Of a DNA stretch of 64,000 nt, positions 1-64,000 are shown one piece after another. The stretch is taken from the NCBI GenBank assembly GCA_900466605.1, contig UBMU01000007.1, forward strand, positions 1 through 64,000, in the 5' to 3' direction. Made by a program: the position numbers and the translations under genes. Source of the DNA: Hyphomicrobiales bacterium. GTDB lineage: Bacteria > Pseudomonadota > Alphaproteobacteria > Rhizobiales > Rhizobiaceae. Position 1 is the first letter of the stretch. Every line of letters begins with the position of its first letter. The notes under the pieces are model-generated. The model had not been told where the DNA came from and made no database searches. It worked only from the letters and a program-made list of their open reading frames with translations.

Positions 1-31
1 AGGGGAGGCGGCGTGAAGCCATCTTGTCGTT

Positions 32-292
32 TCATTTGATCACTGGAAATTGCCGGTGCCCATATCCGCGAGCCTGCTTTTGCTTCAACAAAGACAGGAA
101 CAACTGCACCGCGGCCTGCTCCTGTTCGAAATGCTGTATCTTGATCTGTCCACGCGTTCCGATCCGTCCCCACCGTCGTGTTAGACACGTTTCACCAAAT
201 AGACTGGTGGATAGCTCCATCGCATAAAATCGCGCCATGTGTGCAATCGCATCGGTCCGCTCGAAATAAAGATGATAAGGTTGTTGAAGCAT
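32..292 (-). CDS. WGR domain protein
   Basis: Small 86-residue protein made almost entirely of a WGR domain. The hallmark TRRWGRIGTRGQ stretch is near the centre, followed by a helical tail with FLSLLKQK. WGR domains are found alone in rhizobia or fused to PARP and MolR proteins, and are thought to bind nucleic acid. The exact role of stand-alone copies is not established. I chose the ATG at 292, because the longer reading starts only at a TTG with no ribosome binding site and adds 24 low-similarity residues. No clear promoter is visible. Confidence 0.8.
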   Translation of the reverse strand: MLQQPYHLYFERTDAIAHMARFYAMELSTSLFGETCLTRRWGRIGTRGQIKIQHFEQEQAAVQLFLSLLKQKQARGYGHRQFPVIK

Positions 293-436
293 GAGCGCAG
301 ACTCGCCTTCAACGAGCCTTTCGTCCAACGACACTTTTGAATCGGTCCGCTCCAATCGATTCAAATTCGTGAAGCATTGAGGTTCCGCGCCTTTGCTCTC
401 AACTGTCGCGCTTGTTATGCTTGTCTCAATACTCGC

Positions 437-1339
437 TCAGAACGATCGGCCAGATATCAGGAGATCTTCTTCTTCATCGCGTTGCATTCCACCAAACGCA
501 GCTGCCGCTGAGGAGATGAATGCCCCGACCAGCAGAGACAATGTTCCAATGAGCGCAGTTGTCGACGCTACCTTTCTGGCCTTATCTGCGGCGGCCTGAA
601 CTGCAACCTTGGCGTCGTCAATCTGTTTCAAGCTTGCGTCGACCCGAGCGCGGGCGTCAGCTTCAGATAGTCCGGTCCGGGATGAAATGATGCTGGCGAT
701 GTAAGTTTTGTCGGCGTCAGGAACTTGTCCGGTTGCTGCGCCCCGGAGGAGAATCCGGGAAACTTCAGCAGCGGCCGCGCCATCCTCCGTGCGTGCGCGA
801 TCACCAACCTGTTGTGGCCGAAGAAGCACATCGGTGAAGTAGGCAGTCGATAGATCTGGCGACGTTGCAGTGTTGCCAGCTCCGCCGGCAACGGCTGCCC
901 CAGTTGCCAGATTGCCGAGGGCGCCCACGCCTGTCCCGGCAAGCGACATAAGCGATGAGGCAAGGAAACCCACTACAAAGATGGTCGCCAATGCCCAGCT
1001 GATGAACCCGTGCGCAGTGTCGCGGAAAAACACCTCATTGGTATGTACCGCCGCCCACTTGGTGCGCAATCGCCCCGTAAGGTAGCCGCCTAGCGCCGAC
1101 GACAGCCATTGAACAACAACAAGCCATATGGCTGCGGTGACGCCAACCGACGCTGCTGAACTACTCTCGCCGGACCAGGGCGAAACCATCGTCAGACCGA
1201 CACCAGAGCCAATAAGCAAGAGGATAAGGGTAGCCCCGATTGCTGCAACCGCACCCGCAAAAATGGGTCCAAAGCTTATCGCAGACCTGGAGGATTCTAC
1301 CGGGAGAATACCGACGCGTCGTTCGTCTTCAAGGGACAT
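437..1339 (-). CDS. PhnA-like multi-pass membrane protein
   Basis: Inner-membrane protein of 300 residues. Two hydrophobic segments are near the N terminus (about 20-75) and one around 105-130. A long Ala/Asp-rich soluble stretch containing SEADARARVDASLKQIDDAKVAVQAA precedes a final membrane helix (about 260-285). The layout matches proteins usually labelled PhnA-like in rhizobia. The name is historical and implies no phosphonate role. A paralogue with the same plan lies at 46135-47055. The start is the ATG at 1339, 10 bp after the stop of the 25-residue peptide at 1350-1427. The two are probably co-transcribed from the EcfG-type promoter at 1464-1488. Confidence 0.8.
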   Translation of the reverse strand: MSLEDERRVGILPVESSRSAISFGPIFAGAVAAIGATLILLLIGSGVGLTMVSPWSGESSSAASVGVTAAIWLVVVQWLSSALGGYLTGRLRTKWAAVHTNEVFFRDTAHGFISWALATIFVVGFLASSLMSLAGTGVGALGNLATGAAVAGGAGNTATSPDLSTAYFTDVLLRPQQVGDRARTEDGAAAAEVSRILLRGAATGQVPDADKTYIASIISSRTGLSEADARARVDASLKQIDDAKVAVQAAADKARKVASTTALIGTLSLLVGAFISSAAAAFGGMQRDEEEDLLISGRSF

Positions 1340-1349
1340 GGGTAAAATC

Positions 1350-1427
1350 CTAACGCATGAACAGAACAAGAAGGATGACGATCGGTAAAGGAATCCCAAG
1401 GAGCCAAAGAAGAATGCCGCGTCCCAT
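1350..1427 (-). CDS. 25-residue hydrophobic membrane peptide
   Basis: A very short gene encoding a single hydrophobic helix beginning MGRGILLWLLGIPLP and ending LFMR. Support comes from context: a GGAG ribosome binding site 9 bp before the ATG, an exact EcfG-type promoter 37 bp upstream, and a larger membrane gene starting 10 bp downstream. I recall similar MGRGILLWLLG peptides from rhizobial genomes, but the function is not known to me. It may assist the adjacent membrane protein. This is inference. Confidence 0.65.
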   Translation of the reverse strand: MGRGILLWLLGIPLPIVILLVLFMR

Positions 1428-1463
1428 TTGAAGATCTCCGAGTTTGATGAGTTACCAAGCCGG

Positions 1464-1488
1464 AACGCCATGGTTCAGTCTTTGTTCC
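1464..1488 (-). promoter_or_regulatory. EcfG/RpoE2-type promoter (exact consensus)
   Basis: On the minus strand GGAAC (1488-1484) is followed by 16 bases and CGTT (1467-1464), the published general-stress promoter pattern of alphaproteobacteria. It lies 37 bp before the 25-residue peptide gene. On the plus strand the same stretch reads GGAAC-N16-TGTT (1462-1486), so it could also fire to the right. Confidence 0.75.
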
Positions 1489-1818
1489 TGATCGGTTGAG
1501 ATCGTCCCTATATCGCTCGTTGAGAGCAGCAGATCGGGGCACATCCAAGTCGCTATCCCGGGTTCGAATTCAAAAGGGCCAAGAGCCACCCGCCGCGGTT
1601 GCCCATTCGGATGTCAGCGCGTTCACCGATGGTGTTTGGTTCGATAGCGTACGGGCCAGAACTGTTTTCCAAAAGACGCGTTCCACCCCGGGAAAGTCGA
1701 ACATCAAAATTGCTTTGTCAGCGAAGGGAAGCGGGAAGACGTCCGCATCCTGGTGCTTTTGGCGGACGAGACGAAAATTGGTGCCGTTGATGGCGCCGCA
1801 ACATTAAAGAGCGTGAGC
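1489..1818. other. Intergenic, no gene recognised
   Basis: No convincing coding frame or ribosome binding site. A GGTTCGAATTC stretch near 1562 resembles a tRNA T-loop but no tRNA fold surrounds it. The plus-strand EcfG-like site at 1462-1486 would transcribe into this spacer. Confidence 0.4.
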
Positions 1819-1998
1819 ATGAACGACAATCGGCCCAAGCTCGCAAGGGCGAGCAAGCAGCAAAAACGCGACGCACTCGAAGAGGCAACCCGCTTTGCTC
1901 GTGAGGCAACCAAAGCCGAACAGAGAAGGCGAGAAGAGAAAACCGAGCGTTTGCGAACCGCGCGGCTGCAGGCGCGCGCTCAGGACAGGCAGGTTTGA
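1819..1998 (+). CDS. Small highly charged helical protein
   Basis: A 59-residue protein rich in Arg, Glu, Ala and Lys, with runs such as KQQKRDALEEATRFAREA and EQRRREEKTERLR that predict one long amphipathic helix. Function unknown. A similar small basic helical protein is encoded, frameshifted, at 48761-48951. The ATG at 1819 is preferred to an upstream ATG that adds low-complexity residues; the ribosome binding site is weak (AAGAG). Confidence 0.5.
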   Translation: MNDNRPKLARASKQQKRDALEEATRFAREATKAEQRRREEKTERLRTARLQARAQDRQV

Positions 1999-2188
1999 GA
2001 ACGAGCAGGCAGCGACCCTTTCACAAGGTCACACGATCAAACGCATCGATGGCAGTCCATGCGGTAGCTGCAATCGTTACTATTATGGCAAAATGCTGGA
2101 GCGGCTTTGATCGACTGTTTGTTGCAATTTCATGCGGGCTACGGAACCTTGAATTCATTTCTGAATTTACGTCCGGACGGAGCCCATG

Positions 2189-2428
2189 ATGACAAAGTTC
2201 CATTTTCGGACAACTGATCTCGACGCAATCTGGCAAGACGAGCAAGGCTATGACTTTCCAGACCTGCCAACTGCACTGGCGCAAGCCAAGCGGCTTCTTG
2301 GAGAAATGGCGATTGATGGACTGCCTGAAAACAGTGGTGGAGCCCTGAAGGTAGAGCTCTTCAACGCCGACAGGGTTTCGATAGCGACCGTGGCCTTGGA
2401 ACTCAGGATAACGTTCTCAGGCAGGTAG
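2189..2428 (+). CDS. DUF6894 family protein
   Basis: A 79-residue protein with the family pattern FHFR...D.EQGYDFPDLPTALAQAKRLLGEMA, followed by a short beta-rich end (LKVELFNADRVSIATVAL). DUF6894 proteins are abundant in rhizobia and Bradyrhizobium and are of unknown function. Two ATGs are adjacent. The second (2189) has the better distance from the GGAG at 2180. It precedes the Crp/Fnr gene by 90 bp in the same direction. Confidence 0.75.
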   Translation: MTKFHFRTTDLDAIWQDEQGYDFPDLPTALAQAKRLLGEMAIDGLPENSGGALKVELFNADRVSIATVALELRITFSGR

Positions 2429-2518
2429 ATGCGTCGAAACGCTCGGCTTGAACGCGGATACCTAAAAAACGAATGCCAAGCGTCTTGGGCCGAGTTTGTA
2501 AAATGACTGGAGGCCAAA

Positions 2519-3250
2519 ATGTCGGGAATGAGCGAAACCCGAAACTACCTTCTCCTCCTCGCCGACGAGCAGGAAAGAGGCTTGCTGGCAGCCTCTGTTG
2601 AAAGAGTCTCTCTGGCTCGCGGAAGTAAACTCTATCGACCAGACACGATACCAGACTTCTGCCTATTCATCGAAAGCGGGATCGCTTCGGTCATAGTCAC
2701 GTCGCCTGAAGGTCACAAGGCTGAGGCCGGGGTCGTCGGACGGGAAGGGATGGTGCCTGTGAGTGCCTTTACTGCGGATGGGTGCACGCCGATGGAAGTC
2801 GTGATGCAGGTCGGAGGATCTGGCTTGAAAGTTCCCTTTGAACATTTTCGAGACGCGTTCCAGGCTTCTCCCTCATTCCGCGAGATTTTCCTGAGCTACA
2901 CACAAGCGTTTCTTGTGCAAAGTGCATTTACGGCACTTTCCAATGCCAACCACCATATCGAAGAGCGGCTCGCTCGCTGGCTCCTCATTTGCCATGACAG
3001 GATTGATGGTGACGAACTTCCACTGACCCATGAGTTCCTGGCGATCATGCTTGCGGTTCGCCGGCCGAGCGTAACGATCGCGCTGCATGTCCTTGAAGGT
3101 AACCGTTTCATCCGGTCAGAACGAAATTTGATTACTATCCGCAATCGACCCGCTCTGGAAGAGTTTGCGAGTGACGCGTACGGACGATCGGAGCGCGAAT
3201 ATGAGCGATTGTTGCGGCCGCTGAGCAAGACAGCGGCACGTGCGGCATGA
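2519..3250 (+). CDS. Crp/Fnr family transcriptional regulator
   Basis: Cytoplasmic DNA-binding regulator of 243 residues. The N-terminal cyclic-nucleotide-binding-like fold covers about 20-130 (YRPDTIPDFCLFIESGIASVIV, then GVVGREGMV). A winged helix-turn-helix at about 155-215 contains LPLTHEFLAIMLAVRRPSVT as recognition region. No Fnr-type N-terminal cysteines are seen, so an iron-sulphur sensor is unlikely. Many rhizobial members of this subgroup respond to unknown signals. A GGAGG 6 bp before the ATG supports the start. Two adenylate-cyclase-type genes lie in the window, but whether this protein binds cAMP cannot be told. Confidence 0.9.
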   Translation: MSGMSETRNYLLLLADEQERGLLAASVERVSLARGSKLYRPDTIPDFCLFIESGIASVIVTSPEGHKAEAGVVGREGMVPVSAFTADGCTPMEVVMQVGGSGLKVPFEHFRDAFQASPSFREIFLSYTQAFLVQSAFTALSNANHHIEERLARWLLICHDRIDGDELPLTHEFLAIMLAVRRPSVTIALHVLEGNRFIRSERNLITIRNRPALEEFASDAYGRSEREYERLLRPLSKTAARAA

Positions 3251-3321
3251 GCTCCGGAAAGCATTGTGCCGCACGTTAGCCAGTTGAATTGACTTGACGC
3301 GCCGTGGCGCGCCGCTCCCAG

Positions 3322-3600
3322 CTATTTGTTCAACGCATCCTTCAACGCCTTGGCCGGCGTGAATGCGAGCTTCTTTGCGGCCGCTACCTTGATGACTGCG
3401 CCTGTCCCCGGATTACGCGCTTCGCGCTCCGGTGTTTCCTTTACCTTGAACTTGCCGAAGCCAGGAATTGAGGTTTCTGCGCCAGACGTCGCTGCGCTCG
3501 TGATTGCAGAAAAGACGGCCTCAACAATTGCCTTGCTTTGAGTCTTTGTCAGGCTGTGATCGCCTGCGATCTTGTCTGCAATTTCGTTTGTGGTTGTCAT
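3322..3600 (-). CDS. HU family DNA-binding protein
   Basis: A 92-residue nucleoid protein. It shows the HU fold: N-terminal helices (TTTNEIADKIAGDHSLTKTQSKAIVEAVF), the GFGKFKVKE strand, the basic arm PEREARNPGTGAVIKV and the C-terminal KKLAFTPAKALKDALN. HU dimers bend and compact DNA. It is monocistronic, facing the Crp/Fnr gene. The leader contains GGGAT before the start. This is a secondary copy by context; housekeeping hup genes usually sit by lon. Confidence 0.93.
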   Translation of the reverse strand: MTTTNEIADKIAGDHSLTKTQSKAIVEAVFSAITSAATSGAETSIPGFGKFKVKETPEREARNPGTGAVIKVAAAKKLAFTPAKALKDALNK

Positions 3601-3864
3601 TTTGTAGATCCCTTCGGTCGTCGAAACGTTTGTACAGTTTAGTCGCCACTGTCACATAAGCAGCACCCGGTGAGGGTGTTTCCACAGGAATTTCCAGTCA
3701 CTTGGCGCCAAATGCACATGTAATGAACTAGGATGCGCTACCGCTTCTCTACGAAGCAGTGCAGCGAACCGTCCGGCCGGATTTCACCCGAGTGCGTCAA
3801 AAAAGGAACTAAGGTGTTCAATGTCACCTTTGATCGCACAAGAACGCAGACCGTACGATGAGCA

Positions 3865-3895
3865 GGCCAATCCGCGAATTATTCGCGGATTGGCC
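3865..3895. repeat. Perfect 14-bp inverted repeat (possible terminator)
   Basis: Bases 3865-3878 are exactly complementary to 3882-3895 with a 3-base loop, giving a very stable hairpin. It begins 4 bp beyond the stop of the minus-strand PPOX gene, where a terminator is expected. No T-run follows on either strand, so it may instead protect the mRNA 3 prime end. Confidence 0.6.
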
Positions 3896-3898
3896 GCT

Positions 3899-4330
3899 TC
3901 AGATGTTAATAGTGCCGTTCTCTTCTCCGTTCCAGTATTGAAGTTTGCGAGCATGAACCTTGATGAGGAGAACACCGGGCGTAGCAACCTTTTGAGGAAA
4001 CCAGCGCTCAAGGTCCTCGCGCCAATGAGTTTGATACTCCCTCCTGTCGTCAATAAGCTCAGCGGCGCCTTCGACTGCGATGAAGATGCCGGGCGTCCCG
4101 AGCAAACTGGGAGGCGCTGTGAAAGAAAGCGAGACCTCAGGATTGGACTTTATCTCAGAGATCTTCTTTGTGTCCTCGTAGCTGAAAAACCATGAGTCAC
4201 CGTCGTAATCAACATCGCCGTTGTTGCTCATTGGCCGCGTGGACATGGCCGTGCTCCCCCATGTCGTCAACATGCAAAAGTCGATCTTCCTTAACTGCTT
4301 AGATAGGTCTTCTAGGGTCATTGCTGACAT
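3899..4330 (-). CDS. Pyridoxamine 5'-phosphate oxidase-like general stress protein
   Basis: A 143-residue split-barrel flavin-binding-type protein of the general stress protein 26 subgroup. Typical features are FCMLTTWGSTAMSTRPMSN, WFFSYEDTKKISEIKSNPEVSLSF, IFIAVEGAAELIDD and a C-terminal KLQYWNG. Family members bind FMN or F420-like cofactors and are induced by stress; the substrate is unknown. AGGAG lies 7 bp before the ATG at 4330. An EcfG-like promoter (GGAAC-N16-TGTT) lies 27 bp upstream at 4357-4381, which fits the stress assignment. Confidence 0.88.
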   Translation of the reverse strand: MSAMTLEDLSKQLRKIDFCMLTTWGSTAMSTRPMSNNGDVDYDGDSWFFSYEDTKKISEIKSNPEVSLSFTAPPSLLGTPGIFIAVEGAAELIDDRREYQTHWREDLERWFPQKVATPGVLLIKVHARKLQYWNGEENGTINI

Positions 4331-4356
4331 TTCAACGCTCCTTCTCTTTTGACCGA

Positions 4357-4381
4357 AACATCGGAAGACGCTGGCGGTTCC
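4357..4381 (-). promoter_or_regulatory. EcfG-like promoter (GGAAC-N16-TGTT)
   Basis: Minus-strand GGAAC (4381-4377), 16-bp spacer, then TGTT (4360-4357), 27 bp before the PPOX-family stress gene. One mismatch from the CGTT consensus. Confidence 0.6.
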
Positions 4382-4500
4382 AACGACTAGTTGGAAATAT
4401 TCACCGCTTCAGTTCCCTTGTACCCAAGGCTTGCCTCGCTAGAAAAAAGTCGATGTCTCTGAGCAGTCGCCGGCCAATTTGGAAAGGTGCCCCAAAATTT

Positions 4501-4525
4501 GGAACAATTGGAACGACCCTCCGTT
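4501..4525 (+). promoter_or_regulatory. EcfG/RpoE2-type promoter (exact consensus)
   Basis: GGAAC (4501-4505), 16 bases, then CGTT (4522-4525), 24 bp before the ATG of the proline-rich protein at 4549. It is arranged divergently to the promoter at 4357-4381. Confidence 0.75.
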
Positions 4526-4548
4526 GCAACAGAAACGGAGTATCGATC

Positions 4549-4737
4549 ATGCCAACAATCGTTCCGAACCCAGTGGAAACGCCGCGCGGCCCAACCCCGG
4601 CACCAGGCATCCCTGATCGCAGCAGGGAAAAGCCTCCTTTGACGCCAGCACAGGATCCTTCTGATACCAAGAATCCAAATGATCCCCCGCTTGATCCAGC
4701 ATTGCTGCCGATTGGTGATCCTGCAGGCGCCGCCTAA
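4549..4737 (+). CDS. Small proline-rich protein
   Basis: A 62-residue protein dominated by Pro, Asp and Asn (TPAPGIPDRSREKPPLTP, NPNDPPLDPALLP), with no signal peptide or membrane segment; probably disordered. A GGAG 8 bp before the ATG and an exact EcfG-type promoter 24 bp upstream make it a likely real stress-induced gene. No known function. Confidence 0.65.
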   Translation: MPTIVPNPVETPRGPTPAPGIPDRSREKPPLTPAQDPSDTKNPNDPPLDPALLPIGDPAGAA

Positions 4738-4977
4738 GTCTGGTACCGTTCTCCATTACCCACAGGATAAGCTCAGCTCGACGGGGGGCAGAGGGTATCC
4801 CGCTCGAAAGACGCAATAAGGTGAAGATGGGTGCAAACGGGCAAACGTCAGAAATATCGGCGGCGGAATTTTCACACATGGAACAAGGTGGAAATACATC
4901 GCTTGTGACCCACTTCATCAACCGACGAACGCATGCTACCGTATTCATTGGATAATGCCGCTGTTGGGGGTTGGTTC

Positions 4978-6678
4978 ATGAGACGGAAGCTTGCGGCCGT
5001 GGCTGTAGCAGCGCTTGCGCCCGTTGTCGCAATGCTCGGCTACAACGAATTTTCGATGCGCCAGCAACGCAATGAAGAAATCCGGACAAGCGCAGCGCAG
5101 GCGGCTCGGCAAGCTTCCTCCGAGGTCGAACGGATCGTCGAGGGGTTGCATAGTCTTTTGATCGCGGTGGCAGCAATTCCGTCTGTCCAGGAGCTCGACC
5201 CCAGCGCCTGTACGACTGCCCTTAAGTCAATAGCGGCAAATGTTGCAAACATCCGAACCATCTTTATCGTCGACCTCCAAGGTAACTTTGTGTGCGGCAG
5301 CCAGGCCGCTCCGCCCGGAGTGCAATTTTCCGATCGGGACTACTTCCGCCAAGCTCTCTCGTCCAAGGACTTCGTGGTCGGCACCTTTACGAAAAGCAGG
5401 ATCTCGAACTCTCCGGTCCTCCCGGTTGCCATGCCGCTTCTTAGAGACGGTACGCCTGTTGGGGTCGTGACGACGGGCGTTCGTCTCGAGTGGCTTCAGG
5501 CAAGGATCGCCGACCGCGGTGTTACAGCGGGAAATGCGATCACCATTGCCGACAGCACCGGCACGATCCTCGCTAGGGTGCCGTTGCCAGAGCGCTTTGT
5601 TGGAACTGTGATACCCGTTGATTTCCAGCGCTATGTTCATAGCACCAGTCCAGGCGTTATCGACGTCAAAAGTCAGGATGGAACTGAACGGATTCTCGGC
5701 TACCGCCCCATCAATCCGCCCCACAATCCGCTCTACGTTAGCGCGGGGTTCTCAAAGGCGGAGGCATTCGCGCTCATCAACCGCGCATCGATCATCAACA
5801 CGGCCTCGATCATCGGCGGTGCGGTGCTCGCATTTCTTGCCGCCGTCCTGATTGGAAGATGGTTTATTTTGGCCCCCATCACGCGCATTGCCGAAACGAT
5901 GGAAGAGTGGCGGGCTGGAAACACCTGTGCTCGTACGAACATGATCGCAAAGCGGGATGAACTTAGCCAGGTGGGAGAAACGCTTGACCGTCTGCTTGAT
6001 GAACTGGGTGTTCGCCGTGAACGCGCCGAACAGGCTGAAGAGGAACGATCGCTGCTCGCCCGTGAGCTATCTCATCGGATCAAGAACAGTTTCGCGCTCT
6101 TGCAGGTTATGGCGCGAAAGAGTTTTGCTGATGTTGCGCCGGAGCGCTACCGCGTGTTTTCCGACCGTCTGATCGCACTTGCGGGGGGATATGATCTCCT
6201 GTTATCGAAAGACACGCAGGCCACTTCGATAGCTGGAACGCTTGCCATCGCCTTGCGCGCGCACGATGATGATGACGAGCCAAGGTTTACTCTCGTCGGG
6301 CCCAAGATTGTCCTGCCAGCTGATTTGACACTTTCTCTGTCGCTTGTTGTCCACGAACTCTCCACCAATGCGACGAAATACGGGGCACTGAGTGTGCCGG
6401 AGGGACGCGTTTCGATACGATGGACCATCGAGGGTGAAGTGGTGCATTTCCAGTGGCAGGAGACTGGCGGCCCCCCGGTCAGTGAAGTTTCCGATAGGGG
6501 CTTTGGGTCCGTCCTCATCGAGCGCGCTTTCCCCGCAAGGGCCATGGCGACAACGCGCTTCGATTTCCGGCCCAATGGGCTTGAATTTACACTGCACTTC
6601 AACACAGACAGAGAGGGCATGGAGGCTCATTCAGCTGTCAACAACAAAAAGCAGTTTGCAGATGCGCAAGACAGCTGA
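4978..6678 (+). CDS. HWE-family sensor histidine kinase with periplasmic Cache domain
   Basis: Membrane-bound sensor kinase of about 566 residues. A first membrane helix (about 5-25) leads into a periplasmic dCache-type domain (about 40-260, with DRDYFRQAL and NPLYVSAG). A second membrane helix (about 280-305) and a HAMP region (PITRIAETMEEWRAGN) follow. The phosphoacceptor box is LSHRIKN, with His at about residue 366. The ATP domain has HELSTNATKYGALS, the W-x-E signature (HFQWQETGGPPV) and GFGSVLIERAF, which define the HWE/HisKA_2 class. Such kinases often feed the PhyR branch of the general stress response. No response regulator is adjacent. Start at 4933 is also possible. Confidence 0.88.
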   Translation: MRRKLAAVAVAALAPVVAMLGYNEFSMRQQRNEEIRTSAAQAARQASSEVERIVEGLHSLLIAVAAIPSVQELDPSACTTALKSIAANVANIRTIFIVDLQGNFVCGSQAAPPGVQFSDRDYFRQALSSKDFVVGTFTKSRISNSPVLPVAMPLLRDGTPVGVVTTGVRLEWLQARIADRGVTAGNAITIADSTGTILARVPLPERFVGTVIPVDFQRYVHSTSPGVIDVKSQDGTERILGYRPINPPHNPLYVSAGFSKAEAFALINRASIINTASIIGGAVLAFLAAVLIGRWFILAPITRIAETMEEWRAGNTCARTNMIAKRDELSQVGETLDRLLDELGVRRERAEQAEEERSLLARELSHRIKNSFALLQVMARKSFADVAPERYRVFSDRLIALAGGYDLLLSKDTQATSIAGTLAIALRAHDDDDEPRFTLVGPKIVLPADLTLSLSLVVHELSTNATKYGALSVPEGRVSIRWTIEGEVVHFQWQETGGPPVSEVSDRGFGSVLIERAFPARAMATTRFDFRPNGLEFTLHFNTDREGMEAHSAVNNKKQFADAQDS

Positions 6679-6837
6679 AGCGCATCCGCGAAAACGGTTA
6701 ATTTGCTGCGTGAGCAGGTAATAGCGCAAAGCACGGAAATCGTTTCGCCGGCCCACGCGTGACATCACGAACTAACATCACGAACTCGTCACGCCGATAG
6801 AGGTGACGGCGATCGCCACGCCAGCTCCAAGGCGCAA

Positions 6838-7182
6838 CTACGGCTGCTCTCTCATCCCAGGCGTGGCCTCTCTCTGATCGGCGTCATCGAGATCACTTTT
6901 CACGATGAACGCGTCAGTGTGCTCTCGTGCAGCTTCACGCAGAGCCTCCAAGTTCGGTACGTCATCGCCTTCGAGCTGATCGCCACTGTGGAGGATTTCG
7001 TGCTCCGCCTGTAGCCAATGGTCGTCGGGGCGCCCATCCGGGCTTCCTTGGCTTTCCCAGATTTCATAAGCTCGGCGACGAACCCGATCACTGACATCCG
7101 GTCGGTTGTCAGACGTTGCGTCGGGGCTCGAGATCACCGTTTCGTCGGGCAGCGTACCTTGGATTGGTTGTCGTTTTGCCAT
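6838..7182 (-). CDS. DUF2934 domain protein
   Basis: A 114-residue protein with the DUF2934 core RVRRRAYEIWESQGSPDGRPDDHWLQAEHEI at about residues 38-68, flanked by acidic disordered ends. The domain is common in rhizobia and usually found in small stress-related proteins; its function is unknown. AAGGAG lies 7 bp before the ATG at 7182, and an exact EcfG-type promoter lies 31 bp upstream (7213-7237). Confidence 0.85.
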   Translation of the reverse strand: MAKRQPIQGTLPDETVISSPDATSDNRPDVSDRVRRRAYEIWESQGSPDGRPDDHWLQAEHEILHSGDQLEGDDVPNLEALREAAREHTDAFIVKSDLDDADQREATPGMREQP

Positions 7183-7212
7183 TGTTCTTCTCCTTGAAAA
7201 ATAGCCAATAAA

Positions 7213-7237
7213 AACGCAAACGGGTGCCCAATGTTCC
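7213..7237 (-). promoter_or_regulatory. EcfG/RpoE2-type promoter (exact consensus)
   Basis: Minus-strand GGAAC (7237-7233), 16 bases, then CGTT (7216-7213), 31 bp upstream of the DUF2934 gene. Confidence 0.75.
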
Positions 7238-7536
7238 CGAGGCATTGTCGGAACTTCGTGAGTGCTGGCGCTCACGCTTTTCCTGTCTCACGCAAACCTT
7301 ATCGATCAAACCACCTGCAGTGTGACAACAACAGCAAGAGATCGAGGGGAACGCAGTGCCGGACGGGTTGGGTGCTCGCCTGCCAATTCGTTGGCCATGA
7401 CGAGAAACCGGAAAAATCGTCATGTCCACCATCTCCGTCGCGTCCGGTTGACACGGCCCGCGTTCCACAGCGGAATGCTAAACTATTCAGAAGGTTCCAG
7501 ATCCGTGGTCGCATGATTTCAGGCAACTCTCCCGGA
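7238..7536. other. Intergenic, no gene recognised
   Basis: No frame with a credible start or family resemblance on either strand between the DUF2934 promoter and the stop of the small membrane gene at 7537. Confidence 0.4.
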
Positions 7537-7656
7537 TCAGACTGATCCGGGGGTGAACCCAACCAGGTAGATGAAGGCGATAGTGATAGCGATTGCGAAT
7601 ATCACGACTACGAACCGCGACATACCGCGGCGTGCTTTCTTCTCAGTGCTTCTCAT
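7537..7656 (-). CDS. Small single-pass membrane protein
   Basis: A 39-residue protein with a basic N terminus (RSTEKKARR) and one hydrophobic helix (SRFVVVIFAIAITIAFIYLVG), so likely an inner-membrane micropeptide. An EcfG-like promoter (7665-7689) ends only 9 bp before the first ATG. Translation may therefore begin at the second ATG (7623, 28 residues) or from a leaderless message. Function unknown. Confidence 0.5.
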   Translation of the reverse strand: MRSTEKKARRGMSRFVVVIFAIAITIAFIYLVGFTPGSV

Positions 7657-7664
7657 TCACACCA

Positions 7665-7689
7665 AACATGTCGATGTGGCAAATGTTCC
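7665..7689 (-). promoter_or_regulatory. EcfG-like promoter (GGAAC-N16-TGTT)
   Basis: Minus-strand GGAAC (7689-7685), 16 bases, TGTT (7668-7665), directly before the small membrane protein at 7537-7656. Confidence 0.5.
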
Positions 7690-7845
7690 AACGATTTCTT
7701 GCAAGTTCCCCCCCCGATATACGTCGCAGCCGCCCGCAAAACAGGAACGTGGAAAGCCAATTGCGTGCCGAAGACCAACCCTACCAAATCAATCGCGTAG
7801 ATGTATCACCTAAGCGATGCAATTGCTGGCTGTGCTGCCAAGCGT

Positions 7846-7870
7846 GGAACTTGACTGCAACTTCGGAGTT
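7846..7870 (+). promoter_or_regulatory. Possible EcfG-like promoter (GGAAC-N16-AGTT)
   Basis: GGAAC (7846-7850), 16 bases, AGTT (7867-7870), 97 bp before the SDR-treZ pair. One mismatch. Trehalose synthesis is a known output of the general stress response in rhizobia, which favours it. Confidence 0.45.
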
Positions 7871-7966
7871 CTAAGATTGTGATCGGCTTTCGGATACACA
7901 AGCATCAGCGCGACAGACGCCCTGTTGCATCAAGCGGCCGGCAACTCTTAGAGAGACGATTTTCCA

Positions 7967-8743
7967 ATGAATAGATCTGTGGCGCTTGTAACGGGTGCTG
8001 GTTCCGGTATCGGTCGAGCAACCGCCATTCATCTGGCAGCGAATGGCTTTGCTGTGGGCGTATTGGGCCACACGTCAGCCGATGTTGAGGCAACCGCTAA
8101 TGTGATCCATGGAATCAACGGCTGTGCCATTGCACTAACGGCTGATGTCGCCGTTGAAGGCGAAATGCGAGCTGCGGTTGCAGCCCTTCTACACCGCTTC
8201 GGGCGCCTGGACGCGGTTGTCGCCAATGCAGGAATAAATGGCGTGTGGGCTCCGATCGACGATCTCAAACGGGAGGAATGGCAGCGCACAATCGATGTTA
8301 ACCTGACCGGCACGTTTATGACGCTTCACGTTACGGTGCCGGAGTTGAAGCGCGCTGGTGGCGGTTCGATCGTTGTTGTGTCATCGATCAATGGGACACG
8401 AACATTTACAACGCCTGGAGCTACCGCCTATACTGCAACTAAGGCCGCCCAGGTTGCGATGGTAGAGCAGCTTTCGCTCGAACTTGCTCGTCATCACATC
8501 CGCATCAATGCTGTTTGTCCAGGCGAGATCGAAACAAACATTGACGCTAATACCGCTTTGCGGGGTGAGGAAGAGACAGCAATCCCTGCAGTTTGGCCCG
8601 ATGGACAGGTTCCAATAACGGGGGGTGCCCCAGGAAAGAGTGTCGACGTGGCCGAGGTGATCGCTTTTCTCCTATCAGATGCCGCTCGCCACGTTACCGG
8701 CGCGCCCGTCTTTGTCGACGGGGGTCAGGGACTCTTGCGCTGA
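7967..8743 (+). CDS. SDR family oxidoreductase
   Basis: Classical short-chain dehydrogenase of 258 residues. It has a Rossmann motif TGAGSGIG at residues 9-16, NAGINGVW, the active-site Ser region VVVSSING, YTATK (Tyr about 155, Lys about 159) and a C-terminal VDGGQG. It reduces or oxidises an alcohol/carbonyl with NAD(P)H; the substrate cannot be read from sequence. Its stop overlaps the treZ start by one base (TGATG), so the two are translationally coupled. A link to sugar or trehalose metabolism is possible but inferred. Confidence 0.9.
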   Translation: MNRSVALVTGAGSGIGRATAIHLAANGFAVGVLGHTSADVEATANVIHGINGCAIALTADVAVEGEMRAAVAALLHRFGRLDAVVANAGINGVWAPIDDLKREEWQRTIDVNLTGTFMTLHVTVPELKRAGGGSIVVVSSINGTRTFTTPGATAYTATKAAQVAMVEQLSLELARHHIRINAVCPGEIETNIDANTALRGEEETAIPAVWPDGQVPITGGAPGKSVDVAEVIAFLLSDAARHVTGAPVFVDGGQGLLR

Positions 8744-10518
8744 TGAGTGGGACAGCAATACGCCAATACGCATGGGGCCCTGCATTCACCGATGGCTCTT
8801 CAACTTTCAGATTGTGGGCACCGGCACTTGATGAATTGCAGCTGAAACTCGGTGCCGAGCAGTTTCAGATGACCAGAGAAGCCGACGGCTGGTTTCATGT
8901 GGAGGTCGGTGGCGCCAGGTTCAGGGAGCCTTACTGTTTCATCCTCCCTGATGGCCGCTTTGTTCCCGACCCTGCCTCCAGGCGTCAACTCGATGACGTC
9001 TGCGGGCCATCCGTCTTGGTCGACCCACAGGGCTATGAATGGAGGCACTCGAATTGGACAGGTCGCCCTTGGGAACAGGCTGTTCTTTATGAGCTTCATG
9101 TGGGTACTTTCACGAAAGAAGGTTCATTCAGGGCAGCGGCCGAACGCCTCGGCATGTTAGCTGATCTCGGGATTACAGGTGTTGAGATAATGCCGCTCGC
9201 CCACTTTCCTGGGATCCGGGGCTGGGGCTACGATGGAGTACTTCAGTATGCACCACACAACGTTTACGGAACACCGGATGACTTCAAGGCATTCGTCGAT
9301 ACGGCTCATAGCCTTGGGCTGATGGTCTTCCTTGACGTCGTGTACAATCACTTCGGTCCAGAAGGGAATTATCTCCACCTTTATGCGCCAGCGTTCTTCG
9401 AAAGTCGGGAACCAACGCCGTGGGGCCCGCGAATTGCCTTTGAGCAAGTAGCAGTAAGGCAGTATTTTATCGACAATGTGGTCTATTGGCTTGATGATTT
9501 CCGGCTGGATGGGCTGCGTTTTGATGCCATCGACCAAATTCACGATCGGGGAAATGTCCATATTCTGCAGGAAATCGCGGAAAAGGTTCGCACGCGATTT
9601 AAGGACCGCCACGTGCACCTCATCACTGAGAACCCGTCCAATGGTGCAGACCTCATTGCGGAGCATGATGGAGGGCGCCTGTTCACTGCCGATTGGAACG
9701 ATGATTTCCATCACGTCCTGCACGTGATCGCAACTGGGGAGGCTTCCGGCTATTACGCGCCATTCAGCAAAAGACCCTGGCCGAAACTGCGCAAAGCAAT
9801 GGCCACTGGGTATCTGAGCGAGGGTGATCAGATTATTCCAGGGCCTAAGATTGCATCGGCATCGCTGCCTCCCACACGCTTCATCCACTTTATCCAAAAC
9901 CACGATCAGGTCGGCAACCGGGCACTCGGGAACCGCCTTTCGACGATGGTGGATGAGACGATGCTGCGTGCTTTGACCGAGTTCCTTCTGCTGTCGCCAC
10001 AAATCCCACTCCTGTTTATGGGAGATGACCATTTGAGCTCCAAGCCATTCTGCTTCTTTGCCGATTATACGGGCGAGATAGCGCAAGCTATACGCAGCTC
10101 GCGACCCTCGGAAGCCCAGAATTTTGGGGGTCTGCCGCAGGGACTTCTCATTGGTGACCTTCCGGACCCAAATGCAATTGAGACCTTCGTTCGCTCCCAG
10201 CTCGATTGGAGTGAAGCTTTCGTCGCGCATCGATTGCGTTGGCGAGCGTGGTTAAAGAGACTGATCGATATTCGACAGAAACGCATAGTGCCACATCTGA
10301 GAGATGCCAAGGGGCGTTCAGGGGCAATTGTGAATGCGCCTGAGCGCTGCGTCTTCCTAGACTGGACGTTCGAAGATGCTCACATGCAGCTACGAGCCAA
10401 CCTCAGCGACAGTGATGTCGCGTGTGAGAGGTCGCCGCAAGAGCAAATCTACCCACCGGAACACAAGGGCGGCGATTTGCTTCCGGCAATGTCTGTCAAC
10501 GTCTATCTGTCGTCTTGA
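8743..10518 (+). CDS. treZ: Malto-oligosyltrehalose trehalohydrolase
   Basis: GH13 enzyme of 591 residues that releases trehalose from maltooligosyl-trehalose in the TreY-TreZ pathway, in the cytoplasm. An N-terminal beta domain (about 1-95, YAWGPAFTDGSSTFRLWAP) precedes the barrel. Catalytic regions visible are DVVYNHFGPEGNYL (about 198), LDGLRFDAID with the nucleophile Asp (about 260), LITEN with the acid Glu (about 295) and QNHDQVGNR (about 387). The start overlaps the SDR stop by one base; a longer in-frame reading inside the SDR gene was rejected. The partner treY and debranching treX are not in the window. Confidence 0.93.
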   Translation: MSGTAIRQYAWGPAFTDGSSTFRLWAPALDELQLKLGAEQFQMTREADGWFHVEVGGARFREPYCFILPDGRFVPDPASRRQLDDVCGPSVLVDPQGYEWRHSNWTGRPWEQAVLYELHVGTFTKEGSFRAAAERLGMLADLGITGVEIMPLAHFPGIRGWGYDGVLQYAPHNVYGTPDDFKAFVDTAHSLGLMVFLDVVYNHFGPEGNYLHLYAPAFFESREPTPWGPRIAFEQVAVRQYFIDNVVYWLDDFRLDGLRFDAIDQIHDRGNVHILQEIAEKVRTRFKDRHVHLITENPSNGADLIAEHDGGRLFTADWNDDFHHVLHVIATGEASGYYAPFSKRPWPKLRKAMATGYLSEGDQIIPGPKIASASLPPTRFIHFIQNHDQVGNRALGNRLSTMVDETMLRALTEFLLLSPQIPLLFMGDDHLSSKPFCFFADYTGEIAQAIRSSRPSEAQNFGGLPQGLLIGDLPDPNAIETFVRSQLDWSEAFVAHRLRWRAWLKRLIDIRQKRIVPHLRDAKGRSGAIVNAPERCVFLDWTFEDAHMQLRANLSDSDVACERSPQEQIYPPEHKGGDLLPAMSVNVYLSS

Positions 10519-10669
10519 AGAAACCTCAATTCTCAGAAGAAGAGCAATTGGGGGACGCACTGAAATATCGAGACGGCGGTGTGTCCTTATCCCCGTGCAC
10601 CTTCATCTAAGCATTGCCTAACATACCGGTTCCTATATAACGATGTCCTGGAAACGGAGGGCGTTGCGG

Positions 10670-10858
10670 ATGAATGGACGTGTCGAACCGGAGGCAGCCG
10701 AAAGCATGAGCACCAGGATCTGGGCCGTGCACGATTTTTGCAAGCGCCACCGAATAGACAAAATCGAAGAGAAGCGTCTGAGCCTGCTTTTCGGAGCTTT
10801 CGCATCCGCAAACGAATTGCTTCATAATGCGGTTCGTTCGCCGCGCTGGCGGGATTGA
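10670..10858 (+). CDS. Small conserved rhizobial protein
   Basis: A 62-residue protein with the core RIWAVHDFCKRHRIDKIEEKRLSLLFGAFASANELLHNA, a pattern I recall from short hypothetical proteins in Rhizobiaceae. It is helical and soluble, with no known function. The ATG at 10670 is preferred because GGAGGG lies about 10 bp upstream; an earlier ATG at 10643 lacks a site. It stands alone. Confidence 0.6.
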   Translation: MNGRVEPEAAESMSTRIWAVHDFCKRHRIDKIEEKRLSLLFGAFASANELLHNAVRSPRWRD

Positions 10859-11198
10859 TAGCACCAGTTCGTCAAGAAACCGGCGTTGGTCATCGAGTCT
10901 GGACATGTTGCTTGCGACCGTCAGAATGGTGCGAGGCTTGACAAGTCGACGCGTATAAAAGCGCTTGGCGCATCAGCTTGCGCTTGATGCGTCGGGCTTA
11001 GATTGAACTATAGATTGCCCCAATCAATAACATCGTATGGCTCTGTGAGCGACCTTAGTGGGGAAATGTCCGCCGACGGCGACTGCTGTCTCAGACTTCT
11101 TCGGCCACTGTCGTGTCGAAGCCGTAGTTAAGATTTCCTCGGCTCTGTCGACAGCGCTGGTTCGGGATCACGACTTGCAATCGAGTGCTATGCATTAG
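10859..11198. other. Intergenic, no gene recognised
   Basis: No credible gene on either strand. Contains only short frames with no ribosome binding sites. Confidence 0.4.
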
Positions 11199-11366
11199 TC
11201 AGTTTAGGTCGAGCGTCAGCTGTAGACCTTTGATCTTGGGCAACGGGCGTCCAACTACGATTTTGCCAAATATTTGTTTGCGTCTTTCCGCATCACGCTC
11301 ACGTTCGGCACGAATGCTGGCAACGACTGCAAGTGCGTTCGCAATGACTTGCGCGGCACGGGTCAT
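11199..11366 (-). CDS. Small basic hypothetical protein
   Basis: A 55-residue protein: an Ala-rich helix (RAAQVIANALAVVASIRAERERDAERR) followed by GRPLPKIKGLQLTLDLN. The start is strongly supported by GGAGG 5 bp before the ATG at 11366. A TTGACA-like hexamer is near 11430 on this strand. No family recognised. Confidence 0.6.
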   Translation of the reverse strand: MTRAAQVIANALAVVASIRAERERDAERRKQIFGKIVVGRPLPKIKGLQLTLDLN

Positions 11367-11758
11367 GATAACCTCCGTGAAAGCGTGTTCTCTTTTTGTT
11401 CTTTTCTCTCAAACTTGTCAATCGTTGTGTTTGTGTTTGGGGGACTGGACGAAAAGAATCCCACCGCCATTTACCAAATTCTAATAAAGTGAAGGGAGAG
11501 TTTGGGAGATGGCCGGCGAGGTCTCCGTTTGGATCAACCGATAGATGTCGGACTTGAAGGCAACACCCACCGCTATCGGCACGCTGATACAGTCGAATGC
11601 CTCGCCGCCATTCTCCCAAGCATTCAAAGCTATCGCATGGCCAACCGTGAATGCCGTGTATATTGCGGCCCGCTATTTGCTGGGCGACATGCGGGTATCC
11701 GTGCATGAGGTTGACCTACACGTGCTCCGAGAGGGCGGTGTAGGCATGAGAGTGCCAG
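11367..11758. other. Intergenic upstream of the small RNA terminator
   Basis: Frames exist in both directions, but none has a ribosome binding site, and the plus-strand frame starting at 11545 runs through the candidate sRNA. I see no supported gene. Confidence 0.35.
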
Positions 11759-11785
11759 AAAAAAGAGCCCCGTTAAAGGCGGGGC
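11759..11785 (-). terminator. Rho-independent terminator of the small RNA
   Basis: Minus-strand stem GCCCCG/CGGGGC, 7-base loop, followed by CTC and TTTTTT. One of the clearest intrinsic terminators in the window, and no coding gene ends at it. Confidence 0.8.
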
Positions 11786-11820
11786 CCAGCTATGATGAGC
11801 AGTGCCCTAGAGCGGGCAAC
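11759..11820 (-). ncRNA. Candidate trans-acting small RNA, about 62 nt
   Basis: Minus-strand unit with its own promoter, two hairpins and a U-tail, and no open frame. Predicted start is near 11820. Hairpin 1 pairs TGCCC with GGGCA (11803-11818, loop 6). A single-stranded ACTGCTCATCATAGCTG follows, then terminator hairpin GCCCCG/CGGGGC (11767-11785) and six T. The size and layout match Hfq-dependent or attenuator-type RNAs. I could not place it in a known alphaproteobacterial sRNA family. A degraded version of the terminator occurs at 32993-33013. Confidence 0.6.
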
Positions 11821-11826
11821 CTGAAA

Positions 11827-11855
11827 AAGATACCTGCCACAGGCGAGGCGTTCAA
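11827..11855 (-). promoter_or_regulatory. Sigma-70 promoter of the small RNA
   Basis: Minus-strand TTGAAC (11855-11850), exactly 17 bases, then TATCTT (11832-11827). The predicted start is 6-7 bp downstream, just before hairpin 1. Confidence 0.65.
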
Positions 11856-12196
11856 GCAAAACAACTCTCGTTTACATTTCGTGACGTAGTTTTGTTTCCT
11901 AGCCCCTGGGTCCGATACCAAGTCACGCGGAAGAACCCGTGGCCGTGCATGGCGCCTGGACTCTAAGCGAGCCGAAGCAGATCATTCATCCGCGGCGATG
12001 CAACACGATTAGCCATGCCCTATAGTTCGCCGACCAAAGCTCTGTGCCCATCTATGAAAGGCAGGCCGCACACGATGACCGCTGCCTCGCGCAACATATC
12101 TGCAGGAAGTGCACGAGGATCTTGGCTGATGCGAATGTCAACAAAACAATTATCTTTGCGAAACCAATGGTTTCTTGGATAGGACACTTTGTATGG
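11856..12196. other. Intergenic, no gene recognised
   Basis: No credible gene. The minus-strand frame at 12020-12460 is antisense to the XRE gene and lacks a ribosome binding site. Confidence 0.35.
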
Positions 12197-12221
12197 GGAA
12201 CTAGGGCCGGTTGTGCGCGTT
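12197..12221 (+). promoter_or_regulatory. EcfG/RpoE2-type promoter (exact consensus)
   Basis: GGAAC (12197-12201), 16 bases, CGTT (12218-12221), 31 bp before the XRE gene at 12252. Confidence 0.75.
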
Positions 12222-12251
12222 TCCTCGCCGCATTTGATGGGAGGACGGCCG

Positions 12252-12479
12252 ATGAACATGATGGCTGGTATTGAAGCTGCACCGGAACTGGACAGTGTAT
12301 CCCGCCTGCTAAAAGACGCTCGTGAGCAACGCCGGTACTCGTTCGACGATGTTGCCGAAACCTCTGGTCTAACAGTATCGGAAATCGCTGCGCTCGAGAG
12401 CGGTAAGGGCAAAAATAGCACCCACATTGCCAGGGTCGCCGCCGCGTTGGGCGTGTCCATTTCGGGGATTGCGCGCTAG
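12252..12479 (+). CDS. Small XRE-type helix-turn-helix protein
   Basis: A 75-residue protein that is almost all HTH: LLKDAREQRRYSFDDVAETSGLTVSEIAALESGKG, then THIARVAAALGVSI. It probably binds DNA as a dimer, but it has no sensor domain. GGAGG lies 8 bp before the ATG, and an exact EcfG-type promoter lies 31 bp upstream. It may thus be a secondary regulator inside the general stress regulon. Targets unknown. Confidence 0.8.
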   Translation: MNMMAGIEAAPELDSVSRLLKDAREQRRYSFDDVAETSGLTVSEIAALESGKGKNSTHIARVAAALGVSISGIAR

Positions 12480-12555
12480 CGCAACCCGCAACGAAGAAAC
12501 AGAAAACGATTTCCACCGAACCGTATCGACCTGGAATTCAACGTATCGAGCAACG

Positions 12556-12587
12556 CGGGAAGGCCAGGAATCCCTTAAGCCTTCCCG
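12556..12587. repeat. 9-bp inverted repeat, possible terminator
   Basis: CGGGAAGGC (12556-12564) pairs with GCCTTCCCG (12579-12587) across a 14-base loop, about 75 bp after the XRE stop. No T-run. Confidence 0.35.
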
Positions 12588-12843
12588 ACGAAGGTCACCC
12601 CCGAAAAACTTCCTTGTTGCCGGTAGGAAGCATCTCGTCTGCAAACCACCCAAAGGGGCGGGGCTCCATCATTCTATTCCAATGTGCTAATGCAGTGTAG
12701 TGAACAGCAGTTGTTCTGTAGCGTCGTCCACAGGAACCGTGATCAGTGACGGAGTCACCACAGATGCGATCGATACCTTCTATGTCTTGCCTTGAGTGTT
12801 TCCGGTCCTAGCTTGCATCTGATCAGCATACGAGGATCGTCGA

Positions 12844-13077
12844 ATGACCAGACATGATGCAAAGGCCGCCTTGATCACTGCAGCGGTCAAGGAGTGGTAC
12901 GATTTTTATGACGTCAAGCCGGACGACCAAGCATCAGAAGCCCTCTGCAATGCGGCTTTAGGGTTTATCAGAAGCGGACATGAGACCAGCGACGACGTTG
13001 CAACGCTGCTGATCGGGCTGTTTGTAGGCAAATGGTCAACGCGGGTAAATGCCCCAACGTCTCACGCGGTACACTAG
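12844..13077 (+). CDS. Hypothetical small soluble protein
   Basis: A 77-residue acidic helical protein (KAALITAAVKEWYDFYDVKPDD, GFIRSGHETSDDVATLLIGLFVGKW). GAGG is 8 bp before the ATG. No family recognised, but composition and a proper start support a gene. Confidence 0.5.
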   Translation: MTRHDAKAALITAAVKEWYDFYDVKPDDQASEALCNAALGFIRSGHETSDDVATLLIGLFVGKWSTRVNAPTSHAVH

Positions 13078-13368
13078 CAAGGCCTATCGTGCTCTCGTTC
13101 CAGTGGTAACGTATTTCCGCCCTCTCCGGATGCCGCGGGGGTGTATGGATCACCTGTGACCGCAAAACGCGTTGGATAGCGCCCAAGCCCGCAAGAGCAG
13201 GAACGACAACACAATATGCGGCGCAGCCGCGGGCCACAGAAGCGGGCCGGCCAATCCCTCGACTAGGTCCCCTCCTGAAGGGGTGGCCGTCGTGCGCGGA
13301 TGTGCCTCGAGATCCTGTCTAATCCGATGTGCGACGTCGTGTCCGCAACCTGCCGATTTACAACCACT
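13078..13368. other. Intergenic upstream of the cyclase gene
   Basis: No gene recognised. A weak relative (GGTAACGTATTTCC, 13106-13119) of the element at 13369-13388 is present. Confidence 0.35.
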
Positions 13369-13388
13369 TTTACTGTAACGTACTTCCT
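13369..13388 (+). promoter_or_regulatory. Shared element A (TTTACTGTAACGTACTTCCT)
   Basis: This 20-mer is repeated exactly, in reverse, at 22049-22068 and with variation at 21058 and 22544. It lies 68 bp before the cyclase ATG and reads in the direction of transcription. The core GTAACGTAC is a hyphenated palindrome (GTA-ACG-TAC), as in operators. Confidence 0.5.
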
Positions 13389-13455
13389 CATAACCACTCT
13401 GTTTTGGTAAAGTTGCTTGCATGAAAACACGGTCGCCGGCGAGATTTCGACATCA

Positions 13456-15441
13456 ATGAACCATAACAAAAGTCGACGTCCAGAACATGAGCAAGATGCA
13501 AGGGTCGACTTATGGTCGAAACCCCTGCGGCTCCATCTGAGTGTGGTCATCGTCGGGTTGCTAGTTTGCATTTCTGCCCCCCTCATGTGGATGGCTTACG
13601 AGCAGGGACGTGCAACGGCTCTCGCTTCAGGAGAGTCGCAGATGCGCCAGCTCGGCTTGCGTGTCGTCGAAAGCTACAAGAGCGTCTTTGGAGACGGCTA
13701 TTCCGCCGTTGCAACAGCCTCGGTCCTTCCTCAAATGCTTTCGCCGCCGTCACAGGACCTTGACGCCAAGATCGAGTATCTGTTGAAGGTCTTGCAGAGC
13801 GCGGAATACATCGATGGTATCTATGCCGGATATCCTGACGGAAGCTTCATTCAGGCGGTCAACGTCGCTACCAATCCTGCCTGGAGCCAAGCCCTGTCAA
13901 CGCCGAACGGGACCGCATTCGCCATACGCACCATTTCCAGCGGGCAAGCTCCACCCGCAGCTCTGTGGCGGTTTCTCGGCGCCAACGGCGTCGAAATTGC
14001 GCGGCGTGAAGACTTGCACGACACTTACGATCCTCGGACACGGCCGTGGTATCGGGCGGCGGTTGAAAAAAAGGGACAAGTGTCGGTCGGGCCCTATGTG
14101 ACGGCGACGACGAAGTCGCTCAGTCTCACACTGGCGGTGCCAATGGGCAAGGATCCTCAAATTGTCGCGGGCGTTGATGTACTCTTGGAGGCGATCAGCC
14201 GCTTGCTCAGCAAGGAATCAATCTCTGAGAACGCACGCGGCTATGTATTCGATGACAGGGGTCGCCTCATCGTCCACTCGGACGCTAATGTCATGGAAAG
14301 CATCCTTGAGACGCTCTCTCGCACCGGGAGTGACGGTGCGTCGATTTCCGACGAGACTGACCCAGCGATAGCACCGATCCGTACGCTCCTGTATGACCGC
14401 AAAGGTGCCGAAGGCGGGATCGTCTTGTTCACCGTCAGTGGACAGCCTTACGTGGCACAGATCTCTCCTGTGGAGTTCTCCGGCCTGCTGACTGGAAATG
14501 CCGTCGTCATTGCCGCGCCCTTAGACGATCTTGTCGGCCCGACTGATCGGCTTCTTGCCAAGAACCTTCTGACGGCCATTGCCTTTGTAGCGGCAGGCAT
14601 CGTTGCGGCGATCGTGCTTGCCCGGTTGATTAGCAAGTCGCTGTTTGCCCTTGCCGACGAGGCCCATAATATAGGTGACCTGAAATTCGAGGGGCGCCGA
14701 CTTCCCCATTCCTTGATTGCCGAGATCAATGTGCTGGCACGTGCGCTAGGCGCTGCGCGCAACACCATCGCGACATTTTCCCTCTATGTGCCTCGCGAGC
14801 TCGTTCGCCGTATCGTCTCTTCCGGCCAAGCTGCTGCCGGATCGGCTGACAGGCAGGAAATCACGGTTCTATTCACCGACATCAGGGACTTCACGACGAT
14901 CTCGGAGGAGCATTCTCCGGAAGCGGTGGTGGAACTGCTCTCAGACTATTTTGAGCTTCTGAACGAAACCGTCGAACGCCACAATGGCACCATCGTCCAG
15001 TATCTTGGCGATTCAATCTTTGGGATGTGGAACGCGCCGACGCGCGATGAGCGCCACGTCGAAAATGCCTGCCGCTGTGCGTTGGCGATGAAAGCCGCAG
15101 TTGACGCCCTCAATGATGCCAGCCAGCGATCAGGGCGGCCAGAACTCATCACCCGTTTTGGATTGCACACCGGGCCCGCCGTCGTTGGCAGCGTCGGCGC
15201 AAAAAGCCGCCAACAGTACACGGCCATGGGCGATACCGTAAACGTCGGCTCGCGGCTCGAGGGAATGAACAAGGAGTTCGGCACAACGATCCTGACCAGT
15301 GGCGAAGTGCAGTCCAACGTGGCCGAGTTGTTCCAGTTTCGAGCATTGGGACACGCTCGTGCCAAAGGACGGCGCGAGGAGATCGAGATTTTTGAACTCG
15401 TAGGGGATCGTTCCGAAAAAGGTATCGATCACACGTTGTGA
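13456..15441 (+). CDS. Membrane adenylate/guanylate cyclase with periplasmic Cache domain
   Basis: Class III nucleotide cyclase of about 661 residues. It has a first membrane helix (about 30-55), a large periplasmic dCache-type sensor (about 70-365, with DPRTRPWYRAAVEKKGQVSVGPYVTATT), a second membrane helix (about 370-395) and a HAMP-like linker. The catalytic domain starts near 465, with VLFTDIRDFTTIS supplying the metal Asp residues, QYLGDSIFGMWNAP and GDTVNVGSRLEG. It makes cAMP or cGMP from an external signal. Start: ATG 13456; a TTG at 13417 is possible. Shared element A sits just upstream. Confidence 0.9.
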   Translation: MNHNKSRRPEHEQDARVDLWSKPLRLHLSVVIVGLLVCISAPLMWMAYEQGRATALASGESQMRQLGLRVVESYKSVFGDGYSAVATASVLPQMLSPPSQDLDAKIEYLLKVLQSAEYIDGIYAGYPDGSFIQAVNVATNPAWSQALSTPNGTAFAIRTISSGQAPPAALWRFLGANGVEIARREDLHDTYDPRTRPWYRAAVEKKGQVSVGPYVTATTKSLSLTLAVPMGKDPQIVAGVDVLLEAISRLLSKESISENARGYVFDDRGRLIVHSDANVMESILETLSRTGSDGASISDETDPAIAPIRTLLYDRKGAEGGIVLFTVSGQPYVAQISPVEFSGLLTGNAVVIAAPLDDLVGPTDRLLAKNLLTAIAFVAAGIVAAIVLARLISKSLFALADEAHNIGDLKFEGRRLPHSLIAEINVLARALGAARNTIATFSLYVPRELVRRIVSSGQAAAGSADRQEITVLFTDIRDFTTISEEHSPEAVVELLSDYFELLNETVERHNGTIVQYLGDSIFGMWNAPTRDERHVENACRCALAMKAAVDALNDASQRSGRPELITRFGLHTGPAVVGSVGAKSRQQYTAMGDTVNVGSRLEGMNKEFGTTILTSGEVQSNVAELFQFRALGHARAKGRREEIEIFELVGDRSEKGIDHTL

Positions 15442-15485
15442 GGCCAGGCGATCATGACGTCTGGTCCCCAAAACTGCCGTGCACG

Positions 15486-15851
15486 CTAGGCTGAATAGTC
15501 CGCGAGCTCCTTGATTTTCCGCATTCGCTCCTCGATGTCATACAATCGCTTCTGCATTGCCGCGAGAGCAGCCCGATATTCATCAGCCGTGACGCTGTTT
15601 CCCTCTGCGTTGAAGAACTTGCCGATAATTTCCAGGGGGCCGACTTCTAGTGCGCTGCAGATTTGGACAAGAGACGAAACTGATATCCGGTTAGTGCCAC
15701 GTTCGTACTTCTGGATCTGTTGGAACGAGACATCGAGTTGTTCGCCGAGTGCCGCCTGGCTGATATGTTTCGACATTCTGATCTCGCGGACACGAGCGCC
15801 GATCTCCCGATCCATCTCCTCAATTCGGGTGTGAGCTTTGCCTTTGTCCAT
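15486..15851 (-). CDS. XRE family transcriptional regulator
   Basis: A 121-residue protein with an N-terminal HTH (about 12-70: IGARVREIRMSKHISQAALGEQLDVSFQQIQKYERGTNRIS) and a helical C-terminal part (EYRAALAAMQKRLYDIEERMRKIKEL) likely to mediate dimerisation. The organisation matches the rhizobial XRE group with a short C-terminal helix. GGAAGGAAGT precedes the ATG at 15851. It is convergent with the cyclase gene. Confidence 0.88.
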   Translation of the reverse strand: MDKGKAHTRIEEMDREIGARVREIRMSKHISQAALGEQLDVSFQQIQKYERGTNRISVSSLVQICSALEVGPLEIIGKFFNAEGNSVTADEYRAALAAMQKRLYDIEERMRKIKELADYSA

Positions 15852-16150
15852 ACTTCCTTCCGTTCTTCGTACCTTCACTTCTTGTCAAATGATTTTAGTC
15901 GCAGACGGCTGCGATGATCCTGTGGTCCCGAGGCGCCTGCGGAAGTAGGATTTCTGCCATTTATCCTGCGAGGCTTTCGAGGTGGATCGACCGGTTAATT
16001 CTGGAGTTGCCCGTCTAAGCAACCATAAGGCGACTGATCATGGCGATCCGAACGGACCCTTCTTCGGTGATTAAGAAGGGTTCAGCACGGTAACGCATGA
16101 CGCAACAAGCTTTCGGGGCGGGGCTGCGCCATCCTGCTGCTCGCCAGAGA

Positions 16151-16726
16151 TCACTGCTTGGTGAAGACACCAAGATTAAAAAGCTGGACACGCCTGTTGT
16201 TTGCTGCATCCGCCTTGGCTGCATCGATCGGGAAGTATTCCCCGACGCCAACTGCATAGAGACGTTCCGGAGCGACCGCGAACGTCGTTGCAAGCATTTC
16301 CCGAATGGCAGTGGCGCGCTTTTCACTGAGGTCCATGTTGTGGTCTTCGCTGCCGGTGGCGCTTGTGTGGCCAACAATCAGGAACTTGTAGTCCCACAGG
16401 TTCGGATGATGCAGGGCGTCTGCAATCATGCCGATCGTCCGATAGGACTCCGGCTTGATCATCACCGAATCGTTTTCGAAGTTTATCTCGACAACCATCT
16501 GAGGAAGCTTCGCGACCTTGCTCCAGTTCGGGAGCGCCTCCATGGTTTTACCGCTCATGGCCTCTTGCCGAAGAATTGCGACGTCAACAATCGGAGCCGC
16601 CCCCACGAGTTTGCCCAGTCCAGACACAATGCGTTGCTCGGAAATCTGCTGGGCAAGCGCAATACCTGGTGTCGCTGTAACCGCCAACAACATCAACACT
16701 TTCATCACTTCTTGAATTTTGCTCAT
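16151..16726 (-). CDS. OmpA-family peptidoglycan-associated protein
   Basis: A 191-residue exported protein. It has a signal peptide (KVLMLLAVTATPGIALAQ) and an OmpA C-terminal domain at about 85-185, with EINFENDSVMIKPESYRTIGMIADAL, VGHTSATGSEDHNMDLSEKRATAIREML and YPIDAAKADAANNRRVQL-like end. These residues contact peptidoglycan. There is no beta-barrel, so it is periplasmic. GGAGG 8 bp upstream fixes the ATG at 16726. It is the last gene of a minus-strand envelope operon, 4 bp after the cysteine-rich gene. Confidence 0.88.
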   Translation of the reverse strand: MSKIQEVMKVLMLLAVTATPGIALAQQISEQRIVSGLGKLVGAAPIVDVAILRQEAMSGKTMEALPNWSKVAKLPQMVVEINFENDSVMIKPESYRTIGMIADALHHPNLWDYKFLIVGHTSATGSEDHNMDLSEKRATAIREMLATTFAVAPERLYAVGVGEYFPIDAAKADAANNRRVQLFNLGVFTKQ

Positions 16727-16730
16727 CTGA

Positions 16731-17153
16731 TTACCTCCACCCGGCATCCGTGATCGCCTGATTGCATGCCTTGCCAACATGTTTTTCGGCCTTGATCAGG
16801 CAGGCGAGGATATAACCGTCACCTTTAACGCCGGAGCATCGCTGCGACATATCGTGCTTGCAGACCTTCTCATATGCCATTTGCGCTTGCTCACGCTGGG
16901 TAATGGAGGCAACGACGCTCGAAAGCGATCCCTTGCAAACTGTAGAGACCTTGGAGGCATTCTTCTCGAGGCAATCGGCGATACGTCCGTTTCCAAGATT
17001 TAGCCCGGCGCAATATTTCTTAATGTCTGCGCCGCAATCCTCGGCGAGTTTTGTAACCGCATCGGCGTAACTTATGGTCTCAGCTCTGGCGATTCCGCCG
17101 CACGCCAATCCGCACAAAAGGAGTGTCACTGCAATTCGTATCTTCAAGGTCAT
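16731..17153 (-). CDS. Secreted cysteine-rich (GLG1-type) protein
   Basis: A 140-residue protein with a signal peptide (RIAVTLLLCGLACGGIARA) and two cysteine-rich units: CGADIKKYC...GNGRIADCLEKN...VCKGSL and CKHDMSQRCSGVKGDGYILACLIKAEKHVGKAC. The pattern matches the GLG1-type cysteine-rich repeat also seen in bacteria. It probably forms disulphides in the periplasm. It sits between a large membrane protein and OmpA in one operon; its role is unknown. A longer in-frame reading into the upstream gene was rejected. Confidence 0.78.
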   Translation of the reverse strand: MTLKIRIAVTLLLCGLACGGIARAETISYADAVTKLAEDCGADIKKYCAGLNLGNGRIADCLEKNASKVSTVCKGSLSSVVASITQREQAQMAYEKVCKHDMSQRCSGVKGDGYILACLIKAEKHVGKACNQAITDAGWR

Positions 17154-17233
17154 TCCCCCTTTCCAAACAAGGCGTCTGGCGACGCCGTCCCAATAACATT
17201 GCGTTGACCGGCCGGAGTTCGGACCGCTTTCAT

Positions 17234-18451
17234 TCAAAGCAGTAGGAGCTTCTTCAAGACGGAAAAGACCTCCTTGTATGGCAGCTTCGTCGCACCGGCG
17301 ATCGCAAATGGAACGAGTGCGGCTGCAGCTACCGGCAGCAGAGTGCTTCGGTTGATGAGCATTGATGACAGTTTTTTCGTCTGGTCGTATTGCTTGGTAA
17401 GATCCAGTGGTTCGACTGGCGCGTCCGCTTCCTGTTGATCGGCGGCGACAACATTGCATCCGATCGATTTGCGCTCGGCGGCTCGCTGTAAAACGGTCGC
17501 CCGCGCCGACAAGGTGCGAAGCGTCTTGTCTTTCAATTCAGATAGCGGCTTGGAGAAGGCGGAAAGCGGGTACGCAAAGAACGCAAAGACCACGATTAAC
17601 CAGCACCCCATGATTGTCGTCAGCGTTGCTACAGTAAGACCTCCTTGCATCATGTGTTTTGCAACAGCCGCAGCCATCCCGGAACTGACACCGAATACGA
17701 ACAGGATGTAGGCATTCGGATATTCCCCCACGAATGAAAGCCCGCCTTTTCCGTCCGGATGCGTCGCAACCAGCCGTAGCTCCAGTCGCGCGATCCTTCG
17801 AAGAAGCTGCGCCCAGACGAGATGCCGCCAGACGCCGCGAAGCAGCAGAAAGACGAAAAGCGGTATGCTAACCAACGCGCACCACCACCCTGCGGCAGTT
17901 AGTCTGTGACCACCCGCCGTAACACCGGCGGCCCATGTTGAAGTGGGCACCTCGCTAAAGGTCGTAAATGCCACAAACGCCGACATCGCAGACAAGAGAA
18001 GGCACACGAGTTCAGCAACCCCGGAATTACGCTGGCGAAGGGCAGTTGTCACCGCGGTTGCTGCTGCACCCATGGAGCCGGGGGCAATCAGCGGAGCTCG
18101 AACAAATTGCCCCAACTTCCGGCTCAGGCTCGCCTCCACAGCTTGTTCGGCTGCCACGAAGGCAGCGATCGCGATAAGAAACCGAGCCCATGGGCCGGGA
18201 TCAGTGAGATAGCTCGAAATCGCAGGTTCGTCTGAAATCACCGTTGCGAGAACCAGAATGAATGGAACTCCCCACGCAATCGCGACAAACAACGCTATGC
18301 GTTTGCCAGTGTTCAAGCTCTTATCGTGCAAGAGCTTCAGCCGCCGTTGCAGATCAAAGAACGGGCCGCCGTGGGATGCAAGGAAATCCAGTTGTTTTTT
18401 CTCAAACGCGTCGGCGCTCGGAGGCGAGGCTGCTTTCATTGGGTCAGACAC
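17234..18451 (-). CDS. Multi-pass inner-membrane protein
   Basis: Protein of about 405 residues with six or so membrane helices: IALFVAIAWGVPFILVLATVI, FLIAIAAFVAAEQAV, ELVCLLLSAMSAFVAF, WWCALVSIPLFVFLLL, YILFVFGVSSGMAAAV, LIVVFAFFAYPL, and a C-terminal segment. No transporter or enzyme motif is recognised. The start is probably the GTG at 18451, 2 bp after the DUF2950 stop with AGGA upstream; ATG 18439 is the alternative. It is the third gene in the envelope operon. Confidence 0.75.
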   Translation of the reverse strand: MSDPMKAASPPSADAFEKKQLDFLASHGGPFFDLQRRLKLLHDKSLNTGKRIALFVAIAWGVPFILVLATVISDEPAISSYLTDPGPWARFLIAIAAFVAAEQAVEASLSRKLGQFVRAPLIAPGSMGAAATAVTTALRQRNSGVAELVCLLLSAMSAFVAFTTFSEVPTSTWAAGVTAGGHRLTAAGWWCALVSIPLFVFLLLRGVWRHLVWAQLLRRIARLELRLVATHPDGKGGLSFVGEYPNAYILFVFGVSSGMAAAVAKHMMQGGLTVATLTTIMGCWLIVVFAFFAYPLSAFSKPLSELKDKTLRTLSARATVLQRAAERKSIGCNVVAADQQEADAPVEPLDLTKQYDQTKKLSSMLINRSTLLPVAAAALVPFAIAGATKLPYKEVFSVLKKLLLL

Positions 18452-18453
18452 CG

Positions 18454-19398
18454 TCAATCCTCGGTCACCGTCCACCGGTCGCCAGGGTTGAACTGCTTCA
18501 TGCCACGTGCAATTTTGTCGGTGTCGTCGCCCAAATCTGCCTGGTAAACGATCCCGTTGCGGTTGACCACGAAGGTGTTAACTCCGGTCTCACCGTATTT
18601 AACCGGCCAGGCAACTAACGCGAACCCCGCAATCATATTGCCGTTGATGACGTAGTCGTAGGCGCCGCCGGCAATATTGCTGCCCTGACGGGTGAGGACT
18701 TTGTAACGGTAGCCAAAATAGCCCTTGTCCTTGGCCTTGTCGAATTGAACATAGTCGAGATAAGGCGCTGCCGGGCTCTCACCCAGGTTTTCACTTTCGG
18801 GCCAGTAAAGACCGTCGGCACGACCGGGGCTGCTCACCAGCCTCTGGGCATACTCCAAGACACCATCTCCGTCGTGATCGGCCCCTGCGTATTCTTGCTG
18901 GGCGTCCACATACCCGCGCACCGTCTCGATCGTCTGGATTTCGTTTTCGCCGATGCGACGATTGATGATTTCCTCAATGCCTACGACTGGATCAAAAGCG
19001 AACTTGCCGGTCTGCGCCTTTACGATCGGGAAGGGGAAAGGCCACATGATGTCGCCGACGTCGATGATGTTCTGACCGTTTTTCTCCTCTAAAGCGATAC
19101 GCTTTCCTATGCCCTCCTTGATGGCGCCGAGCGTTTCCGAAACGCCCTCGGTCGCTTTGAGGTGGGCAGCGTCGACACCGAGGATCGACGCCAACTTGTC
19201 GAGATCGGCCGCAGCGACGGCTGCCTTGAAGGCGTTCATGGCCGCATCGGGCGTATCGAATTCCGTAGCAGGCTGCTTGCTGACGAGATCAACAAGGTTT
19301 GTCTCTGCCGAAAGGGTGCTTCCTGCAGCAGGAAGGAATAGGCCGAGAGCAATGACGGTGACCAAACGAAACTTCTGGCAGGGCTTATTCGAGCTCAT
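18454..19398 (-). CDS. DUF2950 family exported protein
   Basis: A 314-residue protein with a signal peptide (RLVTVIALGLFLPAAGSTLSA). It has the DUF2950 body: TPDAAMNAFKAAVAAADLDKLASILG, YAGADHDGDGVLEYAQRLVSSPGRADGLYWP, GYFGYRYKVLTRQG and WPVKYGETGVNTFVVNRNGIVYQADLG. The family is periplasmic and often next to DUF3300, as here. GGAG 8 bp before the ATG at 19398 fixes the start. It lies 23 bp after DUF3300. Function unknown; the DHDGDG motif could bind calcium (inference). Confidence 0.9.
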   Translation of the reverse strand: MSSNKPCQKFRLVTVIALGLFLPAAGSTLSAETNLVDLVSKQPATEFDTPDAAMNAFKAAVAAADLDKLASILGVDAAHLKATEGVSETLGAIKEGIGKRIALEEKNGQNIIDVGDIMWPFPFPIVKAQTGKFAFDPVVGIEEIINRRIGENEIQTIETVRGYVDAQQEYAGADHDGDGVLEYAQRLVSSPGRADGLYWPESENLGESPAAPYLDYVQFDKAKDKGYFGYRYKVLTRQGSNIAGGAYDYVINGNMIAGFALVAWPVKYGETGVNTFVVNRNGIVYQADLGDDTDKIARGMKQFNPGDRWTVTED

Positions 19399-19421
19399 GG
19401 CAATCACTCCGTTTGTTCGAT

Positions 19422-20963
19422 CTAACGATGACGTCCGCCGTGGGGAACGCGTGCATGGCCACCGCCGCCACCGCGACCGCCGCTGAAGTGGCCACCGCCG
19501 CCGCCACGACCACCGCTGAAGTGAGCGCCGCCTCCGCCACCACCACCACGATGTGTGGCGAACTCCGGACGGCTGGCATGGTGACCACCACCCATTGCGC
19601 GACCGCCGCGCTCGGAATGGAGGTTTGCAGCACCGCGCGAGCGCACTTCCCCAAGTCCCGACGGATGGTTGGGGCGCCCATCACGCTTGCCGGCCATCGC
19701 ATGCTTGCCAATCTCGCGGTTCAGATCAGGACGGTTTCCGATCTCGCCGCGACGCTCGCCAGCGGGCCTGTTGGCAACGCGCTCACGGATCTCGCCACCG
19801 CCGCCGGCGCCAGGGCGATTTTCAACGCGATTACGCAGCTCTCCACCACCACCAGCACCGGGACGGTTCAGATCTGGTCGGTTGCCACCCGCAATCTTAT
19901 TGGCCCGGATATCCTTGATGGCCGAAGGCGTCACCCTCGAGCGGTCGACGTTGGCGGCTCTTGCCTTGACCGATTTCGCCTTGGTGCGGATGTCATTGTT
20001 CCCCCCAGCCTCCAGGCGGTTGCGGATATTGTTCTTGTCGATGTTGGCGAACTGGTTGTGGTCGAACTTGATCTTGCTGCGGTCGACATTTTTCCAGTCA
20101 ACATCGTTGAAATTGATCTTGCCGTTTCGGTTGATGTTGTTGAAGCAATGGTCGCAGTCAATATCGATATCATTGCCGTCGAACCGACCGCCCCAAACGC
20201 CCCATCTGTCCCAGTCGACGACTGCTCCAAAAACCGCGCCTGTCACAAAACCGGCGAAGTAAGTGGCAGTCGGGTAGTAGTAGTTGGGGTACGGGTCTGG
20301 GTAGTAGCCGATTGGTGCCGGTGCGTAGCCCTCCTCGTACAGCATTTGGGGCTCGTACTGCGGCACGTAAATTTTCTCGGGGTTGGCGGCCTGAATGATA
20401 ACATTGTCGTTCTGTTGAACCACCTTGACCTTGTCATCGGTCTTGATGATTCCGTCGGCGACGGCCTTGTCGCGCAGCGTCTGGATTGCGATCAGCAGGT
20501 CCTTTTGCTGGTCGGTTACCGCATCACCCAGCTGCTGCGTCCAATCGAGGTCGTCGCTCATCATCTTGACGATATCGGGATAGTTGAGGAGGGAGACTAT
20601 GCTGCCGTCCCAGTCGTCCTTGGGCTTCAATGACGAGTTGCCTTTGACCTGATCCAGAAACCGGGACGCTTCTATAATTTGCAGTGGATAGAGCGAAGCC
20701 GATGTGACAAGCGCCACCAGTTCATCAGGATAGAGCGCTATGCGAGCGACAAGCACCTCCAACTCATCTTCGCTCAACGTGTCAGCCAGCACGGGATCGG
20801 AGGCAGGAGCTGATGAAGGCACGGGGACGGCTGCCGACGTCGAGGAGGGTGGTTGCTGCTGGGAGTGGAGCGCAGTCTGACTGAGCGTCAGCAGCGCTGC
20901 GGCAGCCATCAACAAGCTCAACAGTCCTCGCGCACGGGTGGCGTGTCCTGTACCAATTGCCAT
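19422..20963 (-). CDS. DUF3300 family exported protein with Gly/Arg-rich tail
   Basis: A 513-residue protein. After a signal peptide (GLLSLLMAAAALLTLSQTALHS) comes the DUF3300 domain at about 60-280 (LVARIALYPDELVALVTSASLYPLQIIEASRFLDQVK, then IYVPQYEPQMLYEEGYAP). An Asn/Asp-rich middle (FNNINRNGKINFNDVD) and a repetitive tail follow; NRPGAGGGGE occurs twice and HFSGGRGGGGG twice. The tail looks disordered and may bind polyanions or the cell wall. GGAGG 8 bp upstream fixes the ATG. First gene of the operon; shared element B lies 95 bp upstream. Confidence 0.9.
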   Translation of the reverse strand: MAIGTGHATRARGLLSLLMAAAALLTLSQTALHSQQQPPSSTSAAVPVPSSAPASDPVLADTLSEDELEVLVARIALYPDELVALVTSASLYPLQIIEASRFLDQVKGNSSLKPKDDWDGSIVSLLNYPDIVKMMSDDLDWTQQLGDAVTDQQKDLLIAIQTLRDKAVADGIIKTDDKVKVVQQNDNVIIQAANPEKIYVPQYEPQMLYEEGYAPAPIGYYPDPYPNYYYPTATYFAGFVTGAVFGAVVDWDRWGVWGGRFDGNDIDIDCDHCFNNINRNGKINFNDVDWKNVDRSKIKFDHNQFANIDKNNIRNRLEAGGNNDIRTKAKSVKARAANVDRSRVTPSAIKDIRANKIAGGNRPDLNRPGAGGGGELRNRVENRPGAGGGGEIRERVANRPAGERRGEIGNRPDLNREIGKHAMAGKRDGRPNHPSGLGEVRSRGAANLHSERGGRAMGGGHHASRPEFATHRGGGGGGGAHFSGGRGGGGGHFSGGRGGGGGHARVPHGGRHR

Positions 20964-21057
20964 CGGCAAAACCTCCTTCGGGTGGATTGTGGACGATCCC
21001 AAAACAATGACCACGACAGATGTGGACGCCAACCGATCAGAAAACAGACCGTCCGAT

Positions 21058-21086
21058 AAGTACGTTACGGTAAAACCGAACGTAAC
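21058..21086 (-). promoter_or_regulatory. Shared element B upstream of DUF3300 operon
   Basis: Minus strand TTTTACCGTAACGTACTT (21075-21058). The adjacent GTTACG (21086-21081) makes an imperfect inverted repeat of GTTAC/GTAAC arms. It is 95 bp before the DUF3300 start, in the same orientation as elements A and C relative to their genes. Confidence 0.5.
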
Positions 21087-21155
21087 ATAGGCCGCAGATA
21101 CGAGCGGATCTGTTGTTTGACCACAGCAGGTTGCCATCGCCTGATCACGCTGCGA

Positions 21156-21950
21156 TTAACCTCCCGACGGAGTCTTGAACCCTTGTAGGGTCCAGTCGTA
21201 GACGGTCGCGTCGGTGCGAAAGTAACCGAGCCTCGCCGACGCCAGATCGAGTATGTCGACGACAATCGCAGTCCAGACGACGGTGAGAAGAAAGATCAGG
21301 AAACGCACTGGCCGGCCCTTCAGTCCGAATTGGTAGCCCAAGGCGGCCATGCTCAAAAGCATCACTCCGATCAGCAACCAGAAGACCTGCCACGGCAATC
21401 GCATTCCGAGTGCGAAGCGCTCTGCCGTGCTCGCATCGAACGTCTCATTTACAGAGGCCATCAAGGCTCCCGAGATTGCGTCGGGACGTTCGCGTACAAT
21501 CGAAGAGACCCGGCTCCATATCTGCTGCTGGAGCGCGGAGGTATCATTGTTCGCCTTGGCGATAATTCCGTCGTCTCGCTCTACCCTCACGAAATCCGCT
21601 CGCACGCGAGCATAGTCTTCAAGCAACTTGGCAATCTCGTCTCCCGTTTGAGTGCCGATCGCGGTCGCCCTCAGCCAGGCCGTGCCGATGGCGTTTGCCT
21701 CCGAGAGCGTGCCCTCCCTTCTCTCAGTGAAACGTGTCGACGCATATGATAAGGTCAACGCGAGAACGAACGCCAGAAGCGCCAGCATTCCCGCAACCAC
21801 GGTTCCCACGTTTTCTCCTTGCCCCGCCTTTCTCTGCTTACTCCGTGCGCCAAGGCGAAAGCCCACTTCATGGGCAACAAGCTGTACCAACAGGAGAACC
21901 AAAGCGAACGCCAGGGTGCTCCATTCGGCAATCGAGATGATCAGGTCCAT
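21156..21950 (-). CDS. DUF4239 (bestrophin-like) membrane protein
   Basis: A 264-residue protein. It has an N-terminal helix (LAFALVLLLVQLVAHEVGFRLG), a second (VVAGMLALLAFVLALTLSYA), then the family signature RREGTLSEANAIGTAWLRA, a soluble helical region, and two C-terminal membrane helices (FWLLIGVMLLSMAALGYQ and FLIFLLTVVWTAIVVDIL). The family is annotated as bestrophin-like, hinting at ion conduction, but is unproven. The gene precedes the DUF3300 operon by 190 bp; shared element C lies 99 bp upstream of its start. Confidence 0.85.
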   Translation of the reverse strand: MDLIISIAEWSTLAFALVLLLVQLVAHEVGFRLGARSKQRKAGQGENVGTVVAGMLALLAFVLALTLSYASTRFTERREGTLSEANAIGTAWLRATAIGTQTGDEIAKLLEDYARVRADFVRVERDDGIIAKANNDTSALQQQIWSRVSSIVRERPDAISGALMASVNETFDASTAERFALGMRLPWQVFWLLIGVMLLSMAALGYQFGLKGRPVRFLIFLLTVVWTAIVVDILDLASARLGYFRTDATVYDWTLQGFKTPSGG

Positions 21951-21955
21951 GGTTA

Positions 21956-22120
21956 CTCCACCGTGATATCGAGTGTGGCAGCAGTCTCCGGACGGAAATA
22001 GCCAACCGAAAGCGCGACGGGCCGACCATGAGGAAAAGCTGGATCGGCAGGAAGTACGTTACAGTAAATGCGGCGCGATCGACCGCATTGGTGATCTTGG
22101 AAAGAATGTCCAGGCGTTCT
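21956..22120 (-). pseudogene. Possible decayed DUF4239-like fragment
   Basis: The minus strand between 22120 and 21956 encodes, across two frames, a helical stretch (ILSKITNAVDRAAFTVTYF) and an end with VGYFRPETAATLDITVE. The latter resembles the ARLGYFRTDATV end of the DUF4239 protein next door. There is no intact start. It may be the wreck of a tandem copy, and it overlaps shared element C. Confidence 0.3.
22049..22068 (-). promoter_or_regulatory. Shared element C (exact copy of element A)
   Basis: Reads TTTACTGTAACGTACTTCCT on the minus strand, identical to 13369-13388, and lies 99 bp upstream of the DUF4239 start. Confidence 0.5.
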
Positions 22121-22195
22121 GCTTCGTATATGAGATGCAGGGCTGAACGAACTTCGAACTGATGCTGACGGGAACATTATCACCTTTGCCGCCTG

Positions 22196-22588
22196 CTAGG
22201 CGACTTCTGTGCAGACGAAGTCGCTGAAGTGGCTGACTGGATACGCCTTCGTCAAAGCCGAGCGGATCGGAGCTTTCGACGAAGACGATGCATCGACCAG
22301 CACAAGTCCGCGCTCCTCGGCTTGGGTAAATGGAAGACGTCCGCTATATATCTCCGCAGCCGCGGCCCGCGATATCACCACGATGGCATCGCGCGCACCA
22401 TCGGCGTCGGGATCGATGCGTGGTGCCGAGGGATTGGCTCGGACGTCGAAGCTGCCAAGAGTCGGATGGAAGTAGCCCCACGTCCTGCTTTCAATCATCA
22501 ACACGAAGCTCAGGGGAAGGCTAGGAAACGCGGGCGCATTTTGAAGTACGTTACTGCAAATCCAGACGTAACAATCCTGATACTTCAT
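22196..22588 (-). CDS. Hypothetical protein
   Basis: A frame of 130 residues whose C-terminal 95 look coding (RTWGYFHPTLGSFDVRANP, DADGARDAIVVISRAAAAEI, EERGLVLVDASSSSKAPIRSAL). GAGG lies 5 bp before the ATG at 22588. An internal ATG at 22498 is possible, because shared element D (22544-22554) would then be upstream of it. The GYFHP motif echoes the DUF4239 C terminus. No family recognised. Confidence 0.4.
   Translation of the reverse strand: MKYQDCYVWICSNVLQNAPAFPSLPLSFVLMIESRTWGYFHPTLGSFDVRANPSAPRIDPDADGARDAIVVISRAAAAEIYSGRLPFTQAEERGLVLVDASSSSKAPIRSALTKAYPVSHFSDFVCTEVA
22544..22574 (-). promoter_or_regulatory. Shared element D
   Basis: Core GTAACGTACTT (22554-22544 on the minus strand), preceded by TTTGCA and, further upstream, GTTACG. 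The layout is close to element B. It overlaps the start of the hypothetical gene at 22196-22588. Confidence 0.4.
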
Positions 22589-22705
22589 CGTTACCTCTTC
22601 ACTATTGGAGGTTTTGGAAAACGTGTCGGCGTCACGACGGTCAAGCGGGAGCGGCATTGGAGCAATCCTCGAAGGGAATGGTTCCTTCTGTAAAGGAGAG
22701 CACAA

Positions 22706-22801
22706 ATGTACGTTCCAACTCGCTATCGACAGGCTCGTGTTATCTCTGCTTCGGACCGGATTTCGATGCAGCAAACTGAGCCACCGGTCGGGTCATACTA
22801 A
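22706..22801 (+). CDS. 31-residue peptide upstream of DUF982
   Basis: Short gene with an AAAGGAG ribosome binding site 7 bp before its ATG. Its TAA overlaps the AAGGAG that serves the DUF982 gene. The peptide (MYVPTRYRQARVIS... ending PPVGSY) is soluble. The arrangement suggests translational coupling or a leader peptide. Function unknown. Confidence 0.4.
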   Translation: MYVPTRYRQARVISASDRISMQQTEPPVGSY

Positions 22802-22811
22802 GGAGCCGCGA

Positions 22812-23069
22812 ATGGCCGACATCAGAAAATGGTCAAGACCCATCTCATTCGTCTCGCCTCAAACCGGGGATTATCGAACGATTGAAAGCGCAGGCGATGC
22901 CATCTTGGTTTTGAGAGCCCCTAGCTGGCCGGTACAGGCTGGTAAACAACTGCGTGAGGCAAAGAAGGTGTGCTTGGAGGTCATCGAAGGGAAACGGCCG
23001 CCAGCGGAAGCTCGCAGAGCGTTCATCGCGGCAGCTGTTGAGGCACATGTTTTCGTCAAGGAGAAGTGA
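22812..23069 (+). CDS. DUF982 family protein
   Basis: An 85-residue rhizobial-type protein. Family pattern: W-rich N terminus with DYRTIESAGDAILVLRAPSWP, then LREAKKVCLEVIEGKRPPAEARRAFIAAAVEAHV. Cytoplasmic, function unknown; the family is multi-copy in Rhizobiaceae. AAGGAG 7 bp before the ATG supports the start. Confidence 0.85.
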   Translation: MADIRKWSRPISFVSPQTGDYRTIESAGDAILVLRAPSWPVQAGKQLREAKKVCLEVIEGKRPPAEARRAFIAAAVEAHVFVKEK

Positions 23070-24042
23070 CGGAACGCGGCACACTCATCAGCCGCCCGTG
23101 GCTATGGGCTTGGAATTGGAGCGCGCGACATTGCGTGCGGCGGGTGAGCACTACGTTTGGGACTTTCCCGTGCGCCGTATACGCCTGAACACCGCAGCAA
23201 TCATTTGCAGCCTGCTTGAACGCGAACCACTGGCTTCTCGCTACTATTGCGAAGATCTGCCAACGCTTGCGCGCTAAGCCGCGTCATACTCGAACCAATG
23301 ATAGTATCTGAAATTTCAATACCATTTTGGCTATCGATGACCGACCAGTTTCCGTCCTCGCGCGAGTGTACATGATATCTCAGCAAGCGTGCCTCCCTTG
23401 GGTAAGACCCAATCATAGTTTCGGCGTCCCAGATGGGAAGACGACCAAAGGAAAGCGGTCGTCCACGGAATTTAACGACTTTTGCAGTTGCTCCTGAATC
23501 TGATCGATGGAGAAGCTCGCCGGGCGTCGCGCTGGCGATAGTCCTTAATCGTCGGGACACCTTTGCCCCTTTTGCGTACTTCGAGCCCACGTGGCGCGTC
23601 AAAGGACGAAGCGCAGCGGAAGCCGCGGCCAAATGCGACTGTCTACATACGACCACAGTCCATTAGCGTATCGTCATCAAGGATCGGTCGATTGGCACGG
23701 AAAGGACATTTCGTGGGGCCGGCGACCAACTACTGCTCCGGGTCGAGGGTCTGGAGATACCGTTGACCACAATGATGAGCGAGCCTCTTCCGCAACACAT
23801 CGAACCAGTTGCCATCTCAATTGCGCCCGAGAAAGTCCTGATCTTTTAAACCCGAAGAGGCGATGTTGGCAGACCTCGGGGTTCGTTGCAGATGGGCTGT
23901 CGTGCCAAGGGTCAGTAGTAACCTATACCCGCGTATGTGTGCGGTATGCCCTATGGATAGCATCCGAGCTCAGGGAATGAGGCTAACCTCCCTCAGCTGT
24001 CACGAACGAGGAGTTCGATGACAATCGCAAAGGAGCAGGCCC
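23070..24042. other. Low-coding region
   Basis: About 1 kb with no supported gene. A minus-strand stretch around 23400-23230 (RYHVHSREDGNWSVIDSQNG) looks weakly coding but has no start. It may be a decayed gene. Confidence 0.35.
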
Positions 24043-24192
24043 ATGACTTCATCCCTTGGCCAACAGCAATTCAAAGAATCTGATGAGGTCCTGCGCGCTA
24101 ACTTTCCAGCCCGCCCGAGCCGCTTGTCATCAACAACTGACTCACGCGCGCGCAAACTGGCGGGCCGGGCGATGATTTGCAGATCGCGTTGA
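24043..24192 (+). CDS. Hypothetical 49-residue protein
   Basis: Supported only by AAAGGAG 7 bp before the ATG. Sequence MTSSLGQQQFKESDEVLRA continues into a basic tail. No family recognised; could be spurious. Confidence 0.25.
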   Translation: MTSSLGQQQFKESDEVLRANFPARPSRLSSTTDSRARKLAGRAMICRSR

Positions 24193-24277
24193 TTGAGACC
24201 TTCCAGCTAGTGACCGGATCGCGCCCGGGACGACACCTAAAGCAATCAGAGCATTTTGTTAAGAAGGGTTATAACCG

Positions 24278-24943
24278 ATGCAGACAAAGAAGGCCACGCA
24301 GCGGAATGCCCGCAGCGGCTCTGAAATGGCAGAGATTGTCAGATCGACGGCGGTGTTTCGCCAGCTTCGCCATTTGGGGTTTAAAACCATAGACTTGGAG
24401 GTCGACTCGGAGTTTCTCTCTGAAGGTCCGTCCCCCTTTCATGAACTCGGATTTTGCACCTCAGGCAAGCTGTTACTGCTTGTTGGGAGCGGGTTCGAGC
24501 GAGTTGAGACTTTCACGATAAAGCCACATGACTTGTTCTTCGTTCCGGCAGGAACGACATACAGCATCCATAATGACGACGACAACACATCTAGTCTTTG
24601 CCTGGCCTGTGCACGTGACGGCGTAGACGCACAGGAACTGCCGCTGGTTGGAGGTGGACGTGTCCTCATACACGATGCAAGCAACGGCGAGGAAGACTTG
24701 CAAGCGGCCAACCCCCACATCCGGACTGGAAGTGATGGTGAAGAGGGCTACGAGGTCCTATTTCGCGATCGAAGCAATGTCGCTGCTCGTCAAAACACAG
24801 TGGGCGACGTGTTCAACCGTCATGTTGTCGCCAGAGAGTTCGGAATACCGGAACCACGGCTACCAGACATGAACTTTGGCTTTTTTGATCCGCTGGTCCT
24901 TAGACCGCTGGCCTTGCACGGACAAGAAGATCTAGGGCTGTAA
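24278..24943 (+). CDS. Cupin-domain protein
   Basis: A 221-residue soluble protein with one cupin barrel at about 45-125. Motifs: HELGFCTSGKLLLLVGSGFERVETFTIKPHDLFFVPAGTTYSIHN. The usual double His of metal-binding cupins is not evident, so catalysis is doubtful; it may sense or bind a ligand. The C-terminal 90 residues (EEGYEVLFRDRSNVAARQNTVG, GFFDPLVLRPLAL) match no domain I recognise. It is monocistronic and the ribosome binding site is weak. Confidence 0.65.
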   Translation: MQTKKATQRNARSGSEMAEIVRSTAVFRQLRHLGFKTIDLEVDSEFLSEGPSPFHELGFCTSGKLLLLVGSGFERVETFTIKPHDLFFVPAGTTYSIHNDDDNTSSLCLACARDGVDAQELPLVGGGRVLIHDASNGEEDLQAANPHIRTGSDGEEGYEVLFRDRSNVAARQNTVGDVFNRHVVAREFGIPEPRLPDMNFGFFDPLVLRPLALHGQEDLGL

Positions 24944-25123
24944 AGAGGCAAAGCCCCGCTGTCGTGGCAGAACTCGAACGGCGGCGTTGCACCGGCCGAG
25001 CGCGTTTTGGCAAACGGACCTTCCGCCCAGCGCATCACCTAAGATTTAGATGCCTGCCAGACAGGTGATCGATATGCCGGAAAGAAGTCGACTTTACTGA
25101 ACAGCCGCGGTCCTAGTTGGACT

Positions 25124-25486
25124 CTAGAGAAACCCGACGTGTTCGCCAAATGGAACGTCGTCGTCCCAGTTCCCGGTTCCAATCCGCTCGCTCTCGCCGG
25201 ACAGACGCTCGTCGGGGCCATCCAACGTTGGACCATACACTGACCTGTGGTGACGGCCCGATGTCCGATCCATCGATTGATCTTCATCTTTTGATTCAGT
25301 TTCCGAGCCATCTGAATTTGGCGACGCTGCAGGACGCTGTTTGCGGGTAAAGAGGTTGGCAGAAATGATGTCCTGTCGCTCAGCTACCCATGCCCTGTCC
25401 GGCTCAGATGTAATTGATGTGCTAGTATCGACACGCGTAGCCGAGGTGGATACCGTAGCAGATATCGGAGTGATTTCTTCGACCAA
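25124..25486 (-). CDS. Hypothetical hydrophilic protein (TTG start)
   Basis: A 120-residue protein without membrane segments: a Ser/Thr-rich start, then NLFTRKQRPAASPNSDGSETESKDEDQ and a motif-like end (RSVYGPTLDGPDERLSGE, GNWDDDVPFGEHVG). Start is a TTG with AAAGGA 7 bp upstream. Likely disordered. No family recognised. Confidence 0.4.
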   Translation of the reverse strand: MVEEITPISATVSTSATRVDTSTSITSEPDRAWVAERQDIISANLFTRKQRPAASPNSDGSETESKDEDQSMDRTSGRHHRSVYGPTLDGPDERLSGESERIGTGNWDDDVPFGEHVGFL

Positions 25487-25579
25487 ACGTCGGTCCTTTC
25501 AGCGCGCTAACTCAACATATCCCAACTGACGCCCAGGGCGCACCTCGCGCGACCGGTGTTTCGTAACCAGTGAAGACGA

Positions 25580-26785
25580 TTATACCATAGACATCGATTC
25601 TGCCGAATGTCGCGTGGTGTTGGCAGAAAGACTGGACGTAACTGCACCTGCCTCAACGTCCGTCGCTACCACCCTGTTCCGTCCAGAATTTTTCGCAAGG
25701 TAAAGAGCGCCATCAGCGCGATCTATAGCGTCATCCAGTGACATCTCACCGCGAATGATAGCGCACACGCCACAGCTGACGGTAACGGCGTGCCCGACCC
25801 CGATGATGGCCCAATCCTCCACTGCAAAGCAAGATCGCACTGTTTCGGCGAGGGCGACGGTCTGCCCGATCGATGAGTTTGGGAGAAATGCGACAAACTC
25901 TTCACCGCCGAACCTAGCGACGTAGCCAAGCTCTCCGATGACATGTTCTAATTCTCTTGCAAGTCTTTGGATAACAAGATCGCCCACAGCGTGCCCGTAG
26001 GTGTCGTTCACATGCTTAAAGTGATCGATATCACACACGATCAGCGACCCAGTCAGTACTGCGCCATTGGGATCGAGTTGCACGGCGTCCCAAAATCCAC
26101 GGCGATTGAGAAGTCCAGTCAGTTCGTCCCGCCCGGCAGCTGTTCGGTGACGTTCGATTGCGGCAGTGGCGCTGGCCGCCAAGGCGGTGAACGGAAAGAA
26201 CATGCAAATAGTGATCGTCGTAATCGTAACTTCCAGATTGTAGAGAGAGCTCGCAAAATCGCCAAAGTTATTGCTGGATTTCGTGAAGAACGTGAAGAAG
26301 ACAGCTCGGACGACTGAGTCAAGGACGACGACACACGATGTCACGACAAGCGCAATATCGATCGGGCGCGATGCATTACGAGCAACGACCCAGACTGCCC
26401 AACCCAGGAGAAACGCAAACCCTACATCCGTTAGAAAGAGTTGCGCGACCAGGCTTTGTTGCCAGTAAACGGTATAGGCGAGGGCGGCCGTATACAGAGC
26501 GACAAATGCCAATCTTTGCTCTCGAAGGATTGGTCCTCGGAAATGCCTGAGCAGACCGCTGCCATAACAGTAGGCAGCTCCGATGAAGATCACCCCAGAC
26601 GCGAATGCGGCGAGGAATTGCTCTGGCAGGAAGGTTGAGACAACGAAGCCGGCGGAGGTCTGTGCGAAACCAGCGCCCCAGTGCCACCCTGGAGTGACCT
26701 TAAGGTGCCAAAGCAAGAAAAAAGCCAGTGCTACGATGCCAAAAAGAATTGGTGGAATATAGAAGATGATATTGCTGTCGCCCAT
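25580..26785 (-). CDS. Membrane-bound diguanylate cyclase
   Basis: A 401-residue protein with six or so N-terminal membrane helices (about 5-215) and a C-terminal GGDEF domain (about 220-380). Active-site motif is GGEEF (ARFGGEEFVAFLP), with upstream metal region CDIDHFKHVNDTYGHAVGD, so c-di-GMP synthesis is expected. I see no RxxD inhibitory site directly before GGEEF. The ATG at 26785 is used; a TTG 12 bp earlier is possible. It regulates motility or attachment by c-di-GMP (family knowledge). Confidence 0.9.
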   Translation of the reverse strand: MGDSNIIFYIPPILFGIVALAFFLLWHLKVTPGWHWGAGFAQTSAGFVVSTFLPEQFLAAFASGVIFIGAAYCYGSGLLRHFRGPILREQRLAFVALYTAALAYTVYWQQSLVAQLFLTDVGFAFLLGWAVWVVARNASRPIDIALVVTSCVVVLDSVVRAVFFTFFTKSSNNFGDFASSLYNLEVTITTITICMFFPFTALAASATAAIERHRTAAGRDELTGLLNRRGFWDAVQLDPNGAVLTGSLIVCDIDHFKHVNDTYGHAVGDLVIQRLARELEHVIGELGYVARFGGEEFVAFLPNSSIGQTVALAETVRSCFAVEDWAIIGVGHAVTVSCGVCAIIRGEMSLDDAIDRADGALYLAKNSGRNRVVATDVEAGAVTSSLSANTTRHSAESMSMV

Positions 26786-27062
26786 GCTGAACAACACCCG
26801 AATGTTAAACTTAGAAATGCCGGGACTGTATAGCCGCCCCCTTAACGCTAACTAAATTGCTCACACTTCTCTGCGGGCTCGTCACGCATACGCTCCCCGG
26901 ATGGTCGCTCCACGTGCTTGCGCCATGCTGCTACGCCACAATAGCAAGCGATGCCGTCAAGATGATCGTGTGTGGTGACGAGTGCTTGGACGTCAACATC
27001 TATGGCAGTGAGCCCAACCGCAAATGACTGACGAAGAGGACGCCAAGGCAACCCTGAGAACC

Positions 27063-27356
27063 TCAGCGACAGGGCTTAAGGCCCCATTCGCGCTCAAACT
27101 CATCGAAGCTCTCACGTGGCGGGCCTCCGGCTGCCTTCTGCGTAATGGGAGGTTTCACGATTGAAATTTCGTCAGCAAAAGCGCGACCATTGGCCGTCTT
27201 AGGCGCGTAGCTCAAATGAGCGCCGGGTTTGAGATCCGGTAGCCTTGCACTGTCAACGACGCGTGCCGGAAGATAAATTTCGGCACCGGTATCGTCCGCG
27301 ACAATGAACCCGAAGCCTTTAGAGGCGTTGAAGAACCTTAGCTTTCCAGTCGCCAT
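27063..27356 (-). CDS. Cold-shock domain protein
   Basis: A 97-residue CspA-type protein. The nucleic-acid-binding strand KGFGFIVAD (RNP1) is at about 11-19 and the OB fold runs to about 65. A C-terminal extension (PPRESFDEFEREWGLKP) is not in the short housekeeping Csp proteins. An RNP2 equivalent (AEIYLPARV) is altered from the usual VFVH, so RNA binding may be weaker. GGGGA lies 5 bp before the ATG. Confidence 0.85.
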   Translation of the reverse strand: MATGKLRFFNASKGFGFIVADDTGAEIYLPARVVDSARLPDLKPGAHLSYAPKTANGRAFADEISIVKPPITQKAAGGPPRESFDEFEREWGLKPCR

Positions 27357-27641
27357 ATAGTCCCCACTAAAAAACGATCTATTGAGGGTAGGGCCACTCG
27401 CAAAGCCGCACAACCGGTAACTCGGGTGTATTTGCGATTCACGGAGGTAATCACTTGTTATGTCCGCAGCCGAATGACGTGAATTGTCGCCCGTTCTATT
27501 GGCCCACTTACCACGGAGACAGTTGCGAGATGGGCAAGTTAATCGCGATTCGAGAAAATCAATGAGTTTTAAACAAAATTGAGCGCATATTGTTCGTGCC
27601 TTCGTAAGTTCGACAACATTTTTGTTTTCAAGGAGTTCAGC

Positions 27642-28055
27642 ATGGCTGACGAAACCAACGCTACGAGTAACAACGACACCCCGGCAGGAAACGCACCGAA
27701 AGAAAAGAAGACACGCGGTCCTCGTAAGTCGAAGATCGTCTCTGAAGCGGCCGTATCACCCTCGGTGAGCGCACCCGCGAAGAAAACCCGCGGCCGCGCA
27801 AAGCGCAGTGAACAGGCCCCCGTCGCTTCTGCGCCTGCACCCGTTGCAGAAAAGAAAGTTGCCACTGGCAAAGTTGCTACCAAGCCGCAACTTGTTAAGC
27901 GTGGCTCGCGAAAAGCTCAAGCGCTGACGCCATCCTCAGACGGCTTTTCAGAACTTCTCAAGCTTGAGGAAGAAAACCAGAAGCTCCGCAAGACGTTATC
28001 TGACAAACTTCGAGCCGAGAACGCTGACCTTCGCAAGAAGCTCGGGATCGCGTGA
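27642..28055 (+). CDS. SyrB-like protein
   Basis: A 137-residue protein. The N-terminal half is Lys/Ala/Pro-rich and H1-like (KKTRGPRKSK, KKTRGRAKRS). The C-terminal part carries the SyrB-type ending LKLEEENQKLRKTLSDKLRAENADLRKKLG, a short coiled coil. SyrB of Sinorhizobium meliloti represses syrM, which influences exopolysaccharide and nod regulation. AAGGAG 7 bp before the ATG fixes the start. It lies 132 bp before a second protein with a related C terminus. Confidence 0.75.
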   Translation: MADETNATSNNDTPAGNAPKEKKTRGPRKSKIVSEAAVSPSVSAPAKKTRGRAKRSEQAPVASAPAPVAEKKVATGKVATKPQLVKRGSRKAQALTPSSDGFSELLKLEEENQKLRKTLSDKLRAENADLRKKLGIA

Positions 28056-28187
28056 GCACAGCCTTGCAGTTAGGCTGGCGAAACAGGCAACGCCACTAAA
28101 ATCAGCAGACTTATGATCGGGCAAGCATTGCGTGCCCGGTCCCCGAGCCGCTATTATCTCACGACACACCGAGTCGGGAGGTGGATC

Positions 28188-28952
28188 ATGAGATCACCGT
28201 GGAAGGTCATTGCTGGGCTCGTATCCCGGCGTGATTCGGAAATATCTGATGAGCTCGCGGGCGAGATTTCGGAGACGTCGGATCCGAGAGCTGAAAAACC
28301 CCATGCCGAAATTGTGGCGCGTCCTCAGGTTATTGCGCTCCAAAATCCGAGTTCCGCTAAACACACAGCGGATCCAGCAGAGTCAAAAGCTCCCACTGGC
28401 AGCGATGAGCAAACTCGAGAGCGGGACGAAGGCATTATCGCAGTCAAGGAAGTTCTATCCAGACCTCCTTTGACGAAAGACATCGAGCCGGTTTTGGCAA
28501 CGACAATCAGGTTGATTACAAGCGACAGATTGAGCGTAGGCGCAGCAGTGCCAGCGTCAACCGCAGTACCTGACGCTCTGGAAGCTGATCATCATGATGT
28601 TCCTGTCGCAGTCCAAACCGATTTAGGTGAGAAAACGACCGAGCACACTGCTGCCGCGATCAACGCTGCAGAGCCAGATAGCAACGCAGAAGGCAAGGCG
28701 TCGACGACGCCGGCTGAAAGAGCGGTAAGGAACCGACCAAGGCGAAGCGCTCCAATTGTTGAACGTCCCCTTAGCAAGCCGCTGCTTGCTGAACCAATCG
28801 AGGCTAGATTGGTCGGCGATGTTGTCAGTACCGAGGCTTTGAACCTAGAGAGCGAAATAGCGCAGCTCAGATATCAGTTGGCTAAAAAACTGCGATTGCA
28901 GAACGAACAGCTAAAGCAATTGCTTGCGCGTTACGACGATAAAGGGCTCTGA
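28188..28952 (+). CDS. Hypothetical protein with SyrB-like C-terminal coiled coil
   Basis: A 254-residue hydrophilic protein, disordered over about 20-215 (Ala, Glu, Pro, Thr-rich). It ends in a coiled coil LESEIAQLRYQLAKKLRLQNEQLKQLLARY that resembles the end of the SyrB-like protein just upstream. GGAGG lies 7 bp before the ATG. The pair may be a duplicated or heterodimerising unit (inference). Confidence 0.6.
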   Translation: MRSPWKVIAGLVSRRDSEISDELAGEISETSDPRAEKPHAEIVARPQVIALQNPSSAKHTADPAESKAPTGSDEQTRERDEGIIAVKEVLSRPPLTKDIEPVLATTIRLITSDRLSVGAAVPASTAVPDALEADHHDVPVAVQTDLGEKTTEHTAAAINAAEPDSNAEGKASTTPAERAVRNRPRRSAPIVERPLSKPLLAEPIEARLVGDVVSTEALNLESEIAQLRYQLAKKLRLQNEQLKQLLARYDDKGL

Positions 28953-28990
28953 CGCGCAGCTTGGAGTTGCCCCATAAAAACCGGACAGGA

Positions 28991-29574
28991 TCAGATTTCT
29001 GTTTGACGGTTTAAAAACTCGCGGGGTGATCGATATCCCAAAGCCTTATGCGGGTGACGGTGTTGTAGTGTTCGAACCATGAGGGCAGTTGCGCGATAAC
29101 AGTCATGGCGTCCGGCAAGGGGTTGGCCGAGACGTAATCGCGCTTGACACGTTCCGTTATGTCGGATCGGGCGACACCCAAGGTCTCGCAAACCGCCGTC
29201 ATCGCGAACTGTCCTTCGGCAACGAGCGAGCGCAACAGGTGTTTTTTTGACCCTGATGCTATCTCAAGCGTTTCTTCCATCGTCTCCTTCCCGAGGAGGC
29301 GTTGCAGCTCTTTCACCTGGTTCTGAAGCGCTCTGTATTCGGATGCCGGGACGACCTCTTCCTGCGATGCCGTCGCCGTCAGCGCACCCTGCGCTGCGAA
29401 GGTGCGCCAGGCGAACAACTGGTTTGGCTGAATGCCATGCCGTCGGGCTACGATGCTGACCGTGACATCAGGCTCGTAGGTCTCTTGGACTATAGCTAGC
29501 TTCTCCGCTGTCGACTAGCGACGGCGGCGCTCAGGGCCGGACAGCACTTTTATATTAGGTATGTGACTGGTCAT
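28991..29574 (-). mobile_element. IS3-family insertion sequence remnant
   Basis: Minus-strand relic. The OrfA start (29574: MTSHIPNIKVLSGPERRRR) is followed by an in-frame TAG where Trp is expected, then EKLAIVQETYEPDVTVSIVARRHGIQPNQLFAWR and the leucine-rich LQNQVKELQRLLGKETME. After KKHLLRS only the two ends of OrfB remain: FAMTAVCETLGVARS and, after an internal deletion and a frameshift, HPHKALGYRSPREF. Non-functional. It marks past transposition between the SyrB-like pair and the MFS gene. Confidence 0.8.
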
Positions 29575-29901
29575 AATGGGCACATTACTCCTAACACTTA
29601 ACAAGTGGGAGATCGTGTCCGGGGATTTAGCGGGCTACTACACAGCTCATTTGTCGAGGAGCCGATGCCTGCTGCGGGATATCCGTCACGACTGCACGCA
29701 ACAGCGGTGCGCCCGCCGCTCGAACGGGGTCCACCGGTGCAATTCCAGTGGATCCCAATGATCCCCCGGGGACTTGACTTCAAGGATGAGGGTGGTGGAC
29801 GCGGGCATGGCACGATCAAGGTGGCCGGCAATTGGTTCCCAGGGTGCTTTTCAGGGTGCCTTGCAGCACTAAAAATGCGCCGAGTTCAACACCGAGAAAG
29901 A
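29575..29901. other. Intergenic, no gene recognised
   Basis: Spacer between the IS remnant and the MFS gene; nothing supported. Confidence 0.35.
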
Positions 29902-31110
29902 TCAACTCCGAGGCTGCAGCAACGTCAAGCCGGCCGTCGATGCTGCCAGGAGCGCGGTGAGGGTCAACGGCGCGGCTGCGCCGTAATGATCGACAATGTA
30001 GCCACCGAAAACCGCGCCGATACTGATGGCGATCTGAAAAGAGACGACCATCAGGCTGCCTGCCGCCTCAAGGGCGTCGGGCGCTCCGCGAGAGAGATTG
30101 GTCGGCAGCACTACCGGTGCCATACCGAAGGCAAGACCCCAAAGGCTAACAAGGGCGAAGGCGATGCCGGGATAAGCACCCCAAAGGACCAGAGCGAAGG
30201 CTGCAAGCGCCATTAACACTGCGGTGACAGCGAGTGCAAGACGAACACTGGTGTCGGCCAGTCGCCCACCGGCAACATTTCCAATCACCGAGGCGATGCC
30301 AAAACCGAGCAGCGCCACGGCGATCGATCTAGTCTCAAGGTGTGTCACTTGCTCGAGGAAAGGACGTACATAAACCGAGCCAGAAAAATGGCCTGTCATC
30401 AGCAAAAGGATGGCAAGCATTCCCAATTGAACACCGCGACGTCGTGTCAACCGGAAGACATCGGCTAGACTGTTGCTTGTATTTGCGGGCAACGATGGCA
30501 GGCTGACTATCTGCAGAAGCATGGCCAGCACCGCAAGTCCGGCCGTCATTGCCATGGCAATCCGCCATCCCAGCCAGTCGCTGATCAAGGCACCCATCGA
30601 TGGCGCAGCGATGGTGGCGAGCGAGACACCGAGGGTGACGATAGCCATGCCCCGACCGGTCGCATTGGTGCCGACCAGCCTCGCCACCACGGCAACCGAG
30701 AGCGCCCAGAAGCCGCTTAGCGCGATACCTAACCCAGCTCGGCCTAACAACAACAGCCAAAAATCGTTCGCTATCGACGCAAGAATATTGGAGCCGATCG
30801 CCAACGCACTAAGGCCGACCAGTACTGCCTTGCGGTTCAATCTGCCGATGAGAACATTGCTTAACAGGGCAGTAACGGCACCGACGGAAGCGGTTGCAGT
30901 GACGAGCTGTCCGGCTGTTCCCTCGGTGATCCCGAGATCGCGTGCCAGTGGCGTCAAAAGGCCTGCCGGCAGGAACTCCGCCGAGACCAGCGCAAAGCTG
31001 GTGGCTGCCATCGAAATAACCGCGAACCAGGTCGTAGCCGTCCACCTGGATTGGTCAGCAATCTCAACGTCAATTGTTGCCGCGTCGAGCTCCGATATTG
31101 TGTTCGTCAT
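29902..31110 (-). CDS. MFS transporter
   Basis: A 402-residue major facilitator with 12 predicted helices. The first is ISMAATSFALVSAEFLPAGLLTPLA, and the loop 2-3 motif region reads VLIGRLNRKAVLVG. The EFLPAG start resembles AraJ/YdhP/SotB-type drug or sugar efflux proteins. GGAG is 8 bp before the ATG at 31110. The AraC regulator gene ends 57 bp upstream in the same direction, so they probably form a regulator-transporter operon. Confidence 0.9.
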   Translation of the reverse strand: MTNTISELDAATIDVEIADQSRWTATTWFAVISMAATSFALVSAEFLPAGLLTPLARDLGITEGTAGQLVTATASVGAVTALLSNVLIGRLNRKAVLVGLSALAIGSNILASIANDFWLLLLGRAGLGIALSGFWALSVAVVARLVGTNATGRGMAIVTLGVSLATIAAPSMGALISDWLGWRIAMAMTAGLAVLAMLLQIVSLPSLPANTSNSLADVFRLTRRRGVQLGMLAILLLMTGHFSGSVYVRPFLEQVTHLETRSIAVALLGFGIASVIGNVAGGRLADTSVRLALAVTAVLMALAAFALVLWGAYPGIAFALVSLWGLAFGMAPVVLPTNLSRGAPDALEAAGSLMVVSFQIAISIGAVFGGYIVDHYGAAAPLTLTALLAASTAGLTLLQPRS

Positions 31111-31167
31111 TAGAAATCTCCTGTGGTCGGAGACTTCATAGCCCAACTAGTCAGGATGATATGTATC

Positions 31168-32157
31168 CTAAAATCCGAAATTCATGTCCGTTAGTCCGGA
31201 ACTTGTGCGCCGCACAAGGCCGGGGGAGACGCTGGTAATGCGCTTGAACGCGCGAGCGAAAGACGCCTCGGATTCGTAGCCCAGGCGAGAAGCAACTTCG
31301 GCAACCGACATGCCACTTTGCCCCAACAGTTCACGGGCAAGCTGCATACGCAAACGTGCAAGATAATGTGCTGCGCCTTCTCCCAAGACAGTGCTGAAAC
31401 GCTCGGCAAAGGTCGAGCGAGACTGGCCCGCGACGCCGGCGAGACTTTCGAGGTTCCAGTTATGGCCGGGATCTCGGTGCATTGCCGCCAATGCACGACC
31501 GATGTGGGGGTCCCTAATGGCAGCCAGCCAGCCCATGGTTGAGGCTCCACTGCAATTGACCCAGCAACGGATGAGCCGTGCTGCAAGCAAGTCCGCCATA
31601 CGGGACAGCACCGTAGCGCTCCCCATTTGGGGCTGTGTGGCCTCTGCGGTCATGGCAGCAAGCAGGGGGCCAACGATCGGGTCATTGCCGGCCACATCGC
31701 AGCCCTTGATGACGGGCGGCATCAAAGCAATCAGCGGGTTAATGGCATGCGCGCCCAAAGCCATCGAGCCGCAGAAGAGGGTGCTGGTCGCGCCGCTTCC
31801 TTGCTGCACCACTTCGCACACGTTACTCCCTAGGCTCGTTATCTGACAGCGTTTAAGTGAGTCGCCTTCAACATCTGGCGCGCTGGCCAATCGATGTGCG
31901 ATGCCTTGCGGCAACAGCACGAGATCCCCATCGTTCAACTCCTGCCACCCTTGAATTTCGGTATAGATCCAGCTTGGGCCGCGGCTGACAAAGTGGAAAC
32001 GAAGGAGCGGTTGTTGCGGAAACGCGATGCTCCACGGATGTCTGAGTTCGCATCGTCCATAGTTGACGCCACTCATGCGAAAGTCTTGCAGGACTTCGCT
32101 AAGCGCATCCATCGGGATATTCGAAGGCGATAATGGTCGAGACGAATGGTCAAGCAT
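31168..32157 (-). CDS. AraC family transcriptional regulator
   Basis: A 329-residue protein. The N-terminal half is a cupin-type ligand domain (about 25-205: PQQPLLRFHFVSRGPSWIYTE, DGDLVLLPQGIAHRL). The C-terminal AraC domain has two HTH units (about 225-320: NWNLESLAGVAGQSRSTFAERF and GMSVAEVASRLGYESEASFARAFKRI). It probably controls itself and the MFS gene downstream. Proteins of this type respond to small aromatic or oxidising compounds; the inducer is unknown. Confidence 0.92.
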   Translation of the reverse strand: MLDHSSRPLSPSNIPMDALSEVLQDFRMSGVNYGRCELRHPWSIAFPQQPLLRFHFVSRGPSWIYTEIQGWQELNDGDLVLLPQGIAHRLASAPDVEGDSLKRCQITSLGSNVCEVVQQGSGATSTLFCGSMALGAHAINPLIALMPPVIKGCDVAGNDPIVGPLLAAMTAEATQPQMGSATVLSRMADLLAARLIRCWVNCSGASTMGWLAAIRDPHIGRALAAMHRDPGHNWNLESLAGVAGQSRSTFAERFSTVLGEGAAHYLARLRMQLARELLGQSGMSVAEVASRLGYESEASFARAFKRITSVSPGLVRRTSSGLTDMNFGF

Positions 32158-32383
32158 TTGGCGAATTTAGGACTCAAGCGTCTGGCATTCAAGAAGGATG
32201 ATCTTCGGTACCGTTCGTGATTTGAATTTTGTTCGTGCCCGGAAGCCGCCCCGTTGCCTCTCGCTCGGTGGCCCGCAAGCAGGCCGCTGGTGCGAATGAC
32301 GGAGCCCAATATTGGACGACCCCTTATCAGGACATGCATCATATGGAGTTAGCAGGTACGGCTCGAACTTTCGCGGTGGACCA

Positions 32384-32733
32384 ATGAAACACTCTTATCT
32401 GAAGGTGGTGATCGCCGAGCAGACCGCCGAATCTCTGCCGACAGAGACCAACCCTTATCCGGGCGAGATCAACGGGTTCACAAGGTCACGCAGGTCGCTC
32501 CCGAACAACTACCAGCAAATTTGTCAATCTCCGACGAAGTGCTTGCCCTCAACACTGCCGACGCACGGAAAACGGCGGAAGCACTGGTTGCGGAGGAGTT
32601 CCTGGCGGGCATATCATCGGGTGGGGTGCGACCTCGCGTGCCAGTCGACCGGACACGCCGGCAAGACCATCGTTGTCGTTTTACCGATACGGGGGAGCGG
32701 TATCCGACGGTCTCAACTCCCGATGACCGGTGA
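32384..32733 (+). pseudogene. Frameshifted small gene, unknown family
   Basis: Two adjoining frames read as one protein if a shift is allowed near 32478: MKHSYLKVVIAEQTAESLPTE then KVTQVAPEQLPANLSISDEVLALNTADARKTAEALVAEEFLAG. Both have good composition. No clear ribosome binding site. Either decayed or a sequencing error. Confidence 0.35.
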
Positions 32734-33189
32734 TCATGAAGCGTTGCCCCTTAGCCCAGCAGTATAAACGGCTGGCCCGGCAGGCCTGCATCCTGCCAAA
32801 TCCAAGCAAATACCCATGTCATATACTCCGGCACGGAAACTACCTGGTCTATCGTAACTCCAGAAACATGGCGCCGCTGACTGACTTTACGAGGCACCTG
32901 CCATGGAGGTATGAAAAGGAAGGGGAGTTGCCCGTAGGATCCAAGGGATCGTGTTGGCACGCTTACGCGTCCAGCGGGCTTGCCAGAAGAGAGCCCCGTC
33001 GAGCAGAAGGGGCAGGTTGATGCTGAAGAGGGTCGAGACTATCCTAAGGGTCCGACTTTAAAACTCCGGTCGATGCCTTTGGTTCCGAGAAGGGGTACGC
33101 GGAGAGCATAGGTTTAGGGCTACATTCTTTGACGCCCTTTCCCATTGCCTCATATCGGCTGTGTTGTAAGGGGGGGAAGGGATCAAGCC
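32734..33189. other. Intergenic with a degraded sRNA-like hairpin
   Basis: No gene recognised. Bases 32993-33013 form a GCCCC/GGGGC hairpin within a context (TGCCAGAA..GAGCCCCGT) resembling the terminator of the sRNA at 11759. The T-run is degraded. Confidence 0.3.
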
Positions 33190-34503
33190 ATGCAGTCCGA
33201 AAACATAAAGACGGTACGTGGCCTTGGGCGCAGCTCGTCCGATGAACCCGCTGCGCTGTTCGACTATGCATTCGAGGCGGCTCCAATCGGCGTCGCTCTC
33301 GTCGCACCCAGCGGTAAGATCGTGAAGGCAAACGCGAGCCTCGTCAAAATGCTACAGCGGACCTCGCATGAGCTCACAACACTTCCATTTGGAGAAATTA
33401 CACATCCTGACGATCGTGCAGCCGACAGGATGTTCTTCGACGAGATTCTGGCCGGCACGCGAGATGGGTTCAAACGCGAAAAGCGATATGTGCGGCCGGA
33501 TGGGAGCATTGTCGAGGCTGAGCTCACAGTGATTGCCATGCGGAAGGCCTCGGGCGAGGTTGTCAGGCTTCTTTCAATGATTGAGGACGTCACAGAGGCG
33601 AAGCGCACGGAACGGCAGCTTATAGAGCGGGCAACCCAGTTGGAACTCGCGATGGAAGCGGTTCGAGGCGGCTTCTGGCATCTGGACGTAGCAACGCAGA
33701 AGTTTGAAACGTCGGATCGTTTGGCGCGCTTCATTGGCGGGGAAGATGCGGCCCGCCTGGATCTCAAAGGCTATTTGAGAAGAATGCATCCGGACGACCA
33801 TTACATAGCCCGCCTCACGCCTCTGCTCGAGGGACAGATCGATAAGGCTGTGGCTGAATATCGGTTAAAGACTGTCAATGGCGAGAGGTGGATGCGATGT
33901 GACCGTCGGCTGCTAAAAGATCCCTCGGGAAAGCCGTTCCGCATCATCGGAGTGGTCATTGACTACACCGAGGAGCATATAAGGTGGGCAGAACTCGAAA
34001 GCGACGCAGATACCGACACGCTCACCGGTCTATACAATAGGCGTGGCCTTCAAAAGAAATTCGACCGGATTCGAAAGGACAATGGTTACCTTGTGCTTAC
34101 GATAGATCTCGATGGCTTCAAGGAGATAAATGATACCCTCGGCCACGCGGCGGGCGACGGCGTTCTTGTTGAAACGGCCTCGAGGCTCAAGGCTGCTGTA
34201 AGGCCAAGCGATGCGGTCGGAAGGCTCGGGGGCGACGAATTTGCCGTGCTGCTAGAGGGTGGAGAGGGCGTTGCGCAAAGAATTGCCGATCGAATCGTTG
34301 GTGAGTTGGCAGTTCCAATCGATTTGGTGGAAGGAACCGTTGTCGCGCAAGGCAGTGTGGGTGGTACTTGGAGCATTTCCATCACGCCAACTCTGGACCT
34401 GTTGATGAAAGCTGCCGACAAGTGCCTTTACGAGGCTAAGCGGGGAGGAAAGAAGCGCGCAGTCGTCTGCGAATATACCGAAGACATCGGCTCGGCGTCT
34501 TAG
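33190..34503 (+). CDS. PAS-PAS-GGDEF diguanylate cyclase
   Basis: A soluble 437-residue protein. PAS domain 1 is at about 20-140 (FEAAPIGVALVAPSGKIVKANASL, THPDDRAADRMFF). PAS domain 2 is at about 145-265 (RGGFWHLDVATQKFETSDR, WMRCDRRLLKDPSGKPFRIIG). The GGDEF domain is at about 270-430 with intact GRLGGDEFAVLL and TIDLDGFKEINDTLGHAAGD. It is expected to make c-di-GMP in response to a cytoplasmic cue sensed by PAS. A GGAAGGGA site precedes ATG 33190. It is convergent with a small membrane gene. Confidence 0.92.
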   Translation: MQSENIKTVRGLGRSSSDEPAALFDYAFEAAPIGVALVAPSGKIVKANASLVKMLQRTSHELTTLPFGEITHPDDRAADRMFFDEILAGTRDGFKREKRYVRPDGSIVEAELTVIAMRKASGEVVRLLSMIEDVTEAKRTERQLIERATQLELAMEAVRGGFWHLDVATQKFETSDRLARFIGGEDAARLDLKGYLRRMHPDDHYIARLTPLLEGQIDKAVAEYRLKTVNGERWMRCDRRLLKDPSGKPFRIIGVVIDYTEEHIRWAELESDADTDTLTGLYNRRGLQKKFDRIRKDNGYLVLTIDLDGFKEINDTLGHAAGDGVLVETASRLKAAVRPSDAVGRLGGDEFAVLLEGGEGVAQRIADRIVGELAVPIDLVEGTVVAQGSVGGTWSISITPTLDLLMKAADKCLYEAKRGGKKRAVVCEYTEDIGSAS

Positions 34504-34631
34504 AACGCTGTCGAACGTCTCAAATCGGCCTCCGCGTGTTTACTCTCCATCCTAAGTGCGCGGATGGTGGCAGCGATCGTACTTACGAACATGATGGCGA
34601 TGAGGGCTGTCAAAATGGTCAAGAGAAGCAT
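34500..34631 (-). CDS. Small membrane protein
   Basis: A 43-residue single-helix protein (LLLTILTALIAIMFVSTIAATI, then a charged tail). Its stop overlaps that of the GGDEF gene by 4 bp. A possible EcfG-like site (GGAAC-N17-AGTT, 34662-34687) lies upstream. The ribosome binding site is weak, and a longer start at 34670 is possible. Confidence 0.4.
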   Translation of the reverse strand: MLLLTILTALIAIMFVSTIAATIRALRMESKHAEADLRRSTAF

Positions 34632-34882
34632 GGTGTAATCCCGAGGGTCGATTGTCGTAGCAACTCCCATTGAGCGGGAAAGGTTCCCAGCGATCGTATT
34701 GAACCGCCCGCATGATAATGATGACGAGTCGCTGTCCGTGCCAGTCTGTGAGCGAACCCTCCCGCGCGACGGGTATAGACAAATTGTTCTAACCAAGCAG
34801 CAGCGCGACATCGAGAAACTCTGCGGGAACCTAACTCTGGATGGGTGCTGCGCAGTTCACGTCGCGGGGGCACAGGCCTTGG

Positions 34883-35521
34883 CTAGCGGAGCAAGCCGTC
34901 GCTCCCAAATTCGTCCCATCCACTCAACCCAGTTGCGGGTTCATCACCGTCCTGTTTAGCTCTTTTGGTATTTCCTTGCTTTTTTAGCGAACGCGTAAGC
35001 TTCGCTTGATAGGCGGCGCGCCTACGGTTTTCTGCCTTCGCTGCCACGTCCTCCTCTCGCCATTCATCTACAGCACCTCTGTCGAGAAGATCCTCAACAA
35101 CGCGCGGATCAAATACATGAAATGTGATCTGCCGCGCACGTCCCTGCAGCCTGACGGTTCGTGTTCCAGCGCTCGGGAGGCGCCCGTCGTCCAACCAACG
35201 CTTCCTTTCTGAGGTCGTGATCGTCAGGATATCCTCGATCTCGCGGGGGATGATGGGAAGCTCTGCGATGTCCTCGAGCGCCTTGGATACGGCAGAGGAG
35301 GTGGCGCGGAACGTAGCCTTTGAAACCTCCGGCATAATCAGGGTGAGGGCGCCCCCCTGCATGTCCAGTGCTTTTCTGACTGCGGACGGCAGCCGGGAGC
35401 GGATCTCCTGCAAGATCCCCTTGACCCTGACGGTGGAGCCGAGTGTTGCGGTTACCGGAAGCGGCCACTCCCTGATTAGTTCAGGATCGTCGCTTGCGTT
35501 CTTTTTCTTCGTTTTGGCCAT
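34883..35521 (-). CDS. Hypothetical protein
   Basis: A 212-residue soluble, basic protein. Its centre has PIIPREIEDILTITTSERKRWLDDGRLPSAGTRTV, which could be a small DNA-binding helix pair, and RQITFHVFDPRVVEDLLDR. The C-terminal third is highly charged (EDVAAKAENRRRAAYQAKL). I do not recognise the family; nucleic-acid binding is a guess. The ATG at 35521 begins MAKTKKKN. Confidence 0.6.
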   Translation of the reverse strand: MAKTKKKNASDDPELIREWPLPVTATLGSTVRVKGILQEIRSRLPSAVRKALDMQGGALTLIMPEVSKATFRATSSAVSKALEDIAELPIIPREIEDILTITTSERKRWLDDGRLPSAGTRTVRLQGRARQITFHVFDPRVVEDLLDRGAVDEWREEDVAAKAENRRRAAYQAKLTRSLKKQGNTKRAKQDGDEPATGLSGWDEFGSDGLLR

Positions 35522-36149
35522 ACCCACGCAAATGGGATCGGAATGAGGGAGCGTCAACGCAACTCATCTCCATTTCCTACGTTTGGCGAGCAACGCGATG
35601 CGCCGCCAACGATCCCGCCCGTACTCCAGGCGAGGGCTTCCTGAGCCTGAATGGGGCGGCTTATCGCGCCCATGAATTGCCCGACCCGGAATCTGCTGTG
35701 CCGAGGCCTTTGCCTGCGGTTCAAGTCTTCGATGAGCGGCGACCAGCGGCCCAGAGGGATCGCTTGAGAGCTCAACCATTGTTGTCATAACTGGAGCGAA
35801 GTGGAACAAAGTCTGCGGAGCATCCAGATGGGCTGTGAGGCTTCGGAGTAACCCGCAGGCCACGCCCCATATGGCCCGTGTTCTGCGGTAATAACCTAGC
35901 GACTTCATCGTGATGCTCTTGAAGGTTAAAGCACACACTTAACGATGAAGGCATTGCTGCTATCGAAAGCATCCGGTCGTTGCGGTGGCCAACGGAACGA
36001 AGCTGTAGGACAAGGGAAACCGGGCGAAGGATACCAGAATCCAGCAGGTTGAGAGTGGCTCTGATCGATGTTCGTGGCAACCACTGGGTATGAGTAGGAT
36101 GGATGGAAGCAGCGGTCGTTGTAAGCTCAATGATCTCACCTTCTTTGCA
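35522..36149. other. Intergenic, no gene recognised
   Basis: About 630 bp. Minus-strand frames around 35560-35940 exist in two registers but lack starts and family likeness. Confidence 0.35.
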
Positions 36150-36470
36150 CTATCGCCTGCCACTCATGCGGCGCATATCTACAACGCGGCCATCGCGCTG
36201 GCGTATGGCAATCTCGAACCGGCTACTGCCTCTCCAGCCACGATAAACGAAGAAACGACCGCGGCAGTCGATCCGTCTGACATCCCTAAAACCGCGGCTG
36301 CGGAGGAGCCTCTCGCCCTGGCTACAGCTAAGCCTTCTGCCGCTATTGAGATTGCTGCCAACGCTGATGGAAATATGGGTCTGTGCGCTAGCTTCTGTCG
36401 GCACGGCGATCGATGAGACGGATATTCCGACAGACAGCGCTAGCGACAGGAACAGTGATGATCTAGGCAA
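36150..36470 (-). CDS. Small exported basic protein (TTG start)
   Basis: A 106-residue protein: signal peptide (LFLSLALSVGISVSSIAVPTEASA), then a basic domain with two Cys (RRLSCSQGERLLRSRGF and RRIDCRGRFFVYRGWRG) and a beta-like end (FEIAIRQRDGRVVDMRRM). The layout matches small periplasmic proteins common in rhizobia. The start is a TTG with GGGAGG 7 bp upstream, decided by the site and by the signal peptide. Function unknown; the two Cys may pair. Confidence 0.65.
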   Translation of the reverse strand: MPRSSLFLSLALSVGISVSSIAVPTEASAQTHISISVGSNLNSGRRLSCSQGERLLRSRGFRDVRRIDCRGRFFVYRGWRGSSRFEIAIRQRDGRVVDMRRMSGRR

Positions 36471-36741
36471 GGCATCCTCCCTTCAGATAACTGGCTCTGA
36501 AAATACGAAGCTCATTTCACAAGGAGTTATATAACCCGCGGAAGGGGAGCGATAGAAGGTCGCGCAAGTATGGGGCGACCCCAAAAAGAAGCGGGCGGAA
36601 GGGCGGCGTAACCGGGACCGTCGGATGCTTACGGGAGGATGATGGGTTGTCTGGACGCCGAGCTAGATTGTCGGTCACTCGGACATAAAGTCCATTCCCA
36701 CTGTAGATGGCATTTGAAAACCACTCCTCCCAAGGAGGGCT

Positions 36742-37116
36742 CTAAGCCCGCTCAACAGGGCTAGAGAGATGGGCCGACCGACCGCGATCCGTCTGTTTAA
36801 GCGTGAGCAAAGCCTCGCCGAAAACCTCCCTGCGTCGCTGGATTCGAGCCTTCATCACGCGAGTGCGTTCCGGTTCTGACATTTTTGCGGTGTCGGTGGG
36901 CAAAGCCTCGTTTTCCACCATGTCGATTAGTAGGTTCCGCATCACTCCATTCTCTTCCCTCAGGCGCGAGAGCTCCCGCACGTATTCGCTTTGCGAAAGC
37001 TTTTGAGAGATAATCTCGTCGAGCTTAGTATCAACCAGACGCGATTTCGCCACAAAATACCGGGCGATCGAAAAAGTCACGACAACTGCACAAAGTGCGA
37101 TCACTGAGCTCAACAT
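36742..37116 (-). CDS. Membrane-anchored coiled-coil protein
   Basis: A 124-residue protein. An N-terminal helix (LSSVIALCAVVVTFSIARYFVA) anchors it, then a coiled coil (LDEIISQKLSQSEYVRELSRLREENGVMRNLL) and a basic C terminus. GGAG is 6 bp before the ATG at 37116. No family recognised. Confidence 0.6.
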   Translation of the reverse strand: MLSSVIALCAVVVTFSIARYFVAKSRLVDTKLDEIISQKLSQSEYVRELSRLREENGVMRNLLIDMVENEALPTDTAKMSEPERTRVMKARIQRRREVFGEALLTLKQTDRGRSAHLSSPVERA

Positions 37117-37302
37117 AGGACTCTCCACGAACGTCGCTAGAAGTCGGCATTGTCTAACGAGATTTCAATGGAAACGCCGACATTCCTGGAAATGAAATGC
37201 AGGGCGCAAACCCTCGATGGCACGCGTGTTTTCCGTGGGTCAAGAACTTGTGAGGATCCTCGACCGCCCTCAAGCTCCTCCTAAATACTCGACATTTAGA
37301 AG

Positions 37303-37380
37303 GAGCACACACCGGTACTGATTGTCGAGGACGAGGCGCTCATCAATTCGGGGCTGAGCCCACACCGACCAGCCCGGGTT
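37303..37380 (+). pseudogene. Response-regulator receiver fragment
   Basis: After AAGGAG the sequence reads TPVLIVEDEALINSG, the exact style of a receiver-domain N terminus. There is no start codon, and it fails within 26 codons. Probably the tip of a deleted response regulator. Confidence 0.4.
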
Positions 37381-37590
37381 GCACGGTAGAGCAGGCACTC
37401 GTACCGACGTGTTGGCACACAAGCTCACCCACCCGCATGCGGGTGACGGCCGCGCGCGGGGAGAGCGGGCAGCCATTCTTCACAAGTACCGGCGTTCGAA
37501 TGTGGCGCCGCCGCGAATGAATGAATGTTAACAAATGCTAATTCGATAGCGCTAGCGCGGGGCTATAACAGATCAAAGGAAATGGCCAGG

Positions 37591-37890
37591 TCAGGCAACC
37601 AGCTTGAGTTGGAGCTTCCAGTTATCGTGGGCTTCGAGCGTAGACTCGTGAACCGCCAAGCCGCTGCTTTCGATGTCCATTTGCATTGTTGCCACAAGCC
37701 AATCCGGGGTCATCACACAGGGAAGGTCCGCGGCAGTAAGGACATCGACCAACTCGGCTTCGGTGGAGAGCCCACTACGCGACTCCTGGTCACATCGATC
37801 CAGCGTCCAAAGGTATCTTCGTATCAACGTCTTCAGTCCATGCTTTTTTAATCGAGCGGGCTCTCTATAGACCGGGCGACGGAATGGCAA
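37591..37890 (-). CDS. Doubtful hypothetical protein
   Basis: A frame of up to 99 codons with plausible composition in its C-terminal part (STEAELVDVLTAADLPCVMTPDWLVATMQMDIE). It has no ATG near the expected start and no ribosome binding site. May be a fragment. Confidence 0.25.
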   Translation of the reverse strand: MPFRRPVYREPARLKKHGLKTLIRRYLWTLDRCDQESRSGLSTEAELVDVLTAADLPCVMTPDWLVATMQMDIESSGLAVHESTLEAHDNWKLQLKLVA

Positions 37891-37993
37891 CCCGTACGGC
37901 TATGTCGGAGGCTGTAACGAGGTTCCGCTTCTTGCACCTGACCGCGTTCATCCTAGTTGCCTGCTCTTTGTATCAACACGTGAAAGGCAAGCA

Positions 37994-38842
37994 ATGAATA
38001 GGATTGCGATTATCGGCATGGGTGCAATGGGAAGCGCCATAGGAGCAGCGCTTCGATCCGCAGGGGCGGAGGTGACAACATATCTCGGCGGGCGGTCGCC
38101 CGAGACCCGCGAGCGGACCAAGGCGCTTGGCATCCAAGAGGTAGACCTGGCTTCGCTCGTCGGAGCAGACATCATCCTCTCAATTGTGCCTCCTGCCCAG
38201 GCCCTGTCGGTTGCCCATGATGTCGCTGGTGTTATGTCGAGATCTACACCATCGGCGTTCTTCGTCGATTGCAACGCCATCTCACCTGAGACCATGTCAG
38301 CCGTTGCAAACGCGTTTGGAGACCACATCGACCGCGTGTTCGATGGCTGCATAATCGGAGGACCGCCGAAGGCTGGTAGGAACGCTCCGCATCTCTACAT
38401 CAGCGGTGGCGGCGAAAATGTCGTTAAGGCGCTGGTAAGCCTTGGCCTGGATGCACGCCCTTTGGCTAGCGCAATCGGCGCGGCCTCAGCGCTCAAGATG
38501 TGTTACGCCGGGATCAACAAAGGGTTGACTGGTTTGGCCGCCGCCATGCTTCTCGCAGCCGCCGAGAATGGAGCACAGGACGCGGTAATGGCCGAGATGA
38601 ATGAGAGCCAGGCTGATCTCGTCGCTAAACTCTCCAACAGCGTCCCCGACATGTATTCGAAGGCTCATCGCTGGGTTGCCGAGATGATGGAGATCGCTGA
38701 GTTTCTTGGTCCTGAAAGTCCGGCGTATAGCATTTTCGTTGGGATGGGCGAGCTCTATCAACAAATGGCGGCAGACCGATCCGGCACGGGAGAACTTGCC
38801 GCAACGCTGTCACAAATGCTCCGTGCTCATTCCGCCGCCTGA
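37994..38842 (+). CDS. NAD(P)-dependent 6PGDH/HIBADH-type dehydrogenase (DUF1932)
   Basis: A 282-residue enzyme. The N-terminal Rossmann domain has GMGAMG (8-13) and VDCNAISPETM. The C-terminal all-helical domain has INKGLTGLAAAML with a Lys that corresponds to the catalytic Lys of the 6-phosphogluconate/3-hydroxyisobutyrate dehydrogenase superfamily. The short C terminus is of DUF1932 type. Substrate unknown, likely a 3-hydroxy acid. AAAGG lies before the ATG. Monocistronic. Confidence 0.88.
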   Translation: MNRIAIIGMGAMGSAIGAALRSAGAEVTTYLGGRSPETRERTKALGIQEVDLASLVGADIILSIVPPAQALSVAHDVAGVMSRSTPSAFFVDCNAISPETMSAVANAFGDHIDRVFDGCIIGGPPKAGRNAPHLYISGGGENVVKALVSLGLDARPLASAIGAASALKMCYAGINKGLTGLAAAMLLAAAENGAQDAVMAEMNESQADLVAKLSNSVPDMYSKAHRWVAEMMEIAEFLGPESPAYSIFVGMGELYQQMAADRSGTGELAATLSQMLRAHSAA

Positions 38843-39157
38843 ACTCGCAGACCGTGAGGCGAGGATGGATGCCGCACGCGTCGTGTCGGAATGGACGCTG
38901 GAGCTCCGCACCGCGCCTTTGTGCTGACGAAGGTGAGGGGAATCGACTTCCGGATCGGGTTGGGGCTGGCTGGAAGTGTGAGGATCCAGCGGCGCGGGGC
39001 CTCGCCGATAGCTGCAGAGTGGCGACGGAAGCAACATCTCGTTGTATTTCGTTAGAATTTGTTAACCTCAATTTCTAAAATTACATCCATAAGATGTACT
39101 AAAAATTGATTCGCCGATCCCCCGAAGCGGCGCGCACCGCATGTTCTGGAACTGATA
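38843..39157. other. Spacer with AT-rich flagellin upstream region
   Basis: No gene. Bases 39030-39110 are markedly AT-rich compared with the surroundings, as expected of a promoter for the flagellin gene. Confidence 0.4.
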
Positions 39158-40945
39158 ATGTCCTCCATACTTACCAACTCGTCGGCAATTGCCAGCCTCA
39201 AGATATTGCGTTTCGTCGATTCAAGTCTGCAACAAGCCAGTACAAAGGTATCGTCTGGTCTAAGCGTCGAAAAAGCGGCCGACAACGCGGCTTACTGGTC
39301 AATCGCAACAACCATGCGCTCAGATGTACGGGCCGTTTCCGCTGTGAGGAATGTACTCGATATCGCGACGAACGTAGCCGATGTTGCCTATGAGGCGATG
39401 GCTCGTACACGCGAGGTCTTGGCCGATATCCGGGCAAAGCTGGTCGCTGCGACGGAGGCTGGAGTGGACAAGGCGAAAATCCAAGATGAAATTTCACAGT
39501 TGGCCGCCTCGACGCGAAGCATCGCCGCCTCAGCATCGTTCAATGGCGTCAACCTCCTCGACACTGACATTCACGACCTTTATGAAGCCTTTCCTGTCGA
39601 CCGGTCTGCAACGTTCCCCTCCGCTTTTGTGAGGAATAGCGACGGATCCGTGAGCGTTGGAATGACGCATGTCGATCAAATCAACACGTCGCTTTTCAAT
39701 TCGGAAGGCGACGGAATACTGCAGGGTGATCCACGCAGTCCCAAGACGATTGGTGGCATCCGCCCGTATGGCGACTTTTCAACGCCTGATATCGTCAATG
39801 ACTATCTACCGTACTATACAAGTCCCGGAGGTGCCGCGCTCATTTCCGAAGAGATGCCCTTCTCTTTGATCGGGGGGCTTGAAAGCCCGACGGCTATCGT
39901 CTTCGGTATCGGCGATAAAATCAGTTTCGACTTGACCGTCGATGGCGACAACCCCTCGCAAGGGCTGTCAGCACCCCTCGATCCTGGAAGCACTGCATTC
40001 AACGTCTCAATAGATGCGGCTATGGTCAATTCGCTTGGAGGCGCTATCCACAATGCCACCGAGATGGCTGCAATGCTAAACACAGCTTTTGCTGCAAAGG
40101 GGATGGGGGCGTTGGTTTACGCATCACCCGTTTGGCGCACCCCGCTTGACGCGCCAGCCTATCCTGACCCGGTTAGATACACGATCGTGACAACCGAAGC
40201 GTCGGGCTTGAAAGGATCGCAGGTGCAAATCAGCAATTTCAGTTCAACGGTTGCAACGGGGAGCCTGGCAGATAAAAACGCTTACGGCACTCTTGGGTCA
40301 TCATTCAATCTTACGTTTGCGCCTTTCAAGATCTATCGGGACGTTTCGATCGATTTCACTTTCGGTGTGAATGGCGAACCGACCGAAACGCACACAATCA
40401 ATCGCAGTACGGTGAACGCAATCCTCGGCACCACGGATGGCTGGATCAATACCGCTGACGACATGGTCACTATCCTGAAATCGCTCATCACAAGGCCGAA
40501 TACAATCATTGAGACAAATGGTTCGGCAATAACCATTAGATCGGATCCCCTCGATGATCGCCTTAATGGCGCAAAGAGCAAAATCGGCTTTACGAATATC
40601 AGCGTGAACGTCGAGCCTATTCCCATGAACGGCCTCATGGATATTGACATCGCAAAGTATCCGGGCTCGGTGAACGCGTCCCTTTACAGCGTTGATGCCA
40701 TGCTGATCCGGGTGACCAATGGGGCTGCCGCCCTCGGCGTTCTAAGGACTCGGTTGGACAAACAGGCAGATTTTGCAGACAGGCTTGTGGATGATCTGAG
40801 GTCGGGTATCGGACGCCTTGTCGACGCCGACATGGAGGAAATATCGTCGAAGCTTGCCGCACTGCAGACACAACAGCAACTCGCCTCGCAGGCGCTGTCG
40901 ATTGCCAACGAAGCGCCGCGTGCCCTTCTGAGCCTGCTTGGCTGA
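39158..40945 (+). CDS. Large orphan flagellin
   Basis: A 595-residue flagellin. The conserved N-terminal D0/D1 region (about 1-140) contains SSILTNSSAIASLKILRFVDSSLQQASTKVSSGLSVEKAADNAAYWSIA. The C-terminal D1/D0 region (about 505-595) contains VTNGAAALGVLRTRLDKQADFADRL and SSKLAALQTQQQLASQALSIANEAPRALLSLL. The central 350 residues are a hypervariable surface domain with beta-rich repeats. Rhizobial flagellins are usually 320-430 residues, so this one is unusually long. No other flagellar gene is nearby. Confidence 0.92.
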   Translation: MSSILTNSSAIASLKILRFVDSSLQQASTKVSSGLSVEKAADNAAYWSIATTMRSDVRAVSAVRNVLDIATNVADVAYEAMARTREVLADIRAKLVAATEAGVDKAKIQDEISQLAASTRSIAASASFNGVNLLDTDIHDLYEAFPVDRSATFPSAFVRNSDGSVSVGMTHVDQINTSLFNSEGDGILQGDPRSPKTIGGIRPYGDFSTPDIVNDYLPYYTSPGGAALISEEMPFSLIGGLESPTAIVFGIGDKISFDLTVDGDNPSQGLSAPLDPGSTAFNVSIDAAMVNSLGGAIHNATEMAAMLNTAFAAKGMGALVYASPVWRTPLDAPAYPDPVRYTIVTTEASGLKGSQVQISNFSSTVATGSLADKNAYGTLGSSFNLTFAPFKIYRDVSIDFTFGVNGEPTETHTINRSTVNAILGTTDGWINTADDMVTILKSLITRPNTIIETNGSAITIRSDPLDDRLNGAKSKIGFTNISVNVEPIPMNGLMDIDIAKYPGSVNASLYSVDAMLIRVTNGAAALGVLRTRLDKQADFADRLVDDLRSGIGRLVDADMEEISSKLAALQTQQQLASQALSIANEAPRALLSLLG

Positions 40946-41231
40946 CGCACATGCTGCGTGCACACGTTGCTCTTGGCGCACAACCGAAGAGATTTCCTCT
41001 GGCGACGCGATCCTTCAACGATACGGAGGCCGGCGACTTTCTATATTCAAAATTATCAACGTAACCTCGAATAAGATTGTGACTTGGCCTGCCATATCTA
41101 TGGTCACACGAATTTTAGCAGGTGATTGGCAACCGACAGGGTCCCCCTTGAGCGACGTCTTAATGTCTGGGTATAGCAATCCACCGCTGGCCAAACCTCG
41201 AAGAGAAATCTCTTCTCCCCGCAACCGCGCT
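40946..41231. other. Spacer after the flagellin gene
   Basis: No supported gene and no clear terminator. Confidence 0.35.
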
Positions 41232-41555
41232 TTATGGGCCCCGGCGATTGTGTTTCCCGCTTCGAGCCAGCCTCCCACTTTGTCCATAACCAACCATTCG
41301 CTTAACATTCGTCAGCTGTTGGGCGGTTGAGGGCAGCACATATCTGATAGAATCCATGGCGGCGGCAATCGCCTCCGAGTCTCCATCTTCCTTAAATCTT
41401 CTTATTACCAAGCATGCCCTATTAAGCGTGTTTCGAAGATCGTCGATAACGCTTTCCGCGCATACTGATACAACCGCGCGTTCCAAGGCGGTGGCAACTC
41501 TAACGTTTTTGCGGGCTCGACTATTTGCCAAAGGCAACCTCCAATCGCAGCACAT
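41232..41555 (-). CDS. Doubtful hypothetical protein
   Basis: A 107-codon frame, helical in the middle (VIDDLRNTLNRACLVIRRFKEDGDSEAIAAAM). No ribosome binding site. It could be a genuine small protein in the flagellin neighbourhood, but there is no family evidence. Confidence 0.3.
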   Translation of the reverse strand: MCCDWRLPLANSRARKNVRVATALERAVVSVCAESVIDDLRNTLNRACLVIRRFKEDGDSEAIAAAMDSIRYVLPSTAQQLTNVKRMVGYGQSGRLARSGKHNRRGP

Positions 41556-42404
41556 TAGATTCGTCTTATATTATTAGGTGTCCGCCAACTGGCGACAATG
41601 TTCTCAGTGAGAGCAAGGAGTGGCATCCACAACATACTTCGCGAAAAGGCTTGTAGTCGGTGGACTGGCGGCTCGCGTTTCCTGATAGCTCTGCATCATA
41701 CGATGATCCCCTGCCTGGAAGTTAAAGAATCAATCCAGCCCGAATAGTGCTTCGTCCCGGGAGGAACACATCTTGAAGGTCATCGGATGGGTAATAGGCG
41801 TTCTGCCGTCGCCGGAATGAGAAGATCTACCGACGAACGATTAAGCGAACTCAAAATTCACATTTAAAAGGGGCGAGAACTGGTTTTGCTGCCGAAGCAT
41901 TCGCGGGCTTAGTCCTGACGACCGGCGTGATGGGCATAGGCGTGCGACATTCAGAATATTTATATGGTTTGCTGATGAGTTTTTTGGGCTCATTCGCCCT
42001 CGCTTGGTCGCCGTGTCTAGTTGGCACTGTGCTTACATTTCGGTGGCCAATTCTATACGGGTGGCCAGCCATTGGGACACAAGGTTGGAATAGGTGCAAA
42101 CCATACCGGTCTTGCCTATGTCGTAATGTTTGCCAGCTTCGCTCGCTTGGCCCGCTATTGCAAGAAACCTTCAGGCCATCACCAAGCCAATACCGGATGC
42201 TTGAAGCGCCGAAGTATGTGCGAAGAGATCGTTGGCGCGTCAGCGCTGATGAACCCGAATTCGCTGTTTCCGTTAAAGAATTTGCGCGCTACCTATCGCA
42301 ATGCTTCCCTCAGGTGCCGCTGATCGCACGCAGACAATGCAGAGTTCTGCAAGCTGCTTTTGAAATCAGTGGGGGAGGGCGTCTGTTCCGAGCCAGCCGG
42401 CGTT
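41556..42404. other. Low-coding region
   Basis: About 850 bp with lower GC and frames that are Cys/Arg-rich and look non-coding. Nothing supported. Confidence 0.35.
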
Positions 42405-42620
42405 CTACCAATTGCCCGGATCCGCGGTATGATCGGTACTTGCGAAGTCGTCTGCCTTAGCTTGATCGAGTGTCAAGTCCGTCGTCCGGTTTGTTTCATC
42501 GGTTACCCGGAAGGTCAGCGGCAGCGGCCCCTTCGAGAGTTCTTGATAAAACAGCAATGCCGCTTCTTCTGCCGTGTCAGCCTGCACTGTTGTGGTTGCG
42601 GTTACCGTGAAGGTGTGCAT
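42405..42620 (-). CDS. Small conserved-type hypothetical protein
   Basis: A 71-residue acidic protein with a beta-helix-beta start (HTFTVTATTTVQADTAEEAALLFYQELSKG) followed by LTFRVTDETNRTTDLTLDQAKADDF. AGGAGA 9 bp before the ATG supports it. The design resembles small proteins that adopt a DUF-type alpha-beta fold; family not named. Confidence 0.6.
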   Translation of the reverse strand: MHTFTVTATTTVQADTAEEAALLFYQELSKGPLPLTFRVTDETNRTTDLTLDQAKADDFASTDHTADPGNW

Positions 42621-43438
42621 ATCGCCGATCTCCTATTTTCTAAAACAATTGCTGATCCAAACAATCGAGCGCTTGTCGATTGAGGAACAGTTCTAGATTC
42701 GCAGTGGTCGCCCCTCTCTCCGCGCGGTAAAGCGCATTCCGGCAGCTTAGTGCACTAAGCATTTCACAAGTCTCCAAATAGCCTAGCTCAGATATCGAGA
42801 CCGAGGAATACGAGTCCGAGAGGAAGGGGCTAGCAGCGACGGGATCGGGAAAGGGAATTAGTACCACAGAGATTGTTTTGGGATGGTGCCTCCTTTACGA
42901 ATTGTTCGCTGCCGGTCATGCCTTAAATCCTTGGGCTGGCGGTTGGACCTGGATGACGCCCATCATTGCATTGCGGGTGACGAGAGCTGAGACAGTCTAT
43001 CTGTTTTTTTTCGTCACACACCAGATCTTGGCGACCAAAAGCGCCAGCTTCTGAGGCGGGCTCTTAGCCGCGAAGGTCCTGCGCAAACGGATCTTCCGCC
43101 CCGATCGTTGCGTACCGTGTCGCGTCCTACCTGCCTCTCATCACGTGCGATGCGATGGAAGTCCAGCACGGACTTGGCGAATGCTGGCTGACGGAGCCTG
43201 ATCGGCGCTGGGCAAAATACTCCAGCCCAATCTCCCACTTCGACCTCCAGCCAAGCAAACTTCGGCAGGTGTTTTTTTGTGCGTTTCGGCATCGGGAACC
43301 TCTGGTAACCCTTTAGCAAGCAGAGGGCAAAGTGCGGCGACCTTTCCCGCAGTCAAAACAGCCCAGTCGTAGATCCGGCTCATGGCGCAGCAGCCTAAGG
43401 GCGGCCGTCGGCGTAAAAGAGATGCCGGCTATCCGGAA
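42621..43438. other. Low-coding region
   Basis: About 820 bp. Minus-strand frames at 42640-42867 and 43014-43383 lack starts with ribosome binding sites; I do not support them. Confidence 0.3.
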
Positions 43439-43849
43439 CTATGGCTCATCAAAAGCAGCCGCTCTGACCGTCACCGTTTTTCCGCCGGGATCCTGCTGAA
43501 AAATCAGACCGCCTTTAGCTTTCGAATGTCCGGGGACGTAGTCCAAGACAGTCTCGACGTTCTCAACTACCGAGCTTTGATCTCGCATCTCTCCGTGAAC
43601 AGTCACTTGTGAGGCGGTCATGCTGGACTCGTTTCGGATTTCGAACAAGACTTGGAAGCCATCGCTTCGCTTTTCTGTTTGCAGCACGGCGCCAATCAGA
43701 TTTGGAGACCGGTCGCGATCCAGCAAGGCATCCTTGCCAATCCATGCGATCACGCCGAGGACAATCACCGCCGAGACGGCGCCAGTGGCCCACTCGATCC
43801 AGTGGGGTTTAACCGCTTCCGTGTTCTTGTCGTTGGAGATTTTCGTCAT
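43439..43849 (-). CDS. TIGR02588 family membrane protein
   Basis: A 136-residue protein with one N-terminal membrane helix (WATGAVSAVIVLGVIAWIG) and a periplasmic beta-rich domain (GFQVLFEIRNESSMTASQVTVHGEM, TVLDYVPGHSKAKGGLIFQQDPGG). The family is typically encoded next to a TIGR02587 membrane protein, as here (gap 6 bp). The operon appears to start at an EcfG-like promoter at 45146-45170. Function unknown. Confidence 0.85.
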   Translation of the reverse strand: MTKISNDKNTEAVKPHWIEWATGAVSAVIVLGVIAWIGKDALLDRDRSPNLIGAVLQTEKRSDGFQVLFEIRNESSMTASQVTVHGEMRDQSSVVENVETVLDYVPGHSKAKGGLIFQQDPGGKTVTVRAAAFDEP

Positions 43850-43855
43850 GCCGCC

Positions 43856-44730
43856 TCACAAGATCAGTCGAGCCGCCGTCGCGCCAATAGCGCCCGGGAA
43901 GCTCAGGATGACGACGGCCATGAGGATTTGGGTGGATCCGGTGTCATCGGTTCTGTGAAACGTCCAGAGACAGTAAGCGCTGATCAGGCCAGCGACCACA
44001 TATCCGGGCAGGGTGAAGCGGACAAAAGCGTGCCAGCTTGGCGTACCCTCGGCAAGATCGTGGCTTCCCTTAAAAGAGAGCACGTAAACGAACCCGTGCA
44101 TGACTGCCAGCGAGGCGGCGATTATAACCAGCCCGTGCCACGGCGTCATCTTGTACGAGAGTAAGATCATCTCTTCGGTGGGCGCCACATTGAGGTTCAG
44201 GAACAGAGCACCGACGGCCATCAAGAAAAGCTCACCGGCATAGCTCGTTTCCCTTTCGTGGAATGGATCTTCACTGTCCCCGTCCTTGACATCGGCATCA
44301 TCGTCGTTGTCCGATTGAGCGCTTAGCTGGCTTCGACCCAGCATCGCGCCAATGCTGGCAGGCACCGCCTGGATAGCAACCATACCGATGGTTTCGTGCA
44401 GTGATTGACCGGCTTTCACTACCCCCATTGCAACTAGGATCATTGCGCTGGCCAAAATTCCAAGTGTGTAGGCAATGCTTGCGTCACGAACTGCCTGTCG
44501 CCATGTCGACGTCTTCTCGAACCCGACCTTGTCCGCGAGAATAATGAGCAGGGGAATGTTAACGACAAGCCGAGGAACAGGCGGGTTCGGTCCATGTAGA
44601 AGCCGAGTTCCCACATTTCCATCGTCATCAACATGGGAAGCGCGAACAGTAGTGCTCCAGCAACACCGCGCGCGATTCCGGCAAAAAACCTGTTGGTGTC
44701 AAAGTCCCCATGCGAGTTTTCGACCGCCAA
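43856..44730 (-). pseudogene. TIGR02587 family membrane protein, frameshifted
   Basis: Two frames together give the full family protein. The first holds AVENSHGDFDTNRFFAGIARGVAGALLFALPMLMTMEMWELGFYMDRTR. The second, from about 44590, holds LVVNIPLLIILADKVGFEKTSTWRQAVRDASIAYTLG and four more helices. The shift lies near 44575-44600 and needs one base. A TTG start at 44730 has GGGGGA 6 bp upstream. If the shift is real, the six-to-seven-helix protein is not made and its partner at 43439 is orphaned. Confidence 0.7.
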
Positions 44731-44741
44731 GATTGTTCCCC

Positions 44742-44930
44742 CTAAGTAAAGAAGTCCCACCATCCGTAGACCGAGGCGGCAGCATTTAACGCGCAGGCGC
44801 CCGCCGCGGAAGCGCGGGTCGGATGTATCAGCACCAGTGCCGCTGAGGCTAAAGCCGTCATGGACATCAAGGTTGACATAACTTTTCTCATCATGATGTG
44901 GTCGCCATTGCCGGTCTCGAAACCCTTCAC
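44742..44930 (-). CDS. Small exported protein
   Basis: A protein of up to 62 residues: signal-peptide-like segment (MSTLMSMTALASAALVLIHPTRASA) followed by GACALNAAASVYGWWDFFT. A GTG at 44930 overlaps the stop of the previous gene by 4 bp (GTGA); an ATG at 44894 is the alternative. Second gene of the TIGR02587/02588 operon. Function unknown. Confidence 0.45.
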   Translation of the reverse strand: MKGFETGNGDHIMMRKVMSTLMSMTALASAALVLIHPTRASAAGACALNAAASVYGWWDFFT

Positions 44931-45118
44931 TTGCTGTTCACGCTCGACGTCCTTCGTTTGACTGTCGGCGAATTCGCGTTTGAGCCGATCGCCGGTTTCT
45001 CGTTAAGGATATGGAAGCTGGTCCGCGCTCTGCCGTCGATACGGCAATGCAGAGCCCGACCGCTCAACTGATCGTCGATATTGATATCGCCCTTCCATTG
45101 AGCTCGATGAGCAGCCAC
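44927..45118 (-). CDS. Hypothetical small protein (GTG start)
   Basis: A 63-residue soluble basic protein (WKGDINIDDQLSGRALHCRIDGRARTSFHILNEKP), loosely like DUF1488-type proteins. GAGG lies 6 bp before the GTG, and an EcfG-like promoter lies 28 bp upstream. First gene of a four-gene minus-strand operon. Confidence 0.45.
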   Translation of the reverse strand: MAAHRAQWKGDINIDDQLSGRALHCRIDGRARTSFHILNEKPAIGSNANSPTVKRRTSSVNSK

Positions 45119-45145
45119 CGCGTTCCTCGATGTGATTGAGGACTA

Positions 45146-45170
45146 AACATGATCCGGGATGCTTTGTTCC
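45146..45170 (-). promoter_or_regulatory. EcfG-like promoter (GGAAC-N16-TGTT)
   Basis: Minus-strand GGAAC (45170-45166), 16 bases, TGTT (45149-45146), 28 bp before the GTG at 45118 and upstream of the TIGR02587/02588 genes. Confidence 0.5.
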
Positions 45171-45283
45171 GAAAGGACACTGCCATCCGAAGGACACCAC
45201 GAGATGCGGCAGAAATGCAATCGCCGCTGATTCCGCTTCACATTTAACTCCGAAACCTGTGAACCGTTGGCCGGGAACACCGG

Positions 45284-45559
45284 TCAGTCGATCGGGCTAA
45301 ATGACCGGCTGGTAGCACTTTCGTCTTGCTCACCGATATCCGGGCTTTGAGGCGCGGCTTCAATCGTGTTTTCATTAGGTTCAAGGGGAAATGTAGCGAC
45401 CTCCATCATCACCGACTTTGCCTTCTCGATCGCTTGAGTGTCGGTAAGTCCGCGATCGGTTTGGTTCAGATGAACGGAGATGCTCTCTCCGCCTTCGCCA
45501 ACAAAATTGACAGCTATCCCCGTGAGGGTAGCTGCCACCGTCTGATCCACCGTTTTCAT
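45284..45559 (-). CDS. Hypothetical small protein
   Basis: A 91-residue acidic protein. The N-terminal half looks folded (TVAATLTGIAVNFVGEGGESISVHLNQTDRGLTDTQAIEKA), and the C-terminal third is Pro/Glu/Ser-rich. GGGACGAG precedes the ATG. It follows the DUF892 gene by 53 bp in the same direction and may be co-transcribed. No family recognised. Confidence 0.6.
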   Translation of the reverse strand: MKTVDQTVAATLTGIAVNFVGEGGESISVHLNQTDRGLTDTQAIEKAKSVMMEVATFPLEPNENTIEAAPQSPDIGEQDESATSRSFSPID

Positions 45560-45611
45560 TGTCTCGTCCCACTGTAGGTGTGCGTCACGAAGTGCTCACG
45601 CGCGTTTATCG

Positions 45612-46103
45612 TCAGGCGGCTTTCGCATTCACGGTCGTTTCGGCAAGTTCGGAGAGCAACGCGTCGGTGGCCTCCTCTTCATCGAGGGTCGTCGCGAGTA
45701 ATTCGGCAACTTCGTCGAGGCCAAGCGTCTTTGCCCAGGTAACCATTGTACCGTAGCGACTGATCTCGTAGTGCTCGACTGCCTGCGCCCCGGCGAGTAG
45801 GCCCGGATCAAGAGCTTGGGTACCCTTGAACTCCTCCATGACTTCCTTGCCTTCCTCAATGATGCCGAGGATAGCATTGCAGGTTTTTTGCTGTGCAGGC
45901 TTGCCGATTAGTTCAAATACCTCCTCCAGCCGCTCGACATGCGTTTCGGTCTGACTCTCGTGTGTTCGAAAGGCCTGTCGCAGTCCGGGGGACTGGGCAG
46001 CCTCAGCCATTTTCGGCAGTGCACTGAGTATCTGTTTCTCCGCGAAATAGATGTCTTTCAGCGTTTCATAGAGGAGATCGCTGAGATTTCTTGGGTCAGT
46101 CAT
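45612..46103 (-). CDS. DUF892 (YciE/YciF-type) ferritin-like protein
   Basis: A 163-residue four-helix-bundle protein. Family landmarks: [65 protein letters not shown] and [17 protein letters not shown]. The Glu/His residues form a di-metal site as in ferritin-like proteins. The family is induced by stress. ATG 46103 has AAGGA 8 bp upstream. It follows the PhnA-like gene by 31 bp. A paralogue is at 51562-52062. Confidence 0.92.
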   Translation of the reverse strand: MTDPRNLSDLLYETLKDIYFAEKQILSALPKMAEAAQSPGLRQAFRTHESQTETHVERLEEVFELIGKPAQQKTCNAILGIIEEGKEVMEEFKGTQALDPGLLAGAQAVEHYEISRYGTMVTWAKTLGLDEVAELLATTLDEEEATDALLSELAETTVNAKAA

Positions 46104-46134
46104 CTTCATATTCCTTCAGTTGTTGACTTCAAGA

Positions 46135-47055
46135 CTAGCGGTCAAGGTTGTCATCTTTGACGACTGCGACGAGTTTGGTGCCAGCCACGCCCCCGAACCA
46201 AGCGGCAATGCAACCCAAGACGAGGGCAAGGAAACCAAGGAGAGCGCCCCTCGAAACAACGGTGGCCGCAGTCTGCGCTGCATTGAGCGCTTGTTGTTTT
46301 GCAGTCTCTGCGGTGTCTCGATAACTTGCCTCGTATTCATCGACTTTCGCACGAGCCTGATCGACGGGAATATTTTGAGCCTTCGCGAGTGCGTCAGCTG
46401 CCCGCGTTTTCGCATCCGCGACCTTTGATTGATCGCCAGTGGTGACGGCTCTCATCGCGGAAACTGCTGTGGTCTGAAGAGATTGCGGGTCCGTGCTACT
46501 ACCGCTGCTGTCGCGAATTTGATTTTCGATTGTGCTCATTGGGTCGGCAGCATTAGCGAGCAACGGCGCAGCTGCTGCGGCGGTGGCTGCCGTCTGTCCA
46601 ACACCGCCTATCACGCTTGAAAGGCCGCTGAACGCGCCGCCAACGAGCGCTCCGACCGAAGTGGTGAGAAGGTAAAGGACAACAAGAGTGGTTACTGCCC
46701 AGGAAGTTACTCCTTGGAATCCCCCTGTACTTTCGCTTGGTCGACCTGACAGGCGACTTGCGGTGTAAGCTCCGATGAAAGAGGCAACGACCCCAGCAAC
46801 GACAAACCATAGCGCGCTGATGATGGAGAAGGAGGTGGCGGTTGGATTATCAGCGGTGGCCGGATTGAGGACGGCGGCACCGATCCCAACTCCAAGAAGG
46901 TTGAGGAGGAATTGGGCGGTAAGTGCGAGCGCGACACCGGCAAAAATCGCGCCCCACGAAATCTTGTTCAGCGCTGCGGTCGCCGAGAAATGGACGTCGG
47001 CTGAGTCTGCTGCGTATGCACCAGTGTCAGCGGGTAGGGTTGATGTGTGAGACAT
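46135..47055 (-). CDS. PhnA-like multi-pass membrane protein
   Basis: A 306-residue membrane protein of the same plan as 437-1339. N-terminal helices include ISWGAIFAGVALALTAQFLLNLLGVGIG, with further helices at about 80-140. An Ala-rich soluble stretch (KTRAADALAKAQNIPVDQARAKVDEYEASY) precedes a last helix (GFLALVLGCIAAWFGG). AAAGGA 8 bp upstream fixes ATG 47055. The stress-type promoter at 47238-47262 probably drives this gene and the DUF892 gene. Confidence 0.85.
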   Translation of the reverse strand: MSHTSTLPADTGAYAADSADVHFSATAALNKISWGAIFAGVALALTAQFLLNLLGVGIGAAVLNPATADNPTATSFSIISALWFVVAGVVASFIGAYTASRLSGRPSESTGGFQGVTSWAVTTLVVLYLLTTSVGALVGGAFSGLSSVIGGVGQTAATAAAAAPLLANAADPMSTIENQIRDSSGSSTDPQSLQTTAVSAMRAVTTGDQSKVADAKTRAADALAKAQNIPVDQARAKVDEYEASYRDTAETAKQQALNAAQTAATVVSRGALLGFLALVLGCIAAWFGGVAGTKLVAVVKDDNLDR

Positions 47056-47237
47056 GGACGTAGTCCTTTCGCGGACTGCAGAGGCAGGCAGCCGATTTGT
47101 GAATTGTTTGGACGTGAAGATCGCTCCAAACATTGCAGAGTGCAAAGAGTGAAGTGCGGGTGCTGTTCCGCGGGAAGGTAACGATAGCTCGGCTTGAGGA
47201 AGTAACTGCCAGCTCTGCACAAGGTTGGCGTAGTTCT

Positions 47238-47262
47238 AACACTCCCAACAACTAATGGTTCC
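47238..47262 (-). promoter_or_regulatory. EcfG-like promoter (GGAAC-N16-TGTT)
   Basis: Minus-strand GGAAC (47262-47258), 16 bases, TGTT (47241-47238), about 183 bp before the PhnA-like gene. The long leader lowers confidence. Confidence 0.45.
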
Positions 47263-47470
47263 GGTATCCACCCGACTTCTTCGAGGGGGCACCGCCACAT
47301 CTGTGGGACAACTCCAAGCAGGCGACGTCTCGTATTAGTGCCAGTTGCATGACTGCGAATTTGACTGCGCGCGGCGACTTGTCGATCGCCGGGCAAATCA
47401 TTCCCAGGATTGTCAACGGTGCAACCGTATACGGGGAACAACCCAGCATGCTCATACAGCGCATATGCCT

Positions 47471-48562
47471 TTATTTCATCAGCCCGGCCGCCCGTAGGGC
47501 GTCCTCAATCGCTTGCTTTATTCCGGATACGAGATTGGGAGCTGTCGGCGGCGCGAGATCTCCCGTCTGCCCTTGCTGCCCTTGCGTAGACGGCGGCCTC
47601 CGTTCAAATGACGGTGTGAGACCCCAGTCGCCAGCAATTTCTGAAGTCGAGGAGAGGCCCACGTCTAACATGAATGGGCCGCTATTTTCTCGTTCGTTTG
47701 AAGCATCGACAGGCGTCCCGTGTCCCATTCCAGCGATCGAATGATAGGACATTACGGCTTGGCCGCTTTCGTTATGCCAAACCTGGCGCACCACACCGTC
47801 ATCCGTTGTAACAGTCGGCGAACTTCCGTCAACTCCATGGACGCCACGCCATTGCTCGATGATTGCGGTGGCATTGAGGGCAGACACGACGTCGTCCTTG
47901 GTGCCGTGCCAGACTGAGATTGACGGCCACGTCGTCAATGTCGGAGCCGCCTCACGTATCAAGTTTTGCAGCCTATTCCTGTCAGGCACTCCTTGGCCAC
48001 GCATTCGGTCGAAGGCTTGTGGGATCGTGGATGCCGCGCCATAGGGCAGTCCCGCGATGATTGCTCCACCTGCGAACACTTCAGGATAGGTGGCAAGCAT
48101 AACGTTCGCCATTGCCCCGCCAGCTGACAGACCCGTTATAAAAATTCGCTTTCTGTCGATTTTCCATTTCGTGGCCAGAGTTTCAATCATCTGCCGTATC
48201 GACATCGCTTCGCCCTGGTCTCTGACCGTGTCGCCCTTCTCAAACCAGTTGAAGCAAAGGTTGGCATTGTTCGCGCGCCTCTGTTCCGGGAAAAGGACGT
48301 AAAAGCCATACTCCTCCGCATATTTGGACCAACCTGCGCAACCGTCATAACCTGCCGCTGTTTGCGTGCAGCCATGAAGGACGACAGCAAGAGCTGGTGA
48401 TTTCGGGGGCTCTGCCGGTGCATATATTTTGGCGGAGAGGCCGCCCGGGTTGGAACCGAAGTTTCTAAGGTCGCCCAGCCGCGTAGGGAGAGCATCACTT
48501 GGGAAAGGTGGACGGCGGCTCAATCGTGACAGACGAGCTATTGTGTCGGATAATGGTCGCAT
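47471..48562 (-). CDS. PHB depolymerase-type esterase
   Basis: A 363-residue alpha/beta hydrolase of the esterase PHB family (LpqC-like). Oxyanion region VVLHGCTQTAAGYDGCAGW at about 65; lipase box FITGLSAGGAMAN with the Ser at about 160; catalytic His in GMGHGTPVD. Likely hydrolyses polyhydroxybutyrate oligomers or aryl esters. I prefer ATG 48562 (AGGA 6 bp upstream) to 48637. With the later start there is no clear signal peptide, suggesting a cytoplasmic enzyme. The C terminus ends in a Pro/Gln-rich linker. Confidence 0.88.
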   Translation of the reverse strand: MRPLSDTIARLSRLSRRPPFPSDALPTRLGDLRNFGSNPGGLSAKIYAPAEPPKSPALAVVLHGCTQTAAGYDGCAGWSKYAEEYGFYVLFPEQRRANNANLCFNWFEKGDTVRDQGEAMSIRQMIETLATKWKIDRKRIFITGLSAGGAMANVMLATYPEVFAGGAIIAGLPYGAASTIPQAFDRMRGQGVPDRNRLQNLIREAAPTLTTWPSISVWHGTKDDVVSALNATAIIEQWRGVHGVDGSSPTVTTDDGVVRQVWHNESGQAVMSYHSIAGMGHGTPVDASNERENSGPFMLDVGLSSTSEIAGDWGLTPSFERRPPSTQGQQGQTGDLAPPTAPNLVSGIKQAIEDALRAAGLMK

Positions 48563-48760
48563 CTTGGTTCCTAAAATCACGGCCATCGCGGCAATGATTG
48601 TTACCACAACGAGCGAGGACGCTTGAAGTTGCTGCATTGCACAAAATTAACATCGCGGCCGCTGGTGTACTGACCAGATTTCTTGCATCGATTACTTCGT
48701 GTAGCGCCTCTTTTGCGACGGAAATCGCACCCGACGCGGGAGTGTTCGATCCCCCTGCCT

Positions 48761-48951
48761 TCACTTTGGCTTTTTCCTGGGCACACGTTTGTCTAGAGGG
48801 GAATTTTGCTTCGCGTTCGCTTCTAAGGAAGCTCGCGCAAGTCTCAATTCGCGAAGCTTCGCGGTCTTAGCATCTCGTGCTGCGTTGCGTGCTCCGATGG
48901 CGTTTTTTTAGCAGGATCACCCCGCAGGCCCGCAATGACTGCGGCATTCAT
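48761..48951 (-). pseudogene. Small basic helical protein, split at an A7 run
   Basis: Two frames join into a 63-residue protein, MNAAVIAGLRGDPAKK then NAIGARNAARDAKTAKLREL and on to RKKPK, if the run of seven A (48909-48903) is read as eight. The ATG nearly overlaps the stop of the upstream gene. The fused product resembles the charged helical protein at 1819. Causes could be error, decay, transcriptional slippage or minus-one ribosomal frameshifting at A-AAA-AAA-C. Confidence 0.5.
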
Positions 48952-48952
48952 T

Positions 48953-49252
48953 TTAGACTTCAGTCTTTTTGATGGCGGCGGTACGAAAGAAATGTTCGGC
49001 ATGCTGATAGTCGTTCTCCGCGCCGATGCGGTCACCAGCCGAGGTCTTGGATTCGGCTAGTCGAAGGTGCTCTTTGTATTTATCCAGAAGGCCCTGTCTC
49101 GACCGGGTATCACTGCTAGCGGGATGCGCAACGGATTGTACTTTCATGAAATTCCGAACCACGGCGGTTCGCTCCTGTCGGTTGGCGCTATTCCGATCTC
49201 GCGGAGGTCGGAATAGCATGTGTTCAAATAGGCTTGGCCAAATAACATGCAT
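48953..49252 (-). CDS. DUF4167-like protein
   Basis: A protein of up to 99 residues. The C-terminal half has the DUF4167 pattern LLDKYKEHLRLAESKTSAGDRIGAENDYQHAEHFFR. The N terminus is poorly defined: the ATG at 49252 lacks a strong ribosome binding site, and ATG 49219 is possible. The family is alphaproteobacterial and of unknown function. Its stop and the start of the next small gene nearly overlap. Confidence 0.65.
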   Translation of the reverse strand: MHVIWPSLFEHMLFRPPRDRNSANRQERTAVVRNFMKVQSVAHPASSDTRSRQGLLDKYKEHLRLAESKTSAGDRIGAENDYQHAEHFFRTAAIKKTEV

Positions 49253-49336
49253 GATGACCTGAACTCCGGTCTGTCATTCATGAGGGCAAGGCGCCGCTTG
49301 GTTGGCATGCTAGGCATGACTGCCGCGCCTTGGACG

Positions 49337-51472
49337 TCATGGCTTGATCGGCAACGACGCCTTCCCGAGCTTCACCGATGGCTCGCGGCCCCAGACCCGC
49401 AGCTTGCCAAGCTTCTCCACGAAGGCGGCGAGGCCGTCGTCTCCAGGTAGCGCTAGAACCCCCTCGTCGAGAGCGTCGGCGATCCCTGCCTTTTCTAGCA
49501 GTGGCAGCGCCGACCGATCGTAGCCGATGAACTTGCAGTGCTGGAACGCATCGGCGACGAAGTCTCGCGCCGTTGCCTCCTTCACCAGGTCATCCATGGC
49601 AACGGACGACGTCAGCACAGCCACGGCGTCAAAAAGGACAGATGGTCCGCCATCGATCATATGATGGGCCTTGACCAGCGTCCCGTCAGATGCCGTGACG
49701 CCGCCCACCTTGGGTGCGATCAACTCGAAGACAGCCTTCTCCTTGGTTATGGCCTCCCCAAGGGCCTTGAGCAGCTTCGCGTCGACGCCATCGGTGACGA
49801 GAATGCCAAGCTTACGACCTTCGAAGCGTTTCGGACCACGTTCCACGATGCTGAGAGCTGGCGAAGGCTCAAGGTCCTGGCGGGTGGGCATCGCCGCGTC
49901 GGCAGGCTTCGGCATGGATTGGAAACCGAGCTTCTGCGCGACGGTTGATGCAAGCGTCTCATCAATGTTCAGAAGATGAGAAACCATCCGCTCCCGGATC
50001 GGTGTCGTCTCGACCTTGCTGAGCTCAAACGTTAACGCTGCCGCGATGTGGCGCTGCTCCGGCGGGGTCTGGCTGATGTAGAACTGCCGGGCCTGGCTAT
50101 AGTGGTCGGCAAAGCTTTCCGATCGCAGTCGCACCTTCTCTCCTTGCTCCTCGGCGGGGAAATGGCGATAGCCTTGTAGGGGAGACTCTCTCGGTCCTTC
50201 GCCGAACGAGTTCGGCTGATAATTCGCACGCCCGACAGGATTGCGCATCGCCATGTGGCCATCCTGTTGGAAAGTATGGAAAGGACACTTCGGCGCGTTG
50301 ATGGGCAGATGCGTGAAGTTGGGACCACCCAGCCGCTTGAGCTGCGTATCGAGGTAGGAAAAGTTGCGACCCTGCAGCAGCGGATCGTTGCTGAAGTCGA
50401 TCCCCGGCGGGACGTTCTGGGTCATGAAGGCGACCTGTTCGGTCTCGGCGAAGAAGTTGTCTGGCATACGATCGAGAACGAGGCGGCCCACGGGCTGCGG
50501 CGGCAGGATTTCCTCCGGAATTATTTTTGTCGGATCGAGGACATCGAAGTCGAAGCTGTCAGCGAAGTCCTGGTCGAAGAGCTGGACTTGCAATTCCCAT
50601 TCCGGGAAATTCCCTGACTGGATCGACTGCCAGAGGTCGCGTCGATGGAAATCGGGGTCGGCGCCGTTGATCTTGACCGCTTCGTTCCAGGCCACCGACT
50701 GCAGCCCGAGCTTCGGCTTCCAGTGGAACTTGACAAAGGTCGACACGTCCTTGGCGTTGACAAACCGGAAGGTGTGGACCCCAAAACCTTCCATGAAGCG
50801 CAAGGAGCGGGGGATCGCCCGATCGGACATCACCCACATAATCATGTGCATGCTTTCCGGCGTCAGGCTGATGAAGTCCCAGAAGGTGTCATGCGCCGAC
50901 TGGGCCTGCGGAAAGTCGCGGTCCGGCTCCGGTTTGACGGAATGGATGAGATCGGGGAACTTGATGGCGTCCTGGATGAAGAATACCGGGATGTTGTTGC
51001 CGACGAGATCCCAGTTGCCCTCCTTGGTGTACATCTTCACGGCGAAGCCGCGGACGTCGCGGGCGAGATCGGACGATCCCTTGCTGCCTGCCACCGTGGA
51101 GAATCTGACGAAGACCGGCGTCTTTTCGCCAGCCCGCTGAAACAGGTCGGCGCGGGTATAGGCCGCTAAGGATTCGTAGGTCTCGAAGTAGCCGTGGGCG
51201 CCATATCCGCGGGCATGGACGACGCGCTCGGGAATTCTTTCGTGGTCGAAGTGGAAGATCTTTTCACGGAAATGGAAGTCGTCGACAACAAGCGGACCGC
51301 GGGCGCCGACCCGAAGCGAGTTCTGGTCATCGGCGACCGGGCCGCCTTGCGCAGTCGTAAGGACTGGATGTCCGTCTTCCGCGAACTGATGCAGTTCTCC
51401 GCCGTTGCCCCGATGAAGCTTCTCATCGTGAACGGTAGCATTGTCGGATTGCGTGATAGGTTTTTTGGCCAT
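49337..51472 (-). CDS. katE: Large-subunit monofunctional catalase HPII
   Basis: A 711-residue haem catalase that dismutates hydrogen peroxide. Core motifs: [20 protein letters not shown] with active-site His, [39 protein letters not shown] with distal Asn, and the proximal Tyr region [17 protein letters not shown]. After about residue 540 a class I glutaminase-like domain ([18 protein letters not shown]) defines the large HPII type. A weak GAAGAG precedes ATG 51472. It is downstream of a DUF892 gene, separated by a terminator, and probably has its own promoter. Stress-protective. Confidence 0.95.
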
Positions 51473-51518
51473 TCTCTTCGTTCCATTTTTTGGATGTGAC
51501 TGCAGGCAGAAACCAGAA

Positions 51519-51542
51519 AAGGCCGCCCCTGTAGGCGGCCTT
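51519..51542 (-). terminator. Rho-independent terminator after DUF892 gene
   Basis: AAGGCCGCC (51519-51527) and GGCGGCCTT (51534-51542) form a 9-bp stem with a 6-base loop. On the minus strand the stem is followed by TTC, 20 bp after the DUF892 stop. It separates DUF892 from katE. Confidence 0.75.
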
Positions 51543-51561
51543 CCTGAGCAGCTCCCGTTAT

Positions 51562-52062
51562 TCAAGCGGCCTTTTTCCCCTTGGGATTGGCTGATGCCCT
51601 GGCGAGTTCAGTAAGCTTACTATCGGTCGCTTCCTCTTCGACAAGGGTTGCCTGCAGAAGTGCAGTGGCCTCCGTTAGCCCGAGTTGGTCGGCCCAGGCG
51701 ATCAGGGTGCCGTAACGCGCAATCTCGTAGTGTTCGACCGCCTGTGCCGCCGAGATCAAGCCAGCGTCAAGCGCGACCGAGCCCTTGTATTCCTCGATGA
51801 TCTCTTCGCCTTCGGCGAGGATGCCCTGAATGGCTTCGCAGGTCTTGCCGCGAGCCGGCTTGCCGATGAGTTCAAACACCTGTTCGAGCCGCTCGATCTG
51901 TCCCTGTGTCTCGTCGCGATGCTTGAGGAAGCCAGCTTTGCCTTCTTCCGACTGCGAGGCGCGAGCCATCTTTGGAAGGGCCTTCAAAATCTGCTTCTCA
52001 GCAAAATAGATGTCCTTGAGCGTATCAAGGAAGAGGTCGTTGAGTGTCTTTTCGGGAGCCAT
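51562..52062 (-). CDS. DUF892 (YciE/YciF-type) ferritin-like protein
   Basis: A 166-residue paralogue of the protein at 45612, with [74 protein letters not shown] and [21 protein letters not shown], and a Lys-rich end. It is predicted to bind a di-metal centre in a ferritin-like bundle. GGAGG 5 bp before the ATG is strong, and an EcfG-like site lies 33 bp upstream. Its position next to katE suggests a shared oxidative-stress role (inference). Confidence 0.93.
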
Positions 52063-52094
52063 GGTATCCTCCTATGGCAAACTTGCGGCCACCA

Positions 52095-52119
52095 AACTCC
52101 GCGTGAGGGTGGATGTTCC
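52095..52119 (-). promoter_or_regulatory. Possible EcfG-like promoter (GGAAC-N16-AGTT)
   Basis: Minus-strand GGAAC (52119-52115), 16 bases, AGTT (52098-52095), 33 bp before the DUF892 gene. Confidence 0.5.
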
Positions 52120-52945
52120 GTCCATGAAATGATCTACGTTCCGTCGCCGGGACGTTGCCTCAATCCATCAAAGGAAGAGAGCCGGTGGGCCCCGCTGCGC
52201 CTGCGGACTACAGAACGAGCTGACCGGTTAAAGACAGAACCTCCACCTATCGCCGTTGTTCCATCGATCTCGGGGCTTTTGTTCCATATCGAGGAAGTGA
52301 ACGGCCTAGGTGATTTTATTGCGGAGAAGGTACGGTGAGGTGATCGAGGATTTGTCGCACAAAGAATCCACGAATTTGCAACGGTTACCGCCAACTCATG
52401 TAGGTGCCATCCGGGCCATCTTCGATTACTCCAAGACGTGGCAGCTCGTCATACCCGACAACGATCGTAGCGTTTCGGATGTCTTCGTGCTTCAAAACCC
52501 TCAACGTCGCGACGGCAGGGCCGTGCACGCCAAGCTCGTCGAATGATCCTGACATGCCAGGCCCAATATAAATCCGTCGGGATTGAGGGAACTGGAACTA
52601 TCGCGACATGAGAGCAAGACGCTGCCCAGGGGAAAGCGTCATGCGTCGAAGTGTTAGGGGAGAAAGGGCCGAGGTTGGTGGCTGACGAACGTCAGGGCAA
52701 TCCGTCTGTCGGTACCGTTCATCGCCAAGGTGCGTTTGGTGTTTGGCGCTCCACGCCGAACGAGCAGTTCTTGGGCATCGCTGAGTGCGAAACGGAGATC
52801 TTTGAGATGATGGACACGCCGCGCCACAAGATGATTACCGCGCAGGAGCGCTTGCTGGACGCGTGATCATCCGCCGGTCCGCCTGGTCGGCAAGCGGTCC
52901 GCCCTCGGCCGCCCCCGAAAATGTATCACCCACTGTCTGCTTTGG
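52120..52945. other. Low-coding region
   Basis: About 820 bp without a supported gene. Short plus-strand frames at 52310-52546 and 52651-52866 have no ribosome binding site or family likeness. Confidence 0.35.
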
Positions 52946-54058
52946 TCAGTTGGTGGGCATCTCGAAAACAAAGCGGGTTTCGTCCGGACCGCTGGTGGCC
53001 ACCAAGGTCCCTCCATGGGCTTTAGCGATTTCGGACGCGATGAAAAGGCCCAGACCCAAACCTTGTTTTGAACCAGCGTTGCCTCTAATGAACGGCTGGA
53101 ATAGGCGTTTCAGCGTCTCTGGCGGAATCGCGCCCCCCGTGTTGGCGATCTCTACCTTCAGCCGATTCCGGTCGAACGATGCCCGCAAAAGCACCGGTTC
53201 CGACTTCGCTCCATGTGTCAGAGCGTTGGCCAATAGGTTCGAAACCATTTGAGCAATGCGCGCCGCATCGCACGTAACTGCGTCCAGGCGATCGAATTCG
53301 GCGATGATATCGCTGTCACCGTGAACGGTCTTGAGTTCGTCGATGACCTGTCTCAGTACGGGTTCTAGTTGATCGGTTTTCCTAAGGTCGACCCCGATTC
53401 CACCACCGAGGCGGCTTCGCGCAAAGTCCATAACATCGTCGATGAGCCCTGACATTCGCGTGACACTGCCCTTCATCAATTCGAGGATCTGGGCGTCCTT
53501 CCCCGTCGCCCGACGCTCGAGCATCCTGACGCCGCCCGAGATTGAGGCAAGCGGATTGCGTAGGTCGTGCCCGAGGACTGCTACGAACTGTTCACGTAGG
53601 TCGGACGCCTTTTCGAGAGTCTTGATTTTCTTATCCGAAGCAGTCTGCGCGTCAACCAGACCTCTCTCGAACCGCCTGCGATCAGCTGCCGGGAAAAGGG
53701 CCAGTCGTGTCGATGTCAGTTGTCCGGACGGATCCTTTCGCTCCAGCGCGTTAGCAAGCATTGGCATGCGGGCACCATCCGCTTTGATAACGTCGAGGGC
53801 CACTTCATGATAGAAGCCCTGAATTCGCAGGAGGGGCGCGAAGTGAGTTTCATAAAATACCTTGCCTGCGACAGGCAGAAAATCCCGTAGGGGTCGACCC
53901 AAGATCGCCTCGGTATCATAGCCCGTCCAATTAAGGAACGTACGGTTGACCTTAAAGATGCGGCCATCGGGCAACATGGAAAGGTAACCGCACGGAGCGT
54001 TTTCAAAGAGATCTTCAAAATCTTCGGCAGGCGCTAATGCCCGGACGTCGTCATGCAT
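52946..54058 (-). CDS. PAS-domain sensor histidine kinase
   Basis: A soluble 370-residue kinase. The PAS domain is at 12-125 (FEDLFENAPCGYLSMLPDGRIFKVNRTFLNWTGYD). The phosphoacceptor box is VAVLGHDLRNPLASI, with His 164. The ATPase domain has N-box NLLANALTHG (about 275-284) and glycine loop QGLGLGLFIASEIAKAHGG (332-350). Its ATG overlaps the stop of the RsbQ-like gene by 8 bp, so the two are coupled. In Bacillus, RsbQ works with the PAS protein RsbP, so this kinase is a candidate signalling partner. No response regulator is adjacent. Confidence 0.92.
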   Translation of the reverse strand: MHDDVRALAPAEDFEDLFENAPCGYLSMLPDGRIFKVNRTFLNWTGYDTEAILGRPLRDFLPVAGKVFYETHFAPLLRIQGFYHEVALDVIKADGARMPMLANALERKDPSGQLTSTRLALFPAADRRRFERGLVDAQTASDKKIKTLEKASDLREQFVAVLGHDLRNPLASISGGVRMLERRATGKDAQILELMKGSVTRMSGLIDDVMDFARSRLGGGIGVDLRKTDQLEPVLRQVIDELKTVHGDSDIIAEFDRLDAVTCDAARIAQMVSNLLANALTHGAKSEPVLLRASFDRNRLKVEIANTGGAIPPETLKRLFQPFIRGNAGSKQGLGLGLFIASEIAKAHGGTLVATSGPDETRFVFEMPTN

Positions 54059-54854
54059 CGAGGAAGTCACTCATCGTGGTGACCACTTCCTGAGGTGCGC
54101 TCAAATTGGGACAATGGCCGGTCGCCTGCAGCAATCTGTACTCGCTGCCGCGAATGTGTCTGTGGACATACTGACCGACGTTTTCCGCTGCGATGATATC
54201 GTCGGAGCATTGAAGAACCAGAGTGCGGGCAGTCACCTTCGGCAGGTCGCCACGATTGTCCGAGGTGAAGGTTACACGCGCAAACGCCCTTGCGATTGCA
54301 GGATCGGTCCGGCAGAAGCTATTTGTAAGCTCTTCTCCCAGTTCTGGTCGCCCGGGATTACCCATGATGGCGGGGGCCATGGCTGCCGACCACCCCATGT
54401 GGTTATCGGCGAGAGCATCGAGAAGCTCCTCGACATCCAGCTGAGAGAAGCCGCCCCGATAGTCGCCATCATCAATATAGCGCGCGGAGGGTCCGATGAG
54501 GACGAGATCCGAGAACATGCCCGGCTCCTTCAACGAGGCGAGCACCCCGATCATCGCGCTGACCGAATGCCCTACGAAGACAGCCTTTGCCAAGCCCAAC
54601 TCCCTGCCGATCGCCACTACATCGTCGGCGTAGGCGTCCAGAGTACTGTATTTCTGGGGCTCATACGCCGATAGATCCGACCGGCCGGCACCAACATGGT
54701 CGAACAGTACAGTCCGGAACCGTTGTTCAAACACGGGTGCCACGAAACGCCACATACTCTGGTCACACCCGAACCCATGGGCGAACATGATCGTCCGCTC
54801 TCCGTGCCCGGCAATTTGAACGTTGTTGCGCAAGAGCGCTTGGTTGCTTTGCAT
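54051..54854 (-). CDS. RsbQ-like alpha/beta hydrolase
   Basis: A 267-residue hydrolase closely resembling Bacillus subtilis RsbQ (269 residues) along its whole length: MFAHGFGCDQSMWRFVAPVFE, FDHVGAGRSDLSAY, VFVGHSVSAMIG. The triad Ser97, Asp218/219 and His247 (LQCSDDI, ATGHCPN) falls at nearly the same numbers as in RsbQ. The family includes plant KAI2/D14 receptors, where the enzyme acts as a signal receptor. It is coupled to the PAS kinase at 52946. I chose ATG 54854; longer readings add basic residues only. Confidence 0.9.
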   Translation of the reverse strand: MQSNQALLRNNVQIAGHGERTIMFAHGFGCDQSMWRFVAPVFEQRFRTVLFDHVGAGRSDLSAYEPQKYSTLDAYADDVVAIGRELGLAKAVFVGHSVSAMIGVLASLKEPGMFSDLVLIGPSARYIDDGDYRGGFSQLDVEELLDALADNHMGWSAAMAPAIMGNPGRPELGEELTNSFCRTDPAIARAFARVTFTSDNRGDLPKVTARTLVLQCSDDIIAAENVGQYVHRHIRGSEYRLLQATGHCPNLSAPQEVVTTMSDFLDA

Positions 54855-55374
54855 TCCGCAAAGATAGGGACGCGACACCATCCGGTCAATCGAGCAACGC
54901 AATGCGAATGCTCGGCCCACAGGCGCCTGGGATGGCGATCAAATTATATACTGGCCCAAGGGGAGATGCTGGACCTGCTGAGAAGCGCAAACGACGGCAC
55001 TAGCGCTGCGCTATCACGGTTCGACCCGGCGTCGCGGAACAAACGGGGCGATGGCTTGGCGTTAGCTTGGGGGTCAGGCGAGGCCTTAAGAGTTCCCTGT
55101 CCCGAGCGCGTCTGCGTACGCTGAACTTCTTCCTAGGTTGTTGCCCCCGCAAGCCGCTTGTGACGCTTTCCTTGATGATTACACTTAAAAGTAGTTGGAC
55201 GGGCGTCTCGTCCACCGTTTTCATCGCGCGGAAAGTCCCTCAGGTTGTGGCAAGTTTGCAAATTAGTTTTCTAATATACCCGGTGTCGGATGGCTCCTTG
55301 CCGAATTCAAGTGCCTGGCGACCGGTACAGTCATAGGTTTCCTCGGCTGACACTCTTTCACGAGGAATTCGTTC
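54855..55374. other. Intergenic upstream of RsbQ-like and OMP genes
   Basis: Divergent promoter region of about 520 bp. A minus-strand frame at 55000-55224 starts MKTVDETPVQ, like the start of the protein at 45559, but then diverges. A TATAAT-like hexamer occurs near 54942 on the minus strand. Confidence 0.35.
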
Positions 55375-56118
55375 ATGTGTCGCACTCAACTGCTAACGGC
55401 CGCCTTTCTTTCTGCCGCTTTCTTCACCGCCGCACAGGCCGCTGATCTTGTCGCCCCAAGCGACCAGCCAGTTAGCCCGGTGGTTCTGCCATCCACATCC
55501 GGCTTTTATGTCGGCTCGACGAGCACCATAAATTTTCTCGATGACACCGGTTTTGACGTGCTGGGCCTACGCGTTTCGACCGACTATGACGTCGGCTTCT
55601 ACAGCTCGCTTCGCGCCGGCTATGATTTCGGAGCGGCAGGCTGGGTATCCCCGAGACTAGAACTCGAGCTTGGTTACGGTGGAGCATCCGTCGACGAGCA
55701 CAGCGTTGAGGGTATCGGCGGAGCGGGCTCCATCGATTCCTTCGGTGACGCTCGAACCTTCCAGGGCTACGTCAACGGCTACATCGATATTCCCGTGACG
55801 AATGCCATCAAGCCATTCGTCGGCGGCGGCGTCGGCTTCATGAACCTGGAACTGCGCAAGCAGGGGGTCGCGGGTGTGGCGACCCTGATGGACGATAGCG
55901 ACGCAGCATTCGCCTACCACCTCGACGCTGGCGTCGGCATCGATATCCAGGGACTGGGACTGTTCACCAGCACGTCGTTGTTTCAGAACACCATCTTTGA
56001 AGTCGGGTATCGATACACGGCGGCTGACGATTTCGACTTCACTGCTCGGGACGGCAGCTCTTCGAGCACGGATTTTACCAGCAACTCGGTCACCTTGGGC
56101 TTCCGCAAGAAGTTCTAA
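55375..56118 (+). CDS. Outer-membrane beta-barrel protein
   Basis: A 247-residue protein with signal peptide (QLLTAAFLSAAFFTAAQA, cut before ADLV). Amphipathic strands follow (GFYVGSTSTINFLDD, VGFYSSLRAGYDFG, PRLELELGYGG, IKPFVGGGVGFMNLEL, FEVGYRYTAADDFDF), ending in a C-terminal Phe (VTLGFRKKF) as required by the Bam complex. It belongs to the small OmpA/Omp25/RopB-like barrels of rhizobia. GAGGAA lies 9 bp before the ATG. A hairpin at 56128-56147 follows the stop. Confidence 0.88.
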   Translation: MCRTQLLTAAFLSAAFFTAAQAADLVAPSDQPVSPVVLPSTSGFYVGSTSTINFLDDTGFDVLGLRVSTDYDVGFYSSLRAGYDFGAAGWVSPRLELELGYGGASVDEHSVEGIGGAGSIDSFGDARTFQGYVNGYIDIPVTNAIKPFVGGGVGFMNLELRKQGVAGVATLMDDSDAAFAYHLDAGVGIDIQGLGLFTSTSLFQNTIFEVGYRYTAADDFDFTARDGSSSSTDFTSNSVTLGFRKKF

Positions 56119-56127
56119 AATGAGCGA

Positions 56128-56147
56128 CCTCCGCTGAAACGCGGAGG
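56128..56147 (+). terminator. Hairpin after the outer-membrane protein gene
   Basis: CCTCCGC (56128-56134) pairs with GCGGAGG (56141-56147) over a 6-base loop, 10 bp after the stop. No T-run, so termination is not certain. Confidence 0.45.
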
Positions 56148-56360
56148 CCGGCTGCTCGACAACGGAAGACGGCCAGCGGATCGGATTGGGATCAATCACA
56201 GTCATCTGGATCGTGGAAACGCATTATCTATCGCAGTGCCGCATAGTCATTCTTTGCGTGAGACGGTGGGGCCGCGGCGTGAGCTCCTGCATTGGGAGAT
56301 GAACACGGATTGGGCTTCACGAGTGGCGGGTGTTCGGTCGCCGGCAACGGCAACGGGCGA

Positions 56361-56516
56361 TCAGATGAAGAAGACGATGCCCAGCAGCGCCATGCCGAGG
56401 AAGCCGGCGAACATGGTCCATAGAATGCTTTTTACTAGACGGTCGAGCCTGGGGCGTGAGGGAGAGATCCCGGACACCAGGGCCGACTTGTCTTTGATCT
56501 CGAGGTATCGCGGCAT
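56361..56516 (-). CDS. Small C-tail-anchored membrane protein
   Basis: A 51-residue protein: charged N-terminal half (MPRYLEIKDKSALVSGISPSRPRLDRLVK) and a C-terminal membrane helix (WTMFAGFLGMALLGIVFFI). GGAG is 6 bp before the ATG at 56516, which decides the start. Function unknown. Confidence 0.6.
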   Translation of the reverse strand: MPRYLEIKDKSALVSGISPSRPRLDRLVKSILWTMFAGFLGMALLGIVFFI

Positions 56517-56734
56517 AATTATCTCCAGTGCCCTCAACGATTTGCGCGGAGTTTGAAAACACAAACTCGGCCACAACGGCAGGGTGGGTTCGGTCGCTGC
56601 GTGGGCAATCTGACCATTCGGTAGCGATGGATGGGGCGGGCGGCGCGACCGCCCACAACTCTACGTCCTAAGCATGGAGTAATCGAACTTCACGCTTTCG
56701 ACAGGTCGTCCTTGTTGGTGTCGACCTATGCCTT

Positions 56735-57099
56735 TCAAGGTGCCGGTGTCTTGGTGAGGGCAAGCGATGCTGGGTCGATCACGACGTAGCTTTCGCCCAA
56801 GCCAAGGAAGCCTCCGCCTGCGACGATGCCAATAGCCGCCTTGTCACCACCGATTACAATGTCGGAGATCTCGCCACTTCCTCGTTGGACTTCTTGCAGA
56901 TGTTGATGCCGATCAGCTTGGAGGCAATCAGGTTGACTTCTTTCATCTCCGCATACTTCAGCTGAACCGCTGTCGAGGTGCCCATCGGATTGCCCGTTCC
57001 CGCTAGCGTGGTGTCTCCACCGGTCGCCGCCGCCTGCTGGGCGACCACCACGCCGCTCATCGACATCGCTGCTACCGGTGCGAGGATAATCGTTTTCAT
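56735..57099 (-). pseudogene. PRC-barrel-type exported protein, frameshifted
   Basis: AAGGAG 7 bp before ATG 57099. Signal peptide (KTIILAPVAAMSMSGVVVAQ), then VQLKYAEMKEVNLIASKLIGINICKKSNEEV. A one-base shift near 56870-56885 leads into GEISDIVIGGDKAAIGIVAGGGFLGLGESYVVIDPASLAL, the typical PRC-barrel ending. With the shift only an 81-residue truncated protein is made. PRC-barrel proteins of this kind are stress-linked in rhizobia. Confidence 0.7.
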
Positions 57100-57249
57100 T
57101 CAATGCTCCTTGAGACGTCGCTCCACCCCGGCCGGGCAGGCATGGTGAAATTCTCCATGGCATGAAAAGTTCCGTCTGTTTTGCCCGGAACGAATAGGGC
57201 CCGCCAGCATTCCTGTGAGCTGCTAAAAAATGTCGCAAGGAGACATCCG

Positions 57250-57441
57250 ATGGGAAGCACGTCCGACAAGGTCAACGGCCCCGCTAACGAAATCGCTGGT
57301 AAGGCCAGGCAGGCTGCAGGCAAGGCGATCGACAATCAAAAAGAGCAGACCAAGGGTGCTGTCCAGGAAGGCAAGGGCAAGGCGCAGGTCGCCAAAGGGG
57401 AAGCCAAGGAGGCGGTCAAAAAGATCGTCGACAAGGCGTGA
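57250..57441 (+). CDS. CsbD family protein
   Basis: A 63-residue hydrophilic Lys/Ala/Gly-rich protein (DKVNGPANEIAGKARQAAGKAI, EGKGKAQVAKGEAKEAVKKIVDKA) of the CsbD family, which is under the general stress sigma factor in Bacillus and common in rhizobial stress regulons. AAGGAG is 7 bp before the ATG. A weak promoter-like GGAAC-N16-CATT starts at 57189. It lies divergent to the PRC-barrel gene. Confidence 0.9.
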   Translation: MGSTSDKVNGPANEIAGKARQAAGKAIDNQKEQTKGAVQEGKGKAQVAKGEAKEAVKKIVDKA

Positions 57442-57511
57442 CCGACGGGATTCACATCAACGAAACCAGCCCGTGGGAACGCGGGCCTTTCCACCAGAGG
57501 AGGCATCACCC

Positions 57512-57844
57512 ATGAGAACGCTGGCCTGTCTGATCGCCGCTGCAGTGGCATTTACCTCCGACGCCTTTGCGCAAACGGCGGTGGATCCTGCCGTGACGGC
57601 ATGTAAGTCGACTGGTCTCTTGGCCCTTCAGGAACGGTCGCCCGAGGTCACGGACCTTGTCATAGACGTCGAAAGCCTCGCGGTCAGCAAGGCGGATACC
57701 AAGGTCGGCGACGTTCCGATAAAGGCCGTTATCCTGGGCGAAGCATATATTGCCCGCAAGGAGAAGACCGGTAAGCCCGACCGCTTTGTTTGCCTGCTTG
57801 GCGAAAAGGGCAAGGTGCTCTTGACCTTCTTTACGGCCCAATAA
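57512..57844 (+). CDS. Small exported protein
   Basis: A 110-residue protein: signal peptide (TLACLIAAAVAFTSDAFAQ), then a compact domain with two Cys (VTACKSTGLLALQ and DRFVCLLGEKGKVLLTFF) and a Lys-rich middle (GEAYIARKEKTGK). GAGGAGG is 9 bp before the ATG. It is 70 bp after CsbD in the same direction. Function unknown. Confidence 0.75.
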   Translation: MRTLACLIAAAVAFTSDAFAQTAVDPAVTACKSTGLLALQERSPEVTDLVIDVESLAVSKADTKVGDVPIKAVILGEAYIARKEKTGKPDRFVCLLGEKGKVLLTFFTAQ

Positions 57845-58001
57845 GCGAATAGTCTGCGGGCTTGCAAGGCGCGTTGCCATCAGAAGTCCGAAGCGGACAT
57901 CAAAACTCCGCCAGGAGATAGTTCTCCTAGCAAAAAGCCATCTCGCGTGGAGCAGGAGAGAGACTTCCTGCGCTTCAATGTCGATGGCCGGTATGAAACG
58001 T

Positions 58002-58940
58002 TTAATCCACCTTAGGTAGGCTGTGAGCTTGGAGACGGTCGGCTATCATAATGTTCGCGAGGTCGGTGAACTCCCCGTTGGGGTATTTCAACACATAGGC
58101 TTTGAGCATATCGATATTACCGGCCTCTCGGACCGTCTCCCAAAACGCGAGCTCGACTGAAGGGTCATCTCCGCTCGTTCTGCCGCTTTTGAGACGCGCT
58201 TTGGCAAGTTCGAGGAATTGCCCGTTGGGGAAGCGCTGAAGGTAGATTGCATACTCGGCTAGATCATCGCTCTCTTGTACCGACTTCCAAAAGGCGACTT
58301 CGACACGATGACCCGCATCGTCGCTGTCATCAGATCGAGCATGCTCGGCTGCAATAGACTGCTCTGGGCTTTCAATAAGGGGAAGCGCCAAATCGATTGC
58401 TGGTTCTCGCTCTTGGTCGAATAGGACACGGAACACCCGAAGCGGACGCGCGATGTTCTTAATATTTTGCTCGCCAAGGTCTTCGAAGGTTGCATCCACA
58501 CGGTCGCGGAGATGATCGCGTACGCCTCGCGTGACACAGATGCCACCGACATCGGCGAGCCCCTCCAGCCGGGCGGCTATATTGACACCATCGCCGAAGA
58601 TGTCTCCATTTTTGACGAGTACATCGCCCACGTTTATCCCGATGCGAAAATTCATCCGACTGTCTATCGGAAGCGCCTGGTTGGCGCGCCAAATTGACTG
58701 CTGGATCGCAATGGCCGCATTGAAAGCATGCACGACGGACGGAAACTCAGCCAGCACGCTGTCGCCGGCTGTGCCGAAAATCTGGCCATGTGCCTTTTCG
58801 ATGAGGCCGTCAACTATTGTGCGATGAGAGGTCAACGTCGCCAGCGTGTGTTCCTCGTCAATATTCATTAGCCGTGAATAACCCTCGACATCAGCCGCGA
58901 GAATGGCTGCGAGCTTACGTTTAAGCGGTGGCGCTTCCAT
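58002..58940 (-). CDS. Cytoplasmic class III nucleotide cyclase with C-terminal repeats
   Basis: A 312-residue protein. The class III cyclase domain is at about 8-175 (AAILAADVEGYSRLM with metal Asp17, FGTAGDSVLAEF with Asp60, GDGVNIAARLEGLAD). The C-terminal third holds two 38-residue repeats (213-250 VEVAFWKSVQESDDLAEY, 262-299 VELAFWETVREAGNIDML), each ending with a PNG-F-LA pattern. These look like a helical protein-binding module seen in rhizobial cyclases. Monocistronic. The cAMP it may make could act with Crp-type regulators. Confidence 0.9.
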   Translation of the reverse strand: MEAPPLKRKLAAILAADVEGYSRLMNIDEEHTLATLTSHRTIVDGLIEKAHGQIFGTAGDSVLAEFPSVVHAFNAAIAIQQSIWRANQALPIDSRMNFRIGINVGDVLVKNGDIFGDGVNIAARLEGLADVGGICVTRGVRDHLRDRVDATFEDLGEQNIKNIARPLRVFRVLFDQEREPAIDLALPLIESPEQSIAAEHARSDDSDDAGHRVEVAFWKSVQESDDLAEYAIYLQRFPNGQFLELAKARLKSGRTSGDDPSVELAFWETVREAGNIDMLKAYVLKYPNGEFTDLANIMIADRLQAHSLPKVD

Positions 58941-59201
58941 TGGAATAGTCCGATCTGTTTGACCGCGGAAGTTTTAACATCAGGTGCTATCTTGCCCTCG
59001 GATACGCCGAAAGCAAGCGGCCAAGGTCACTCGCTCGGCGGTTGTTTCGCAGCGTTCGCAGCCGCTACCGCTTGCTTGGTTGCCTGAGCGACGCCACCAG
59101 CACTGTAAACGGCCCCCCAGAGCGGAGAAGATGCCACCGGCTCATGCGGAGAGAGTTCCCCCGGCTAAGATAACAACTGGGAAGGCTAGTGTTGCCGTAG
59201 T

Positions 59202-59226
59202 GGAACTAAGGAATGCGCCCGTCGTT
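59202..59226 (+). promoter_or_regulatory. EcfG/RpoE2-type promoter (exact consensus)
   Basis: GGAAC (59202-59206), 16 bases, CGTT (59223-59226). It overlaps the first in-frame ATG (59213) of the FAD oxidoreductase, so translation must start downstream. Confidence 0.7.
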
Positions 59227-59272
59227 CCCATCTTGCAACACAGATCAACCTCCTCCAGCACGGCAGACGTTC

Positions 59273-60502
59273 TTGGATAACTCTACGCAAATAACGAAAA
59301 AGCGTATTCTTCATCGCGATCAACCGCTCTGGGCGGCAACGCCTCGTATTTCAGTAAGAACCAAACGTTCCCTTACCAGAAAGTCGTTCGACGTCATTAT
59401 CGTCGGCACTGGCATCAGCGGGGCGTTGATGGCCCACGCCTTAATCGGCAAAGGGTTGCGATTACTGATAATCGACCGAAGGAATCCGGTCCGGGGCAGC
59501 AGTCTGGCGAGTACCGCCATGATTCAACACGAGATCGATGTCCCTCTTTGTGTTCTGACGACAATGATTGGGAAGCGCGACGCCGCGCGTGTGTGGCAAC
59601 GTTCTGCCCAGGCAGTAGAGCGGCTTATCGAGCTAGTGAATGATCTCAGCATAAGCTGTTCACTCGAGCGAAAGCGCACATTGTTCTTGGCTGGAGACCA
59701 ATACGGGGTGAGATCGCTCAAAAAGGAGGTGAGGGCGCGCCACAAAGCGAATATAGGCGCGGAACTGTTGACCTCCCAGACGCTACTCAAGCGGCATGGC
59801 ATTTCCCGGACAGCCGCTATTGAGAGCGCGATCTCAGCCTCAGCAAATCCCGCCCAAATGACATCGGGCCTACTTCGTCACGCTGCAAGGATGGGGGCCG
59901 AGATCGTCTCGGGCGTCGAGGTAAAGGACGTCCGCAGCATCTGCGACTCCGTCGTCGTGTCGACTGACGCTGGCGCGATGATCTCTGCCCGGCATGCCAT
60001 CTTTTGCACCGGATACGAGTTTCTCGAATCACTAGCTAACAAAAATCACCGGGTAATATCGACGTGGGCGCTGGCGAGCCGCCCGAGGCTGCCACGTCCC
60101 GATTGGCTTGATGACTATCTCGTGTGGGAGGGATCGGATCCTTACCTCTATTTTCGCGCGACTCCCGATGGAAGGGTGATCGTAGGTGGTGAGGACGAGA
60201 GCGACGAGCAAGCATACAAAAGTGAAGCCAAGATCGTCGCCAAGACGAAGACGCTCATCGAAAAGGTGGCAGATATAATTGGAATCGAAATCGGCAAGCC
60301 GGACTTCAGATGGGCCGCGCCGTTTGGAACTACCCCCGATGGATTGCCGATGATTGGAAGCGTCCCAGGCATGCCGGGCGTGTTCGTCACTATGGGATTC
60401 GGCGGAAATGGAATCACGTTCAGTCAGATCGCGGCTGAACTTGTTTCATCAGAAATATTTGACCACCGGGATCCCGATTGGGATCTCTTTCCCCTACATT
60501 AA
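59273..60502 (+). CDS. FAD-dependent oxidoreductase (DAO family)
   Basis: About 410 residues. The FAD-binding motif is DVIIVGTGISGALMAHAL (about 40-57) with DRRNPVRGSSLAS. A substrate-domain middle and the C-terminal DAO ending PMIGSVPGMPGVFVTMGFGGNGITFSQIAAEL follow. Enzymes of this family oxidise amines or amino acids to imines with oxygen or quinone as acceptor; the substrate is unknown. The first in-frame ATG (59213) lies inside an exact EcfG promoter, so I place the start at TTG 59273; the true start remains uncertain. Confidence 0.85.
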   Translation: MDNSTQITKKRILHRDQPLWAATPRISVRTKRSLTRKSFDVIIVGTGISGALMAHALIGKGLRLLIIDRRNPVRGSSLASTAMIQHEIDVPLCVLTTMIGKRDAARVWQRSAQAVERLIELVNDLSISCSLERKRTLFLAGDQYGVRSLKKEVRARHKANIGAELLTSQTLLKRHGISRTAAIESAISASANPAQMTSGLLRHAARMGAEIVSGVEVKDVRSICDSVVVSTDAGAMISARHAIFCTGYEFLESLANKNHRVISTWALASRPRLPRPDWLDDYLVWEGSDPYLYFRATPDGRVIVGGEDESDEQAYKSEAKIVAKTKTLIEKVADIIGIEIGKPDFRWAAPFGTTPDGLPMIGSVPGMPGVFVTMGFGGNGITFSQIAAELVSSEIFDHRDPDWDLFPLH

Positions 60503-60620
60503 GGGGTGTTTATCGGTGAGGCTCCGGTGAATTCAAGCCTGCGACAGCGAGGACATCGGCTCAAACCTCGCGAGCTTCCGAAACAATCGGATATGCCACT
60601 TATTGTGAACGTTTTGGCTC

Positions 60621-61094
60621 CTAACGACTCGCGCCAAAGACGAACGCGATGGCAGCAACGATCCCGACGGCCGTCAGCGGCCTGTCTTTGACGTAGCGTT
60701 GAATATCCGCCAGGAGTGACGCGCCTTGAGTCCTCGCAAGGATCACTGATCCGGAGGCGATTTCCGATACCGCCGATGAAACCCTCGAGGCTTGCGTCCT
60801 GAGTTCACGGAGGGATTTGTCGCCTTTCGTTACGACGGGGTCCTCGGTTTTGAGGACCTTGTCAACCAGCGGGGCATGGGCAGTAAGCGGGTCGGGATTC
60901 GATCTGACGGTTTCAGCTTCGTCCTGGTCCACGCGGCCAGCGGGAACATCCGTCCGGGTGGCGGAAACCGGGTCAGATGCGGGAAAGCTGTCTTCAAGGG
61001 CTCGATCGAGTTCACTTCTCGTGCGCTTTTGGCGATGCTTCGACTGCTCGCGCTTCAAGGATGCGACTGCAGGCGATTCTTTTGAGTCAGCCAT
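60621..61094 (-). CDS. YqjD/ElaB-like C-tail-anchored protein
   Basis: A 157-residue protein. An N-terminal disordered part contains RSELDRALEDSFPASDPVSATR, a short motif recurrent in rhizobial stress proteins. A helical region (RELRTQASRVSSAVSEIASG) and a C-terminal segment (RYVKDRPLTAVGIVAAIAFVFGA) resemble YqjD/ElaB, which anchor ribosomes at the membrane in E. coli. GGAG is 8 bp before ATG 61094; an EcfG-like site lies 61 bp upstream. Confidence 0.78.
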   Translation of the reverse strand: MADSKESPAVASLKREQSKHRQKRTRSELDRALEDSFPASDPVSATRTDVPAGRVDQDEAETVRSNPDPLTAHAPLVDKVLKTEDPVVTKGDKSLRELRTQASRVSSAVSEIASGSVILARTQGASLLADIQRYVKDRPLTAVGIVAAIAFVFGASR

Positions 61095-61154
61095 CTTATT
61101 TCTCCTGTTAGTGCTTGATCGGTCCGAGGGCGCGTCTCCGGGGATTGCCAGAGG

Positions 61155-61179
61155 AACTCGTGGAGACGAGAGGAGTTCC
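61155..61179 (-). promoter_or_regulatory. Possible EcfG-like promoter, palindromic (GGAAC-N16-AGTT)
   Basis: GGAACTC (61153-61159) and GAGTTCC (61173-61179) form an inverted repeat, so both strands read GGAAC-N16-AGTT. The minus version is 61 bp before the YqjD-like gene. It could equally be an operator. Confidence 0.45.
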
Positions 61180-61265
61180 GTTGAAGGAGCATCACAGTCG
61201 TGTTTTGCACTCCGTTGTATGCTGCCCCGGACAATCAGCGCGACCAGGAGGAATTCACGGCTTAG

Positions 61266-61694
61266 GGACAATGTTGTCGTTGCCACTTCTTCTGTTGCCG
61301 AAATCGAAAAGATCAAGCCGATGCTGCAGGGCAAGACGATCGGCGTGCAGACCGCTTCGACAGCCGCGGCCTTCGTCAACAAGTACCTCAAGGATGTCGT
61401 TCAGCTTCGCGAATGCAAAACGACAGGATCCACCTGAAGGCGGGCCGGGTCGATATTGTCATGGCATCCATGGCCTACCTCACTACTGCGTCGCAGAGCC
61501 CGGCAACGAAGACATGGCGCCGAAGGGTCCGCGCTTCCAGGGCTGGTTCCTGGGTCGCGGTAGCTCCGTAGGCCTGCGCAAGGACGACCCCGAGTTGAAG
61601 GCAATGTTTAACAGACCATCGCCGACGCCAGGGCCGACGGCACGACTAGTCTCTCTCGGAAAAGTGGTTCGGCTTAGACGGTACGCCGAAATGA
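61266..61694 (+). pseudogene. Decayed amino-acid ABC transporter binding protein
   Basis: Pieces of a polar-amino-acid binding protein in three frames: IEKIKPMLQGKTIGVQTASTAAAFVNKYLKDVV, then DIVMASMAYLTT, then GPRFQGWFLGRGSSVGLRKDDPELKAMFN and finally EKWFGLDGTPK. The order and spacing fit the HisJ/ArgT-type second half. The N-terminal half is missing and at least three frameshifts are present. It is a dead fragment. Confidence 0.75.
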
Positions 61695-61875
61695 TCTGTC
61701 CGATCTTCGCATAGAAGCCCGGCTGGGGAAATCTTCCCGACCGGGCATTGTGACCGCTGGTCACCGCCACCTGACGACGCCAATCCCGACGGCCGCCTTC
61801 CGAAGAGCGTCTTGCCGGATCCGTCGATCGTGCCCTTGAGCGCCCCTGGCGCCTGCGCCGCGCTCGACGACGAAC

Positions 61876-62877
61876 TTACTTACTGAAATAGGCCGAAAAA
61901 TCCGGTTTCTCGGGCACGACGTTCCCGCCTGCGTCTTTTAGGATGTTTGACGCGAACAGGTAGTTGCCAATCCCTTGCATCTTCTGAGGGTCGATGCGGC
62001 CGACGAGGCCATCTGGCGTCCTGAAATAATGACCATCAATCAATGTCTGAAGCGAGGCGCGGACGAGCTTGCGGTCGGTCAGCGCATCGCCATTTGTGGC
62101 GACAAGGAGATCGGTTGCCTCATCGGGGTTGTCGACGGCGAACTCATAGCCACGCCGCGTCGCCTCAAGGAAGGCTTTGGCGGCTCTGGGGTTCTGGTCC
62201 AGAAAGGAGCGGCTGGAACCGAGGATCGCGGTATGCTCATCCGGCACGCCGAAATCCGCATAGCGGAAGGCGCGCTGCTTGACGCCGTCAAGTTCCGCCT
62301 TGACACCTTCCCACGTGTAGACCTCAAGTGTGAAGTCCACAGCGCCGTTTTCCAATGCCTGATAGGCGGAGGTGCCGAGCGTCACCGTCTCGAACTCACC
62401 CTTGCCGCCGTCATTTCGGATGATCGAGGACAAAAGGGCGTTTTCCCAGGCCGAACCGAACCCGCCATAGGTCTTCCCATCCAGATCCTTCGGCCGCTGG
62501 ATATCAGCACGGTCGGCCTTGAAAACCACGCGCCCGGTTTCCGTCTGAACGATCGCGAACGTCGCGAGGAGGTCGGCGCCAGCCGTGCGTTGGGTGAAGA
62601 GACCAATCGAGCCCATGACACCGAAATTTGCGACATGATTGGCGACGAGCGTCGATGCCGACGTATCGGTATAGGGCAGGATTTCCACCTCGATGCTTGC
62701 CTCGTTGTAGAAGCCTTTATCACGGGCGACGAAGAGGCCGATGTGGTTGGTGTTCGGCGTCCAATCGAGCGCCACCGTCACTTTCTCAGCCGCAAGAGCT
62801 AAACGCGGGATAGCCGGCAAGGCCAGCGATGCGAGGCCGGCGAGCGTGGCGCGGCGGGTCAATGCGAATGACGTCAT
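61876..62877 (-). CDS. thiY: ABC transporter substrate-binding protein, thiamine-precursor type
   Basis: A 333-residue periplasmic protein of the NMT1/THI5-like family. Signal peptide of Tat/Sec style (TRRATLAGLASLALPAIPRLALAA), then VTVALDWTPNTNHIGLFVARDKGFYNEASIEVEILPY, the signature region, and NGAVDFTLEVYTWEGVKAELDG. ThiY homologues bind formylaminopyrimidine or HMP for thiamine salvage. Its start overlaps the ATPase stop by 4 bp (ATGA). The assignment rests on family and neighbours. A riboflavin-type RibY is the alternative. Confidence 0.85.
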   Translation of the reverse strand: MTSFALTRRATLAGLASLALPAIPRLALAAEKVTVALDWTPNTNHIGLFVARDKGFYNEASIEVEILPYTDTSASTLVANHVANFGVMGSIGLFTQRTAGADLLATFAIVQTETGRVVFKADRADIQRPKDLDGKTYGGFGSAWENALLSSIIRNDGGKGEFETVTLGTSAYQALENGAVDFTLEVYTWEGVKAELDGVKQRAFRYADFGVPDEHTAILGSSRSFLDQNPRAAKAFLEATRRGYEFAVDNPDEATDLLVATNGDALTDRKLVRASLQTLIDGHYFRTPDGLVGRIDPQKMQGIGNYLFASNILKDAGGNVVPEKPDFSAYFSK

Positions 62878-63656
62878 GGCATCTGTCCTTCTTGGAGCAA
62901 AGAATGTTGGGACCCAACGAGAGTGTCGAGAATGGCGCTTTCGATCTCGGCCACTTTTGCCCGGATGGCGGCGTCGCGCATGCGGGGACGGGGCAGTGGC
63001 ACCTCGATCGTCCGTGCGACCTGCGCAGGGCGGGCGGAGAGCACGTAGATCCGGTCGGATAGCATCACCGCCTCGCGAATGTCATGTGTCACCAGCATCG
63101 CCGTCCAGCGATGCTTCAGCCACATGTCTTCCAGCCACAACTGCATCTGGTTTCGGGTCAGCGCATCGAGCGCGCCGAAGGGCTCGTCGAGAAGCAGCAT
63201 CGACCGGTCCTGCACCACCGTGCGGAGGAGAGCGGCGCGCTGGCGCATCCCGCCGGAAAGGGCAGACGGGTAATGCTCCTCGAAGCCTGCGAGACCGAAT
63301 TCGGCCATCAGCGGCTCGACGCGGTGGCGGGCATCGCGCCGGGACATGCCCTGCACTTCAAGTCCGAGCGTGGCATTGTCGATGATCCGCCGCCAGGGCA
63401 TCAGCGCGTCGCGCTGCGGCATGAGGGCAAAGGGCCTGGCATCCGGATCGAGTTGCCGGCCGTCGAAGAGAATTTCTCCACCATCAGCTTCTGCGGCGCC
63501 CGTGAGGATTTTCAGGATCGTCGATTTTCCCGCTCCGGAGGGGCCGACAATAGAGACGAATTCACCCCGTCGGACGTCGAGCGTGATGCCGTTCAGAACC
63601 AGGAGGTCGTCGTAGCTAAGTACGATCCGGTCGAGCTTTAGTTTGATGTCGGTCAT
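62874..63656 (-). CDS. thiZ: ABC transporter ATP-binding protein
   Basis: A 260-residue ATPase energising the importer. Walker A is GPSGAGKST (about 37-45), Q-loop ALMPQRDALMPW, signature LSGGMRQRAALLRTV, Walker B MLLLDEPFGALD, H-loop VTHDIREA. The Q-loop DALMPWR and GMxxR signature are typical of NitT/TauT/ThiZ-type ATPases. Its start overlaps the permease stop by one base and its stop overlaps the binding-protein start, a tightly coupled permease-ATPase-binding protein operon. Confidence 0.92.
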   Translation of the reverse strand: MTDIKLKLDRIVLSYDDLLVLNGITLDVRRGEFVSIVGPSGAGKSTILKILTGAAEADGGEILFDGRQLDPDARPFALMPQRDALMPWRRIIDNATLGLEVQGMSRRDARHRVEPLMAEFGLAGFEEHYPSALSGGMRQRAALLRTVVQDRSMLLLDEPFGALDALTRNQMQLWLEDMWLKHRWTAMLVTHDIREAVMLSDRIYVLSARPAQVARTIEVPLPRPRMRDAAIRAKVAEIESAILDTLVGSQHSLLQEGQMP

Positions 63657-64000
63657 CACCTCCATCTCCCCGAACTGCCGATCCATGGCGTCAATAGCCG
63701 CTGCGCGAGGATCGTCCCTGCGAAGAGAACGAGCGTCAACGCCGAACTGACGAACACCGCCGCGAGCACCAGGTCGGGACGGAAGTTGTTTTTGGCGTTG
63801 AGAATGTAGATGCCGAGCCCCTTTGCCGCACCGGCATACTCCGCGAAGATCGCACCGACCACGGCATAGGTAATGGAGATGCGCAGGCCCGCGAAGAAAT
63901 AGGGAAGTGCCGAAGGGAGGCGCGCCAAAAGGAAGCGCTTCCAGCGGGAGGCGCCCATCGAGGCGAGAAGCTCCTCGATTTCCTTCTCCGTGGCGGCATA
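63656..64000 (-). CDS. thiX: ABC transporter permease, partial
   Basis: The C-terminal 114 residues of the permease; the gene continues past the right edge. The cytoplasmic EAA loop is visible (EELLASMGASRWKRFLLARLPSALPYFFAGLRI), followed by helices ITYAVVGAIFAEYAGAAKGLGIYI and LVLAAVFVSSALTLVLFAGTILA. The type is BPD_transp_1 as in NitT/TauT/thiamine-precursor importers. It is the upstream gene of the operon; any TPP riboswitch would be outside the window. Confidence 0.88.
   Translation of the reverse strand, partial: YAATEKEIEELLASMGASRWKRFLLARLPSALPYFFAGLRISITYAVVGAIFAEYAGAAKGLGIYILNAKNNFRPDLVLAAVFVSSALTLVLFAGTILAQRLLTPWIGSSGRWR

Follow-up and report, generated by a model that had tools for sequence, protein, structure and literature searches.

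Clustered EcfG-type promoter sites in 64 kb of a Rhizobiaceae genome suggest a general-stress-response island driven in trans

The EcfG1 and RpoE2 Regulons as Closest Known Systems

The closest described systems are the regulons of EcfG1 (RpoE4) in R. etli and of RpoE2 in S. meliloti. The EcfG1 motif is given as GGAAC-N16-CGTT (PMC3892343), and, as far as the available parts of these reports go, motif, spacing and core genes are shared with the genome considered here (PMC3892343, PMC3616915), as are an rpoH2-like target and a site located where R. etli carries the EcfG1-dependent non-coding RNA ReC64 (PMC3892343). In the same parts these regulons are described as gene lists rather than dense islands, whereas about 15 promoter-like places are found in the window, by which we mean the whole 64-kb stretch of DNA analyzed. 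A likeness also exists to the plasmid-borne EcfG2 group (PMC3892343, as far as available), as EcfG-like genes lie beside DUF892 genes on plasmids of WSM1325 and CIAT 652; such a sigma factor gene was, however, not found on the contig of the window, and the island would depend on a factor encoded on another contig.

The original prediction had read the window as part of an EcfG/RpoE2 regulon, and this reading is supported, as motif, spacing and location in spacers match the EcfG1 motif reported for R. etli in the accessible part of that study (PMC3892343). Judged from sequence, the probability is about 0.88 that the window represents a general-stress-response island of this Rhizobiaceae genome with EcfG promoters driven in trans.

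Promoter-Like Sites Cluster at a Fixed Spacing

All five exact GGAAC-N16-CGTT sites that had been predicted are present, at 1464(-), 4501(+), 7213(-), 12197(+) and 59202(+), and the chance expectation of about 0.5 given for them is close to the shuffle mean of 0.61, five or more sites being reached in none of 100 shuffles. The tally of at least seven sites with one mismatch proved too low, as 41 matches against 16.8 expected are found when one mismatch is allowed, a count that was equally matched in 0 of 100 shuffles of the window. GGAAC-N17-GTT is intact in 18 of the 41, and these 18 sites constitute 15 separate places. Their proposed location in spacers holds throughout: 18 of 18 lie outside called genes, which is unchanged under a second gene call. 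Moreover, the spacing is specific, as each spacing from 13 to 22 except 17 yields just 0–2 matches in window spacers vs 18 at spacing 17, and each spacing from 8 to 29 except 17 yields 0–4 under the second gene call. Such spacing spectra were used instead of a weight matrix trained on the exact sites, which was dropped because it is circular for the fixed columns. What did not hold is that nearly all sites lie 20–60 bp before a start codon. This is true of six of the 18 (24, 27, 31, 31, 33 and 42 bp), the remaining 12 being 9, 61, 97, 125, 176, 183 bp or more from a start, with a maximum of 1250 bp, by the gene calls of a custom script (not a standard annotator) and one hand-read ORF. Noncoding DNA takes up a large part of the window (20 of 64 kb); long spacers are not enough to account for the excess of sites, because of the GGAAC found in spacers, 18 of 73 belong to a full site in the window vs 7 of 132 in 382 kb outside it (Fisher P 9e-5, or 7e-4 when overlapping pairs count as one).

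In the 6.59-Mb genome the exact motif occurs 79 times, five of them in the window, and GGAAC-N17-GTT 220 times (CGTT 79, AGTT 43, TGTT 42, GGTT 56), 18 of them in the window. When site density was compared across the whole genome, as had been proposed, 15 of 210 merged sites fell in the window and eight in the runner-up 64-kb stretch (Poisson P 2e-9 at lambda 1.9, uncorrected for window choice). The idea of a regulon written into one region stands insofar as the window is the densest 64 kb, but the regulon is genome-wide and extends beyond it: 35 of the 79 exact sites lie in a spacer with a called gene starting at most 250 bp downstream, and an rpoH2-like gene, identified by eye, is among the candidate targets. 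Outside dense regions the bare pattern says little, because the reversed control pattern is about equally frequent (90 vs 79 for CGTT, 67 vs 43 for AGTT, 36 vs 42 for TGTT and 69 vs 56 for GGTT, the motif being commoner for TGTT only); this control differs from the motif in dinucleotide composition, gave the higher count in most cases and was not the main test.

Candidate Targets in the Window

Near the left end, overlapping sites on both strands form GGAAC-N17-GTTCC (1462–1488), the minus-strand site lying 125 bp upstream of a gene for a 300-aa protein (437–1339, minus strand), which by eye is of membrane type, belongs to no Pfam or NCBIfam family and is a likely target; its orthologues keep a site in 5/5 cases, 123–273 bp upstream. 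The minus-strand site at 1660–1684, 321 bp from the start of this gene, has an uncertain target. Two sites point in opposite directions from 4357–4381 (minus) and 4501–4525 (plus, exact), the former 27 bp ahead of a pyridoxamine 5'-phosphate oxidase-like (PPOX) gene (3899–4330, minus; PF16242) and the latter 24 bp ahead of a proline-rich ORF of 62 aa (4549–4737, plus), missed by the gene finder and read by hand; inside 4547–4736 the DNA is 73–78% alike across three genomes of the genus. The idea that the HWE kinase at 4933–6678 is under EcfG control and provides input to the island was rejected, as 0/7 of its orthologues in DUF892 loci carry a site and the 4501 site precedes the 62-codon ORF. 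An exact site (7213–7237, minus) lies 31 bp ahead of a DUF2934 gene (6838–7182, minus; PF11154), and an EcfG-type site (7665–7689, minus) 9 bp ahead of an ORF for what by eye is a small membrane peptide of 39 aa (7537–7656, minus), farther from an internal start that would give 28 aa. On the plus strand, a site at 7846–7870 lies 97 bp ahead of a short-chain dehydrogenase (SDR) gene (7967–8743; PF00106) followed by treZ for malto-oligosyltrehalose trehalohydrolase (8743–10518; TIGR02402, 657 bits), and the exact site at 12197–12221 lies 31 bp ahead of a helix-turn-helix gene (12252–12479).

Farther to the right, the minus-strand site at 33062–33086 has no recognized gene downstream and that at 45146–45170 lies 532 bp ahead of the called TIGR02587/TIGR02588 start (43439–44614); these two and the 1660 site are without clear target. 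A gene for a 306-aa protein of no Pfam or NCBIfam family (46135–47055, minus), a likely target, has a site 183 bp ahead of its called start (47238–47262, minus), and eight of nine orthologues have one 39–44 bp upstream. Two minus-strand sites, at 52095–52119 and 52238–52262, precede a DUF892-katE pair by 33 and 176 bp, and such paired sites are also found in T136 and CIAT 652. The first gene encodes a ferritin-like DUF892 protein (51562–52062, minus; PF05974), which we take to be of the YciF type, and the downstream one a large-subunit catalase of the HPII type (49337–51472, minus; PF00199, PF18011), whose best NCBIfam match is catalase HPII with a score under the cut-off. A near-match site with CATT (57187–57211, plus) lies 39 bp ahead of a CsbD gene (57250–57441). 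Overlapping sites on both strands are found at 59202–59228, between an FAD oxidoreductase gene (start within 59213–59519) and a cyclase-domain gene (58002–58940), and at 61153–61179, where the minus site is 61 bp ahead of a YqjD-like gene (60621–61094; weak DUF883_C match just below the cut-off) and the plus site 42 bp ahead of a 72-aa ORF.

An Atu_At1 sRNA Behind a Promoter-Like Site

A predicted sRNA at 7356–7463 (minus) matches the Rfam family RF02496, Atu_At1, over its full length (1–108 of 108) with 115.4 bits vs a gathering score of 60. A near-match EcfG-type site with a CATT -10 element (7474–7498, minus) ends 10 nt ahead of its 5' end. Promoter-like sites of this kind lie upstream of 42 of 50 Atu_At1 copies examined, as compared to 55 of 9000 random 60-mers, and at a near-constant distance from the 5' end. 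CATT is the second commonest -10 element among them (12/42) and is found before nepR-ecfG as well. The folding stability of the window copy is no better than that of shuffles (z 0.24). In S. meliloti, SmelB126 is reported as an RpoE2-dependent sRNA (PMC3616915, with coordinates in PMC7143759, both as far as available), and its GGAAC-N17-GTT begins 33 nt upstream of the 5' end of the transcript, compared to 35 nt here; membership of SmelB126 in Atu_At1 was considered and rejected, as it gives no RF02496 match above the gathering score. No report of EcfG control of Atu_At1, or of a role of the family, was found in the literature searched, a set without the primary A. tumefaciens sRNA paper, and relative to that literature the proposed link to EcfG is new.

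Related Islands Recur Around DUF892

Does this arrangement exist elsewhere? In 80 loci around relatives of the window DUF892 protein (1.52 Mb), spacing 17 is represented in spacers by 375 sites, of which 371 are distinct, as compared to 42 for spacing 18 and 10–25 (typically about 17) for any of the remaining spacings between 8 and 29, whereas counts within genes are 12–38 per spacing throughout, with 29 at 17. At least three sites are present in 57 of the 80 loci. When eight plasmid regions are added to these loci, 327 of the 1767 genes carry a site at most 300 bp upstream, and other spacings give 10.7 on average. For gene starts within 150 bp, 214 sites point only towards and 28 only away from the gene, compared to 51 and 25 for other spacings. 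Sites precede 58 of 88 DUF892 orthologues. Conservation is poor at the orthologues of SDR (2/7), treZ (2/10), a Crp-type gene (2/12), a PAS kinase (0/5) and an esterase (0/9), and most other window genes have too few orthologues in these loci for a count. Within the family, promoter-dense islands thus recur around DUF892, both on plasmids and on other contigs, with partly different genes.

It could be imagined that such clusters are passive, accessory stress genes with their own EcfG promoters gathering on plasmids or accessory regions unselected for togetherness, to which we assign a probability slightly below one half. Pieces of the first 13 kb of the window have matches in 38 of 39 other genomes of the genus, mostly at separate places and with little synteny, and the gene content of the islands varies. 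Control stretches carry sites as well: 29 were counted in arbitrarily chosen parts of the eight plasmids vs 70 in the eight plasmid regions, 18 of the 29 coming from a single stretch with DUF892, DUF2934 and Mn-catalase genes of its own. Against passive gathering speak the site density, which in the 80 loci stays high up to 10 kb from DUF892 (0.60–1.56 per noncoding kb), and recurring companions, with katE in 35 of 88 loci and an SDR match in 29, just seven of which reach 50% identity. The window has a GC content of 0.561 (0.55–0.62 in 11 control stretches) and contains no tRNA genes; repC family matches occur in this genome on contigs C72 and C85 only.

Which Factor Reads the Sites?

The window had been proposed to be a satellite of a regulator encoded elsewhere, which fits the location of nepR, phyR and ecfG on another contig, C86. 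The single nepR match of the genome (Pfam model) has a PhyR-type gene on one side there and an ECF sigma factor gene on the other; phyR, ecfG and a kinase were identified by eye from their order and sequences, ecfG also being backed by similarity to plasmid EcfG-like proteins. The same promoter type is found at this core, before phyR (N18), nepR-ecfG (CATT) and the kinase, and a further site is at the position corresponding to ReC64 of R. etli.

Alternatively, these may be real ECF promoters of which all or some are read not by this EcfG but by a paralogue of it or an ECF sigma factor of another group, which we consider improbable. A search with the EcfG protein gives ten matches in the genome, itself included; the EcfG-like genes adjoining DUF892 in WSM1325 and CIAT 652 are 42–43% identical to this EcfG, and EcfG-like gene matches occur in 13 of 88 DUF892 loci. 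Furthermore, the accessible parts of two studies describe a plasmid-borne EcfG2 in R. etli with a partly different regulon (PMC3892343) and an overlap of 27 of 40 S. meliloti RpoE6 targets with those of RpoE2 (PMC6180224). However, none of the ten matches is on the window contig, where regulators of this switch were not found, the core carries the same type of site, and 75 of the 88 loci are without an EcfG-like gene in the stretch examined (4–40 kb, farther genes being missed). The best other ECF match shares just 35% identity with EcfG as well as with the plasmid EcfG-like protein and was not assigned as a second EcfG.

Far less probable is that GGAAC-N17-GTTCC is a dyad operator of a DNA-binding regulator instead of a promoter. 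Three of the ten perfect dyads of the genome are in the window, and among dyads in the spacers of related loci spacing 17 is the commonest (14; next, seven at 18), but most sites lack the second half, 13 dyads amount to 26 of 375 sites in the 80 loci (6.9%), as chance CC predicts (C 0.33 x C 0.20), and the sites point to gene starts and keep a near-constant distance from sRNA 5' ends. Bidirectional dyad promoters as a special feature of the window were also discarded, as dyads in related loci are no commoner than chance CC. Chance, aided by long spacers and selective reading, is the least probable explanation, as the high noncoding share and the frequent reversed control are outweighed by the shuffles, by spacing spectra that contradict it both here and across the 1.52 Mb of DUF892 loci, and by conservation at some orthologues and at the sRNA.

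A Possible Satellite Layer of the General Stress Response

EcfG is the probable reader of the sites, and the genes would be induced jointly under stress. At least 15 promoter-like places in spacers, with GGAAC as -35 element, 17 bases and GTT (weaker ATT) as -10 element, would serve polymerase containing sigma EcfG. Putative targets are the ferritin-like/catalase and SDR-trehalose pairs, PPOX, DUF2934, CsbD and YqjD-like genes, small peptides and the Atu_At1 sRNA. By analogy to R. etli and S. meliloti, PhyR, encoded on the other contig and phosphorylated under stress, would sequester NepR, and the EcfG freed in this way would switch on the window promoters in trans. This mechanism is known; the arrangement and the putative sRNA target are new.

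More tentatively, at not quite even odds, the stress response of Rhizobiaceae may consist of two layers, a phyR-nepR-ecfG core and exchangeable, pre-wired satellite islands on accessory replicons, with a promoter per about 4 kb and a shared promoter code that would let them work in any host, EcfG-driven Atu_At1 having spread as a regulator with the island layer. If so, a share of the small genes of unknown function on rhizobial plasmids would have a purpose in stress survival in soil and plant, such islands could be detected by their promoters in any genome of the family, and Atu_At1 would gain a known regulator through which its role could be tested.

Promoter-like sites in the window and in the genome

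All five exact GGAAC-N16-CGTT sites of the original prediction, which proposed a dispersed EcfG/RpoE2 regulon in the window, are present where they had been placed (shuffle mean 0.61; none of 100 shuffles reaches five), and in place of the at least seven near sites it named, a one-mismatch search finds 41 against a shuffle expectation of 16.8. Splitting the matches by spacing gives GGAAC, 17 bases and GTT as working motif, with the C of CGTT optional. This motif occurs 18 times, each time outside called genes, also when genes are called by a second program trained on other stretches as well; three pairs overlap on opposite strands, leaving 15 places. Spacings other than 17 yield 0–2 matches in the window's spacers over spacings 13–22 and 0–4 over 8–29, and inside genes there are 0–3 per spacing and none at 17.

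How special is the window within its own genome (6.59 Mb in 132 contigs, the window being the first 64,000 bases of contig C39)? The window is its densest 64 kb: 220 sites (CGTT 79, AGTT 43, TGTT 42, GGTT 56) merge into 210, 15 of them in the window, and the next best 64 kb, on contigs C84 and C87, hold 8 each (Poisson P for at least 15 sites 2e-9, for one window and uncorrected). Against a special status counts that a reversed control pattern turns up about as often across the genome as the motif does, and lone matches in arbitrary DNA therefore tell little. Long spacers do not explain the excess, since 18 of 73 spacer GGAAC are full sites in the window versus 7 of 132 in 382 kb elsewhere (Fisher P 9e-5; 7e-4 with overlaps merged), a set comprising the rest of C39, all of contig C86 and positions 50001–70000 of 11 contigs picked before their sequence was seen. 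Of the 79 exact sites genome-wide, 35 fall in spacers no more than 250 bp from the start of a gene; these genes, named by eye, include CsbD, genes of DUF892 type, small membrane peptide genes, rpoH2-like ones and others of the kind. A second island lies at C84:18663-48298, where eight of eight GGAAC-N17-GTT sites are in spacers and precede a gene resembling topoisomerase IB and genes for small membrane or secreted proteins (names again by eye).

Signalling genes also crowd the window: two cyclase-domain proteins, two GGDEF proteins and a PAS-HisKA kinase (13642-15441, 33190-34503, 25580-26785, 52946-54058, 58002-58940), plus an HWE kinase at 4933-6678. A flagellin gene (595 aa) lies at 39158-40945, with no other flagellar protein among the subset of window proteins scanned. 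The TIGR02587 gene (about 43856-44740, minus strand) seems frameshifted around 44550-44610, its N-terminal part lying in another frame, which may reflect either sequencing error or decay.

Conservation at orthologues

Window genes retain the site unevenly among orthologues, counted in DUF892 loci and plasmid regions, where the remaining window genes have none, one or two orthologues. The site is kept upstream of 58 of 88 DUF892 orthologues and at orthologues of two proteins without assigned family, 437-1339 (5/5) and 46135-47055 (8/9); it is found less often at SDR (2/7), treZ (2/10), Crp-type (2/12) and katE (2/35; katE follows DUF892) orthologues, and at none of those of the HWE kinase (0/7), the PAS kinase (0/5) or an esterase (0/9). 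At least 38 of 39 other genomes of the genus have matches to pieces of the window's first 13 kb, mostly at separate places; among the matches listed, some pieces share a contig and lie tens of kb or less apart. The islands thus look like mosaics.

The Atu_At1 small RNA

A genus search revealed a conserved stretch without called gene at 7357-7498, which Rfam identifies as the sRNA Atu_At1 (RF02496, 7356-7463, minus strand, 115.4 bits). A near-match site (7474-7498, -10 CATT) ends 10 nt upstream of it. The family was sampled through 50 of the 52 listed matches, omitting the two weakest, in 37 of 121 family genomes including our own; four of the 50 lie below the gathering score. A promoter-like site, defined as GGAAC-N17 or N18 followed by nTT ending 4–18 nt from the RNA 5' end, precedes 42 of the 50 copies (N17 in 37, N18 in 5), most often with CGTT (13), CATT (12) or GGTT (9) as -10, as compared to 55 of 9000 random 60-mers from the same loci. 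Elsewhere in our genome the copy on contig C47 carries it, and the copy on C70 is one of the eight without. Folding of the RNA is not unusually stable (z 0.24). Given such a site in 42 of 50 copies, Atu_At1 appears to be driven by EcfG throughout the family. SmelB126 of S. meliloti, an sRNA described as RpoE2-dependent (PMC3616915), shares this promoter layout but is no Atu_At1 match. EcfG control of Atu_At1 was not found stated in the literature searched, which did not extend to the original sRNA paper.

Recurrence in DUF892 loci and on plasmids

Relatives of the window's DUF892 protein were followed in the best 80 of 552 loci (two overlap), whose titles name Rhizobium, Shinella, Neorhizobium, Sinorhizobium, Allorhizobium, many 'Rhizobiales bacterium' and one Devosia. 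Across the 1.52 Mb of these best 80, spacers contain 375 sites at spacing 17, 371 of them distinct with their flanks, 42 at spacing 18 and 10–25 at any one of the remaining spacings between 8 and 29. Genes contain 12–38 per spacing, 29 at spacing 17. At least three sites occur in 57 of the 80 loci and none in two. Noncoding DNA holds 1.56 sites per kb when it lies within 1 kb of DUF892, and at 7.5–10 kb the figure is still 0.60, against 0.025–0.050 for other spacings. With gene starts within 150 bp considered, the same best 80 have 214 sites directed solely towards a start, 28 solely away from one, 23 that do both and 110 with no start so close; twelve other spacings pooled give 51, 25, 10 and 123. 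When eight named plasmid regions are added to the 80 loci, a site stands in the 300 bp upstream of 327 genes out of 1767 (mean 10.7 for other spacings). Over their 324 kb the eight regions have 70 sites in spacers, and control stretches at arbitrary positions on the same plasmids have 29 in 320 kb, of which 18 fall in a single WSM1325 stretch carrying DUF892, DUF2934, Hsp20 and Mn-catalase genes.

On the plasmids of Neorhizobium NCHU2750 and Rhizobium CC-CFT758 (L170 and L169, respectively) spacing 18 outnumbers 17 in spacers (5 vs 4 in L169, 9 vs 5 in L170), behind which may be a longer-spacer variant or another sigma factor. EcfG-like sigma matches occur in 13 of 88 DUF892 loci, and in plasmid regions of WSM1325 and CIAT 652 such genes lie divergent from the adjoining DUF892 (L166:19021-19542, L167:19197-19724), as at similar places elsewhere. 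A dyad, GGAAC-N17-GTTCC, at C42:55091-55117 in our genome and in two others (L168:27809-27835, L174:8760-8786) separates what, judged without alignment, looks like the same divergent pair, of lysylphosphatidylglycerol-synthase and endonuclease/phosphatase type (annotated in L168 only).

A core regulator on another contig and a probable mechanism

The sole nepR match in the genome lies on contig C86. A gene of PhyR type stands on one side of it and one for an ECF sigma factor on the other, and phyR is followed by a kinase of HWE type (phyR, ecfG and kinase identified by eye from gene order and sequence). None of the ecfG protein's ten genome matches is on C39, which fits the proposal that the window is a satellite of a regulator elsewhere. 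Sites precede phyR (spacing 18), nepR-ecfG (-10 CATT), the kinase and a DUF883-like gene (by eye), and another lies downstream of the kinase gene, where R. etli, compared by place only, has ReC64, an ncRNA whose EcfG1 promoter is described as mapped by 5'-RACE (PMC3892343).

What might promoter-like sites, clustering, conservation and a core, all as read from the sequence, amount to together? For the class the mechanism is described as established: under stress PhyR frees EcfG from NepR (PMC3616915, PMC4814048). On the best reading, stress would here likewise lead PhyR to release EcfG from NepR, and EcfG-RNA polymerase would then initiate in trans at the window promoters. The products fit (some named by eye): a large catalase after a ferritin-like protein, trehalose synthesis, PPOX, CsbD, YqjD-like and small membrane peptides. 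Reading by EcfG, co-induction of the genes and a benefit are what we infer. Motif, core, stress ncRNAs and plasmid-borne EcfG2 are already known; the dense island arrangement and the Atu_At1 link were not found in the literature searched, with subscription papers mostly outside its scope.
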